Virus record (IMG/VR): IMGVR_UViG_3300003886_000016
Span: 1 to 38,632 of that record
Direction: 5' to 3' (one strand)
DNA: 38,632 nucleotides
Origin: a virus
Within the stretch, counting starts at the first letter, position 1. Each line of letters begins with the position of its first letter. The notes beneath the pieces are model-generated. The model did not search any database. It saw nothing but the letters and a program-made list of their open reading frames with translations, and was not told where the DNA came from. Of the stretch, positions 1 through 38,632 are shown piece by piece. A program made the translations under genes and the position numbers.

Positions 1-135
1 GCAAATCCGCTGAACGCAAATCCGCTGAACGCAAATCCGCTGAACGCAAATCCGCTGAACTCAAATCCGCTGAACGCAAATTCGCTGAACGCAAATTCGC
101 TGAACGCAAATTCGCTGAACGCAAATCCGCTGAAC
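1..135. repeat. 15-base tandem repeat array, left part
   Basis: Nine head-to-tail 15-mers of the form (g/t)caaat(c/t)cgctgaac run from 1 to 135. With the right-end units (38482-38541) they make 13 units after collapsing the terminal overlap. Each unit is one pentapeptide of the minus-strand gene, so the repeat is coding. Bases 1-91 equal 38542-38632 exactly. Units differ only at the first base (g or t) and at c/t in position 7 (Asp or Asn codon), which suggests recent expansion. Confidence 0.95.
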
Positions 136-274
136 TCAAATTCTTAGAATTTTCAATGCCGAAAAAAACAGCCAACCTTAACTTTATTGCCGGTGGCGCA
201 TTAGCATTGCAATCAATCCGCGCAGTAAACTGAACTTTTCCCGTGAATCTATTTAAGACATCAAAATCAATCAT
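1..274 (-). CDS. Pentapeptide-repeat protein, N-terminal part (continues at the right end)
   Basis: This is the 5' part of a gene that continues at 38541 and ends at 38222 once the 91-base terminal overlap is collapsed (594 bases, 197 residues). The ATG at 274-272 has an AGGAGG ribosome site at 279-284. The first 46 residues contain NRFTGKVQFTARI, a segment I recall at the start of many phage pentapeptide proteins. After these come SADLR/SANLR repeats, the A(D/N)LXX pattern of a right-handed quadrilateral beta-helix. Pentapeptide proteins can mimic DNA, as in gyrase inhibitors, but phage members of this subtype have no agreed function. It is the first gene of the leftward minus-strand arm. 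Frame, start and fold class are clear; the role is not. Confidence 0.85.
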   Translation of the reverse strand, partial: MIDFDVLNRFTGKVQFTARIDCNANAPPAIKLRLAVFFGIENSKNLSSADLRSANLRSANLRSANLRSADLSSADLRSADLRSADLRSADL

Positions 275-469
275 AGAGCCTCCTGTTTTATCTGGCTGAA
301 AACTGCGTCGCGCCTATCTTCAACCACTATTTATCCGCTGGGCGTATAATTGCACTTGCGGTTAGTGGCTTCCGACAAGGCGAACACTGCTCTTATACTT
401 TATCAATGTCAAGAACGGATATTTATTAACATACTTGACAGTTATAAATATATCTATATGGTACGGAGT
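275..469. promoter_or_regulatory. Divergent control region between the two early arms
   Basis: This 195-base AT-rich stretch lies between the leftward pentapeptide gene and the rightward HTH gene. Plus-strand promoter-like boxes are TATAAT at 345-350; CCGACA at 372-377 with TATACT at 394-399 (spacer 16); and TTGACA at 435-440 with TATGGT at 457-462 (spacer 16). The last pair would start transcription at about 469, right at the ATG of the HTH gene (470). A 12-base direct repeat GGATATTTATTA occurs at 417-428 and 477-488, flanking that promoter, and could be a pair of operator half-regions. The minus-strand promoter for the pentapeptide arm was not identified convincingly. Confidence 0.5.
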
Positions 470-658
470 ATGAATTGGATATTTATTATTGACGCATTAT
501 TGAAGACTGGTCTGAAACAGCGTGCCATTGCTAATATGAGTGGCTGTGAGGAATCTGTGATATACAGACTACGTACGGGAAAACAGAATGAAGTTTATCA
601 TTCTACTGGCGAGCAGATTATCCACCTGGCAAAGAGTCATGGGATCAAGTGTGAATAA
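470..658 (+). CDS. Small helix-turn-helix protein, Cro-like candidate
   Basis: A 62-residue protein. Residues 7-34, with LLKTGLKQRAIANMSGC and SVIYRLRTGK, read as a helix-turn-helix of the XRE/Cro kind: a small first helix, a turn with Gly, and a recognition helix ending in RTGK. The reading frame is open upstream (to a TTG at 350), but ATG 470 gives the compact HTH protein. GGAG sits only one base before this ATG, so normal Shine-Dalgarno initiation is poor and a leaderless message from the 435/457 promoter is possible. Its place at the divergent region suggests it regulates one or both early arms. Function is inferred from the fold pattern only. Confidence 0.65.
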   Translation: MNWIFIIDALLKTGLKQRAIANMSGCEESVIYRLRTGKQNEVYHSTGEQIIHLAKSHGIKCE

Positions 659-749
659 CCGCATCCTAATGTTGACTGATGAATATAGCGGTATGGGTAT
701 GACCTCCCTGCTGGCTGCACAAGCGATGGCTTTACTGGAGGTATTATGA
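651..749 (+). CDS. 32-residue small protein coupled to its neighbours
   Basis: GTG at 651 lies inside the last codons of the HTH gene, and the stop TGA (747-749) overlaps the next ATG (746) as ATGA. The predicted product starts MNNRILMLTDEYSG and ends in a hydrophobic Ala/Leu helix. No family is recognised. The overlap at both ends favours translational coupling, but a non-ATG start with no clear Shine-Dalgarno keeps confidence modest. It may instead only carry ribosomes to the next gene. Confidence 0.4.
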   Translation: MNNRILMLTDEYSGMGMTSLLAAQAMALLEVL

Positions 750-1051
750 TTTTAGCTTTCTCACTGTCAATGCCGAACGTTGGATCATGGGATGGAAAAT
801 GGACGGGTGCTAATAATTTCTATACCAGGTTGGTTAATTTTGGAAGATCAAAAAAATCAACTGAAAAGGCCCAAAAAATACTTGATGAGGGATATTTCCA
901 CTATGATTTTGGTGACGGTTGGAGTGCGGGCATAACAGTAAAAAGAGTTAATGCAAATGAAGCTTTGAAAATTAGGAAAAAAACAAAGGGTTTTTGTGGC
1001 TATGATTGGATGATAGCTAGCATCCAACGTAATGGAAAGATCATCACGTGA
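746..1051 (+). CDS. Conserved phage hypothetical protein (101 aa)
   Basis: GGAGG sits a few bases upstream of the ATG. The protein opens with ILAFSLSMPNVGSWDGKW, has a central GYFHYDFGDGWSAGI segment and ends with CGYDWMIASI. I recall this set of motifs in small early proteins of many tailed phages, where the family has no known function. It has no membrane segment and is rich in aromatic and Gly residues. The start overlaps the stop of the 32-residue ORF as ATGA. Gene call is strong; function unknown. Confidence 0.8.
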   Translation: MILAFSLSMPNVGSWDGKWTGANNFYTRLVNFGRSKKSTEKAQKILDEGYFHYDFGDGWSAGITVKRVNANEALKIRKKTKGFCGYDWMIASIQRNGKIIT

Positions 1052-1084
1052 TTGGAGTAGTTTTTAGTTTCCGCTTCGGCGGAT

Positions 1085-1179
1085 GGATGGTGCGCCAATG
1101 TTATTGAGGGACTCGATGGCAAGCTCGATTGGCTATGGCAACCTAGGATAAGCCTGTCGGTTGGATTCCGACGCCATCC
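1085..1179 (+). ncRNA. Structured RNA candidate with tRNA-like acceptor/T-arm geometry
   Basis: In a 229-base gene-free gap, GGATGGT (1085-1091) pairs with GCCATCC (1173-1179) as a 7-bp closing stem with one G-U. Directly next to its 3' strand, GTCGG (1156-1160) and CCGAC (1168-1172) form a 5-bp hairpin with a 7-base loop, TTGGATT. That is the exact geometry of a tRNA T arm stacked on an acceptor stem. GCCAAT (1094-1099) also pairs with ATTGGC (1128-1133). The T loop lacks the canonical C56 and no convincing anticodon arm is visible, so an ordinary tRNA is unlikely. Strand is assumed from the flanking genes; structure was judged by eye. Confidence 0.5.
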
Positions 1180-1183
1180 AAAA

Positions 1184-1263
1184 AATAGCGGCTGCTATGG
1201 ATAAGCCACACAACCTGTGATATATGCCTGAAATAGATGCATGCAGTCAGGTCAGCCGCTATT
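1184..1263 (+). ncRNA. Structured RNA candidate, three-way junction, before a small gene
   Basis: AATAGCGGCTG (1184-1194) is perfectly complementary to CAGCCGCTATT (1253-1263), an 11-bp closing stem. Inside are CACA/TGTG (1207-1219) and CCTGA/TCAGG (1227-1231 with 1247-1251), giving a three-way junction. The element ends 17 bases before the start codon at 1281, with the ribosome site AAGGAG just after the stem. It could be a stable processed RNA or a leader controlling the next gene. It shares the 9-mer GGATAAGCC (1199-1207) with the preceding element (1146-1154). Confidence 0.5.
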
Positions 1264-1280
1264 CATTTTAAGGAGAGAAT

Positions 1281-1511
1281 ATGAAAACATGTAAAGGATG
1301 TGTCTATGCAGATTGGCACCTGACTAAATCAAGCAGGCTTCATCCTTCTGGCGATGGTGAATGCAAATTTAAGTATAAAGTTCCAGCGCTCCCAGCGGCT
1401 TTCTACTGGATGGGCACCAAACCTCCAAAGCCGTGCGGAGGTTTCATCAACCGCAAAGAGGAATTGAAAAATCATTGCCCATATTATCAAGCAGGCAAAG
1501 CCCAATGCTAA
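1281..1511 (+). CDS. Cysteine-rich small protein, probable metal-binding (76 aa)
   Basis: The ATG follows AAGGAG by a few bases. Cysteines occur as CKGC near the N terminus, GEC at about residue 27, PCGGF near 52 and a C near 66, with several His residues. This spacing suggests a zinc-stabilised small domain. I do not recognise a named family with certainty. It is the first gene after the two structured RNA candidates, so its expression may depend on them. Confidence 0.65.
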   Translation: MKTCKGCVYADWHLTKSSRLHPSGDGECKFKYKVPALPAAFYWMGTKPPKPCGGFINRKEELKNHCPYYQAGKAQC

Positions 1512-1595
1512 TCCTCCTCATCTCCACCCTCGAATACAAACTCCGCGCATTGATTGAGCGGATAAAGGAGCCACCACATGACCGACGCAAGTAAA
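1506..1595 (+). CDS. 29-residue membrane peptide, tentative
   Basis: ATG 1506 overlaps the end of the Cys-rich gene. The product begins MLILLISTLEYKLRALIER, a short hydrophobic stretch followed by a charged amphipathic part. Small peptides of this look are common in phage early operons. The ribosome site is weak and the frame ends inside the next gene, so this may be chance. Confidence 0.3.
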
Positions 1596-1766
1596 TTAAA
1601 ATCAACCGAACAATATGGCCCAAGCCTTTTGGACAATATGGCTAAAGCTGCAATGCAAGCTATCTATCCTGATGGCACATCTTGTGAGGTGATAGCCGCA
1701 GAGGCATATGACATGGCTGTATCAATGCTCAACGAACGCCAAAAGAGAATTGAGGCAATGAAATGA
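1578..1766 (+). CDS. Small early protein (62 aa), unknown function
   Basis: AAGGAG lies 7 bases before ATG 1578. The protein starts MTDASKLKSTEQYG and is mainly helical and acidic, with no motif I can name. Its stop overlaps the next start as ATGA. The start region ATGACCGACGCAA recurs almost unchanged at 1963, and a shorter version at 1763, so three consecutive genes share an N-terminal MTD(A/M) opening. Confidence 0.6.
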   Translation: MTDASKLKSTEQYGPSLLDNMAKAAMQAIYPDGTSCEVIAAEAYDMAVSMLNERQKRIEAMK

Positions 1767-1966
1767 CCGACATGGATAAAATCAGAGATGAGCTAACTAA
1801 AGGCTTTATTTACAGGGAATATCAGGTGATAAACCCACAAATGACGGCCAACTTCTTGAGTGATGCTGTCACTAAATATCGGACTGATGATCTTTTCAAT
1901 GCCCGCGTTGACTCTACTGTTGCCGCCGTGATAGATATAATTCATAAATGCGAGGATGAAACATGA
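1763..1966 (+). CDS. Small early protein (67 aa), unknown function
   Basis: ATGA overlap with the gene before and again with the gene after. The protein starts MTDMDKIRDELTKGF and reads as a soluble, mostly helical domain with the C-terminal run AAVIDIIHKCED. No family recognised. The tight coupling on both sides supports real translation. Confidence 0.6.
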   Translation: MTDMDKIRDELTKGFIYREYQVINPQMTANFLSDAVTKYRTDDLFNARVDSTVAAVIDIIHKCEDET

Positions 1967-2097
1967 CCGACGCAAATAGAGTCCGCCAGTCCCTCCTAAA
2001 GGCCGCCTACGCCCACACCAAAAGTCTGTCACTGGTGCGTGAGCTGAAGCGGATATATGACGAGAGGAAATCCTCGTTGCCGCTTGCGCTTAAATGA
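1963..2097 (+). CDS. Small basic protein (44 aa), unknown function
   Basis: ATG 1963 overlaps the preceding stop as ATGA. The 44-residue product starts MTDANRVRQSLLKAAYAH and has a Lys/Arg-rich helix, LVRELKRIYDERK. The first 13 bases match the start of the gene at 1578, suggesting a duplicated start region. It is the last gene before the structured element at 2112. A longer open frame on the opposite strand here has no ribosome site and is a shadow. Confidence 0.5.
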   Translation: MTDANRVRQSLLKAAYAHTKSLSLVRELKRIYDERKSSLPLALK

Positions 2098-2111
2098 TAG
2101 TGTGCTACAGT

Positions 2112-2188
2112 TTGGGTTCGTTTGGTGCTGTTGGCGCAGCTAAGTGAACTGCCGTTGCCCTTTTCTTCGGCCAGCCACTCGAACCCAA
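2112..2188 (+). ncRNA. Structured RNA candidate upstream of the replication gene
   Basis: TTGGGTTCG (2112-2120) and CGAACCCAA (2180-2188) are perfect 9-bp complements. Inside are GCTG/CAGC (2127-2140), AGTG/CACT (2143-2146 with 2176-2179, stacked directly on the closing stem) and GCCG/CGGC (2151-2154 with 2168-2171). This again gives a three-way junction of about 80 bases. It sits between the small-gene cluster and the DUF6291-type gene, so it may be a processed RNA, an attenuator or part of the origin. No T-tract follows, so it is not an intrinsic terminator. Confidence 0.5.
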
Positions 2189-2237
2189 TTCATTGCTTAG
2201 CCAGCGTGAATTGAATAGCTAAAAGGGAGTTAAATCG

Positions 2238-2906
2238 ATGGCAAACAAAAAAGAATCTTTTTTACTTTTCGATGACAGCCTTGATATACTTAATGACTTA
2301 ACAGATACGCAGGCTGGTAAGCTATTCAAAGCAATCAAAGCATACCGATCAAATGATGAAGTTTTGCTAGACAACTTATTGCAAATTGCCTTCATTCCAA
2401 TCAGAAATCAAATAAAAAGAAATTCAATTAAATATGATGAAATATGTAAAAAGCGTGCAATATCAGGGGCTTTAGGTGGTAAGCAAAAGCAAGCAAACCT
2501 AGCAAGTGCTAGCAAAAGCTTGCAAAGTGTAGCAAATCTACCTGAACCTGTACCTGATCTTGATCTTGAACCTGTACCTGATCTTGACATTAAAACAAAG
2601 ATCAAAACCAGTGAACCTTCGGTCCCCGATGATGATAAAAAGTTTTGTTTTGATTCCGGCATTGAATTGCTGGGAAAGAAGTCCAGAACATTGATAGCAA
2701 GAGAAATAAAAAAGCATGGTGCTGAATTGATTGCTGATGTAATAGCTGAGATGCAGGCAAAAGATTTCGATGACACGTCCAAGCTATCAGGTTATTTCAT
2801 GAAGATGTGTGAAGGGAAAAAGAAAGCGCGCAAATTAACAGCAGACGAAAAGTGGCAGGCTGATTTTGAAGAGCGGCAAAAAGACCCATGTTATGGTGCA
2901 TTGTGA
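2238..2906 (+). CDS. DUF6291-type replication-associated protein (222 aa)
   Basis: The N-terminal 80 residues (SFLLFDDSLDILNDLTDTQAGKLF, then KAIKAYRSND, a KY segment and KRAISGALGGK) match the pattern of DUF6291 proteins that precede primase/helicase genes in many phages. A low-complexity linker (roughly residues 83-125) is rich in Lys/Gln/Ala/Ser, then Pro/Asp/Leu. A helical C-terminal domain follows (GKKSRTLIAREIKKHG). The gene overlaps the primase-helicase start as GTGA. A role in replication initiation or helicase loading is inferred from position. The linker DNA carries phased GCAA repeats that could mark the origin. Confidence 0.7.
   Translation: MANKKESFLLFDDSLDILNDLTDTQAGKLFKAIKAYRSNDEVLLDNLLQIAFIPIRNQIKRNSIKYDEICKKRAISGALGGKQKQANLASASKSLQSVANLPEPVPDLDLEPVPDLDIKTKIKTSEPSVPDDDKKFCFDSGIELLGKKSRTLIAREIKKHGAELIADVIAEMQAKDFDDTSKLSGYFMKMCEGKKKARKLTADEKWQADFEERQKDPCYGAL
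2483..2587 (+). repeat. Phased GCAA repeats and 20-base direct repeat: possible origin
   Basis: GCAA occurs at 2483, 2493, 2502, 2512, 2522 and 2532, a 9-10 base period that puts the copies on one face of the helix. Directly after, the 20-mer starting gaacctgtacc occurs at 2544-2563 and again at 2568-2587. Lambda-like phages place origin iterons inside the initiator gene, and this arrangement resembles that. The alternative is that the DNA merely encodes a repetitive protein linker, which is common in this family. Confidence 0.4.
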
Positions 2907-4723
2907 AAAGCATCGGTGATATAAACTCCATGCTGGCTGATAAGGTTGTGTCGGTCTGCGAATATCTGTTACCTGCCGGGAAAGTTGTCGGCCAAGAGTT
3001 TGAGGCTGGCGATGTATCGGGGAATGCAGGGCAGAGCTTAAAAGTGAATTGTAATGGCAAGCGAGGGGTATGGCAAGATTTCGCAACGGGCGAGGGCGGC
3101 GACCTGATAGACCTATGGTGCGCTACTAAAGAGATGACGCTCAAGGAAGCCTTGCCTGACATTAAGGAATATCTCGGGATCCATGATAAACAGTTTGAAC
3201 CTATCCGCAAACAATATATCAGACCGAAAAGGCCACGGTGCAGGAAGCCGAAAGAAGATGTGCTGGAATATCTACATGGGCGCGGGCTTACGGATGATGT
3301 TATTGCCACTTATCGTGTTGCTGAAAACAAAAGAGAGGTGATATTTCCATATCTACGCAATGACGAATTGATATTTGCAAAGAAGATGAATCTTGATCGG
3401 GTGAATAGGAAAAAGGTTATCATGCCTATCTCTGCCGGAATGGAGCCATGCTTGTTTGGATGGCAGGCAATAAATGATAACGCCAGAGATGTCACTATCT
3501 GCGAGGGTGAGATAGACGCAATGAGCCTATGGGACTTCGGTTATCCTGCTTTGTCGGTTCCTTTCGGCGGCGGTAAAGGTGAGAAGCAAGCATGGGTATC
3601 GAACGAATGGGAAGCTCTTGAAAGGTTTGAAACGATATACCTTTGCATGGATGCTGATTTTGCAGGACAGGAAGCTGTGCTGGAACTGATTGACAGGCTT
3701 GGCAGGTATCGCTGCCGTGTTGTAACCCTGCCGATGAAGGACGCAAACGAATGCCTCACAAAGGGGGTCGAAAAGGAGACTATCCAGAAGTGTTTTGATG
3801 ATGCGCAACAATTATCGCCGGAAACATTGCGAGACGCAGCGTCATTCAAGGATGAGGTATTGGCAGAGTTTAACCCGCCGGAAGGGCTACAGCGAGGAAT
3901 TACCCCCCCGTGGCATACAATGGCTGAAACATTCATGTTTCGCAACGCAGAGGTAACGGCTCTAAGCGGGATAAACTCACACGGCAAATCACAGATTGCA
4001 GGACAGATCGCCCTGTCAACTATTTCACAAGGGGGCCTTGTATGTATGGCGAGCCTTGAAATGAGGCCGAGAAAAGTCCTAAGACGGATGGTGAGACAGG
4101 CAACAGGGCTTGACCACCCGACTGTTAAATATATCGAAAAAGTATTTTCATGGATGGCAGAGAAGATGTATATGTTTGACGTTCTGGGAACCGCAAAGGC
4201 TGATGAGATATTGGAGGCGTTTGAATACGCCAGACGAAGATATGGTGTGCGGATGTTCATCGTTGATAATTTTACAAAGTGCGGGATACCCGATGACGAC
4301 TACGGGGGCCAGAAAGCATTTATTGATAGGATGACAGATTTTGCAAACAAGTTTGATTGCCATGTGATAGTTTTATTTCACCCGCGAAAACTTGAAAACG
4401 AGAGTCAGAGGCCCGGAAAGATGGATGTTAAAGGTTCTGGGGCCTTGACTGATATGGTTCATAATTGTCTGACAATATGGAGGAATAAAAAGAAAGAAAA
4501 AGAAATTGCATCTTTGGAATTTGAAGCCACCACCGGAGTTGATGTATCTGTCAAGATGGATGAAGCCAACAAACGGCCGGATGCTCTTTTGCTATGTGAT
4601 AAACAGCGGGAAGGCGACTGGGAGGGAAAAACAGCATTGTGGTTTGATGTCAGGTCATATCAGTATCGGGACAGGTCTGGGATATTCAAACCGTACATTA
4701 AATTTGAGGAGAGTGAATTATGA
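2903..4723 (+). CDS. Toprim primase-helicase (606 aa)
   Basis: A fused primase-helicase of the T7 gp4/Twinkle type, expected to unwind the fork and possibly prime DNA synthesis. A primase-like N-terminal region (WQDFATGEGGDLIDLW) lacks an obvious zinc finger. A Toprim domain has EGEIDA at 201-206 and the D-x-D pair at 250/252. A RecA/DnaB-like helicase follows with Walker A GINSHGKS at 356-363, and later FIVDNFTKCG and VIVLFHPRK as Walker B-like and following strands. GTG 2903 was chosen because it overlaps the previous stop as GTGA and gives VKSIGDINSML, the usual opening of such proteins; ATG 2888 is possible. The next gene overlaps as ATGA. Confidence 0.9.
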   Translation: MKSIGDINSMLADKVVSVCEYLLPAGKVVGQEFEAGDVSGNAGQSLKVNCNGKRGVWQDFATGEGGDLIDLWCATKEMTLKEALPDIKEYLGIHDKQFEPIRKQYIRPKRPRCRKPKEDVLEYLHGRGLTDDVIATYRVAENKREVIFPYLRNDELIFAKKMNLDRVNRKKVIMPISAGMEPCLFGWQAINDNARDVTICEGEIDAMSLWDFGYPALSVPFGGGKGEKQAWVSNEWEALERFETIYLCMDADFAGQEAVLELIDRLGRYRCRVVTLPMKDANECLTKGVEKETIQKCFDDAQQLSPETLRDAASFKDEVLAEFNPPEGLQRGITPPWHTMAETFMFRNAEVTALSGINSHGKSQIAGQIALSTISQGGLVCMASLEMRPRKVLRRMVRQATGLDHPTVKYIEKVFSWMAEKMYMFDVLGTAKADEILEAFEYARRRYGVRMFIVDNFTKCGIPDDDYGGQKAFIDRMTDFANKFDCHVIVLFHPRKLENESQRPGKMDVKGSGALTDMVHNCLTIWRNKKKEKEIASLEFEATTGVDVSVKMDEANKRPDALLLCDKQREGDWEGKTALWFDVRSYQYRDRSGIFKPYIKFEESEL

Positions 4724-4920
4724 AAGATGTTTATATGGATGACGGTTTTATTGTTCTTGCATGTGGCGGAGATAACTACGATATTTCAATGGAGAGGCTT
4801 GACACGCCGGAGAAAATACTTGCATGGACAGTTCACCTCGCGCAGAAAAACTGGATGACGAAAGAAACCCTTGTTGAATTTGTAACGCTTGCGCTTGGGA
4901 AATATCCGGCGCTGAAATGA
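4720..4920 (+). CDS. Small acidic protein (66 aa) after the helicase
   Basis: Starts with ATGA overlapping the helicase stop, which suggests translational coupling. It has an N-terminal beta-like part (DGFIVLACGGDNYDI) and a helical C-terminal part (PEKILAWTVHLAQKNW, TLVEFVTLALGK). It is not a family I recognise. Position suggests a helicase partner or accessory early protein, but there is no direct evidence. Confidence 0.6.
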   Translation: MKDVYMDDGFIVLACGGDNYDISMERLDTPEKILAWTVHLAQKNWMTKETLVEFVTLALGKYPALK

Positions 4921-4991
4921 CTTGGCGTGTTCAAGGTGATGCAATGGAAATCAATGAGGGCATGGGACGAACTAACCATAAGCAAAACTGA
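4917..4991 (+). CDS. 24-residue ORF, tentative
   Basis: ATG 4917 overlaps the preceding stop as ATGA and the frame runs 24 codons (starts MTWRVQGDAMEINEG). It is too short to classify and could be a chance continuation after the overlap. It is listed because of the coupling and because the following 84 bases are non-coding. Confidence 0.25.
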   Translation: MTWRVQGDAMEINEGMGRTNHKQN

Positions 4992-5075
4992 TACATAACC
5001 CACAAACCATAAACTATCCTGACTGTACATAATTGTGGATAGGTTGAGTATCTCAATTATTGGAAAGGAGCGCGA
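4992..5075. promoter_or_regulatory. Intergenic spacer with a 13-base palindrome
   Basis: This 84-base non-coding spacer interrupts an otherwise overlapping gene string. TTGAG-TAT-CTCAA at 5044-5056 is a perfect palindrome with a 3-base centre, 20 bases before the ribosome site GGAAAGGAG of the next gene. It fits an operator or a small hairpin at a new promoter. No strong -35/-10 pair was recognised, so the promoter itself is only inferred from the spacer. Confidence 0.35.
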
Positions 5076-5330
5076 ATGAAACTATCAGAAGTGAAATATA
5101 AAAAGTGCAAGTGTGGCCGCAGCTATCCCATGGCACACTGGATCAAACCAAGCCCTGAGGTTATTATCAAAGAGCGTCCGGACGAATACGTAGCTCACCG
5201 GAACCCGATCTGTAACCCCTGCGCTAGAAGATTTATCGAAAAGCTTTACAAAAAGCGCATGCGTGGATCAAAGCTTTCCGCTGATGATGTGGCGCGGCAG
5301 AGAAAACTTGAGAGGATGGTGGAGGTATGA
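5076..5330 (+). CDS. Small zinc-binding-like protein (84 aa)
   Basis: ATG preceded by GGAAAGGAG. Two cysteine pairs (KKCKCGRSY and NPICNPCARR) about 40 residues apart form a plausible four-Cys zinc site. The C-terminal third is strongly basic (EKLYKKRMRGSKL, then VARQRKLERM), consistent with nucleic-acid binding. No named family. The stop overlaps the next start as ATGA; the two neighbours may work together because both carry zinc-type Cys pairs. Confidence 0.65.
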   Translation: MKLSEVKYKKCKCGRSYPMAHWIKPSPEVIIKERPDEYVAHRNPICNPCARRFIEKLYKKRMRGSKLSADDVARQRKLERMVEV

Positions 5331-5860
5331 AAAATAAAATCATAATGATGGACTCGGACGAGGCTGCAAAATTCGCGACAGGGATTGAAGGTTGGGTTAG
5401 CAGCGACGGAATATTTTTCGGAAGTGACAAAAAAGCTGCTCGCTATCACGGATGCACGCACAGGAAGTGCATAGAGTGCGGAGTGCTAACATTAAAGGCA
5501 TGGACTGCTTGCGATGCTTGCCGAAAGAAAAACGAAGTAAAACGATATGCGAAGCGAGAAAAGAAAGTATGGGACGGGAACGCACCTCTTTATTCCGAAA
5601 AACTTGATCAGTATTTTTATGAAGCTCTTGATAATTTCGAACTGGATACGGGTAACGAATGGGAAGATCTTCGTATGCTTATCTGTGAGCCTGTATTTTT
5701 GCAGACTATACACGATGAGTATTGGATAGATGATCTGCCAGAAGATGGAGACTTGCCGCAGGAAATAATTGATGCCGTAGAAGTGCTGAATGCGAAACTC
5801 TTATCTTATGGGCCTGTTTCTTGGGTGCCGGGTAAGTATAGCGCGGTAATTGAGACATGA
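5327..5860 (+). CDS. Zinc-ribbon-containing hypothetical protein (177 aa)
   Basis: ATGA overlap with the previous gene and with the next. A cluster HGCTHRKCIECGVLT followed by WTACDACRKKNEVKRY gives two C-x2-C knuckles, a typical zinc ribbon, with a basic stretch after it (residues about 67-80). The remaining C-terminal 90 residues are acidic. This domain order is seen in unannotated phage early proteins; I cannot assign a reaction. DNA or RNA binding through the ribbon is inferred. Confidence 0.65.
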   Translation: MKNKIIMMDSDEAAKFATGIEGWVSSDGIFFGSDKKAARYHGCTHRKCIECGVLTLKAWTACDACRKKNEVKRYAKREKKVWDGNAPLYSEKLDQYFYEALDNFELDTGNEWEDLRMLICEPVFLQTIHDEYWIDDLPEDGDLPQEIIDAVEVLNAKLLSYGPVSWVPGKYSAVIET

Positions 5861-6102
5861 AAGCATGGAAGGTAGACAATGGGGACACTTGGTACGTGCT
5901 TGTGTTTGCTCCGACTCGTAGCCGGGCGAAGTTGGCGTTCAAAGAGAACAGCCCAGTACTATTTAATTTTGATTACGGGTGGACGGACATCCACGCTATA
6001 CGGCATCCGGAACTGGACGACATGATCGACAATGAGGCGCTGTTTGATTCTCCGGATGATTTGCCGGATGGGGTAACATTTTGGCCGGAGGATGAGATAT
6101 GA
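5857..6102 (+). CDS. Small acidic protein (81 aa), unknown
   Basis: ATGA overlaps on both sides. The protein begins MKAWKVDNGDTWYVLVFA with a predicted beta-rich fold and ends in an acidic, Pro-containing tail (ELDDMIDNEALFDSPDD). No Cys pairs, no membrane segment. An acidic small early phage protein could be a DNA mimic or host-takeover factor, but nothing specific supports this. Confidence 0.6.
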   Translation: MKAWKVDNGDTWYVLVFAPTRSRAKLAFKENSPVLFNFDYGWTDIHAIRHPELDDMIDNEALFDSPDDLPDGVTFWPEDEI

Positions 6103-6554
6103 GCAAGCGCATACAACGAAAACGAATAAAAGGCTGGCGCATGCCTGAAAATGCAGTATCCGTAACACGTCCAGGATTATTCGGGAACCCGTTCGGTGGC
6201 GACAGGGAAGAGGCCGTACGCGCATATCGGTCATGGCTGGCTGGGGAACCGACCGGGCATTTGTATGCTGGACTAAATCCACAACATCGCGAAGAAGTGT
6301 TGCGTAACATCGTGAAATTGGTTGGGAAAGATTTAGCATGTTGGTGCGATAACGGTCCGTGTCATGCGGATGTGTTGCTGGAATATGCGGCGAACATGAG
6401 CAAGCAAACTCGATACATGTGCAAAATGTGTGGCCGCAGCAAGTTCACGAGAATTAGACAGCCACACAGGTGCAACAGCCAATTCCGCAAGCGTTGGCCG
6501 CGCGGAACATGGGGCGAGGTGATAGTACGGAACGCGCAGACTGGCAAGCCATGA
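6099..6554 (+). CDS. DUF4326 protein with C-terminal zinc ribbon (151 aa)
   Basis: Residues 1-100 fit DUF4326: RIKGWRMPENAVSVTRPGLF, GNPFGG, then LVGKDLACWC and GPCHADVLLEY, with conserved Arg-Pro-Gly and CWC/PCH residues. The family is common in phages and of unknown biochemical function. An added C-terminal part has MCKMCGRSKF and a further Cys/His (PHRCNSQF), a likely zinc knuckle fused to the DUF. Starts with an ATGA overlap, and its stop overlaps the NinB start. Confidence 0.75.
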   Translation: MSKRIQRKRIKGWRMPENAVSVTRPGLFGNPFGGDREEAVRAYRSWLAGEPTGHLYAGLNPQHREEVLRNIVKLVGKDLACWCDNGPCHADVLLEYAANMSKQTRYMCKMCGRSKFTRIRQPHRCNSQFRKRWPRGTWGEVIVRNAQTGKP

Positions 6555-6928
6555 AGCGATTTACTTTAACTGCCGACAATGCCGAAACGGTCATCCCTGC
6601 AATTGGCCATTATCTTCGCGCTGTGAATCTGGATAAGCCGCTTAGAATCGTTATTGATGACAAGAAAGAAACACGTCGAAGTCAACAAAATAGACTATAT
6701 TGGAAATGGATTTCGATTATCGGCGATGAATTGGGATATGAGCGGCAGACAATGCACGATGTGTTGGTGTTGGAATTATTAGGTATGGTGGACAAACAGA
6801 TTGGCGACAAAACGATACAGACTCTTGCAAGCACCCATGATATGAATGTTGGATACTTTGCAGATTATATGGAAAGGGTAAGCCGTTTTGCCGCAATGCA
6901 GCAGATTCGTCTGCCAGCAGAAGAATAA
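6551..6928 (+). CDS. ninB: NinB-family recombination protein (125 aa)
   Basis: Start ATG 6551 overlaps the DUF4326 stop as ATGA; upstream in-frame ATGs lie within that gene. The protein matches NinB (lambda Orf) in its opening (MKRFTLTADNA), the central RRSQQNRLYWKWI segment and length. In lambda, Orf binds single-stranded DNA and helps load the annealing protein, substituting for RecFOR. Here it would support the annealase/exonuclease pair encoded on the other strand at 35.4-36.7 kb. Confidence 0.85.
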   Translation: MKRFTLTADNAETVIPAIGHYLRAVNLDKPLRIVIDDKKETRRSQQNRLYWKWISIIGDELGYERQTMHDVLVLELLGMVDKQIGDKTIQTLASTHDMNVGYFADYMERVSRFAAMQQIRLPAEE

Positions 6929-6938
6929 CGGAGATAAT

Positions 6939-7136
6939 ATGCCAAGTAGAAAACAGCGAGCAATATTATCGTACATCGGCGAAAATGGCCGGATCACACT
7001 GGCCGAAGCTGTCGATTTGGTAGGCGGCGATATTTATTGCAACAAAAACAAACGCGTTGGAGCCATACTCTTAAACATGGTTAGGCGCGGCATGATAAAG
7101 CGCATCAAAAGGGGCGTGTATGAGGTGGCAGAGTGA
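6939..7136 (+). CDS. Small winged-helix-like protein (65 aa)
   Basis: ATG 6939 follows ACGGAGATAAT, a usable ribosome site, 11 bases after the NinB stop. The sequence PSRKQRAILSYIGENGRITLAEAVDLV, then RVGAILLNMVRRGMIKRIKRGVYEV, reads as three helices plus a basic wing, the pattern of a winged-helix DNA-binding domain. A regulatory or nucleoid role is inferred. The next gene overlaps as GTGA. Confidence 0.65.
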   Translation: MPSRKQRAILSYIGENGRITLAEAVDLVGGDIYCNKNKRVGAILLNMVRRGMIKRIKRGVYEVAE

Positions 7137-7315
7137 AACATTGCTGGAAAGATGAAGCCGAACACCTCAAAGAAACCCAAGGCAAAACAGACGAATGGGT
7201 TGAGTCTGTTTTGCATGGCGGGACATGCCTGCTGGAAGCCGGGCACGACGGCGAGCATGTCTTTGTAGAGGATGATGATATTAAAATTCAGTTCAAAAAG
7301 GCGGAGGAAATATGA
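7133..7315 (+). CDS. Small acidic protein (60 aa), unknown
   Basis: GTG 7133 overlaps the preceding stop as GTGA. The product has Cys/His residues (KHCWKDEAEH, LHGGTCLLEAGHDGEHVF) that might bind a metal, and an acidic C-terminal half. Recognisable as the small 'C/H plus GHxGxH' kind of phage protein but with no assigned function. Its stop overlaps the next start as ATGA. Confidence 0.55.
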   Translation: MKHCWKDEAEHLKETQGKTDEWVESVLHGGTCLLEAGHDGEHVFVEDDDIKIQFKKAEEI

Positions 7316-7635
7316 AAGAGAATGACAGGATTAAAGTAACCGATATAGAATATCTTTTCGCTTTCGGACGCCAGACTGCAATCATGGATATGGAAAACGC
7401 ATTGATTGACTACCAGGATAAGCATGTAACAGACTTAAATTTAGGCGTTGCCATTATTCAGAAAGAGGGTTTGGCTGATAAGCTTGATTTTTACCGTAGA
7501 GGCACAATAATCATTGCAAGTGAAGGGTTTGATCTATCCGAAGTATCAAAAATATCACATGAGTTTGACGGCGAAAATTTGTATATCATCATCCACGATT
7601 TAGGCGATCCGGAGCAGAATGATGCAGAAAATTAA
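7312..7635 (+). CDS. Hypothetical early protein (107 aa)
   Basis: ATGA overlap upstream; it overlaps the HNH gene by 17 bases downstream. The sequence has an N-terminal charged region, a helix (FAFGRQTAIMDMENALIDYQD) and a mixed alpha/beta C-terminal part with FDGENLYIIIHDLGD. No motif or family recognised. Position among recombination nucleases is the only functional hint. Confidence 0.55.
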   Translation: MKENDRIKVTDIEYLFAFGRQTAIMDMENALIDYQDKHVTDLNLGVAIIQKEGLADKLDFYRRGTIIIASEGFDLSEVSKISHEFDGENLYIIIHDLGDPEQNDAEN

Positions 7636-7897
7636 ACCATGGCGCTCCAAGAAATATCTGGCATGGATACGCACCAAGCCATGCTCGCACTGCCGGGTAC
7701 CGGGAACGGAGCCACACCACATCACAGGCTGGGGCGGAACTATGGGCGGCAAGCCAAGCGACATACACGCGATCCCGTTGTGCCACCTTCACCACATGGA
7801 AGTGCATGCAGATCCAATACAATGGAAGGAAGCTCAGATTTACTGGCTCATTAAAATGCAACTGATGGCAATGAACGAAATGGATCAATGGAGGTAA
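7619..7897 (+). CDS. HNH-type nuclease, DUF968/Ref-like (92 aa)
   Basis: A compact HNH protein. KPCSHCRVPGTEPHHITGWGG gives two Cys plus the catalytic-type His pair, followed by GGKPSDIHAIPLCHLHHMEVHAD with further Cys/His ligands. This is the arrangement of the DUF968 or Ref/NinG-like HNH proteins found beside ninB and resolvase genes in lambdoid phages. It is predicted to cut DNA during recombination. ATG 7619 is followed by a second ATG at 7622; either may serve. Confidence 0.8.
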   Translation: MMQKIKPWRSKKYLAWIRTKPCSHCRVPGTEPHHITGWGGTMGGKPSDIHAIPLCHLHHMEVHADPIQWKEAQIYWLIKMQLMAMNEMDQWR

Positions 7898-7900
7898 CAA

Positions 7901-8098
7901 ATGGCAACCGCAACCCATAAAGCGAAAAGCGGAAAGAAAACCCGCAAATATGGCCGCAACAAAGCGAAGTGTGCGAAATATCTGGCGATGGGCATGCGTG
8001 CGAAAAACAAGGTGCGCCGAATTGCGCGGCATCTGAAGCGGCAGCAGGGAGACAGGAAGGCCCTGTCTCGGATGCAACACTGGCAGACTGTTAGGTGA
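7901..8098 (+). CDS. Highly basic small protein (65 aa)
   Basis: ATG follows a GGAGG-type site by a few bases. Nearly a third of residues are Lys/Arg: KAKSGKKTRKYGRNKAKCAKY, then RAKNKVRRIARHLKRQQGD. Similar basic proteins lie beside HNH/resolvase genes in many phages and probably bind DNA or RNA, though none has a clear role to my knowledge. The next gene overlaps as GTGA. Confidence 0.65.
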   Translation: MATATHKAKSGKKTRKYGRNKAKCAKYLAMGMRAKNKVRRIARHLKRQQGDRKALSRMQHWQTVR

Positions 8099-8292
8099 AG
8101 CTGACAGGCGTTTGGAAAACTGATCCGCCGAACTCCCCCGGCATGCTCCCGCGTATAAGTTGCCCCATGCATCATAATGCGCTGAAGAGCATATCATTTT
8201 GCATATCCTGCAAATGGAATAAGATGGAAGCGATACAAATAAAACCTGACAGTGTCGAAGTTTTGTGTCGAGGAATTGAGGAGATGAAATGA
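8095..8292 (+). CDS. Small Cys-containing protein (65 aa)
   Basis: GTG 8095 overlaps the preceding stop as GTGA. Contains ISCPMHHNALKS and FCISCKWNK, which together form a plausible Cys/His metal site. The rest is unremarkable. No family recognised. Ends with an ATGA overlap to the next gene. Confidence 0.5.
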   Translation: MKLTGVWKTDPPNSPGMLPRISCPMHHNALKSISFCISCKWNKMEAIQIKPDSVEVLCRGIEEMK

Positions 8293-8528
8293 ATGATGAA
8301 AAATACACTTTTGAGACAGGCTACACAAAAATCGAACGGTTCTCTCGGATTGAGGGAAATCGGCTATGCAATTACTGTGTATCTGTTAAATTTGACTCCA
8401 ACGGGATCGAGCTATCAAGAACAGAACCACGGCTGCTAACATATTTGGAGATGACACCAAGACTCCCATGGATTGAGCGTCTGGTCAGCATGCTGGGTAT
8501 GGGTAAGAATAAACAGGCCATGAAATGA
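8289..8528 (+). CDS. Hypothetical early protein (79 aa)
   Basis: ATGA overlap upstream. A beta-rich N-terminal half (YTFETGYTKIERFSRI, NYCVSVKFDSNGIEL) and a helical C-terminal half (RLVSMLGMGKNK). No recognisable family. Part of the tightly overlapping string leading to the DUF1064 nuclease. Confidence 0.5.
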   Translation: MNDEKYTFETGYTKIERFSRIEGNRLCNYCVSVKFDSNGIELSRTEPRLLTYLEMTPRLPWIERLVSMLGMGKNKQAMK

Positions 8529-8531
8529 GCG

Positions 8532-8630
8532 ATGAAACATAGCCCACAGCATCACACAGCACGCCGTGGAGCGACTTTTAGCTGTTTTGGTAGGCTAGGG
8601 TACCGAAAAGGGGGAGCGATGCGATTATGA
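8532..8630 (+). CDS. 32-residue basic peptide, tentative
   Basis: ATG 8532 lies just after the previous stop, and its own stop overlaps the DUF1064 start as ATGA (8627-8630). The product is basic and His/Arg-rich (MKHSPQHHTARRG). It fills the only gap between two coupled genes, which argues for translation, but no Shine-Dalgarno is visible before it. Confidence 0.35.
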   Translation: MKHSPQHHTARRGATFSCFGRLGYRKGGAMRL

Positions 8631-8935
8631 GGAATAAATACGGGGCGAGAAAAACCATTGTGGACGGCATAACTTTTGACAGCAAGAAGGAGGCAAGGAG
8701 GTATTCAGAACTGAAGTTGCTGGAGAAATGTGGAAAAATTGAAGACTTGGAATTGCATCCGCGTTTTGATTTTGTTATAAATGGGGTCAAGTGTGGTTTT
8801 TATAAAGCAGATTTTAGGTATATCGAAAACGGGTTTGAAATAATCGAAGACGTAAAAGGAATGCGCACGCCGGTTTATCGTATAAAAAAGAAGCTTATGA
8901 AAGCCATACATGATATTGATATTTTCGAGACATGA
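8627..8935 (+). CDS. DUF1064 nuclease-like protein (102 aa)
   Basis: Matches DUF1064: N-terminal NKYGARKTIVDGITFDSKKE with the E/R-rich helix EARRYSELKLLEKCG, then LELHPRFDF, YKADFRYIENG and EIIEDVKG. The family has a restriction-endonuclease-like core (E..D..xxK) and often stands where RusA-type Holliday-junction resolvases occur in other phages. It probably processes branched DNA before packaging; this is inference from family and context. Last gene of the rightward early arm; the minus-strand cluster converges on it 38 bases later. Confidence 0.8.
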   Translation: MRNKYGARKTIVDGITFDSKKEARRYSELKLLEKCGKIEDLELHPRFDFVINGVKCGFYKADFRYIENGFEIIEDVKGMRTPVYRIKKKLMKAIHDIDIFET

Positions 8936-8973
8936 AATATGGAGCCAGCCGAAGCCAGCCCCATGATTGACGC

Positions 8974-9255
8974 CTAGTGACGAGGATGGATAATAACCGG
9001 AGCCCCTGTTGCATACGGGTTCGTAGCCGATGAATTACTGTAAACAGAGCCATACTTTGAATACGGATTGTTTATGCTATCCGGCGAGTATTTACTCCCG
9101 AATTTACCATACGGGTTTGCAACCGAATTGGCATCATACGGGTTCGTGTTCAGATTTCCCAGATATTTCCCTGTAGACGGATCGACAAGTATCAGCCCGC
9201 CAGCCATGGCAGTCCCAGCGATCAGTAGTGAAAATGCGATGAGTAATGATTTCAT
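8974..9255 (-). CDS. Secreted NPY-repeat protein (93 aa)
   Basis: ATG 9255 follows AAGGAGAATAAC. The N-terminal 18 residues (MKSLLIAFSLLIAGTAMA) form a clear signal peptide with an AMA cleavage site. The mature part repeats N-PY(G/S/D) units: NTNPYDANS, VANPYGKFGSKYS, INNPYSKYGSVYS, TNPYATGAP. Proteins of this type occur in proteobacterial chromosomes as small exported proteins of unknown function. In a phage it looks like a moron, an extra gene that could change the host envelope. A longer in-frame start 45 bases upstream would spoil the signal peptide and was rejected. Confidence 0.75.
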   Translation of the reverse strand: MKSLLIAFSLLIAGTAMAGGLILVDPSTGKYLGNLNTNPYDANSVANPYGKFGSKYSPDSINNPYSKYGSVYSNSSATNPYATGAPVIIHPRH

Positions 9256-9256
9256 G

Positions 9257-9496
9257 TTATTCTCCTTTTTTATTTGTCTGCATAGCCTGCAAACGGGCAA
9301 GATATACGAGTTTCACGATGCGCGGAGCATCTTCTAAAACGTCATCATAGAGTGCTTCAATGATGCGTGCAGGTATCCGGCGATCACCTTTTTCATAGGC
9401 TTGAAACGTCCTGCGAGCCACGCCGAAACGTTGAGCGGCTTCGAGCGTGGAAATGCCAAGCAAATGGCGATAGGATTTGATGAGGGATGGGGTCAT
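9257..9496 (-). CDS. Helix-turn-helix protein (79 aa)
   Basis: ATG 9496 with AAAAGGAG upstream; it overlaps the methyltransferase stop as ATGA. Residues 5-45 (IKSYRHLLGISTLEAAQRFGVARRTFQAYEKGDRRIPARI, given here as two helices and a recognition helix) fit an XRE-type HTH with the typical YEKGDR after the recognition helix. A helical C-terminal tail follows. It may regulate the minus-strand accessory cluster or act with the methyltransferase. The HTH call is good; the target is unknown. Confidence 0.75.
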   Translation of the reverse strand: MTPSLIKSYRHLLGISTLEAAQRFGVARRTFQAYEKGDRRIPARIIEALYDDVLEDAPRIVKLVYLARLQAMQTNKKGE

Positions 9497-10005
9497 AATT
9501 CACTCCTTTTTTGTTCTACTGTTACGATTGTGTCATTATGCCATCCTCCATGAGGAACAAGCAGGATTTCAAGCTGTATGAACCCGGCAGTTTTCCCAAT
9601 GCCGCCGCTGTTCCAGCCGCATGTAATGACTTTGCCTTGCGGTTTTACTATCCGGGAAATTTCCTTTTTCATATTCGCCCAGAAGCTTGATTGTGTGGTC
9701 TGCATGTTCACGGCCATGTGCATTGCTTTGTAGCATTCGCTGACCTGCCGGGGAGAATATGGCGGATCAAACAGCACAACATCAATGCTATTGTCACCAA
9801 ATAATTTGAGGAATGCGAGTGCGTCCATGTGATAGTTAGTATCATATTCGGGGTTGAGGTCATTCGTAACGGTCGCCAGCTTATTACTATTAGCAAACGG
9901 GTCGATGCTTAGTCCTGATAGATGCCGGGAAATCAGTTCACCTATCGGCTTGATGCTGAATGTGTTACTGTTTGGCATTGCCCAAACGCGTGAGATTATT
10001 GTCAT
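9493..10005 (-). CDS. DNA adenine-methyltransferase-like protein (170 aa)
   Basis: Contains the catalytic motif DPPY in VVLFDPPYSPRQVSECY, preceded by DALAFLKLFGDNSID, and followed by KPQGKVITCGWNSGG. These fit the amino-methyltransferase (N6-adenine or N4-cytosine) fold. At 170 residues it is short and no clear FxGxG SAM motif is visible in the usual place, though DPFANSNKL near residue 36 could take that part. Phages use such enzymes to protect DNA against restriction or to mark it. ATG 10005 follows AAAGGACTACAT and overlaps the gene before as ATGA. Confidence 0.7.
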   Translation of the reverse strand: MTIISRVWAMPNSNTFSIKPIGELISRHLSGLSIDPFANSNKLATVTNDLNPEYDTNYHMDALAFLKLFGDNSIDVVLFDPPYSPRQVSECYKAMHMAVNMQTTQSSFWANMKKEISRIVKPQGKVITCGWNSGGIGKTAGFIQLEILLVPHGGWHNDTIVTVEQKRSEL

Positions 10006-10211
10006 ATGTAGTCCTTTATTGCAGCCGTCAATTCTTGGATCGAAATATCAAATTCTTTTTGCGACAATGTGTGTCCGATAATAACGTCGCATGTAGTTTT
10101 TTCATCGAATATATACCAGTAACCATTCGGGCCTAAGTTGTTATATTCAAGCTTAAAATTGTTTATATTAGTTTGTTTTCTCAACTTATAGATTAAGCGG
10201 TTTGCATTCAT
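10002..10211 (-). CDS. Small hypothetical protein (69 aa)
   Basis: ATG 10211 is preceded by AAGGGGAATTACT; the longer in-frame version would overlap the membrane peptide upstream. The protein starts MNANRLIYKLRKQTNIN and includes GPNGYWYIFDEKTTC, then a helix (QKEFDISIQELTAAIKDY). No family recognised. Overlaps both neighbours as ATGA. Confidence 0.6.
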   Translation of the reverse strand: MNANRLIYKLRKQTNINNFKLEYNNLGPNGYWYIFDEKTTCDVIIGHTLSQKEFDISIQELTAAIKDYI

Positions 10212-10309
10212 AGTAATTCCCCTTGGCCTGCTAAATAAGCGAACCACAAGATGCTCCAGAACGCCATCCCGACGATGGCTACGAGGATGTTCTCTTGCCA
10301 GCGTTTCAT
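10208..10309 (-). CDS. Single-span membrane peptide (33 aa)
   Basis: ATG 10309 with GAGGTGACATC upstream and ATGA overlaps on both sides. Begins MKRWQEN, then ILVAIVGMAFWSILWFAYLA forms one transmembrane helix with a positively charged N terminus, so the N end probably stays in the cytoplasm. Function unknown; many phages carry such peptides in accessory clusters. Confidence 0.55.
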   Translation of the reverse strand: MKRWQENILVAIVGMAFWSILWFAYLAGQGELL

Positions 10310-10479
10310 GATGTCACCTCTTTTGTTGTTGATAATATCAGATGCTCCATGCTCCACGCCGTGAAAAACCCCGCTTCCATTGGATCAATAGCATCATACA
10401 TTACTACCCCATCCGTTATTTTTACTATTTTTATCAGGAATCCAATTTCATTTGTTTTTCTAATGTCGCCTGGTTTCAT
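10306..10479 (-). CDS. Small hypothetical protein (57 aa)
   Basis: ATG 10479 with a strong ATAGGAGGATATT ribosome site. The protein starts MKPGDIRKTNEIGFLIK and reads as a small beta-barrel-like domain (GFLIKIVKITDGVVMYDAI) followed by EAGFFTAWSMEHL. The pattern recalls small SH3-like phage proteins, but I cannot name a family. Stop overlaps the next start as ATGA. Confidence 0.55.
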   Translation of the reverse strand: MKPGDIRKTNEIGFLIKIVKITDGVVMYDAIDPMEAGFFTAWSMEHLILSTTKEVTS

Positions 10480-10500
10480 AATATCCTCCTATTTTTCTAC

Positions 10501-10519
10501 GCCCGGACAGCCTCCGGGC
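10501..10519 (-). other. Perfect 7-bp hairpin after the cassette B gene
   Basis: GCCCGGA (10501-10507) pairs with TCCGGGC (10513-10519) around a 5-base loop. It lies 18 bases downstream of the cassette B stop and just before the next ribosome site. There is no U-tract on the minus strand, so it is not a standard intrinsic terminator. It more likely stabilises a 3' end or separates reading units. Confidence 0.6.
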
Positions 10520-10537
10520 GGGCATGGTGGGAATGGG

Positions 10538-10849
10538 CTACTTGATTTCCGCTGCCGCAAGAGCCTCTTCACCCTTGCCCTCCGCCCATGCGAGGCCAGC
10601 CTCATAGCCATCGGAGATGATGATCTGGATTGCAAACTCAGCGGTTACAGGTCTAAATTTCCATCCATCTGTGGAGTTACTTCCAAACCGGCCGATCAGT
10701 TTACCGCCAGAAGTGAGGTAAATATCGATATAATCCGTGTAAGGATTGCCCAATTCTTGTTCGGCGAGATGTTCGGCTGTATCGAAATTGAACCACCCAA
10801 CATATTCCCGGCTGTATCCGTCCTCTTTATACACATTAATTCTGTTCAT
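10538..10849 (-). CDS. Cassette B gene: hypothetical protein (103 aa)
   Basis: ATG 10849 has AGGAGGTACGAC directly upstream; the longer in-frame start was rejected because it lacks a site and enters the neighbouring gene. Contains MNRINVYKEDG, YVGWFNFDTAEHLAEQ, DIYLTSGGKLIGRFGS and a C-terminal Ala/Glu-rich helix (AWAEGKGEEALAAAEIK). No family recognised. Leader and 3' tail match those of the gene upstream (10927-11127). Confidence 0.65.
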   Translation of the reverse strand: MNRINVYKEDGYSREYVGWFNFDTAEHLAEQELGNPYTDYIDIYLTSGGKLIGRFGSNSTDGWKFRPVTAEFAIQIIISDGYEAGLAWAEGKGEEALAAAEIK

Positions 10850-10864
10850 GTCGTACCTCCTGTT
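10848..10864 (-). repeat. 17-base leader repeat, copy B
   Basis: On the minus strand reads AACAGGAGGTACGACAT, identical to 11128-11144. In this copy the final AT is part of the ATG of the cassette B gene. It contains the ribosome-binding site. Confidence 0.8.
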
Positions 10865-10889
10865 TTTTAGAGCGATAACACGCTCCCTA

Positions 10890-10915
10890 CTGCCAGCGAC
10901 CGGAGCCACTGGCAG
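10890..10915 (-). other. Perfect 7-bp hairpin after the cassette A gene
   Basis: CTGCCAG (10890-10896) pairs with CTGGCAG (10909-10915) around 12 bases. It sits 12 bases beyond the stop of the cassette A gene, and like the hairpin at 10501 it follows the shared tail GTAGCCCATTCCC. No U-tract follows. Confidence 0.6.
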
Positions 10916-10926
10916 ACGGGAATGGG

Positions 10927-11127
10927 CTACAAGTAAGTGCCCATGCAATCATCAAGGCGGTGCTGCATGCCTGCGTTGAAATATGCTTGAATAAAGATGT
11001 ATACAGAGTGTTTGCACACATTTTTATGTTCTGCAAAAAGTTCTCGGATTCTTGCTTCAGTCATGCCTCCGTTAGCGTAAAATGTGTGACGGCTGGACGT
11101 GTGATTTTCACCGTTCAAAATAAACAT
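10927..11127 (-). CDS. Cassette A gene: hypothetical protein (66 aa)
   Basis: ATG 11127 is preceded by AGGAGGTACGACAT; upstream in-frame codons have no site. The protein begins MFILNGENHTSSRHTFYAN, has a helix TEARIRELFAEHKN and a C-terminal part with Cys, His and aromatic residues (VCKHSVYIFIQAYFNAG). No family recognised. First gene of the leftward accessory cluster, directly at the divergent region facing the late arm. Confidence 0.65.
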   Translation of the reverse strand: MFILNGENHTSSRHTFYANGGMTEARIRELFAEHKNVCKHSVYIFIQAYFNAGMQHRLDDCMGTYL

Positions 11128-11144
11128 ATGTCGTACCTCCTGTT
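11128..11144 (-). repeat. 17-base leader repeat, copy A
   Basis: Minus-strand AACAGGAGGTACGACAT, identical to 10848-10864. Here two extra bases separate it from the ATG of the cassette A gene. Confidence 0.8.
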
Positions 11145-11331
11145 GATCTGATATGTGGAGTATGAGCGCATTGGCGCACAATAGCAACCCTTTCCCTTTT
11201 GCGTGTATTGGCATGAAACCTCGAAGGGGTGGCAAAAACCCAACGGGTAGTGTAAAGTGTCAAAGTGAGATACAAGTGATGGGGTATATCACAGTTTATG
11301 TGGGGAGAATGGGGAAGTATCAGGAAGACTT
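11128..11331. promoter_or_regulatory. Divergent control region between accessory cluster and late arm
   Basis: A 204-base region without a convincing gene. It includes GCGC-ATTG-GCGC near 11167, and four AGTG copies at 11249, 11256, 11264 and 11275, in a run that leads to TATATC near 11285 and the start of the HTH/zinc-ribbon gene. These could be activator or repressor sites for the late arm. A 61-codon plus-strand frame exists here (11153-11338) but has no ribosome site. No clear -35/-10 pair was found on either strand. Confidence 0.4.
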
Positions 11332-11613
11332 ATGGTAACTAGTCGCAATCCGCTGTATAAAATAGTTCGGCAGTTATATTCTGCCGACCCGGAAACTCCA
11401 CTAGCTGACATCTCTCGTCAATACAATATCAACAGAAATACATTAGCTGGGTGGGTATCAGATTATCGCAAAAAGATAATAAAAAGACGGGGCAAAAATA
11501 AAGCGGCGGAAATAAAAAAATTAGCAAACATCCGCAAATGCCTGAAATGTCATCGAGCGTTCGAACTCGAGCAGAATTACTACAGATGTGGACGCTGTCG
11601 AGCTGCGGATTGA
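11332..11613 (+). CDS. HTH plus zinc-ribbon protein (93 aa), candidate late regulator
   Basis: First gene of the late arm; ATG 11332 has AGGA upstream. Residues 20-45 (TPLADISRQYNINRNTLAGWV) form a clear helix-turn-helix, followed by a basic linker (RKKIIKRRGKNK). A C-terminal zinc ribbon has CLKC and, 16 residues on, CGRC. HTH plus ribbon is a DNA-binding design. Position at the head of the structural genes suggests a late activator or a packaging DNA-recognition factor; this is inference. The stop TGA lies within the first TTGAC late motif. Confidence 0.65.
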   Translation: MVTSRNPLYKIVRQLYSADPETPLADISRQYNINRNTLAGWVSDYRKKIIKRRGKNKAAEIKKLANIRKCLKCHRAFELEQNYYRCGRCRAAD

Positions 11614-11638
11614 CACAACACGATGACGATGCCAATTT
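11610..11638 (+). promoter_or_regulatory. Late motif copy 1 (before terminase block)
   Basis: TTGAC at 11610-11614, seven bases, then GATGACGATGC at 11622-11632, followed by CAATTT. TTGAC could act as a -35 box with the 11-mer in the spacer. It overlaps the stop codon of the HTH/zinc-ribbon gene. The same arrangement recurs at 13820 and 16813, and the 11-mer alone at 28731. Confidence 0.55.
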
Positions 11639-11644
11639 TTCGGG

Positions 11645-11800
11645 ATGAATTACAACACAGCTAAAGCCCGGAAAGTCGCAGCACACATTGCTCTGCGAGT
11701 AATGCAAGAGGCAATCAGCGCGATCAAGCAAACAATCAATACAGCACCACTACACAAACGGATCAAATGCGCAATATCAGTGCTGATGGGTAAATTCTAG
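11645..11800 (+). CDS. Small helical basic protein before terminase (51 aa)
   Basis: ATG 11645 to TAG 11798-11800, ending directly against the small-terminase ATG. The product (starts MNYNTAKARKVAAHIALRV) reads as two amphipathic helices, QEAISAIKQTIN and HKRIKCAISVLMG, and is basic. No family recognised. The ribosome site (CGGG next to the ATG) is weak. Immediate adjacency to the terminase genes suggests a DNA-packaging accessory, without direct evidence. Confidence 0.5.
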   Translation: MNYNTAKARKVAAHIALRVMQEAISAIKQTINTAPLHKRIKCAISVLMGKF

Positions 11801-12190
11801 ATGGCAAAACGAGGCAGGCCAACTCTCTACAATGATGCTGTCACAAACGAGATATGCAGCCGCCTCTCCTCCGGTGACTCATTGATTACAATCTGCAAAG
11901 ATAAGCACATGCCCGTAATTGAGACTGTGCGAACATGGCTGGGGCAGGAAGATAAGCAGGATTTTACTGTACGCTACGCGCGCGCCAGACAGGAGCAGGC
12001 CGACCATTACGCTGACGAAATGCTAGCAATAGCAAGGGATGAGCCGGATGTGAACAGGGCTCGGCTACAGATTGATACACGAAAATGGATTGCATCAAAG
12101 CTCAAGCCGAAGAAGTATGGCGACAAAATTACGCAGGAGCACACTGGCAACATTGCAGTAATCATAAGCAGCACCGATAACGAGCTATAA
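11801..12190 (+). CDS. Terminase small subunit (129 aa)
   Basis: Begins AKRGRPTLYNDAVTNEICSR, the usual opening of a phage small-terminase family. An HTH-like segment (SLITICKDKHMPVIETVRTWL) for DNA recognition follows, then RYARARQEQADHYADEMLAIA, a helical oligomerisation region, and RKWIASKLKPKKYGDK near the C terminus. It should recognise the packaging site and regulate the large subunit. Starts one base after the previous stop. Unusually, two short genes separate it from the large subunit. Confidence 0.88.
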   Translation: MAKRGRPTLYNDAVTNEICSRLSSGDSLITICKDKHMPVIETVRTWLGQEDKQDFTVRYARARQEQADHYADEMLAIARDEPDVNRARLQIDTRKWIASKLKPKKYGDKITQEHTGNIAVIISSTDNEL

Positions 12191-12197
12191 ACAGGGT

Positions 12198-12326
12198 ATG
12201 TTAGGGTATCAAGAGCATGCTAAAAGCCCCGTAGCGGCGATTCTATGGCTTCGATTGTTGCACGTACTGCGGCGGAATAAGACCAAAACGCTACATTCAC
12301 GCAAAATAGGCATAAACAATGGATAA
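12198..12326 (+). CDS. 42-residue basic ORF between terminase genes
   Basis: ATG 12198 to TAA 12324-12326, overlapping the start of the following HTH gene by 8 bases. The product has a hydrophobic stretch (VAAILWLRLLHVL) followed by a basic tail (RRNKTKTLHSRK). It fills the gap between two real genes. AGGG lies too close to the ATG for a normal site, so translation is uncertain. Confidence 0.4.
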   Translation: MLGYQEHAKSPVAAILWLRLLHVLRRNKTKTLHSRKIGINNG

Positions 12327-12495
12327 TCTGATAGTCGAGCTGGGCATCACAAGAGCGCGGGCAGGACGGTATTTGGGGGTAAATCGAGCTACGATCACGC
12401 GCTGGTGCAAGACGGGTGCGCCTGTGCATGTGATAAAGCATTTTGAGCTGCTGGCAGGATACAAAGCCGCGCTCGATGCTGTCCGGAAAGCGTGA
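12319..12495 (+). CDS. Small HTH protein between terminase subunits (58 aa)
   Basis: ATG 12319; the stop TGA (12493-12495) overlaps the large-terminase GTG as GTGA, a coupling signal. LGITRARAGRYLGVNRAT followed by ITRWCKTGAP is a good helix-turn-helix of the short Cro/'carph' kind seen in phages. Being inside the terminase operon and coupled to it, it could be a packaging-site recognition factor or a regulator of its own operon. Clear fold pattern; role inferred. Confidence 0.7.
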   Translation: MDNLIVELGITRARAGRYLGVNRATITRWCKTGAPVHVIKHFELLAGYKAALDAVRKA

Positions 12496-13823
12496 AACTC
12501 ACACCCAAGCAAACAGAGGCCAACAAACTCCTGGCAGGAGACGCGACAAACTGCATGTTGTTCGGCGGCTCAAGGTCTGGCAAAACATTTCTCTGCGTCA
12601 GGGCTATCATCATACGCGCTATCAATGCGCCGTTCTCACGTCACTGCATATTCCGGTTCCGGTTCAATGCGGTCAAAGCGTCGGTCGGTATGGATACGCT
12701 GCCCAAGGTGTTCAAGCTATGTTTCCCGGACATTGAGTACACGCTGGACAAGACCGACTGGCGGTTCACGCTGACGAATGGCTCAAGTATCATCCTAGGC
12801 GGCCTGGACGATAAAGAGCGGACCGAGAAAATTCTCGGACAAGAGTTCGCTTCAATCTATTTCAATGAGTGCAGCGAGATCGGCAAGAGCGCGAGAGACA
12901 CTGCTATGACCCGGCTGGCGCAATGCTGCGGACGGACGGACGGCGGGCAGCTCAAGCTTAAAGCCTATTACGATTGCAACCCACCATCCAAGGCGCATTG
13001 GTCATATAGTGTGTTTCTCCTCAGGCAGGAGCCAACAACGAAAAAACCGCTGGACGCTACGGACTACGTTTCAATGCTCATTAACCCGGCTGATAACGTT
13101 GATAACCTGCCCGCTGGATACATTGATAAACAACTCAAATCACTCCCGACCCGGAAACGCAACAGATATCTATCGGGCATATGGGCTGACGCTACTCAAA
13201 ATGCGCTATGGACTGATGAGATAATAGATAGGTGGCGGGAGTCTGGTGAGCTGCCGGATTTACAGAGGATTGTTGTAGGGGTTGACCCATCTGGGGCAAG
13301 CGAATCAGATGCAAGCGAGCATGACGCTATCGGGATCGTTGTCGGGGGGCTTGGCGTGGATGGCAACTGCTACATATTAGAAGATGTTACAGTGTCCGGA
13401 GGCCCTGCAACGTGGGGCAAGGTAGCTGTCAGCGCATTTGAGCGGCATGATGCTGACGCGATTATAGGAGAGAGTAATTACGGCGGAGCAATGGTTGAGC
13501 ACGTCATCCAGACCTCAAGCGACAAGCGCATATCGTACAAGTCGGTTACGGCTACAAGGGGTAAGGTTGTTCGAGCCGAACCAATATCAGCACTGTACGA
13601 GCAGGGTAAGGTCAGGCATGCCGGGGTATTTGGGAGTTTGGAGGAGGAACTGTGTGCATTCTCTACATCCGGATACACTGGCGAGGATTCTCCGAACAGG
13701 GCTGACGCATTGGTGTGGGTGGTCACAGAGCTATTTCCCGGGATCGTAAAGCCACGAAAACAGCGGAAGAAGCATCAGGGCAGGCCTCGGCGGGCAAACC
13801 ACAGTACGGCATGGATGGGTTGA
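12492..13823 (+). CDS. Terminase large subunit (443 aa)
   Basis: The packaging motor: an ATPase plus nuclease that pumps DNA into the prohead and cuts it. Walker A is GGSRSGKT at residues 25-32, Walker B ASIYFNE at 120-126 with catalytic Glu. The nuclease domain opens with VVGVDPSGASE, first acidic residue Asp265. Later GESNYGGAMVE and SPNRADALVW carry further family motifs. Length is normal for short-tail phages. The GTG start overlaps the HTH stop. The P22-type head suggests headful packaging, consistent with circular permutation, but this is inference. Confidence 0.93.
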   Translation: MKLTPKQTEANKLLAGDATNCMLFGGSRSGKTFLCVRAIIIRAINAPFSRHCIFRFRFNAVKASVGMDTLPKVFKLCFPDIEYTLDKTDWRFTLTNGSSIILGGLDDKERTEKILGQEFASIYFNECSEIGKSARDTAMTRLAQCCGRTDGGQLKLKAYYDCNPPSKAHWSYSVFLLRQEPTTKKPLDATDYVSMLINPADNVDNLPAGYIDKQLKSLPTRKRNRYLSGIWADATQNALWTDEIIDRWRESGELPDLQRIVVGVDPSGASESDASEHDAIGIVVGGLGVDGNCYILEDVTVSGGPATWGKVAVSAFERHDADAIIGESNYGGAMVEHVIQTSSDKRISYKSVTATRGKVVRAEPISALYEQGKVRHAGVFGSLEEELCAFSTSGYTGEDSPNRADALVWVVTELFPGIVKPRKQRKKHQGRPRRANHSTAWMG

Positions 13824-13842
13824 CGCATGGCGATGACGACGG
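13820..13842 (+). promoter_or_regulatory. Late motif copy 2 (before portal)
   Basis: TTGAC at 13820-13824, seven bases, then GATGACGACGG at 13832-13842. It overlaps the large-terminase stop codon and lies just before the portal ATG. It differs from the other copies at two of the last three positions (CGG for TGC). The -10-like region is poor, so it may be a weaker or degenerate copy. Confidence 0.4.
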
Positions 13843-13854
13843 TTGTGTGCAGAT

Positions 13855-15861
13855 ATGACAAAGAAATCTGACGAAAAACTCCTGGAGACTGCGCGAAAGC
13901 GTTTCACAAAGGCGCAAGACCACTGGAATAATATTTTTGCGGAGTACGAGAAATGCATCCGGTTCAAGCACGGTGAGCAGTGGGAAGAGGAGGAGAAAAA
14001 AGGCCGCGATGAAGACCAGAGGCCTTCACTTGTGTTCAATCGTATTGCTGGACATGTAAACCACATAGTTGGAGAACAACGACAGAACAGACCGGCTATT
14101 AAAGTACTGCCGGTCGAGAACGCAGATGATGAAGCGGCAGACATACGCAGTGGCATAATCAGGATGATCGAGGCGGCAAGTGATGCAGAAGAAGCATACG
14201 ATACTGCATTCGAGGCATCATTATCCGGTGGAATTGGCGCATTCAGAATTAACATTGATTATTCCGATGATGACACATTCACACAAGATTTACGAATTGA
14301 CACGATTCCAAACCCTCTAACAGTTGCTATTGATCCAGCTTCAAAGAAAGCCGCTGGTTCAGATAAGATGTGGGCGTTTGTTTCCGAGAAGATGTCAAGG
14401 GAGACATTCAAGGAACGCTGGCCGGGAAAGCCTGTCCCATCAGCGGGATTAGGAAACGACTGGAAAGACTGGATTGAAAAGGACGAAGTTCGTGTAGCAG
14501 AGTATTGGTATAAAGAGCCAGCAAAGAAAACACTACTACTGATGTCAGATGGTTCGACTCTGGACGCTGACGAAATGGTAAAGGATCAGGAACTTGCAGC
14601 ACAAGTCCAAGCGCAGGGGCTAACAATTCATCACGAGCGTGTAGTCAAGACTCATACTGTAAAGAAAGCACTGATTGCGGGGAACATCATACTGGAGCAG
14701 CACGATTGGCCGGGCAAAGATATTCCCATCGTCATGGTATATGGTCGCATGGAATGGGTGGACGGTAAGCGCACGGTTGATTCAATCATCAAGAATGCAA
14801 TGGATCCTCAAAGGCTACTCAACTATTTAAGGTCGCAGGAAGCGGAATCGCTGGCACTGGCACCTAAATCCCCGTGGTTGGTTACGGCTGAGATGGTGGA
14901 CGGCTTTGAAGACGAATGGACAGATGCGTCAGTCAAGAATAGGGCAGTTCTCACTGTAAATCAGACCGATGCAGGCATGCCACAGCGACAGGCCCCTGTA
15001 ACGGTACAGACCGGATATGAAGCCGCCGCAGCGCAAATGATTGATGAGATTAAAGCGGCTACAGGACAATATGATGCATCATTAGGCTCGCAGTCGAACG
15101 AGACAAGCGGTCGAGCGATTATCGCAAGACAAAGACAGGGCGAATCATCCACATTTGAGTTCATTGATAATCTATCACGCTCGATTGCATACGGTGGGCG
15201 GATACTAATTGATCTGATACCCAAGGTTTATTCATACCAGCGCGTGATGAGGGTTCTTGGTGAGGATGGCGACTCAAAAGAAGTTACTGTAAACGAGCAG
15301 AAGCCTGACGATGAGACGGGTGAGATAGTCAAGTTCAATGACGTTACAGCAGGCAAGTTCGATGTTTCAGTGACTACAGGGCCATCATACGCCACGCAGA
15401 GAGTCGAAGCGGCTGATTCAATGATGCAGTTCATCAAGTCCGTCCCCGGATCGGCACAGGTTGTCGCAGACCTTATTGCACGGAACATGAACTGGCCGGG
15501 AGCGCAGCAGATTGCAGACAGGCTCAAGAAGATGTTGCCACCGGGCATTGATGGTGACGAGAAGAACAGTCCGGAAGATCAACAGATGCAGCAACAGATG
15601 CAGCAGCTACAACAGCAGAATGATCAACTCATGCAGGCATTGAACGATATGCAGCATAAGCAGGCCGTTGAAGTCGCCGGGCTGGACATAAAGGAATATG
15701 ACTCGGAAACAAAACGATTGCAGGCCGTGGAGAACGTTCCGGGAATTGAAACAATGATCCAGCAAGTAGTTGCAAGAATGATGCAGGGTTTGGGGCAGCA
15801 GACCATGCAGCCTCTACCACAAGAACAGCCACAACCACAACAACCCCAAGGAGCCATGTAA
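13855..15861 (+). CDS. Portal protein, P22 gp1-like (668 aa)
   Basis: Forms the dodecameric ring at one capsid vertex through which DNA enters and leaves. The size, an N-terminal KSDEKLLETARKRF helix, VFNRIAGHVNHIVGEQRQNRP, the ATGQYDASLGSQSNETSGRAI segment (split here at natural bounds) and the Gln-rich C-terminal coiled coil fit the P22-type portal family. The last 30 residues are Gln/Pro-rich. ATG 13855 is preferred over TTG 13843. The scaffold ATG follows the stop directly. Confidence 0.9.
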   Translation: MTKKSDEKLLETARKRFTKAQDHWNNIFAEYEKCIRFKHGEQWEEEEKKGRDEDQRPSLVFNRIAGHVNHIVGEQRQNRPAIKVLPVENADDEAADIRSGIIRMIEAASDAEEAYDTAFEASLSGGIGAFRINIDYSDDDTFTQDLRIDTIPNPLTVAIDPASKKAAGSDKMWAFVSEKMSRETFKERWPGKPVPSAGLGNDWKDWIEKDEVRVAEYWYKEPAKKTLLLMSDGSTLDADEMVKDQELAAQVQAQGLTIHHERVVKTHTVKKALIAGNIILEQHDWPGKDIPIVMVYGRMEWVDGKRTVDSIIKNAMDPQRLLNYLRSQEAESLALAPKSPWLVTAEMVDGFEDEWTDASVKNRAVLTVNQTDAGMPQRQAPVTVQTGYEAAAAQMIDEIKAATGQYDASLGSQSNETSGRAIIARQRQGESSTFEFIDNLSRSIAYGGRILIDLIPKVYSYQRVMRVLGEDGDSKEVTVNEQKPDDETGEIVKFNDVTAGKFDVSVTTGPSYATQRVEAADSMMQFIKSVPGSAQVVADLIARNMNWPGAQQIADRLKKMLPPGIDGDEKNSPEDQQMQQQMQQLQQQNDQLMQALNDMQHKQAVEVAGLDIKEYDSETKRLQAVENVPGIETMIQQVVARMMQGLGQQTMQPLPQEQPQPQQPQGAM

Positions 15862-16632
15862 ATGACAGATGAACAATTGATTAAAGAGCCGACCGAAGAG
15901 CCGATTGATACAGTTAAGCCGACCGAAGAACCGGAAGCCGAGCCAGAGGCAGAAGAAACCGAAGAGCCGACAGAGGCACCGACCGAAGAGCCGAACGAAG
16001 CCCATGTATCCCGCTCCCAGAAGCGCATCGCTGAATTAGTCCGACAGCGTGAGGAAGCGCAGCGCAGGGCAGGAGAGCTTGAATCACAACTCGCCAAACA
16101 TGAAGACAAAGACGCCCCGAAAGAAGCCGACTTCGATTCATACGAAGACTATACCCACGCACTGGTCAAGCATGAAACCACAGAAATATTACGTGAAGAG
16201 CGCAAGGCACAAGCGTTATCACAGCGGGAACAGGATGCTGATCTCGCGTTAAAGCAGTTTGAAGCAAGGGCGGAGAATGGCCGCAAGAAGCATGATGACT
16301 TTGATAAAGTGGTCGGCAATCCAGACCTGCCAATCACTAATGATATGCTGGCAATCATGGCTGACTCCGATGCAGGCGATGAGGTGGCATATTATCTCGG
16401 GAAGAACGAGGCTGAGACAAGGCGTTTAGCAATGATGCCGCCTGCAATGATGGGGCGTGAGATGGCTCGCATTGAAATGAAGTTGTCCGAGCAGCCAAAG
16501 CCTGCATTACCTAACCCGGTGGATACGGGATCTACACTTTCCGGCACCGGTGAGTCTGCAACAGTGGATGAATCAAAGATGTCAACGGAAGATTATATCG
16601 CTCACAGAAGGGCGAAGATGTCAGGGGGCTGA
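15862..16632 (+). CDS. Scaffold-like protein (256 aa)
   Basis: Very acidic N terminus with repeated TEEP/TEAP units, then a long charged helix (SQKRIAELVRQREEAQRRAGE) and a C-terminal part rich in Met, Ala and Asp. An acidic, coiled-coil protein between portal and coat is the position and look of the scaffolding protein that shapes the prohead and leaves before DNA packaging. AAGGAG lies upstream. Sequence is not conserved across scaffolds, so the call rests on place and composition. Confidence 0.75.
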   Translation: MTDEQLIKEPTEEPIDTVKPTEEPEAEPEAEETEEPTEAPTEEPNEAHVSRSQKRIAELVRQREEAQRRAGELESQLAKHEDKDAPKEADFDSYEDYTHALVKHETTEILREERKAQALSQREQDADLALKQFEARAENGRKKHDDFDKVVGNPDLPITNDMLAIMADSDAGDEVAYYLGKNEAETRRLAMMPPAMMGREMARIEMKLSEQPKPALPNPVDTGSTLSGTGESATVDESKMSTEDYIAHRRAKMSGG

Positions 16633-16633
16633 T

Positions 16634-16816
16634 ATGGGTTTCAAAGATGAACTTGCCCAATTTAAGAGGTCAAACCCTAAGAATAAAAAGGTTCAGGGGA
16701 TGACAGGCAAGACATATGGGGCTTCCAGACCGGGGAACCGCAAAGATGAATACATGAATACGCGCCATGCCGGTGAAGGCTATGGTGAGTGGAAGCGCCG
16801 AAAAGGGTACTCTTGA
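16634..16816 (+). CDS. Small basic protein between scaffold and coat (60 aa)
   Basis: ATG 16634 follows the scaffold stop by one base; a longer in-frame version would enter the scaffold gene. Basic and Gly-rich: ELAQFKRSNPKNKKVQGMTG, TYGASRPGNRKDEY, GYGEWKRRKGY. It may bind DNA or stabilise the shell, but no family was recognised. Its stop is part of the third late motif. Confidence 0.6.
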   Translation: MGFKDELAQFKRSNPKNKKVQGMTGKTYGASRPGNRKDEYMNTRHAGEGYGEWKRRKGYS

Positions 16817-16841
16817 CGTAAGTAGATGACGATGCCTTAAT
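16813..16841 (+). promoter_or_regulatory. Late motif copy 3 (before coat)
   Basis: TTGAC at 16813-16817, seven bases, GATGACGATGC at 16825-16835, then CTTAAT at 16836-16841. TTGACG with CTTAAT at 17-18 bases is a fair sigma70-like promoter, and the 11-mer fills its spacer. It overlaps the stop of the 60-residue gene and precedes the most highly expressed structural gene, the coat. Confidence 0.6.
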
Positions 16842-16998
16842 GGCTGTGGGTATCGCTTCCCCTCTGAAGCGGACATGGCGTAACCAAGGAACTCGCCACC
16901 TTGGAAAGAGTTGTCGCACGAACTGAATCAGTGCGCTGTTAGCGTTACCGGATGTCGCAAACCGGAAGTCAAACAAACTCAATCCAAGGAGGCCAATA
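16842..16998 (+). other. Hairpin-rich coat leader
   Basis: 157 non-coding bases. CGCTTC/GAAGCG (16854-16871, 6 bp), CCAAGG/CCTTGG (16884-16904, 6 bp) and CGCAC/GTGCG (16915-16935, 5 bp) follow one another, with CGCT/AGCG (16934-16944) as an alternative. The ribosome site AAGGAGG lies at the end. A structured leader could protect the coat message or tune its translation. Confidence 0.5.
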
Positions 16999-18201
16999 AT
17001 GGCTACGAATGCTTTATTGACCAGCGACATTATCACTAATGAAGCGTTGGCAATTCTTCACAATAAACTTTCCTTCATCGGAAAAGTCAACCGGCAGTAT
17101 GATGACAGTTATGCTATCAGTGGTGCAAAGATCGGTGATTCACTGCGAATCAGGTTACCGAATGAGTACACTGTCCGCAATGGCACGGCACTGTCTGCTA
17201 ATAACACGGTTGAAAACAGCACTATTCTTACAGTAGGAACGCAGAAGGGCGTGGATATGTCCTTCACAACCAAAGAGCTGACAATGGACATTCAGGACTT
17301 CTCTGAACGAATCATTGAACCTGCAATGTCTGTCTTGGCTGCTAATATCGAAGCTGATGCATTCAATATGTACAACGATGTTTACAATCAGGTCGGTACG
17401 CCGGGTACTACTCCTGCAACTCTCAAGGTCTTCCTGGATGCTAAGACCAAGCTGAATCAGGGTCTGTCTCCGAAAGATACCAAGCGTTGCATTCAGTTGA
17501 ACTCTGATGCGTCTGCAACTGTTGTCGATGCCTTGAAGGGTTTATTCCAGTCGTCAGGTCAGATTTCCAAGCAGTATTTGGAAGGAGTGATGGGACGTGG
17601 TGCAGGCTTTGACTGGTTCGAGAACGAACTTGTGCCTGTTCATACTACCGGCACGAACGTTGCGGCTGGTACGGTCAATGGTGCAGGGCAGACAGGTAGT
17701 TCTCTTGTTGTTGCTGCCTTAACATTGGCAGGAACGCTCACCAAGGGTACTACGTTCACTCTGGCCGGTGTAAACCGTGTCCATCCTGAAACCAAGTCGA
17801 CCTACGGTGTCTTGCAGCAATTCACCTTGACTGCCGATGTAACGGCCGATGGTGCCGGTGCAGCTACGTTGTCTATTTCTCCTGCTATTGTTGCAACAGG
17901 TGCCACGCAGAATGTTACGGGTTCTCCTGCCAACGGTGCAGCGATTGTATGGGGTAACGGTGCAGCTTCAACATCCACGCCTCAACATCTGGCCTTCCAC
18001 AAGAATGCGTTTGCGTTTGCAACTGCTGACTTGGAAATGCCTGATGGTGTGGACTTCAAAGCACGCAAGGTGTTTGACGGTATTTCAATGCGTATTGTCC
18101 GCCAGTATGACATTAACACTGACACGATTCCGTGCCGGTTGGACGTATTGTACGGGTACAAGACTATCCGTGCGCAGCTCGCAAGCCGGGTAACAGGCTA
18201 A
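16999..18201 (+). CDS. Major coat protein, P22 gp5-like (400 aa)
   Basis: The HK97-fold shell subunit of the P22 branch. N-terminal MATNALLTSDIITNEALAIL, the segment VGTQKGVDMSFTTKELTMDI, ERIIEPAMSVLAANIE and the C-terminal KVFDGISMRIVRQYDINTDT match this family. The Gly/Thr/Ala-rich middle (about 215-320) would be the inserted I-domain. AAGGAGG precedes the ATG. A strong intrinsic terminator follows 8 bases after the stop, so much coat message probably ends there. Confidence 0.93.
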   Translation: MATNALLTSDIITNEALAILHNKLSFIGKVNRQYDDSYAISGAKIGDSLRIRLPNEYTVRNGTALSANNTVENSTILTVGTQKGVDMSFTTKELTMDIQDFSERIIEPAMSVLAANIEADAFNMYNDVYNQVGTPGTTPATLKVFLDAKTKLNQGLSPKDTKRCIQLNSDASATVVDALKGLFQSSGQISKQYLEGVMGRGAGFDWFENELVPVHTTGTNVAAGTVNGAGQTGSSLVVAALTLAGTLTKGTTFTLAGVNRVHPETKSTYGVLQQFTLTADVTADGAGAATLSISPAIVATGATQNVTGSPANGAAIVWGNGAASTSTPQHLAFHKNAFAFATADLEMPDGVDFKARKVFDGISMRIVRQYDINTDTIPCRLDVLYGYKTIRAQLASRVTG

Positions 18202-18209
18202 ATAGGATC

Positions 18210-18232
18210 GGGGGCGAAAGCCCCCTTTCTTT
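18210..18232 (+). terminator. Intrinsic terminator after coat gene
   Basis: GGGGGC (18210-18215), GAAA tetraloop, GCCCCC (18220-18225), then TTTCTTTACTTT. This is a textbook Rho-independent terminator. Partial read-through would set high coat and lower tail expression. Confidence 0.92.
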
Positions 18233-18248
18233 ACTTTAAGGAGGCTCT

Positions 18249-18551
18249 ATGTTCAAAGAATATCCAAAGTGGGTTGATGGCAAACTTATTGAAACAGAAG
18301 AGGAAGAGATTGCTTTAACCGGCAATGCTACGAAAACCAAACCTGCCAAACAGCATACACAGAAAACCACGCCCTATACGCCACAGGAATACCCGAAATG
18401 GGTTGATGGCAAGCTTGTAGAAGAGGCTGGCCTTGAGGCTATGTCCAAGAAGGAACTGGAAAGCTACACATTGAAGGCATACGAAGTGGATCTTGATTTA
18501 CGGAAGAAGAAGGAAACATTGATTGCGGAAGTTGAGGCACTTGGCGGGTGA
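18249..18551 (+). CDS. Small protein with duplicated EYPKWVDGKL motif (100 aa)
   Basis: AAGGAGG precedes the ATG. The motif EYPKWVDGKL occurs at residues 4-13 and again near 47-56, an internal duplication. The C-terminal 40 residues (SKKELESYTLKAYEVDLDLRKKKE, given by its key parts) fit a HeH/LEM-like small helical domain found in phage structural proteins. It lies between coat and the gp4-like gene, so it may be a minor head protein. The next gene overlaps as GTGA. Confidence 0.65.
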   Translation: MFKEYPKWVDGKLIETEEEEIALTGNATKTKPAKQHTQKTTPYTPQEYPKWVDGKLVEEAGLEAMSKKELESYTLKAYEVDLDLRKKKETLIAEVEALGG

Positions 18552-19234
18552 CTGCAACCGCATCTGTAATAATCAATTCTGCATTGCGCCGTTTGCGCGT
18601 ATTGCAGGCAGGTGAGCAGCCTGATGCCACGGAGTCAGCTGATGCGCTGCAATCCTTGAATGATTTGCTTGGAACGCTGTCTATCGAAAAACTGTTCGTC
18701 CCGCAAACAACGAATGAAACGTTTAACCTGACGGTAGGAAAACAGACTTACACCATAGGCACGGGCGGAGATTTCAACACTGGAAGGCCTATAAGCATAT
18801 CCAAGGCATATACGACCATTCTGGACGTTGACTATCCGTGCGAGGTGATACCACGCAAGAAATGGCTGGGTATCGTCTATAAAAAGACTTCCTCCTCATA
18901 TCCGTATTGGTTGAATTATCACGATACTTCACCTCTGGGTGTTATCGAGTTTTATCCTATACCTACAGATGCTTCCACGTTCACTATGGATTCAATCAAG
19001 CAGTTGACGGAGTTTACAGCACTCAACACTCCTACTGACTTGCCGAAGGAATACGAACGCTATTTGAAATTTGCGTTGGCAAATGACCTTGGTCCCGAAT
19101 ATGGAAAAGCACTGACACCTGCTGACTACACAGTAATGAATCGTATGTATCGACGGATAAAGGATAACAACCATGAACCTCTGGATGTCAGGGTGTTCGG
19201 CCCCCGCCGCCGCTATGACATATTCACTGACTGA
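18548..19234 (+). CDS. Tail accessory/head completion protein, P22 gp4-like (228 aa)
   Basis: GTG 18548 overlaps the stop before it. Opening TASVIINSALRRLRVLQAG, ESADALQSLNDLLGTLSIEKL and YERYLKFALANDLGPEYG are typical of gp4-type head-to-tail adaptors, which bind under the portal ring and start tail assembly. In P22 gp4 also has muramidase activity; I see no basis to claim it here. Followed by the gp10 homologue as in P22. Confidence 0.88.
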   Translation: MTATASVIINSALRRLRVLQAGEQPDATESADALQSLNDLLGTLSIEKLFVPQTTNETFNLTVGKQTYTIGTGGDFNTGRPISISKAYTTILDVDYPCEVIPRKKWLGIVYKKTSSSYPYWLNYHDTSPLGVIEFYPIPTDASTFTMDSIKQLTEFTALNTPTDLPKEYERYLKFALANDLGPEYGKALTPADYTVMNRMYRRIKDNNHEPLDVRVFGPRRRYDIFTD

Positions 19235-19236
19235 TT

Positions 19237-20640
19237 ATGAGAGTTCCTCTTAACCTTATCGGACAGGCATACGAAGGACGCAGCCGTGCGATAGATTCCG
19301 AACGGTGTGTGAACTGGTATCCGGAAGCGAACATGCCAGAATCAAAAAGCATTTTGTCTATGGTTCCAACGCCGGGCGCAAAACGTATAGTGACCCTTGC
19401 CGGGAATAGCAGGGGAGGGTATCCATACAACGGGTTAATATGGTCTGTCGCTAATGATGGCAAGCTATATTCCGTTACTACGGCAGGGGTGGACACGGCT
19501 AAAGGAACGCTTAATTCCGTAAATGGTGATGTTGACTTTGCCGATAACGGTGCACAGTTGATTATTGTTGACGGAACTGATGGTTATATCTACAACAAGG
19601 CCGCCGACACCTTTACCCAGATTGCCGACCCTGATTTTCCTGTTAACCCTGTTCAAGTCGAATATATGGACGGGTTCTTTATCGTGCTTGAGGGAGGTAG
19701 TGGTAGGTTTTGGTTATCCGCACAGGATGACGGCACAAGCTGGAACGCACTGGACTTCGCAACCGCCGAAGGATCACCCGATAATCTTCTGGCAATGAAA
19801 GTAAACCACAGGCAACTATGGTTATTCGGGAATAAGTCCACTGAAATTTGGTACAATTCAGGAAATAAAGACTTCCCATTTTTGCGTATTCAAGGCTCAT
19901 TCTTTGAGGAGGGCATCCTTGCTCCGCTATCGGTAGCTAAAACAGCACAGTCTGTTTTATGGCTATCCAGTTCTGAGAGGGGAAGAGCCGCCGTGTATGA
20001 AGCCTCAACAGTAAGGCCGAAGAGGGTAAGTCATCTAGGCATGGAGTTTGCCCTTGATTCATACACAGATTTAACCGATGCGATTGGGTACACTTATTAT
20101 GAGAAAGGGCATACGTTTTATGTGCTGACTTTCCCAGCGGGTGAGCATACATGGGTTTACGACCTGTCAACGGGCTTATGGCACGAGCGTTCCACGAACA
20201 ACAAGAGGTGGTGGGCGCAATATGGCATAGTAGTGGCCGGGGATTTGTTTGGGCTTGATTATGCGTCAGGTAGAATCATGTTGATTGACCATGGATACCA
20301 TGATGAAGATGGGCAAGTAATTAAAAGGCTCCGCTCCGGTCGGCATATTCACAAAAACAGGGATTACATAGAGTGTAGTTCGGTGGAGATTGAGTTTGAG
20401 CACGGCCTTGGAGATGTAACCACGGCAGACCCGCAGGTGATGTTCCGGGTTTCCCACGATGGCGGTTATACATGGGGGACTGAGCGCAAGCGTAGTGCTG
20501 GATTAAGTGGTGATTACAAGTCACGGGTCAAGTTCAACAGGAACGGCACTGCAAGAGACTTTGTGTTTGAAGTTTCTGTTTCTGACCCTGTTCCATGGAT
20601 AATGGTTCAAGCCGTTGCAGAAATGGAAGCGATACCATGA
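19237..20640 (+). CDS. Packaged-DNA stabilisation/tail hub protein, P22 gp10-like (467 aa)
   Basis: Length and sequence (RVPLNLIGQAYEGRSRAIDS, ERCVNWYPEANMP, KVNHRQLWLFGNKSTEIWYN, SGLWHERSTNNKRWW) match P22 gp10, which closes the portal after packaging and forms the tail hub to which spikes attach. Mostly beta structure. Two bases separate it from the gp4-like gene. The following gene overlaps as ATGA. Confidence 0.9.
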   Translation: MRVPLNLIGQAYEGRSRAIDSERCVNWYPEANMPESKSILSMVPTPGAKRIVTLAGNSRGGYPYNGLIWSVANDGKLYSVTTAGVDTAKGTLNSVNGDVDFADNGAQLIIVDGTDGYIYNKAADTFTQIADPDFPVNPVQVEYMDGFFIVLEGGSGRFWLSAQDDGTSWNALDFATAEGSPDNLLAMKVNHRQLWLFGNKSTEIWYNSGNKDFPFLRIQGSFFEEGILAPLSVAKTAQSVLWLSSSERGRAAVYEASTVRPKRVSHLGMEFALDSYTDLTDAIGYTYYEKGHTFYVLTFPAGEHTWVYDLSTGLWHERSTNNKRWWAQYGIVVAGDLFGLDYASGRIMLIDHGYHDEDGQVIKRLRSGRHIHKNRDYIECSSVEIEFEHGLGDVTTADPQVMFRVSHDGGYTWGTERKRSAGLSGDYKSRVKFNRNGTARDFVFEVSVSDPVPWIMVQAVAEMEAIP

Positions 20641-21002
20641 GCGTCCCGCACCCACAATATAGCGATGTTGCCACAGAAAGCGGGGATTTTACTCTGTTCT
20701 GGAGGGATTGGCTTCAACGTGTATACCAAGCTATCGGGCTGGTGAATACGCTTTACATGGCTATTCAGGCGCACACGTTCACTGCTATAGCAGCAGGCGC
20801 AACGCAGACTATGAATGTCACCATAAAAGGCACAAGAGCGAATGACGATGTTACCCTTGGCTTGGGGGTGATAGATGCAGGGCTTGTGTATCAGGCGCAT
20901 GTAAGCGCGAATGATACGGTAACGATTGTATGCACGAATACCACGGCAGGGTCGATTACTCCGACCGCGGGGAATATCAGGGTAACAGTGAGGACGTTTT
21001 GA
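20637..21002 (+). CDS. Small virion protein with beta-sandwich C terminus (121 aa)
   Basis: ATGA overlap with the gp10 homologue, which sets the start. The N-terminal helix (FTLFWRDWLQRVYQAIGL) is followed by a Thr/Val/Ala-rich beta domain (TFTAIAAGATQTMNVTIKG, VTIVCTNTTAGSITP). The position is where P22 encodes the tail needle, and a helix plus knob architecture would suit a short tail plug or needle tip, but the length is small and no needle coiled coil is seen. Function is a guess. Confidence 0.6.
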   Translation: MSVPHPQYSDVATESGDFTLFWRDWLQRVYQAIGLVNTLYMAIQAHTFTAIAAGATQTMNVTIKGTRANDDVTLGLGVIDAGLVYQAHVSANDTVTIVCTNTTAGSITPTAGNIRVTVRTF

Positions 21003-21358
21003 TAACAGCCATTGAACCAACGATAGAAGCTATCCAGAGGCTCGCCAGCGATAGAACGGGCGCGATAGGTGAAGATGAACTTGCTCAAATGGCATTCACC
21101 GGTCAGTGCAGCATTGTGGCTATTGATGACCACACGATAATGGCCGTATGTTCAAAGGGCGGTGAGTTATGGGTCTTAGCAGTGAATGGCGGAGCAGAAG
21201 GGTGGATAGCAGAGGCGAATGAATGGCTTGATGAAACGGCAAAGACAGAAGGATTACCATCAATAAGGTTTATGGGGCGCAATGGATGGGTAAAGGCGCT
21301 TAAAGATTTCGGCTACCGTCAGGCTGGCGTGGTCATGGTTAAGGAGATTTCAACATGA
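20999..21358 (+). CDS. GNAT-like virion-module protein (119 aa)
   Basis: TTG 20999 overlaps the previous stop as TTGA and has GAGG about 7 bases upstream. The C-terminal part (ANEWLDETAKTEGLPSI, then GRNGWVKALKDFGYRQAG, VVMVKEIS) fits the acetyltransferase-like proteins found just before injection proteins in podoviruses; T7 gp13-type proteins are similar. Whether it is enzymatically active is doubtful because the acetyl-CoA loop (Q/RxxGxG/A) is not visible. Stop overlaps the next start as ATGA. Confidence 0.65.
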   Translation: MITAIEPTIEAIQRLASDRTGAIGEDELAQMAFTGQCSIVAIDDHTIMAVCSKGGELWVLAVNGGAEGWIAEANEWLDETAKTEGLPSIRFMGRNGWVKALKDFGYRQAGVVMVKEIST

Positions 21359-22587
21359 GCGGATTAGTAAAATCATTCAAAAATCCATTAAAGTCTATTA
21401 CGCATTTGGTAAAGAACCCATCAAGTGCGATTGTGCCGAAGGGAATAAGGAACTCGTCTGCTTACAAAAACATTGCAAGACCGGTTATTAAGGTTGGAGT
21501 AGGCGCAGCAGTCGGATTCGTTGCAAGCGGTTTTAATCCGGCAGGGGCTATCGCGGGTGGCGTTACATCGGCAATCGGCGGAGGTCTTACCAATAATGCA
21601 TTCCGCCCATTGCCAAATCTTGTTGGCCCGGCTGTTGTCGGAGCGGGATTAAATCCCACAGTACAGAATGCCGCCGCCGGTCTCTTTGGTCAAACAGGCC
21701 CAGGTGCAGGCGCAAGCGCATCTTCTGCATATTCGCAAGCTGTCGCGGCAGGGTCAAGTCCGGCATCGGCAGCGCAAATAGCCGTAGGTCAGGCAAGCGC
21801 GAATGCTATCGGCACAGGTTCGACTTTAGGGCAGGGCGTAGCAGGCGGCTTGAACTATCTAGTTAACGGCGGGATTGGTTCCTCTGTGTTAAGCGGAGGG
21901 AAAGCATTGCTCGGCGGCGGGTCAGGCGGCTTGCTCAATACGCTTGGGCAGATCGGCGGGGCTGTCTATAGCTCAAGTCAGGCAAGGCGGGCAGCACAGA
22001 TACAGGCTGATGCAGCAGCAGCAGCGAACAAGACACAGTGGGCTATGTTCAACCAGAACCGTGCTGACATTGCTCCGTGGCAGGCTGTTGGTGAATCATC
22101 CCTTGGTCAGTTGGGGGCGGAGACTCTTGGGCCAAATGCGCCATTAACAAGGGCTTTCGGCACAGCAGATTTCCAAGCTGATCCCGGTTACCAGTTTAGA
22201 AAATCGGAAGGCCAGAAAGCTATCGACCATCAGCTTGGTTCTATTGGCATGCACAATTCTGGACAATCGGTAAAAGAGGCCGCAAGGTTTAATCAGGACA
22301 TAGCGAATCAAGCATATCAGGGTGCATACAATCGTTTCAATTCTGACCAGACGAACAGGTTCAACAGACTTAATTCTCTTTCAGGAACGGGTGTAAACGC
22401 AGCCGGAAGGATCGCAGGTCTTGGTGCAAATGCAGCGTCCAATTCATCGAATATCACGCTTGCAAACGGGCGCGCACAGGCCAATGGCCGGATAAACTCA
22501 TCGAATGCGTACCTGAATGCCCTGAATAACATCCAAGGAATCAGCGCACAGAATAATCAGTTGAACAGATTAGGAGGTGTAATCTAA
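21355..22587 (+). CDS. DNA-transfer/injection protein (410 aa)
   Basis: The N-terminal 200 residues are Gly/Ala-rich and hydrophobic (VGVGAAVGFVASGFNPAGAI and more), suited to membrane insertion. The C-terminal half has DPGYQFRKSEGQKAIDHQL, NSGQSVKEAARFNQDIANQ and AYNRFNSDQTNRFNRLNSL, a signature of phage internal proteins that leave the head and help DNA cross the envelope (role of P22 gp7/gp20/gp16). The next gene starts in TAATG. Confidence 0.8.
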   Translation: MSGLVKSFKNPLKSITHLVKNPSSAIVPKGIRNSSAYKNIARPVIKVGVGAAVGFVASGFNPAGAIAGGVTSAIGGGLTNNAFRPLPNLVGPAVVGAGLNPTVQNAAAGLFGQTGPGAGASASSAYSQAVAAGSSPASAAQIAVGQASANAIGTGSTLGQGVAGGLNYLVNGGIGSSVLSGGKALLGGGSGGLLNTLGQIGGAVYSSSQARRAAQIQADAAAAANKTQWAMFNQNRADIAPWQAVGESSLGQLGAETLGPNAPLTRAFGTADFQADPGYQFRKSEGQKAIDHQLGSIGMHNSGQSVKEAARFNQDIANQAYQGAYNRFNSDQTNRFNRLNSLSGTGVNAAGRIAGLGANAASNSSNITLANGRAQANGRINSSNAYLNALNNIQGISAQNNQLNRLGGVI

Positions 22588-23357
22588 TGCCAGTCAACGC
22601 CGGACTACTTAACGGGCTAAATCGCCAAACACGGATTACTACGCCGGATAAGCTTGGCATGGAAGCGCAAACACAGAATATCCTTGCCTCGCGCCAGAGA
22701 ATGAAACACCAGCAAAATGTTGATGCACAGAACGCAATTACAGCGAAGAATACGGAAATGGACGCTGAACAAAAAGCATCTCTTGAGGCTATGGGGCGGA
22801 TATATAAGGTCGAACAGGGGTGGGTGAGTAAATACACGAAGGACGGTATGGACGAGCAGACGGCCAATCAGCAGGCTATTACAACAGTCTCCCCCTATGC
22901 ACAGCAAGAGCTTGACCACCATAACAAGAGGTTCGGAACGAAATACACGATCAATGACGTGAATCAGGCTCGCGCTCCAATGCAACAGATAATGACTGGA
23001 TACGAACAGAAAATGGCCTTACAGAAGCAGAAGTCTTCGGCTGCTATGAAGCGCACGAAATACACCACTGACCATAAAGGCGGTGGAACTGCAACGCACC
23101 AGACTACGAATGGCCCAATGAAAACATCCCGGTTAATAAGCATCTGGAAAACGGAAACGCACCAGACCGGAAATATAAGCAATGCAGAGACGATGTATTA
23201 CATGAGACACCCCAACGAGAAACCAACAACCCCATCAGGGGCTAAGTTTCTCGAATGGTGGAAGCAGTCAGACCTTAATCCGAAGGCGAAAAAGCCGCAG
23301 GCTACATCTGCAATGCAGACTTCTGCTAAGAATATGGGCTTGACCATACTAAAATGA
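22587..23357 (+). CDS. Probable internal virion protein (256 aa)
   Basis: TAATG overlap with the injection protein. Gln/Asn/Lys-rich and mostly helical (QTQNILASRQRMKHQQNVD, AITAKNTEMDAEQKASLEAM). A long charged coiled-coil-like first half and a flexible Thr/Lys-rich second half suit an internal core protein. No family name. Overlaps the giant protein as ATGA, so the three ejected proteins form one coupled unit. Confidence 0.65.
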   Translation: MPVNAGLLNGLNRQTRITTPDKLGMEAQTQNILASRQRMKHQQNVDAQNAITAKNTEMDAEQKASLEAMGRIYKVEQGWVSKYTKDGMDEQTANQQAITTVSPYAQQELDHHNKRFGTKYTINDVNQARAPMQQIMTGYEQKMALQKQKSSAAMKRTKYTTDHKGGGTATHQTTNGPMKTSRLISIWKTETHQTGNISNAETMYYMRHPNEKPTTPSGAKFLEWWKQSDLNPKAKKPQATSAMQTSAKNMGLTILK

Positions 23358-26300
23358 AAGCAGTTGATTCACAGGGATTCCAATACTCATTCGCCAAAGG
23401 AGGGTGGCATCCAACGCTTGCTAAGGATGCTGGCGGCAACCTTTTCAAGTACCATGAAGGCAATGATGAATGGACACCTGCGACCACTGAACCGCAGCAG
23501 CCAAGTGTTGCAGACGTGCTATCGACCCCGGTTCAAAACATGGTTGATTATTACGGGAATAAAGATGCTAATGCGAATAGCAATATCCCTAATTCTAACG
23601 CACCTACTGATACGCTCAGTACAAATGTTGCTCCGGGCGATGGGCTTAATCATGTAGATACAAGGGGCGGATTCGACACACAGCAATCAAGTGTGCCTGA
23701 TGCGTTTCTTCCCAATGCTGACGGTTCTATACCTTCCCCGTTCCAGCCAAAACCGCAGCCACAACAGCAGCCGGAAGATCCTCTTACCCACGGCATTAAG
23801 ATGATGTATGCAGGTTATATGTCTAGCGGTGCGGGGACAGCCCATGATGCAGCCAACTTTGCGGCTATCACATCGAAGATTATCCAGAAAACAACGGGTA
23901 TGAATGAGAAGAATGCCGCCGATGCCGCTCAAGTGTTTTTCAGGGAGCAGGAAAAGGCCATGGCAACCGGCATTGAGCCGAACACAATCCCTGACAAGAT
24001 AAACTATGCCGTTGGAGCTGTTCCCGGTTACATTGCACGTTTGCTTGCTCTTGGACAGGGCAAGATTGGAATGGCTGGCGCGATGGCAGTGGAGGGAGGT
24101 TTATCGGAATCAGACAAAGGTTTCATTCCCGCACTTGAAGGCGCAGCAAGAGGCGCGCTGACAGGGATAGGGCTTGGTGCGGCGGGAGCACTTGCTCCGG
24201 TAGCAAGGACAGCGGCTAGCGCAGCCGTAGGCGCGGCAGCCGACCCGCAAGACCCTGTAGGAGGTGCAGTCACGATGGGCGTGCTTGGCGGGGTTATGGG
24301 AGGCAAGGGTGGCAGGACTACCCTCGGCGTACTCAAGGACGCTAAGGACGCATACGTTGACCCTGTGAAGGGTGCGGCAAAGGAATCAATCAAAACTAAG
24401 TTTGCTCCTACGCATGGAGAAGCATTACTCACGCCGAATGATACCAATGGTAAACAATTTGATAAGAGTGCGTTCGATTCCAAGGCAGAGAAAGGCCTTG
24501 TTGCGCTCGCAAAGAAAGAGAAATTAACAGCACCGGAATCAAGGGAATACGAACACCTTGCAAGATACTTTGGCAGCGATACACAAGCCATTCTTGACAG
24601 GTATGGTATTCCCAAGACTACGGAAGCCCCGAAGCCCCAAGAGGCTACCCAAGCACCTAAACAGACTGAACCGCCCGTTAAGGCTGACACCACACCCTCC
24701 AGCCCACCTGAATACAAGCTAACAGCGGCCAAGAAGGTGCGTGCATTCAAGACAATAGAAACAGCGCAGAAGATGGCAGGCTCGACGCATGAAGTCGTTG
24801 ACCACCCTGACAAGAAAGGAATGTATGCGCTAAAGAAAAAGGAGCAACGCATCGCCACGCCCGTAACTGAAAGCCAAGTCCCTTCCCCATCGGAACAAGG
24901 TGATGCCGGAGTAGCGCCCGGTCGGGCTGGTGGTGTGCCTGAAAACACTTCTCTAAATCGTATTGCAGAGAGATATACGCAAATTGCTGATCAGGCTGGA
25001 AAGCACATGCCGTTCGCCATTGCCATGAAGAATGCACGCGCATTGAAGGATGCTATTGAGCATGGCACATGGACAGACTTGCTTCATCCTGACAACAAAG
25101 TTTCGCGTCATATCTTCACTGAAATTACCGGAGTGAAACTCCCACTGACAGTTAAGGGGACAAGGGAAGCAGTAGCGAATGTCATAAAAACAGAATCTCC
25201 TGAAAAGCCAGCGCAAAAAACAAATGAGCGAAACCCTGCAAACGCTTCACGGGCACCGGAGGGGAAGGCAAAGCGTAGTCCTGCCAATGCCAGTGAAGGC
25301 ACTGCCAGCGAAGTTCCAGACCACCACATATCACCGGAGGGGTTGAAACTCCATGAACTTGTTGAACTCAACAGGCTCCTGACTGGCTCGAACCCGCGGG
25401 CGAAGAGCTTGCGAGCTTCGTTGCATGGTTATATGAGGGGAAGGCAGGTTGTCATTAGTAGAGACTTGGCAGCAGACCCTAAGCAGGCATTGAAGACACT
25501 CGCCCATGAGATAGGCCATGTTATCGGCTGGATAGATGGTGAATCACTGAAACTGGGGAACATTCTCGGACACGTGGCGAATATCGGGAAGTACATGAAG
25601 CATTACATGGAATCGTCACCCAATGCAAAGGAAGGAATACTCACACCGGATGATATACGCAGGCTGAAATCAGAAGCCAAGAACCTTGCAAAGCTTGGTG
25701 CTGAACGCTTACTTGATAAGCACCTAAAGCATGACTATAAGGTTACACCTAAAGACATAATGGATATATGGAACTCTGTAGATAATAGCGACATACCCGG
25801 GCTGGCAGATTATATAAAGAGGCTTCCAACAAGAGAGAAGAAGGCAATTATAGTCTCTGCCATGAAGGGGATGGTTCCTGAACAGGTCAAGGCAATCGTG
25901 CGCGCAGCTAATGATATGGAGGCTAAGGTTAAGCCTGATGGTTCAGATATGAACTGGCATGACACGTTTACCATGTTACTCAAGGATGAAATAGCACGCC
26001 GGAGGCTGTTCAGCAGAGACACAATGATGAATGAACTAAAGGCCGTCACAATGGAATGGAACCCCTTTACAAGGGGCAAGGACGCAAGCTATGACAAGTA
26101 TCGGGATAAACCAGCAGAGTTGTATGCAGATGCGTTAAGCATGTATTTTAATAACCCTGAGATGCTTGCTCGTATGGCTCCGGAGTTCTGGCGTGGATTC
26201 CAAGCGTATGCGGATAGAAGACCCAAGGCGATGTTTGCCATAAGGAAAGTATTAAAAGCCCGTGGCATGTCTCTTGATAGGCTACAGCAGCATATTGAGA

Positions 26301-28735
26301 AGGGTTTTGCTATTGCCGAAGAGAATAGGAATAGCGAACACGAAAGGGTAAAACGACTATCTTCCATATCCTTAAAGGATATTAAGCATGCTGTTTTCGA
26401 CAGGTATGCGCCTATCCTTGACCTTGTTTCTCAAGTGTCTATAAAAGACGGAAAGAACCCTGCTTTTGCCATTGAAGCCTTAACGCATGTTAACACACGC
26501 AACGAAGGGTATCTTGCTGCATTTACCCGGGCGTTTATGAAACTCAATCCCGATGATAAGGTGATAAGGAAAATAGGACTTTACATGCTTTCCGAGCGGG
26601 TGCTTGGTGAGCATAAGGCTGGCAATGACAGGTTTGCAGTCGGCGGCATAGAACACGAGCAGGCGGTGAAAATCATTGCGGGTATTGATAAGGAATACCC
26701 TGATGTAAAAGCTTTTACGAAAGAATACAGAAAGATACGGCAAGAATGGATAATGGATGTTATGAAGAAGTCCGGCCTGTATTCCAAATCCATGCTTAAA
26801 TCATTTGAGCGTGAGGAAGGACATTACGCCACATTCAAGAATGCTGCATTTATTGATGCGATGGATAAGCTATATACAGGAGGGCAGGTAAGGGCGCATA
26901 TTAAACAAAGGCTTGGCAGCTTTGGTGCGATCGAGAACCCGCTAATGGCAACGCTTGCGCAAGACATAACCATGCTTGTGGCAGCAGAAAGGAATCATGT
27001 TGTTAGAAAAACAGTTGATATGTTGAAGGAGCATTTCAAGGACGCTATTGAACCTGCCTCAATAGCGTGGAATGGTAAGAAAAGAACCTTCACGGAAACG
27101 CACCCTAAAGCTGATAAACAACTTGTTCTATTTATGGAAGATGGGAGGGAGCGCGGATTTTATGTAAGTAGGGATATTGCCAGAGCATTGAAAGATCCCA
27201 AGAGGCACGATGATCTTAATGTGTTTGTTAATTTTCTGGCAACAAAGCTGGGGCGTGCGGTCAAGGTTTTGTTCACAGAAGCAAACCCCGGCTTCTGGGT
27301 GAGAAATGTAATAAGGGATTACGCAAGGGCCGCTACCAATTTACCCGGTGCGAATGCTGTAACGCTAGCTCCTTATGCCTTGAAGGCAATCAGGCAATCT
27401 CTAAAGAGTGGATTCGGCAAAGATTCACCACTTATCGAGAAGATGCTTAAAGACTACGAGCTTATTTCTGTAGCGGATTACCGATCACTGAATGAGCAGG
27501 ATGGGCAGCTATTCAGGCTATTGGCACGTTTCCATGTATCGCCAAGCGACTTGAGTAAGCCGAAGTCAATAAAGGGAAAGACAGCGAAATATGCTAAGAA
27601 GGCATGGTTCTACTATTCAGGCGTAGCAAGAGGGCTTGAACGAATACCCAAGGTGGCAGGACGCATGTATCTGGCCGCTAAACGTCCTGATATGTCACCT
27701 GAAATGAGGCGGCATATCCTACTGGGGCAGGTGGGTTCCCCTGACTTCTTACGTGCCGGAAGTGAGATGCACACATACAATAGCATCCTGTTATTCGGTA
27801 ATGCTATCAAGGAAGGAATAAGATCGGACATTGAGGTTATCCGCGATAGGCCGGTGGATTATTTCTTCAATGCTTTCACTCTTACATATCTTCCGCGCAT
27901 GGCTATGTTAATGACTGCCGCCGGATTCTTCGGCGACGATAGAAAAGCAATCATGCAGGAGCAGACCACCTATGATAAACAAAATTACACCCTGATCCCT
28001 GTAGGCGTTACAGAGAAAGGTGAAGGTGTCGCAATATCGCTTGCGCTCGACCCTATGCAGAAGTTTCAAGCCAACCTATTCGAAGGTATCTGGCGCGGAA
28101 TGACAACAGGCGATAAAAAAGAGTTCCTGAAATCTATGGGAACCACGTTTGCGACGGAATTACCGGGCTTCACTCCGGTGATGGGAATTTGGTGGGATAT
28201 AGGTTCATTTATTGAAAACCAACAGCAGTTAGATTATCGCGGTCGTCCTATCTACAGCCGTGCCGCGCTCGCGCAGGCTCCGGTTGATTCAAGCAAGCAA
28301 TGGGTAGAGTTCTTAACGCACTTATGGAACACTTATGGTGGTTCAATGCTTATGCGTATTCGCAATTCGGATATGGAAGGTGACAAATCAAAACTTGATA
28401 GGGCACTTGGGATACCGCTTCTTGGCGGTGTTGGCAGAGCCGTTTTATCAATTGCCAATTATGGCAAGACGCAAACTGCAAGCAAGGCTATAGCGAAAGT
28501 TTCCGCCATAGAGTCTCTTTCCAATTCCAGACTACGGAAAGCCATTATAAACATATTGGAAGGTAAAGACACGCCAGCAGACGAGCAGGTAATCATGAAC
28601 TCTCCTGCAACTGATACGAGAAGGATAATGAAAGCTATATCATTGAGTAAGTCGCCGCCTTTGGAGCGATTGCTGTATAAGATAAGGAATGATCCGAAGA
28701 AGGTTAATGCAGCACTCAAAGCATTAGGTAGATGA
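23354..28735 (+). CDS. Giant polyvalent ejected protein with metalloprotease motif (1793 aa)
   Basis: Fills the place of P22 gp16. The N-terminal 110 residues are Asn/Pro/Gln-rich and flexible; about 210-320 is Gly/Ala-rich and hydrophobic, likely membrane-active. A zinc-metallopeptidase motif HEIGH lies at 718-722, with a possible third ligand in AELYADALSMYF near 920. Near 1312-1326, NPGFWVRNVIRDYARA fits the large-polyvalent-protein domain LPD38. Such polyvalent proteins are injected with phage or plasmid DNA and are thought to counter host defences or act on the envelope. The stop codon lies inside the fourth late-motif copy. Domain calls are by eye. Confidence 0.82.
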   Translation: MKAVDSQGFQYSFAKGGWHPTLAKDAGGNLFKYHEGNDEWTPATTEPQQPSVADVLSTPVQNMVDYYGNKDANANSNIPNSNAPTDTLSTNVAPGDGLNHVDTRGGFDTQQSSVPDAFLPNADGSIPSPFQPKPQPQQQPEDPLTHGIKMMYAGYMSSGAGTAHDAANFAAITSKIIQKTTGMNEKNAADAAQVFFREQEKAMATGIEPNTIPDKINYAVGAVPGYIARLLALGQGKIGMAGAMAVEGGLSESDKGFIPALEGAARGALTGIGLGAAGALAPVARTAASAAVGAAADPQDPVGGAVTMGVLGGVMGGKGGRTTLGVLKDAKDAYVDPVKGAAKESIKTKFAPTHGEALLTPNDTNGKQFDKSAFDSKAEKGLVALAKKEKLTAPESREYEHLARYFGSDTQAILDRYGIPKTTEAPKPQEATQAPKQTEPPVKADTTPSSPPEYKLTAAKKVRAFKTIETAQKMAGSTHEVVDHPDKKGMYALKKKEQRIATPVTESQVPSPSEQGDAGVAPGRAGGVPENTSLNRIAERYTQIADQAGKHMPFAIAMKNARALKDAIEHGTWTDLLHPDNKVSRHIFTEITGVKLPLTVKGTREAVANVIKTESPEKPAQKTNERNPANASRAPEGKAKRSPANASEGTASEVPDHHISPEGLKLHELVELNRLLTGSNPRAKSLRASLHGYMRGRQVVISRDLAADPKQALKTLAHEIGHVIGWIDGESLKLGNILGHVANIGKYMKHYMESSPNAKEGILTPDDIRRLKSEAKNLAKLGAERLLDKHLKHDYKVTPKDIMDIWNSVDNSDIPGLADYIKRLPTREKKAIIVSAMKGMVPEQVKAIVRAANDMEAKVKPDGSDMNWHDTFTMLLKDEIARRRLFSRDTMMNELKAVTMEWNPFTRGKDASYDKYRDKPAELYADALSMYFNNPEMLARMAPEFWRGFQAYADRRPKAMFAIRKVLKARGMSLDRLQQHIEKGFAIAEENRNSEHERVKRLSSISLKDIKHAVFDRYAPILDLVSQVSIKDGKNPAFAIEALTHVNTRNEGYLAAFTRAFMKLNPDDKVIRKIGLYMLSERVLGEHKAGNDRFAVGGIEHEQAVKIIAGIDKEYPDVKAFTKEYRKIRQEWIMDVMKKSGLYSKSMLKSFEREEGHYATFKNAAFIDAMDKLYTGGQVRAHIKQRLGSFGAIENPLMATLAQDITMLVAAERNHVVRKTVDMLKEHFKDAIEPASIAWNGKKRTFTETHPKADKQLVLFMEDGRERGFYVSRDIARALKDPKRHDDLNVFVNFLATKLGRAVKVLFTEANPGFWVRNVIRDYARAATNLPGANAVTLAPYALKAIRQSLKSGFGKDSPLIEKMLKDYELISVADYRSLNEQDGQLFRLLARFHVSPSDLSKPKSIKGKTAKYAKKAWFYYSGVARGLERIPKVAGRMYLAAKRPDMSPEMRRHILLGQVGSPDFLRAGSEMHTYNSILLFGNAIKEGIRSDIEVIRDRPVDYFFNAFTLTYLPRMAMLMTAAGFFGDDRKAIMQEQTTYDKQNYTLIPVGVTEKGEGVAISLALDPMQKFQANLFEGIWRGMTTGDKKEFLKSMGTTFATELPGFTPVMGIWWDIGSFIENQQQLDYRGRPIYSRAALAQAPVDSSKQWVEFLTHLWNTYGGSMLMRIRNSDMEGDKSKLDRALGIPLLGGVGRAVLSIANYGKTQTASKAIAKVSAIESLSNSRLRKAIINILEGKDTPADEQVIMNSPATDTRRIMKAISLSKSPPLERLLYKIRNDPKKVNAALKALGR

Positions 28736-28747
28736 CGATGCTATATT
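28731..28747 (+). promoter_or_regulatory. Late motif copy 4 (before tailspike)
   Basis: GATGACGATGC at 28731-28741 followed at once by TATATT (28742-28747), a fair -10 box. The upstream TTGAC of the other copies is absent here. The motif again overlaps the stop codon of the gene before. The tailspike ribosome site AAGGAG follows 10 bases later. Confidence 0.5.
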
Positions 28748-28764
28748 TTGGCAAGGAGTAAACT

Positions 28765-31110
28765 ATGAGCGCAAGCGTATTATCAGTACCGAGGTTCAGA
28801 GCATTCGATTCAACGGGTGCGCCTCTTTCTTCCGGCAAGGTTTTTACCTATGCCGCAGGTACAACTTCATTACTCCCCTCATACACGGATTCAACGGCGG
28901 CCAGTAAGAACCCTAATCCGGTGATCCTCGATGCCAATGGTGAGGCTTCACTATGGCTGGCATCTGTTCCGTATAAGGTAGAGCTACAGAATAGCGCAGG
29001 TGTCGTTCAATGGACGATGGATAACGTACAGCCGGAATCAGTGCTTGCAGGCCCCGAATGGGAGCTAATGAGCGACACGCCTACCTATGTGGATTCTAAT
29101 ACGTTCACTGTGCCCGGTGACAGAACAATAACCTTTCCGGTTGGGCGCAGGGTTAGGTCAACACTTACTGGTACAGTCGTAGATGGAACCATTGCAGCAG
29201 TTGCTTATACAACCTTAACAACCATCACTGTGACATGGGACAACACGGGCATCAACAATACAATCAGCGCGGTATCCCTTGGCATTCTTGCAACAGTGGG
29301 TGCAGACAGTGCTTTGCAGGCGAGCAATTCCGCTGCCTCGGCTTCTACATCAGAACTGAATGCGGCAGGATCGGCAACCGCTGCGACTACAAGTGCAACA
29401 GCATCATCCACAAGCGCCACTGAGGCCGCCGCTAGTGCATCTTCGATTGATATTGGAGCAACATTACAGAACAACTTCACCAAAACGCAGACATGGAACA
29501 AAGGTGCCGACATTGCCTCCGCTGCTACCCTAGCCCTATCCGCTGATGGCAACCTCGCAGACGTAACCGGTGCGGTAACTACCACCGACTTCACCGTTCC
29601 CTCCGGAACCCCTACCACAGCATTCGGCCCGTGGTTCTTCACGCCAACCGGAGCTTGGGCTATCACTCATACAGTGGGGCAGGTTGAGATAATAGGTGGT
29701 GCAAGCCTAACCCTAGCCGCCGGTGACATGGTAATGGTATGGCAGGATGGGGCAGTGTTTAGAGTCGCACAACTTAGTAATAATATCATATCTGTGAAAA
29801 GATATGGAGCAGTAGGAGATGGCGTGACTGATGATTCTGTTGCTGTACAAGCTGCTATTGACGCAGCAGCAGCTAAAAATGGTGGCGTTGTGTTCTTTGA
29901 ACAGGGTTCTTATCTGTGTAACACGCAGTTAACTGTAAACTCCAATGGGATTATTTTACGTGGTGCGTCTTCTGATTCAACGAGTATAAAGTCCACAACA
30001 ACTGACGGGAGTCTACTCAAAATAACAGGAAAAAGGAACAGTATTGAAAATTTATTGATTTATAGAAACACCTTCTCTACAGCTCCTACAAGTATTTTAG
30101 TTAACTTTTCAAACGCCATTCAATGTAAGATTGACAATTGTTGGATACAGGGAGGTTATACTTCTCTTTTAATAACTGGTACTAACACAACCGACTGCAT
30201 AATAACTAGAAATACTTTTACATTTGCAACTGGATCAGCATTAATTCTAATACACAGTTCCTCCGGAACGAATGGTGGACATAGGATTGAAAATAACCTG
30301 TTGAATCAGGGGTATCCTGTATCAACCCCAATAGCATCAAACTACAAAGGGGCCAGAGCTGATTCAACAGCCTATGCAGTAGGTGATATTTATTCATCTA
30401 GTGGGTATTACTATCAATGTAAAACACTTGGCACATCTGGGGTGGGCGTTCCAACGCCCTCTTTTTATGGTATTGATATACAAGATGGGACAGCTGTATT
30501 TTTACTTATGGGATCAACCGGTTATCGGGGGTTATTGTTAGGGTCACTCACAAAATATATTCATGTAAATAAATGTGATATAACTGGTCCATATTCAACA
30601 GCCCTACGAATTGACAACGATCTTTCATCTGGTATACCAAAAAATATCTATATTACTGATTGCACGTTACATGGGCCTATAGGGAGTGGAATTGTAATAA
30701 ATAAGGGTGCAGAGATAGTCCTCACAAGATGTAATTCATTCTCCCCAACAGGGGGCGGAACTACCTATGGTTTGATGGCGCTTGGCACAGACAGTATTAT
30801 AATTACAGAATGTCAAGTTTTCAATTATACTAATGGTATCTATCTAGGTTCTTCAAGGAGCCAAGTGGTGAATAATGTTTCTGTAGGTAATACAACAGGA
30901 ATTACGGTAGCTGCAAATATAAACGAATTTTCCATCATAGGTAACAATGTCAGCAATATCGGGAATTGGGGGTCGAATACTAATGCAATAACAGTGTTAA
31001 CAGGATCAAGCGATTTTTATAGTATCTCAAATAATATAATTGCTCAAGCAACAAATGGGGTGGCTGATAATGGAACCGGTACGAATAAGTTCGTAGGACA
31101 AAATTTCTAA
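28765..31110 (+). CDS. Tailspike with beta-helix, probable depolymerase (781 aa)
   Basis: Residues 1-95 (SVPRFRAFDSTGAPLSSGKV, YKVELQNSAGVVQWTMDNV) are a virion-attachment domain common in short-tail fibres. An Ala/Ser/Thr-rich linker follows (about 175-230). From about 344, KRYGAVGDGVTDDSVAVQAA is the classic start of a pectate-lyase-like right-handed beta-helix, the fold of enzymes that cut surface polysaccharide. Around 527-585 a DSTAYAVGDIYSSSGYYYQC module, like chitin-binding type carbohydrate modules, interrupts the helix. The part after about 29,900 is visibly richer in A/T than the rest of the late arm, suggesting a recently swapped host-recognition end. Confidence 0.88.
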   Translation: MSASVLSVPRFRAFDSTGAPLSSGKVFTYAAGTTSLLPSYTDSTAASKNPNPVILDANGEASLWLASVPYKVELQNSAGVVQWTMDNVQPESVLAGPEWELMSDTPTYVDSNTFTVPGDRTITFPVGRRVRSTLTGTVVDGTIAAVAYTTLTTITVTWDNTGINNTISAVSLGILATVGADSALQASNSAASASTSELNAAGSATAATTSATASSTSATEAAASASSIDIGATLQNNFTKTQTWNKGADIASAATLALSADGNLADVTGAVTTTDFTVPSGTPTTAFGPWFFTPTGAWAITHTVGQVEIIGGASLTLAAGDMVMVWQDGAVFRVAQLSNNIISVKRYGAVGDGVTDDSVAVQAAIDAAAAKNGGVVFFEQGSYLCNTQLTVNSNGIILRGASSDSTSIKSTTTDGSLLKITGKRNSIENLLIYRNTFSTAPTSILVNFSNAIQCKIDNCWIQGGYTSLLITGTNTTDCIITRNTFTFATGSALILIHSSSGTNGGHRIENNLLNQGYPVSTPIASNYKGARADSTAYAVGDIYSSSGYYYQCKTLGTSGVGVPTPSFYGIDIQDGTAVFLLMGSTGYRGLLLGSLTKYIHVNKCDITGPYSTALRIDNDLSSGIPKNIYITDCTLHGPIGSGIVINKGAEIVLTRCNSFSPTGGGTTYGLMALGTDSIIITECQVFNYTNGIYLGSSRSQVVNNVSVGNTTGITVAANINEFSIIGNNVSNIGNWGSNTNAITVLTGSSDFYSISNNIIAQATNGVADNGTGTNKFVGQNF

Positions 31111-31187
31111 TGACCCAAGATCCTAATGCTGTAGAAGATTTCATCCCAGTGCACGCATTCTCATTCCATCCGTGGAGGAAAAAGTGA
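31110..31187 (+). CDS. 25-residue coupled mini-gene after tailspike
   Basis: ATG overlaps the tailspike stop as TAATG, and the stop overlaps the next gene's GTG as GTGA. Product starts MTQDPNAVEDFIPVH and ends HPWRKK. Overlap at both ends argues for translation, and the ORF contains the ribosome site of the next gene. It could be a coupling leader rather than a functional protein. Confidence 0.4.
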   Translation: MTQDPNAVEDFIPVHAFSFHPWRKK

Positions 31188-31486
31188 CAGCCAGAGTATC
31201 ACAAGCCGCAATCGGTGAAGCAATCAAAGAGCATGCTGACACGATGCACACTGACCTGCATGAGCAGATAAAAGCGGTGCAGGATACGCAGGAAGAAATT
31301 AAGGTTGAGATTAAGAAGTTGGCTGAAAACTCAGCAGGAGTGATAACCGCATACAATGGCATGGGCTTGCTCAAGCGCGGAATCATTGATGTTGGCAAGA
31401 TAACCACAGCACTCATAGCGATAGGAGGAGCCATTATATCAGGATTGTGGGTAGCAACGCATCTTGGCTCTTTGCTGCATAAGTGA
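31184..31486 (+). CDS. Membrane protein with coiled coil and one TM, lysis candidate (100 aa)
   Basis: GTG 31184 has GGAGGAAAAA before it and is preferred over GTG 31172. Residues 1-55 are a charged coiled coil (IKAVQDTQEEIKVEIKKLAE); about 70-93 (GKITTALIAIGGAIISGLWV) is a C-terminal transmembrane helix. This layout resembles XhlA-type haemolysin/holin partners and lies directly before the endolysin. Either an antiholin or a holin partner is plausible; function is inferred. Confidence 0.65.
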   Translation: MTARVSQAAIGEAIKEHADTMHTDLHEQIKAVQDTQEEIKVEIKKLAENSAGVITAYNGMGLLKRGIIDVGKITTALIAIGGAIISGLWVATHLGSLLHK

Positions 31487-31505
31487 AATCAGGAGGAGGA
31501 CAGAA

Positions 31506-32051
31506 ATGAGCAAAGACCTGAATGATCTGGCACCAACACTACATGGAATATGCATTGAGCACCTGCACATTTCCGCACTGGAAGGCATTGACATGCGTAT
31601 CCTTCAGACATGGCGACCACTGGAAAAGCAAGCGCGACTATACCGCTCCACACGATCTATCGAAGAGATCCGCGCAAAGGCAAAGGCACTCGCTCACCTC
31701 GGCTGCCAGCATTGCGCTGATGTCTTGATCTCTGTCGGCCCGCAACTATATCCACCATGGCTACAGCCCGGCAAACATCTGACAATGGCTGGCCCGGGCG
31801 AGAGCAAGCATCATAAATTAGACATATTCCACGGAATATGGGCATGCGCTTATGACATCGGCTGCTTTGACAAAGATGGCAAATATATTCAGGATGGAAA
31901 ACATCCGGACTATGTAACGGCTGGGAGAATAGGCACAGGCCTTGGGCTACAGTGGCTTGGTGAAGGCACGCAGAAGTTCAAAGAGGCAGCTCATTTTCAA
32001 TTGAAAGGGTTGCCCGGCACGAAGGAACGTATTAAATTAGTAGTCGAATAA
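31506..32051 (+). CDS. Endolysin, M15 peptidase-like (181 aa)
   Basis: Strong GGAGGAGG site before ATG 31506. Fits M15 zinc peptidases that cleave peptidoglycan peptide bridges: LQTWRPLEKQARLYR (34-47), zinc ligands S-K-H102 and Asp117 in GIWACAYDIG, and His163 in AAHFQLKG. The spacing between SKH and the Asp is longer than in VanY-type enzymes, as in several phage members. No signal peptide or TM, so release needs a holin (candidate at 32595). Confidence 0.85.
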   Translation: MSKDLNDLAPTLHGICIEHLHISALEGIDMRILQTWRPLEKQARLYRSTRSIEEIRAKAKALAHLGCQHCADVLISVGPQLYPPWLQPGKHLTMAGPGESKHHKLDIFHGIWACAYDIGCFDKDGKYIQDGKHPDYVTAGRIGTGLGLQWLGEGTQKFKEAAHFQLKGLPGTKERIKLVVE

Positions 32052-32145
32052 ACACGGCAGCCGCAGCCCTTCAAATCGGCGGGGATAATTCTAGGAAATA
32101 CCGGGCGCAGTGGGTTTGCGTCCCTGCCGGAATAAAGGAGATAGT
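32052..32145 (+). other. Intergenic spacer with hairpin
   Basis: 94 non-coding bases. GGGCGCA (32103-32109) pairs with TGCGTCC (32117-32123), 7 bp with one G-U, around GTGGGTT. It is followed 10 bases later by the ribosome site AAAGGAG. There is no U-tract, so it is not a terminator; it could be a translational control or processing site. Confidence 0.45.
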
Positions 32146-32286
32146 ATGGAATTTATTTACGGTTTAATCCTTGGTGTATTCTCCCTAGGCGGAGTGATGT
32201 ACTTCGTTGGCAGGAAGCATGGCGGTCTGTATGACCGCGCTGTGAAGTTGGTCACTAACATTAACGATGATATCACCGGCGTATGA
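32146..32286 (+). CDS. Small membrane protein in the lysis module (46 aa)
   Basis: AAAGGAG lies 7 bases before ATG 32146. The N-terminal IYGLILGVFSLGGVMYFVG is one transmembrane helix, followed by a short charged cytoplasmic or periplasmic tail (GRKHGGLYDRAVKLV). The stop overlaps the next ATG as ATGA. A holin or lysis-regulator role fits its neighbours, without direct evidence. Confidence 0.65.
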   Translation: MEFIYGLILGVFSLGGVMYFVGRKHGGLYDRAVKLVTNINDDITGV

Positions 32287-32543
32287 AAAACAAGATAACA
32301 TTCATGGCAGATGTGAAAGATGACGCTGACCTCATAAGCCCTGAAATGCGTTTAGTCAGTGTGTTACAAGATGTTCGCGAAGATTCACCGGACAAACTGA
32401 TTGTGCTAAAGTTGTGGGACAGTGATGGAGATTATCGAACTGCATTCGCTCAATCAGGAATGCGGTGTTCGGAAATGCTAGCATTGTTGGAAGTGATGAA
32501 GCGAAGGGTCTTGACAATTATGAACGTGGATGCGGAAGATTAG
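32283..32543 (+). CDS. Small soluble protein in the lysis module (86 aa)
   Basis: ATGA overlap upstream. A mixed alpha/beta sequence (KNKITFMADVKDDADLISP, KLIVLKLWDSDGDYRTAF, CSEMLALLEVMKRR) with no signal peptide or TM. No family recognised. Its position between two membrane proteins is the only hint. Confidence 0.55.
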   Translation: MKNKITFMADVKDDADLISPEMRLVSVLQDVREDSPDKLIVLKLWDSDGDYRTAFAQSGMRCSEMLALLEVMKRRVLTIMNVDAED

Positions 32544-32594
32544 TATACATCAGGGGACGGTATCAAAATTGCAAGATAAGTGCGGAGGGTGAAT

Positions 32595-33011
32595 ATGGGA
32601 CTTCTAGATTTTAATCTAAGTGACGTTGGCGGGATTATAACTGGTATCCGCGAAGCCATCACCGGTGAAAAAATTAGCGATCCTACAGAAATGGCAAAGG
32701 TTACTCTACAGCTTGAGGCACTGGAGAACGGACTCAAGACAGGGCAGCTACAAATCAACATGCAGGAGGCCAAAAGCCCGAGGCTGTTTGTATCCGGATG
32801 GAGGCCTTTTGTGGGTTGGGGGTGCGGATTTGCATTACTCTACGCTGCAATATTTGAGCCAATAATGCGCTTCATCGCAACTGTGTTTTTTAAATATTCT
32901 GGATCATTCCCTGTAATTGATACTGATCTCACAATGCAGGTTCTTCTTGGTCTGTTGGGGCTAGGCGCTATGCGTGGATTCGACAAGCTGAAAGGGACTG
33001 ATACCAAGTGA
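32595..33011 (+). CDS. Holin, 3-TM gene-transfer-agent type (138 aa)
   Basis: ATG 32595 follows GGAGGG. N-terminal soluble helix (DVGGIITGIREAITG, KVTLQLEALENGLKTG), then FVSGWRPFVGWGCGFALLYA, a second helix near FIATVFFKYS, and MQVLLGLLGLGAMRGFDKL. This matches the 'holin of 3TMs' family seen in gene-transfer agents and phages. It would open the inner membrane so that the M15 endolysin reaches the wall. The next mini-ORF overlaps as GTGA. Confidence 0.82.
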   Translation: MGLLDFNLSDVGGIITGIREAITGEKISDPTEMAKVTLQLEALENGLKTGQLQINMQEAKSPRLFVSGWRPFVGWGCGFALLYAAIFEPIMRFIATVFFKYSGSFPVIDTDLTMQVLLGLLGLGAMRGFDKLKGTDTK

Positions 33012-33088
33012 TCCCCCGCTGGGCCGCGCCGATACTCATATCAGTTATCTTCGTCAGGCTTCTCTTTGCGCGCAAGAAGACGCAGTGA
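33008..33088 (+). CDS. 26-residue membrane peptide after the holin
   Basis: GTG 33008 overlaps the holin stop as GTGA. Product: a short N-terminal IPRWAAP, then ILISVIFVRLLF as a hydrophobic segment and a basic tail ARKKTQ. It might modulate the holin or be a spanin fragment, but is too short to assign. Last frame of the late arm before the convergent minus-strand arm. Confidence 0.4.
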   Translation: MIPRWAAPILISVIFVRLLFARKKTQ

Positions 33089-33102
33089 TCATTTAGTTCT
33101 CC

Positions 33103-33279
33103 TCAGTGTGTTTTGCTGCCGCACTTTAGCTGCAACATATAGTCAAGATACTTTGCGTAATCATCCATGGCTTTCACGTACCACTCATGATCTCTGGCGC
33201 TTTCGCGTATCATAATCAATAGCCCAAACGTTGCCCCTGAAACAAATCCGATGATGATGGCTAGCGCTAATTCAGTCAT
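33103..33279 (-). CDS. Small membrane protein (58 aa)
   Basis: ATG 33279 has GGAGGAATGGA upstream. MTELALAIIIGFVSGATFGL is an N-terminal TM helix; the rest (IRESARDHEWYVKAMDDYAKY) is a charged helix. Overlaps the preceding gene by 8 bases. Last gene of the leftward arm. No family recognised. Confidence 0.6.
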   Translation of the reverse strand: MTELALAIIIGFVSGATFGLLIMIRESARDHEWYVKAMDDYAKYLDYMLQLKCGSKTH

Positions 33280-33553
33280 TCCATTCCTCCTTCCAAAGAT
33301 GATTATCTCGCAAAACTTGATTCATGAGGCTTTCTTGACTAATGGTATCAAAGCGAACACATAGTGTTTTTGGGAACTCAAGTAGGATGGACATTGCCTG
33401 TGCTTTACCATTTATTTCATCACTATACGGCTCTAAAGGAGCCGGAGCATCAGCGTTAATAACAAAATAACCTTGACCCGAACTGATGACCTCATACCCC
33501 ATCAACTCTGCCAATGCCAGCGACTTCTCTGCTACTATCTCATCATGTGTCAT
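33272..33553 (-). CDS. Hypothetical protein (93 aa)
   Basis: ATG 33553 with GGAGAGGTAACCCTA before it. Starts MTHDEIVAEKSLALAELMGY, then GYFVINADAPAPLEPY and QAMSILLEFPKTLCVRF, C-terminal LRDNHLWKEEWND. Mixed alpha/beta, acidic, without recognisable domain. It resembles unnamed small phage proteins that contain a LxLxxLMGY opening and a single small domain. Function unknown. Confidence 0.6.
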   Translation of the reverse strand: MTHDEIVAEKSLALAELMGYEVISSGQGYFVINADAPAPLEPYSDEINGKAQAMSILLEFPKTLCVRFDTISQESLMNQVLRDNHLWKEEWND

Positions 33554-33755
33554 TAGGGTTACCTCTCCAGTAACTCGGCATAGCAGGCTTATCTATTACC
33601 ATAACATGAGTAGGATAAGCCCTGCCAAGCCCTTTGTGGGATTCCTCTACATCCCACCTTCCGGCCCAAACTCAGAACTTATTGGCAAACCACACTCGTG
33701 CATTATCCTCGATTTTAACCAAGCAGTGAATTTCATTCCAACCAGAATGTGTCAT
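33543..33755 (-). pseudogene. 70-residue frame split by an in-frame TGA
   Basis: ATG 33755 with GGAGGAGTTGCA upstream and an ATGA overlap with the gene before. The frame codes 27 residues (MTHSGWNEIHCLVKIEDNA, ending FANKF), meets TGA at 33674-33672, then stays open for 42 more codons (starting VWAGRWDVEESHKGLG) and ends within the next gene's start. Composition after the stop looks coding (Trp, Gly, charged residues). Best read as a nonsense-interrupted gene, though a real 27-residue gene cannot be excluded. Confidence 0.5.
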
Positions 33756-34222
33756 TGCAACTCCTCCGGTAACCAGCAGAATGCTACAATATTTTTACCA
33801 GAATTCTCATGCCAGTCTGCAAAATGAAGCCAACAAAATTCATTGGCTCTTCCTTTCGCTATATGCCCATTCGCACAAATAATTGAGACCATCGCGGTAT
33901 TTTCCACTTGGCATATCCCCCCTTGCCACGATCTCCACACACCTTGAATTGTGGCTATTTTAGCAAAGCGATACATAACCGTTCCACTGAAGTCCCTAAA
34001 TGGGAACTCTAAGTCTCCCCTATATTTGCCAAGAAGAAACGGCCCATATCTAGCATTGTTTTCACTGTTATAGCCATAGAAAAAGCACCGGCCACTCTTT
34101 GCTTCTGCTTCCCAGTCTATTTTTGCTTGTCTACTGTTTGTTACTGGATCACTCTGCCACCATTCGAATATGGCCCTTGATTTAGATTCTTTTGCTAATT
34201 CTTGTAGTTCAGTCACATCCAT
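33752..34222 (-). CDS. Hypothetical protein, Trp-rich (156 aa)
   Basis: ATG 34222 follows AGAGGAA. Opening MDVTELQELAKESKSRAIF, then FEWWQSDPVTNSRQAK, CFFYGYNSENNARYGPF, VWRSWQGGICQVEN and HFADWHENSGKNIVAFCWL. Unusually rich in Trp/Phe with several Cys; no TM or signal peptide. No family recognised. Overlaps the gene before by 10 bases and the next as ATGA. Confidence 0.6.
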   Translation of the reverse strand: MDVTELQELAKESKSRAIFEWWQSDPVTNSRQAKIDWEAEAKSGRCFFYGYNSENNARYGPFLLGKYRGDLEFPFRDFSGTVMYRFAKIATIQGVWRSWQGGICQVENTAMVSIICANGHIAKGRANEFCWLHFADWHENSGKNIVAFCWLPEELQ

Positions 34223-34974
34223 TTCCTCTGCCAGTTAAATCTTTTCTGTATCTCATCATAGTTTATGGGTTTAGCTATGTCATAATAAACAGACCCATAA
34301 CTACCATCAACAAGGTAAGCCTTTTCTTTTTCATCATATGACAATACTAACCGCATGTCACAGTTATCTTCTTGCATGTCATCATCCCATACTCTACACC
34401 ATGTTGGCTTAGTTGGTTTCCATACTGGGTAGTCACAAGGCTCCCAGAATGTATCTGTTGTATCTTCATCTAATATCGCCCCAACAACCCATAATTGGTT
34501 TTTTGACACACTTAATACCTTTATTTTTTTGTGCGCGATAACCTCAACAACAAGATCGGTGTTAGTTGTGAGACGCATACAATATGGATACTTAACTACT
34601 GGCCACGTGCAATCTGTCCATATTGGGTCAGTATGTGGTACAGTACAATCGTAGGAATGTCCGGTTATAAATGCAGAACCACCTTTAGTTTTCAATACAA
34701 CAAATGAATCCAGCCCCGTGTACTTAACAATTAGTTCCTCGTCCTTTTTGATAATGGGATATACAACCGTATCGCGTTCACCGGTATATGGTGGGGCTCC
34801 AGTATCCCACAACCAGATCGAGGGATGAGCATCCCCGACAACGCGTATACCCTCTGTAGTAAAAGAATTGCCATTATCAAAACATAATGGATATGTTTTA
34901 CCTGGGCTTTTTTCTAATATATGTGGCTTATCATCACCAATATAACCAACCTTATCACCTATTCTGAATTTCAT
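34213..34974 (-). CDS. Hypothetical protein with N-terminal SH3-like part (253 aa)
   Basis: AAGGAGGCAAC precedes ATG 34974. Starts MKFRIGDKVGYIGDDKPHI, an F-x-I-GDKV pattern typical of small SH3-like barrels, and later ELIVKYTGLDSFVVLKT resembles a second barrel. The rest is beta-rich with Trp and Cys (TWCRVWDDDMQ). No enzyme motif. Lower G+C than the virion genes nearby by inspection. Could bind nucleic acid or protein; unknown. Confidence 0.6.
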   Translation of the reverse strand: MKFRIGDKVGYIGDDKPHILEKSPGKTYPLCFDNGNSFTTEGIRVVGDAHPSIWLWDTGAPPYTGERDTVVYPIIKKDEELIVKYTGLDSFVVLKTKGGSAFITGHSYDCTVPHTDPIWTDCTWPVVKYPYCMRLTTNTDLVVEVIAHKKIKVLSVSKNQLWVVGAILDEDTTDTFWEPCDYPVWKPTKPTWCRVWDDDMQEDNCDMRLVLSYDEKEKAYLVDGSYGSVYYDIAKPINYDEIQKRFNWQRKWM

Positions 34975-34983
34975 GTTGCCTCC

Positions 34984-35274
34984 TTAGAATGGTATCTCTC
35001 CAGAATCACTACCTTCCGGAGAAGCGAACGGATCACACTTATCCACCGGCTTCGTATATTCCTTCGGTGCTGGGGATCGGTGATGAACTTCATCCTTATT
35101 CTGAAAAACCAGCTTCATATATTTTCCGCTGCCATCTTGCTTTTCGTTTATCCATGCTGAAATCCACCTTTCTTTTCCGTCAATCTCACATGAACCTTTA
35201 TAGTCAGGATGGCTATCTGCTTCCTTTTTCTTGTTTCGGAACAGCACACCCTTCATAGCATTATCGTAGTCCAT
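34984..35274 (-). CDS. SSB-like protein with SGEIPF tail (96 aa)
   Basis: ATG 35274 has AAGGAGAAGTAAA upstream, better than the longer GTG frame. MKGVLFRNKKKEADSHPDYKG, CEIDGKERWISAWINE and KYMKLVFQNK form an OB-like beta pattern. The last residues (SPEGSDSGEIPF) copy the acidic DDDIPF tail by which bacterial SSBs recruit partners. It probably coats single strands for the adjacent annealase and exonuclease. Family assignment is by pattern only. Confidence 0.7.
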   Translation of the reverse strand: MDYDNAMKGVLFRNKKKEADSHPDYKGSCEIDGKERWISAWINEKQDGSGKYMKLVFQNKDEVHHRSPAPKEYTKPVDKCDPFASPEGSDSGEIPF

Positions 35275-35372
35275 TTTACTTCTCCTTAAAACTGTGCCGC
35301 TGCCCACAGAGGGGCTATCGGGGCGGCTCTCCGTGCGATACGCAAACAGGAGGAATACGCATCGCAAACTTG

Positions 35373-36131
35373 TTATCGCATTGCCCACCCGGGCAGGTCA
35401 AGGACATGGCTGATCTCTTCTCCCGTGTATCCCGGCCAGTCATCAAAATCCATGCATAACCGATACTTATCCAAGGCTTCATCTATCTGTTCTCTACCCT
35501 TTTCAAGCGCCGCCTCGGATAAATGATAGACCTCAACAACAAATGGTGGCGTTTTCTCAACAGCAATAAAATGGAATAGGTCAACATTGAACCCCCGCAT
35601 ATAATGCGCAGCTTGCCACGCATATTTGAAATCTGCGCACGACTTGGAGAACGCTCCCGGCGCGGCGCATGCTGTAGTTTTCAGATCGGCCACATAACCC
35701 TTGCCGACATAATCCGCCTTCGCCTTCAACTTCTCTCCAGTCCTCTCATCATCCCAGAACGCCGCCATTTCTGCCTTACCGTTGGATAATAGCTCCGAAG
35801 CCATAGAATGCGTTTTAACGGCTTCTGTTATATTCATAGCTATATCGCATAACTTCCGGTCTATAACTTCCTTACCGTTCGCCTCATCTGCAAATGCGGC
35901 GTATTCTACCTTGCCTGCCTTGGTGCGTTTGTCACACTCAGGCGCAACTGCATATCTGGCGAAAAAAGCATCCGGTTCCAGAACTGCACAATGGATAACG
36001 CTTCCCTCCATCATGGCCTTTGATTCAGGGTATGGCATCCGCGCTTTTCTTGGGCAGCCCATCCGCGCAAGGAAAGACTTGCTGATCGCCAGATTGGCGA
36101 AGTATTCTGCGTCAGGGATTTTGGTTATCAT
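35373..36131 (-). CDS. RecE-like exonuclease, PD-(D/E)XK (252 aa)
   Basis: MEGSVIHCAVLEPD (41-54) is the typical RecE/DUF3799 helix; Asp140 in KAKADYV and the D-L-K at 149-151 in VADLKTT are the catalytic PD-(D/E)XK residues; QAAHYM (173-178) is the following helix motif. It would chew the 5' strand from DNA ends and hand over the single strand to the annealase next door. ATG 36131 overlaps the annealase stop as ATGA. The pair replaces lambda Exo/Beta. Confidence 0.88.
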   Translation of the reverse strand: MITKIPDAEYFANLAISKSFLARMGCPRKARMPYPESKAMMEGSVIHCAVLEPDAFFARYAVAPECDKRTKAGKVEYAAFADEANGKEVIDRKLCDIAMNITEAVKTHSMASELLSNGKAEMAAFWDDERTGEKLKAKADYVGKGYVADLKTTACAAPGAFSKSCADFKYAWQAAHYMRGFNVDLFHFIAVEKTPPFVVEVYHLSEAALEKGREQIDEALDKYRLCMDFDDWPGYTGEEISHVLDLPGWAMR

Positions 36132-36721
36132 GTTACCCTCTCAATATTGGAATCAAGTTCCTTTCGATATTCCTTCTGCTGCCCCGGAGACATCTTCTTC
36201 CATATCGCTTGCAGCGCGGCCTTGTTCTTTGCCTTCTGCATATCAGAAACGGCATCGCCATCATATCCAACGTCTGCAACATGCGCCTGTGTCTTGTCAT
36301 ACAGAGCATTCCCGAACTGATCGCCGAACGTTCTGAATGCTCGCTTCATTGCATCTGTCACGGCCTCCTTGCCAGCAGATTCATGGGCATCGGCAAGCGT
36401 TTTAGCCGATCCGTTACCATAGCCGACATCGGTTCGAGATATATTCAATGCCTGAATTGTCACCCTCGCACATACACAAATGCGGTGCATTGGAATTGGC
36501 GGGTCGCTTTTATTATAGGCTTTCTTTTTATATTCCTCTGAAGACACAACCTCGAAAGACTCCACCGAAAGCTGCCACCCATCAAAGCCAAAAATGCGGT
36601 TGGCTTCACGGATAACATGATGCCCTTCAATGTATGATAGAGTCGTTCCGCTTTGTGTTCGTTCGCTGACGAATTTCCTGTTAAGCGGTTTGTTTAGTTC
36701 TAATTTAAGTTCATCCTTCAT
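36128..36721 (-). CDS. Rad52/22-like single-strand annealing protein (197 aa)
   Basis: ATG 36721 follows AGGAGGATAAT. Residues 10-165 show the Rad52 core: LSYIEGHHVIREANRIFGFD, GWQLSVESFEVV, GYGNGSAKTLADAHESAGK and AVTDAMKRAFRTFGDQFGNA. These annealases pair complementary strands made by the exonuclease and drive phage recombination and concatemer formation. A helical C-terminal tail may contact the exonuclease or SSB. Confidence 0.9.
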   Translation of the reverse strand: MKDELKLELNKPLNRKFVSERTQSGTTLSYIEGHHVIREANRIFGFDGWQLSVESFEVVSSEEYKKKAYNKSDPPIPMHRICVCARVTIQALNISRTDVGYGNGSAKTLADAHESAGKEAVTDAMKRAFRTFGDQFGNALYDKTQAHVADVGYDGDAVSDMQKAKNKAALQAIWKKMSPGQQKEYRKELDSNIERVT

Positions 36722-36890
36722 TATTATCCTCCTGTAGGAAATAGTAATACTCTGACGCTTGACGTTCATCCTGCGGCGGGTGCATCCTGCCCTTCAACTC
36801 ATGTTCGAGACGGTCAAGCAATTGTGGGTCGCTCCATATCAGCGCAAGCACCGTCTCTGCAGTATTTTTTTCAACATCGTCAATTGTCAT
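36711..36890 (-). CDS. Small acidic protein upstream of the annealase (59 aa)
   Basis: ATG 36890 overlaps the gene before as ATGA, and its 3' end overlaps the annealase start. TIDDVEKNTAETVLALIWSD, DRLEHELKGRM and a Tyr-rich end (EYYYFLQED). Helical and acidic. No family recognised; coupling suggests it belongs to the recombination operon. Confidence 0.55.
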   Translation of the reverse strand: MTIDDVEKNTAETVLALIWSDPQLLDRLEHELKGRMHPPQDERQASEYYYFLQEDNNEG

Positions 36891-37075
36891 ACGAGACCCT
36901 TTTCAATCGCCAGCCACTCCGGAAGCTGCACGTATATCTTCCCGCCTTCCTCGACTATTTCAGCTTGTGACTTAGGCAGCCAGACATCCGTGTCGCCATC
37001 GTTGATGAGGATGGCCTGATTCGTTATCATTTTGATATCAACCTGTATTTCAATATCGTTATCGCCTGTGTTCAT
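36887..37075 (-). CDS. Small phage protein, WLPKS type (62 aa)
   Basis: ATGA overlaps on both sides. The segment AILINDGDTDVWLPKSQAE, then YVQLPEWLAIEKGL, is a motif set I recall from many small phage proteins next to recombination or replication genes. An OB-like or small beta-barrel fold is likely. No function established to my knowledge. Confidence 0.65.
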   Translation of the reverse strand: MNTGDNDIEIQVDIKMITNQAILINDGDTDVWLPKSQAEIVEEGGKIYVQLPEWLAIEKGLV

Positions 37076-37185
37076 CCTTCACCTCGATCAATCCAGTCAT
37101 CGTAATCATCAATATGTGCACCATGATTGAACATGCACACAACCGCCGTGGCGAATATCAGGGATATGATTATGATAGTAATCAT
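37072..37185 (-). CDS. Single-span membrane peptide (37 aa)
   Basis: ATGA overlaps the neighbours at both ends. MITIIIISLIFATAVVCMF is one TM helix; the tail HIDDYDDWIDRGEG is acidic. Probably inner-membrane with the acidic part outside or inside undecided. Function unknown. Confidence 0.55.
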   Translation of the reverse strand: MITIIIISLIFATAVVCMFNHGAHIDDYDDWIDRGEG

Positions 37186-37469
37186 TGTGATTCAATCGCC
37201 ATATACTTATTCATTTCACGATCCATCATCTCAAGATCAAGCTGTGCTTTAGCTCTAATTTCACTTCTCCGCTTGTCGAAAAACTCCATAACCTCGTGTG
37301 TTGGGTTATCTGGCATCGGCACGTCAACCTCGAAAGTGATCGGTATTCCTTCGTTCAACGGTGTGATACACACCCCGTCCCATATGTCTTTGTCGTGATA
37401 TGTTTTAAGGATCATACTCTTGTCTTGCCTGATATAACAAAATATATTTTCTGAACCTTTAAGTTTCAT
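37182..37469 (-). CDS. Hypothetical early protein (95 aa)
   Basis: ATG 37469 follows AGGAGGAAGTT. Starts MKLKGSENIFCYIRQDKSM, with DKDIWDGVCITPLNEGI as a beta-rich centre and a long charged helix at the end (VMEFFDKRRSEIRAKAQLDLE). No family recognised. First gene after the structured element 37503-37602, so its expression may depend on it. Confidence 0.6.
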   Translation of the reverse strand: MKLKGSENIFCYIRQDKSMILKTYHDKDIWDGVCITPLNEGIPITFEVDVPMPDNPTHEVMEFFDKRRSEIRAKAQLDLEMMDREMNKYMAIESQ

Positions 37470-37502
37470 AACTTCCTCCTGTTTATTTTATAACTTTGTT
37501 AC

Positions 37503-37602
37503 TTACGACTGGCGGTTAGCTGCAACCGGTTTCGGGCCTTTGTAGCATTTCATCCCGGCGCTTCTACCGACATTCTCTCAAATGACTAACCGCCAGACGT
37601 AA
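37503..37602 (-). ncRNA. Structured RNA candidate with 16-bp closing stem
   Basis: Read on the minus strand, TTACG-T-CTGGCGGTTAG at the 5' end pairs with CTAACCGCCAG-T-CGTAA at the 3' end: 11 bp, one T-T mismatch, 5 bp. Inside, CATT/AATG forms a hairpin, and CGGT/ACCG encloses CGGG/CCCG. The 100-base element fills the gap between two small genes. No U-tract follows. Same overall design as 1184-1263 and 2112-2188. Confidence 0.55.
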
Positions 37603-37609
37603 ATAACAC

Positions 37610-37822
37610 TCAATCAAAAAGAGCTATCACAGAATCAACAACACCCTTATTATACTTCTGTATCTTCTCTTCCAACTCTCGATCCCGCTGCTGCTCGAAC
37701 ATCGCATCCTCAGCGATATCCGCGCAACTGACGCATACTTTCTTGCCATTCACCATCCTGCTATCCCAGCTAATCAATTCGTGACATGCAGGGCAGGTTG
37801 GAAATGGGTCATATGTGTTCAT
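37610..37822 (-). CDS. Small zinc-finger-like protein (70 aa)
   Basis: ATG 37822 with AGGGGCACGCA upstream and an ATGA overlap with the gene before. FPTCPACHELISW and GKKVCVSCADI give two C-x2-C pairs, a zinc ribbon of DksA/TraR-like or HNH-less type; the rest is a charged helix (EQQRDRELEEKIQKYNK). DNA or RNA-polymerase binding is possible; no direct proof. Confidence 0.65.
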   Translation of the reverse strand: MNTYDPFPTCPACHELISWDSRMVNGKKVCVSCADIAEDAMFEQQRDRELEEKIQKYNKGVVDSVIALFD

Positions 37823-37998
37823 TGCGTGCCCCTGTTGGCCCGGCGGGATAGCGCAGCAATTCGATTCCTGACTTTTCTACGCCTTCTAAGTTTTGACTTT
37901 TGATTGTGTCCATTATGCTCTAATCGGTTAGTACGTTGTGCCACTCCTGTCGTGGCAATAATCCCCAAAATTGAAGCTAATAAAATTTTACTTTTCAT
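37819..37998 (-). CDS. Signal-anchored, highly basic protein (59 aa)
   Basis: ATG 37998 follows GGAGGCACGAA. MKSKILLASILGIIATTGVA is a signal peptide or N-terminal anchor, followed by a strongly basic part (KLRRRRKVRNRIAALSRR). An exported or membrane-anchored cationic tail could bind nucleic acid or the cell wall. No family recognised. Overlaps both neighbours. Confidence 0.55.
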   Translation of the reverse strand: MKSKILLASILGIIATTGVAQRTNRLEHNGHNQKSKLRRRRKVRNRIAALSRRANRGTQ

Positions 37999-38146
37999 TT
38001 CGTGCCTCCATTGGATGCTCTCTCTGCCATTCTACCAATTCCTGCATATCCCGCCGTGTCGGCAGTTTTCCAGTTACCAGCGAGCTAAGTAATCCTGGGA
38101 CGTCTGTTATCTCCCATGCTCCGTATTGATCAATGTGCGGAGACAT
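37988..38146 (-). CDS. Small soluble protein (52 aa)
   Basis: ATG 38146 overlaps the membrane peptide before it by 17 bases and its end overlaps the next start. Sequence includes YGAWEITDVPGLLSSLVTG and RDMQELVEWQREHPMEA. Single helical domain by look. The ribosome site is weak (GGTAG), so coupling probably drives translation. No family. Confidence 0.45.
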   Translation of the reverse strand: MSPHIDQYGAWEITDVPGLLSSLVTGKLPTRRDMQELVEWQREHPMEARNEK

Positions 38147-38225
38147 ATACTACCGCGCTGACATAAGCTGCCGCGAACGAAAGCATGACGATAACGCCGA
38201 TGATATTGTTCCAGTGTATATTCAT
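38130..38225 (-). CDS. Single-span membrane peptide (31 aa)
   Basis: ATGA overlap with the pentapeptide gene stop; AGAGG lies upstream. MNIHWNN then IIGVIVMLSFAAAYVSAVVY forms one TM helix with almost no tail. Second gene of the leftward arm. Function unknown. Confidence 0.5.
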   Translation of the reverse strand: MNIHWNNIIGVIVMLSFAAAYVSAVVYVSAH

Positions 38226-38632
38226 TCTTGAACCTCTGCCTTAATCCTCTTCAAATCAGTTTTGATCGCTTCAAGATATGGCATTGCCTCTTCGATAAAT
38301 TCGGCTTCGTTGTCAAAGTATCCAGCTTTATATTTACGCTCAAAAGAGGCAACCGTGTATTTCTCACAGCCGATCTCCATGCACATGGAGATCGGCCCTT
38401 TGCGTTTTGCGACATAAGCAAGGATGAAATATTTAAGATGTGATAAATATATAATCCTTGATCCTATGTTTTTCCCTAAATGCAAATCCGCTGAACGCAA
38501 ATCCGCGAAATGCAAATTCGCTGAACGCAAATCCGCTGAACGCAAATCCGCTGAACGCAAATCCGCTGAACGCAAATCCGCTGAACGCAAATCCGCTGAA
38601 CTCAAATCCGCTGAACGCAAATTCGCTGAACG
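38222..38632 (-). CDS. Pentapeptide-repeat protein, C-terminal part
   Basis: Right-end part of the gene starting at 274 (see the entry at 1-274). The frame is open to the window edge and joins the left part exactly when 38542-38632 is treated as a duplicate of 1-91. After the last repeats (including one variant unit with Phe at 38497), a C-terminal domain of about 85 residues follows: HLGKNIGSRIIYLSHLKYF, PISMCMEIGCEKYTVASF and EFIEEAMPYLEAIKTDLKR. Similar C-terminal domains accompany phage pentapeptide proteins. Function unknown. Confidence 0.85.
   Translation of the reverse strand, partial: RSANLRSADLSSADLRSADLRSADLRSADLRSADLRSANLHFADLRSADLHLGKNIGSRIIYLSHLKYFILAYVAKRKGPISMCMEIGCEKYTVASFERKYKAGYFDNEAEFIEEAMPYLEAIKTDLKRIKAEVQE
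38482..38632. repeat. 15-base tandem repeat array, right part
   Basis: Ten units of the same 15-mer as at 1-135; the last six plus one base (38542-38632) duplicate the first 91 bases of the window. The unit at 38497 is degenerate (cgcgaaat). These are coding pentapeptide repeats. Copy number at the join cannot be fixed from this sequence. Confidence 0.95.

Follow-up and report, generated by a model that had tools for sequence, protein, structure and literature searches.

The coat gene of this phage probably forms a transcription unit of its own, consisting of a promoter at 16813 served by the host polymerase, a folded leader that hides the coat Shine-Dalgarno sequence, the coat gene itself and an intrinsic terminator; we place the probability of this account as a whole at about 60%. 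Host RNA polymerase with a sigma70-type factor would start at 16813, using TTGAC, a spacer of 17 bases, a TGC extended -10 and the hexamer CTTAAT. The dedicated unit would run from this promoter through a leader of about 150 nt and the coat gene to the terminator, yielding a message for the coat alone alongside transcripts that read through from upstream. On that message the leader segment CCUUGGA would pair with the Shine-Dalgarno segment, so that translation of the coat is probably restrained as long as the helix stays closed. A probably weaker promoter of the same type would lie at 11610, ahead of the terminase block. We infer promoter activity, start points and translational control alike from sequence.

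The window, i.e., the full 38,632-nt virus record, encodes a phage gene set comprising a P22-type coat, an Sf6-type small terminase, a large terminase, a portal and a scaffold, and no known phage similar to it at the DNA level was found. Positions 1-141 and 38482-38632 are arrays of the 15-mer GCAAATCCGCTGAAC in 9.4 and 10.1 copies respectively, and the window ends overlap by 91 identical bases; a circular or permuted contig, cut inside one tandem array of GCAAATCCGCTGAAC, is the probable explanation.

The probable coat promoter and its close relatives

The coat protein, a P22-type major head protein, is encoded at 16999..18201 on the plus strand. Used as a probe against viral contigs, it retrieved three close relatives, L004, L005 and L006, with 86, 86 and 83% coat identity, the next being at 58%; the portal as a probe found none. 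The candidate promoter upstream (site 3; 16813..16841, plus strand) reads TTGACG-17-CTTAAT and has a homologous core in two of the relatives: in the alignment, L005 has TTGACA-17-ATGAAT and L004 has TTGACA-18-ATGAAT. TGC precedes the last hexamer in all three phages, while the remaining spacer differs and GATGACGA, the spacer sequence that recurs in the window, is absent from the coat promoters of both L004 and L005. Thus, with TTGAC, TGC and an A/T-rich -10 kept and the spacer changed, it is the promoter core that is conserved and not the proposed activator site. The TTGAC contains the stop codon of the preceding gene in both the window and L005, despite different upstream genes. In the window an ORF of 60 aa (16634-16816) is inserted between the scaffold and the coat promoter; it has no counterpart in L005 and none among the viral contigs.

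Measured against the sigma70 consensus, the -35 TTGACG is close to the TTGACA that L004 and L005 have exactly, and the 17-base spacer with TGn before the -10 agrees with the 16-18 bases and TGn of an extended -10 promoter, as do the spacer and TGC of both relatives. The -10 itself departs from TATAAT at the important second base, and the relatives have ATGAAT. A simple sigma70 score, computed on both strands over 77,194 positions with hexamer frequencies that are our own approximations, ranks 16813 tenth, 11610 57th, 13820 846th and 28719, upstream of the fourth motif copy, 2132nd. Many positions reach promoter-like scores by chance, and a consensus promoter scan, which returned 15 sites in the window versus 23 in shuffles, did not list 16813. 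The site at 16813 is likely to be a sigma70-type extended -10 promoter that opens a dedicated coat unit.

The predicted coat leader and terminator

The predicted message would begin with a structured 5' leader (16848..16998, plus strand; start placed from the -10), which is conserved in L004 and L005. Its folding comprises hairpins, including CGCAC...GUGCG, and a long helix in which CCUUGGA (16899-16905) is predicted to pair with UCCAAGG at the coat Shine-Dalgarno. This predicted helix, hiding the ribosome site, is conserved in the three phages, with pairing probabilities of 1.0, 1.0 and 0.61. The mean openness of the Shine-Dalgarno is 0.18, 0.14 and 0.31 versus 0.44, 0.47 and 0.39 in shuffled leaders, an effect that is clear in two phages and weak in L004. 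In the proposed structure 92% of cells are paired, against 33-45% when it is slid. Five pairs have changed on both sides, all of them in the first hairpin, and the helix over the Shine-Dalgarno is nearly invariant; as only three sequences have the leader, this covariation is thin. Fold energies are modest (z -1.8 for the window and -1.0 for L005). A switch between an upstream CCAAGG and CCUUGG could form in the window and L004, and not in L005; hence, we do not claim it.

A covariance model of the leader scores 153-171 bits for the window, L004 and L005, the same three sequences from which it was built, and finds nothing comparable elsewhere in 71 sources; the leader pattern occurs across viral contigs only in those of L004 and L005, and the leader matches no Rfam family. 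Beyond this clade, among annotated and contig coat relatives, the gaps between scaffold and coat are mostly short (3-60 bases in most), and in the more distant coat relatives examined both the leader and a promoter of the 16813 type are absent. The search for prophage relatives gave a single distant one without the leader, and searches for papers on capsid-gene leaders turned up no close case.

At the other end of the unit, a strong intrinsic terminator (GGGGGCGAAAGCCCCC followed by TTTCTTT; 18210..18232, plus strand) stands after the coat gene. Its stem has changed bases and kept pairing in the window, L004, L005 and L006, and more distant relatives have similar stems after the coat.

The other copies of the motif

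The sequence-only reading of this DNA had noticed an 11-mer recurring at module starts and had interpreted it as belonging to a late promoter specific to the phage, whose spacer would hold an activator site. The positions themselves are as it gave them. GATGACGATGC is found exactly at 11622, 16825 and 28731 on the plus strand, and GATGACGACGG, a copy with two mismatches, at 13832. TTGAC-N7-GATGACGA is exact at 11610, 13820 and 16813, making the upstream TTGAC a property of three of the four sites (numbered 1 to 4 for 11610, 13820, 16813 and 28731), and it is absent from the other strand. The overlap with the stop codon of the preceding gene likewise holds at all four, the TGA being inside TTGAC at sites 1-3 and inside GATGAC at site 4. 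The two -10-like hexamers it had pointed out are present, at site 3 (CTTAAT) and site 4 (TATATT) only, and the latter is without a -35.

As promoters these sites are not equivalent: the promoter claim holds up well at 16813, with its score, relatives and coat unit, possibly at 11610, and weakly at 13820 and 28731. Site 1 (11610..11638, plus strand) reads TTGACA-17-CAATTT, with GATGACGATGC at the spacer end so that its TGC takes the extended -10 position, and overlaps the stop of the 11332 gene; it is a plausible candidate promoter by these features. An ORF of 51 aa (11645-11800; MNYNTAKARK...), missed by a 60-aa ORF list, lies ahead of the small terminase and begins at the predicted +1 of site 1. 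L005 has an equally placed, clear homologue of it (at 16118 of the full contig), ahead of which there is a candidate TTGAAA-17-CATTAT with TGG and no motif. Site 2 (13820..13848, plus strand), between the terL stop and the portal start, reads TTGACG-17-TTGTGT with GATGACGACGG in the spacer; it is a poor match and a weak promoter candidate. Site 4 (28731..28747, plus strand), which is GATGACGATGC followed by TATATT with no -35, overlaps the stop of the gene for a 1793-aa protein, and the start predicted from it falls inside the tailspike Shine-Dalgarno; it too is a weak candidate. Neither Pfam nor PHROG gives a confident match for the 1793-aa late protein (23354-28735), and L005 lacks a counterpart; a phage RNA polymerase gene was not found among the larger proteins scanned, the 1793-aa protein being without a confident family.

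Sites 1 and 2 (11610-11645 and 13820-13855) have identical geometry, with 31 bases from stop to start and 35 from TTGAC to ATG. If they are promoters, transcription would be expected to begin exactly at the AUG of the following gene (11645 and 13855), and no Shine-Dalgarno is visible before either. Of the four sites, site 3 alone leaves room for an ordinary leader. Two other common functions were considered and rejected: a shared RNA hairpin (the folds differ, z -0.4 to +1.6), and short upstream ORFs from the motif ATGs (4-13 codons long, lacking both a Shine-Dalgarno and a common reading).

Alternative explanations and known systems

Could the repeat be merely chance, helped by gene ends being rich in TGA and ATG? 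The earlier estimate, that such an 11-mer should occur far less than once, does not stand: Markov-simulated sequences of the window's composition average 1.1-2.0 11-mers that occur at least three times on the same strand, compared with eight in the window. Three-copy 11-mers are thus to be expected at this length, and the estimate went astray because one chosen 11-mer was tested where any would have drawn notice. Matches to GATGACGATGC with two mismatches also barely exceed shuffles (21 in the window vs 13.2). Against chance stand the exact TTGAC-N7 partner at three sites and the placement of the copies: GATGACGATGC is the sole 11-mer in at least three of the windows around 42 plus-strand gene ends, and 0 of 1500 matched sets of non-gene stop triplets yield any such 11-mer; a 5-N(0-15)-8 dyad occurs in 0 of 300 control stop-triplet sets. 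The gene-end test was framed after the motif had been seen and is therefore supportive rather than decisive. Hence, the recurrence at gene ends is mildly unexpected, the repeat is probably not a pure accident, and we consider chance with gene-end composition unlikely.

The same recurrence above controls, and the fact that the late strand carries all four sites, would favour a regulator private to this phage that binds GATGACGA in the spacers of several late promoters. The candidate activator had been the small HTH/four-cysteine protein at 11332..11613 (plus strand). This protein has only sub-threshold matches to transposase-type HTH models (HTH_Tnp_1 and HTH_28), no recognisable match to the Ogr/Delta or Mu C late-activator families and no PHROG match, and no relative of it is detectable in L005, phage records or viral contigs. 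That it and the motif are both missing from L005 agrees with a private pair. However, GATGACGA occurs neither in the corresponding L004 and L005 promoters nor elsewhere in their contigs, GATGACGATGC is absent from L004, L005 and L006, two of the four sites are poor promoters, and the Mu activator does not bind within a 17-base spacer (PMC4461284). Across 2.9 million viral contigs, TTGAC-N7-GATGACGATGC has 31 matches, every one within a long ORF; an N8 control matches 15 contigs versus 31 for N7, an excess that probably reflects codon phase, with 12 bases between the two parts. No match thus lies at a non-coding position of the viral contigs, and the relatives lack the motif, an outcome that the sequence-only reading had itself named as counting against its proposal. 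A late promoter with an activator site in the spacer is not supported: where close relatives allow a comparison, at a single site, the proposal fails, and it survives as a lineage-private possibility, which we hold to be rather unlikely. Its more elaborate form, in which a fast-evolving regulator reads GATGACGA, site and 11332 gene were gained together and sites 1 and 2 give leaderless late transcripts, is quite improbable. We are equally sceptical that the motif is a short boundary sequence between gene modules, left by or used for recombination, with its promoter likeness incidental at most sites. Such boundary sequences have been proposed at phage module joints (PMC3029335), and L005 lacks a counterpart of the gene upstream of sites 1, 3 and 4 but has one, at least partly, of the gene downstream; yet joints fall at gene ends anyway, and the 60-aa and 11332 genes are not found elsewhere with the motif.

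We therefore favour the host-polymerase coat unit. Under it, the shared GATGACGATGC would be a spacer end together with an extended -10 TGC, and GATGACGA would be phage-private, a sequence that duplication or convergence most likely spread to the phage's own promoters and gene joints, and not a conserved activator site; its recurrence at gene ends suggests that this private spacer sequence may be functional. A tempting claim about a motif is thereby turned into a testable one. In a small group of phages with P22-type coats, coat seems to be transcribed as a separate unit whose folded leader covers the ribosome site, which would be a simple means to set coat output apart from that of scaffold and portal. 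The leader is outside Rfam and would count as a small, novel candidate for the control of capsid translation.

Among known systems, 16813 (and 11610 in part) resembles bacterial sigma70 extended -10 promoters in its TTGAC -35, 17-base spacer and TG one base before the -10, but the phage -10 hexamers match TATAAT partly and the spacer sequence is shared within one phage. The late promoters of P2, with their Ogr/Delta zinc-finger activators, offer a parallel in that a small cysteine-containing phage protein was proposed as late activator; Ogr sites lie near -55, and the 11332 protein matches no Ogr/Delta model and has a sub-threshold HTH only. Phage Mu likewise has several late promoters, under activator C, with a common sequence and imperfect -10 and -35 elements. 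The Mu activator site is located ahead of the -35 or overlaps it (PMC4461284), whereas in the present phage it is the spacer that carries the common sequence, and three of the sites have a -35. Finally, the predicted long-range helix over the coat AAGGAG in three phages likens the leader to translation-control leaders that hide the Shine-Dalgarno, from the known examples of which it differs in having no Rfam family and in being confined to a small clade.
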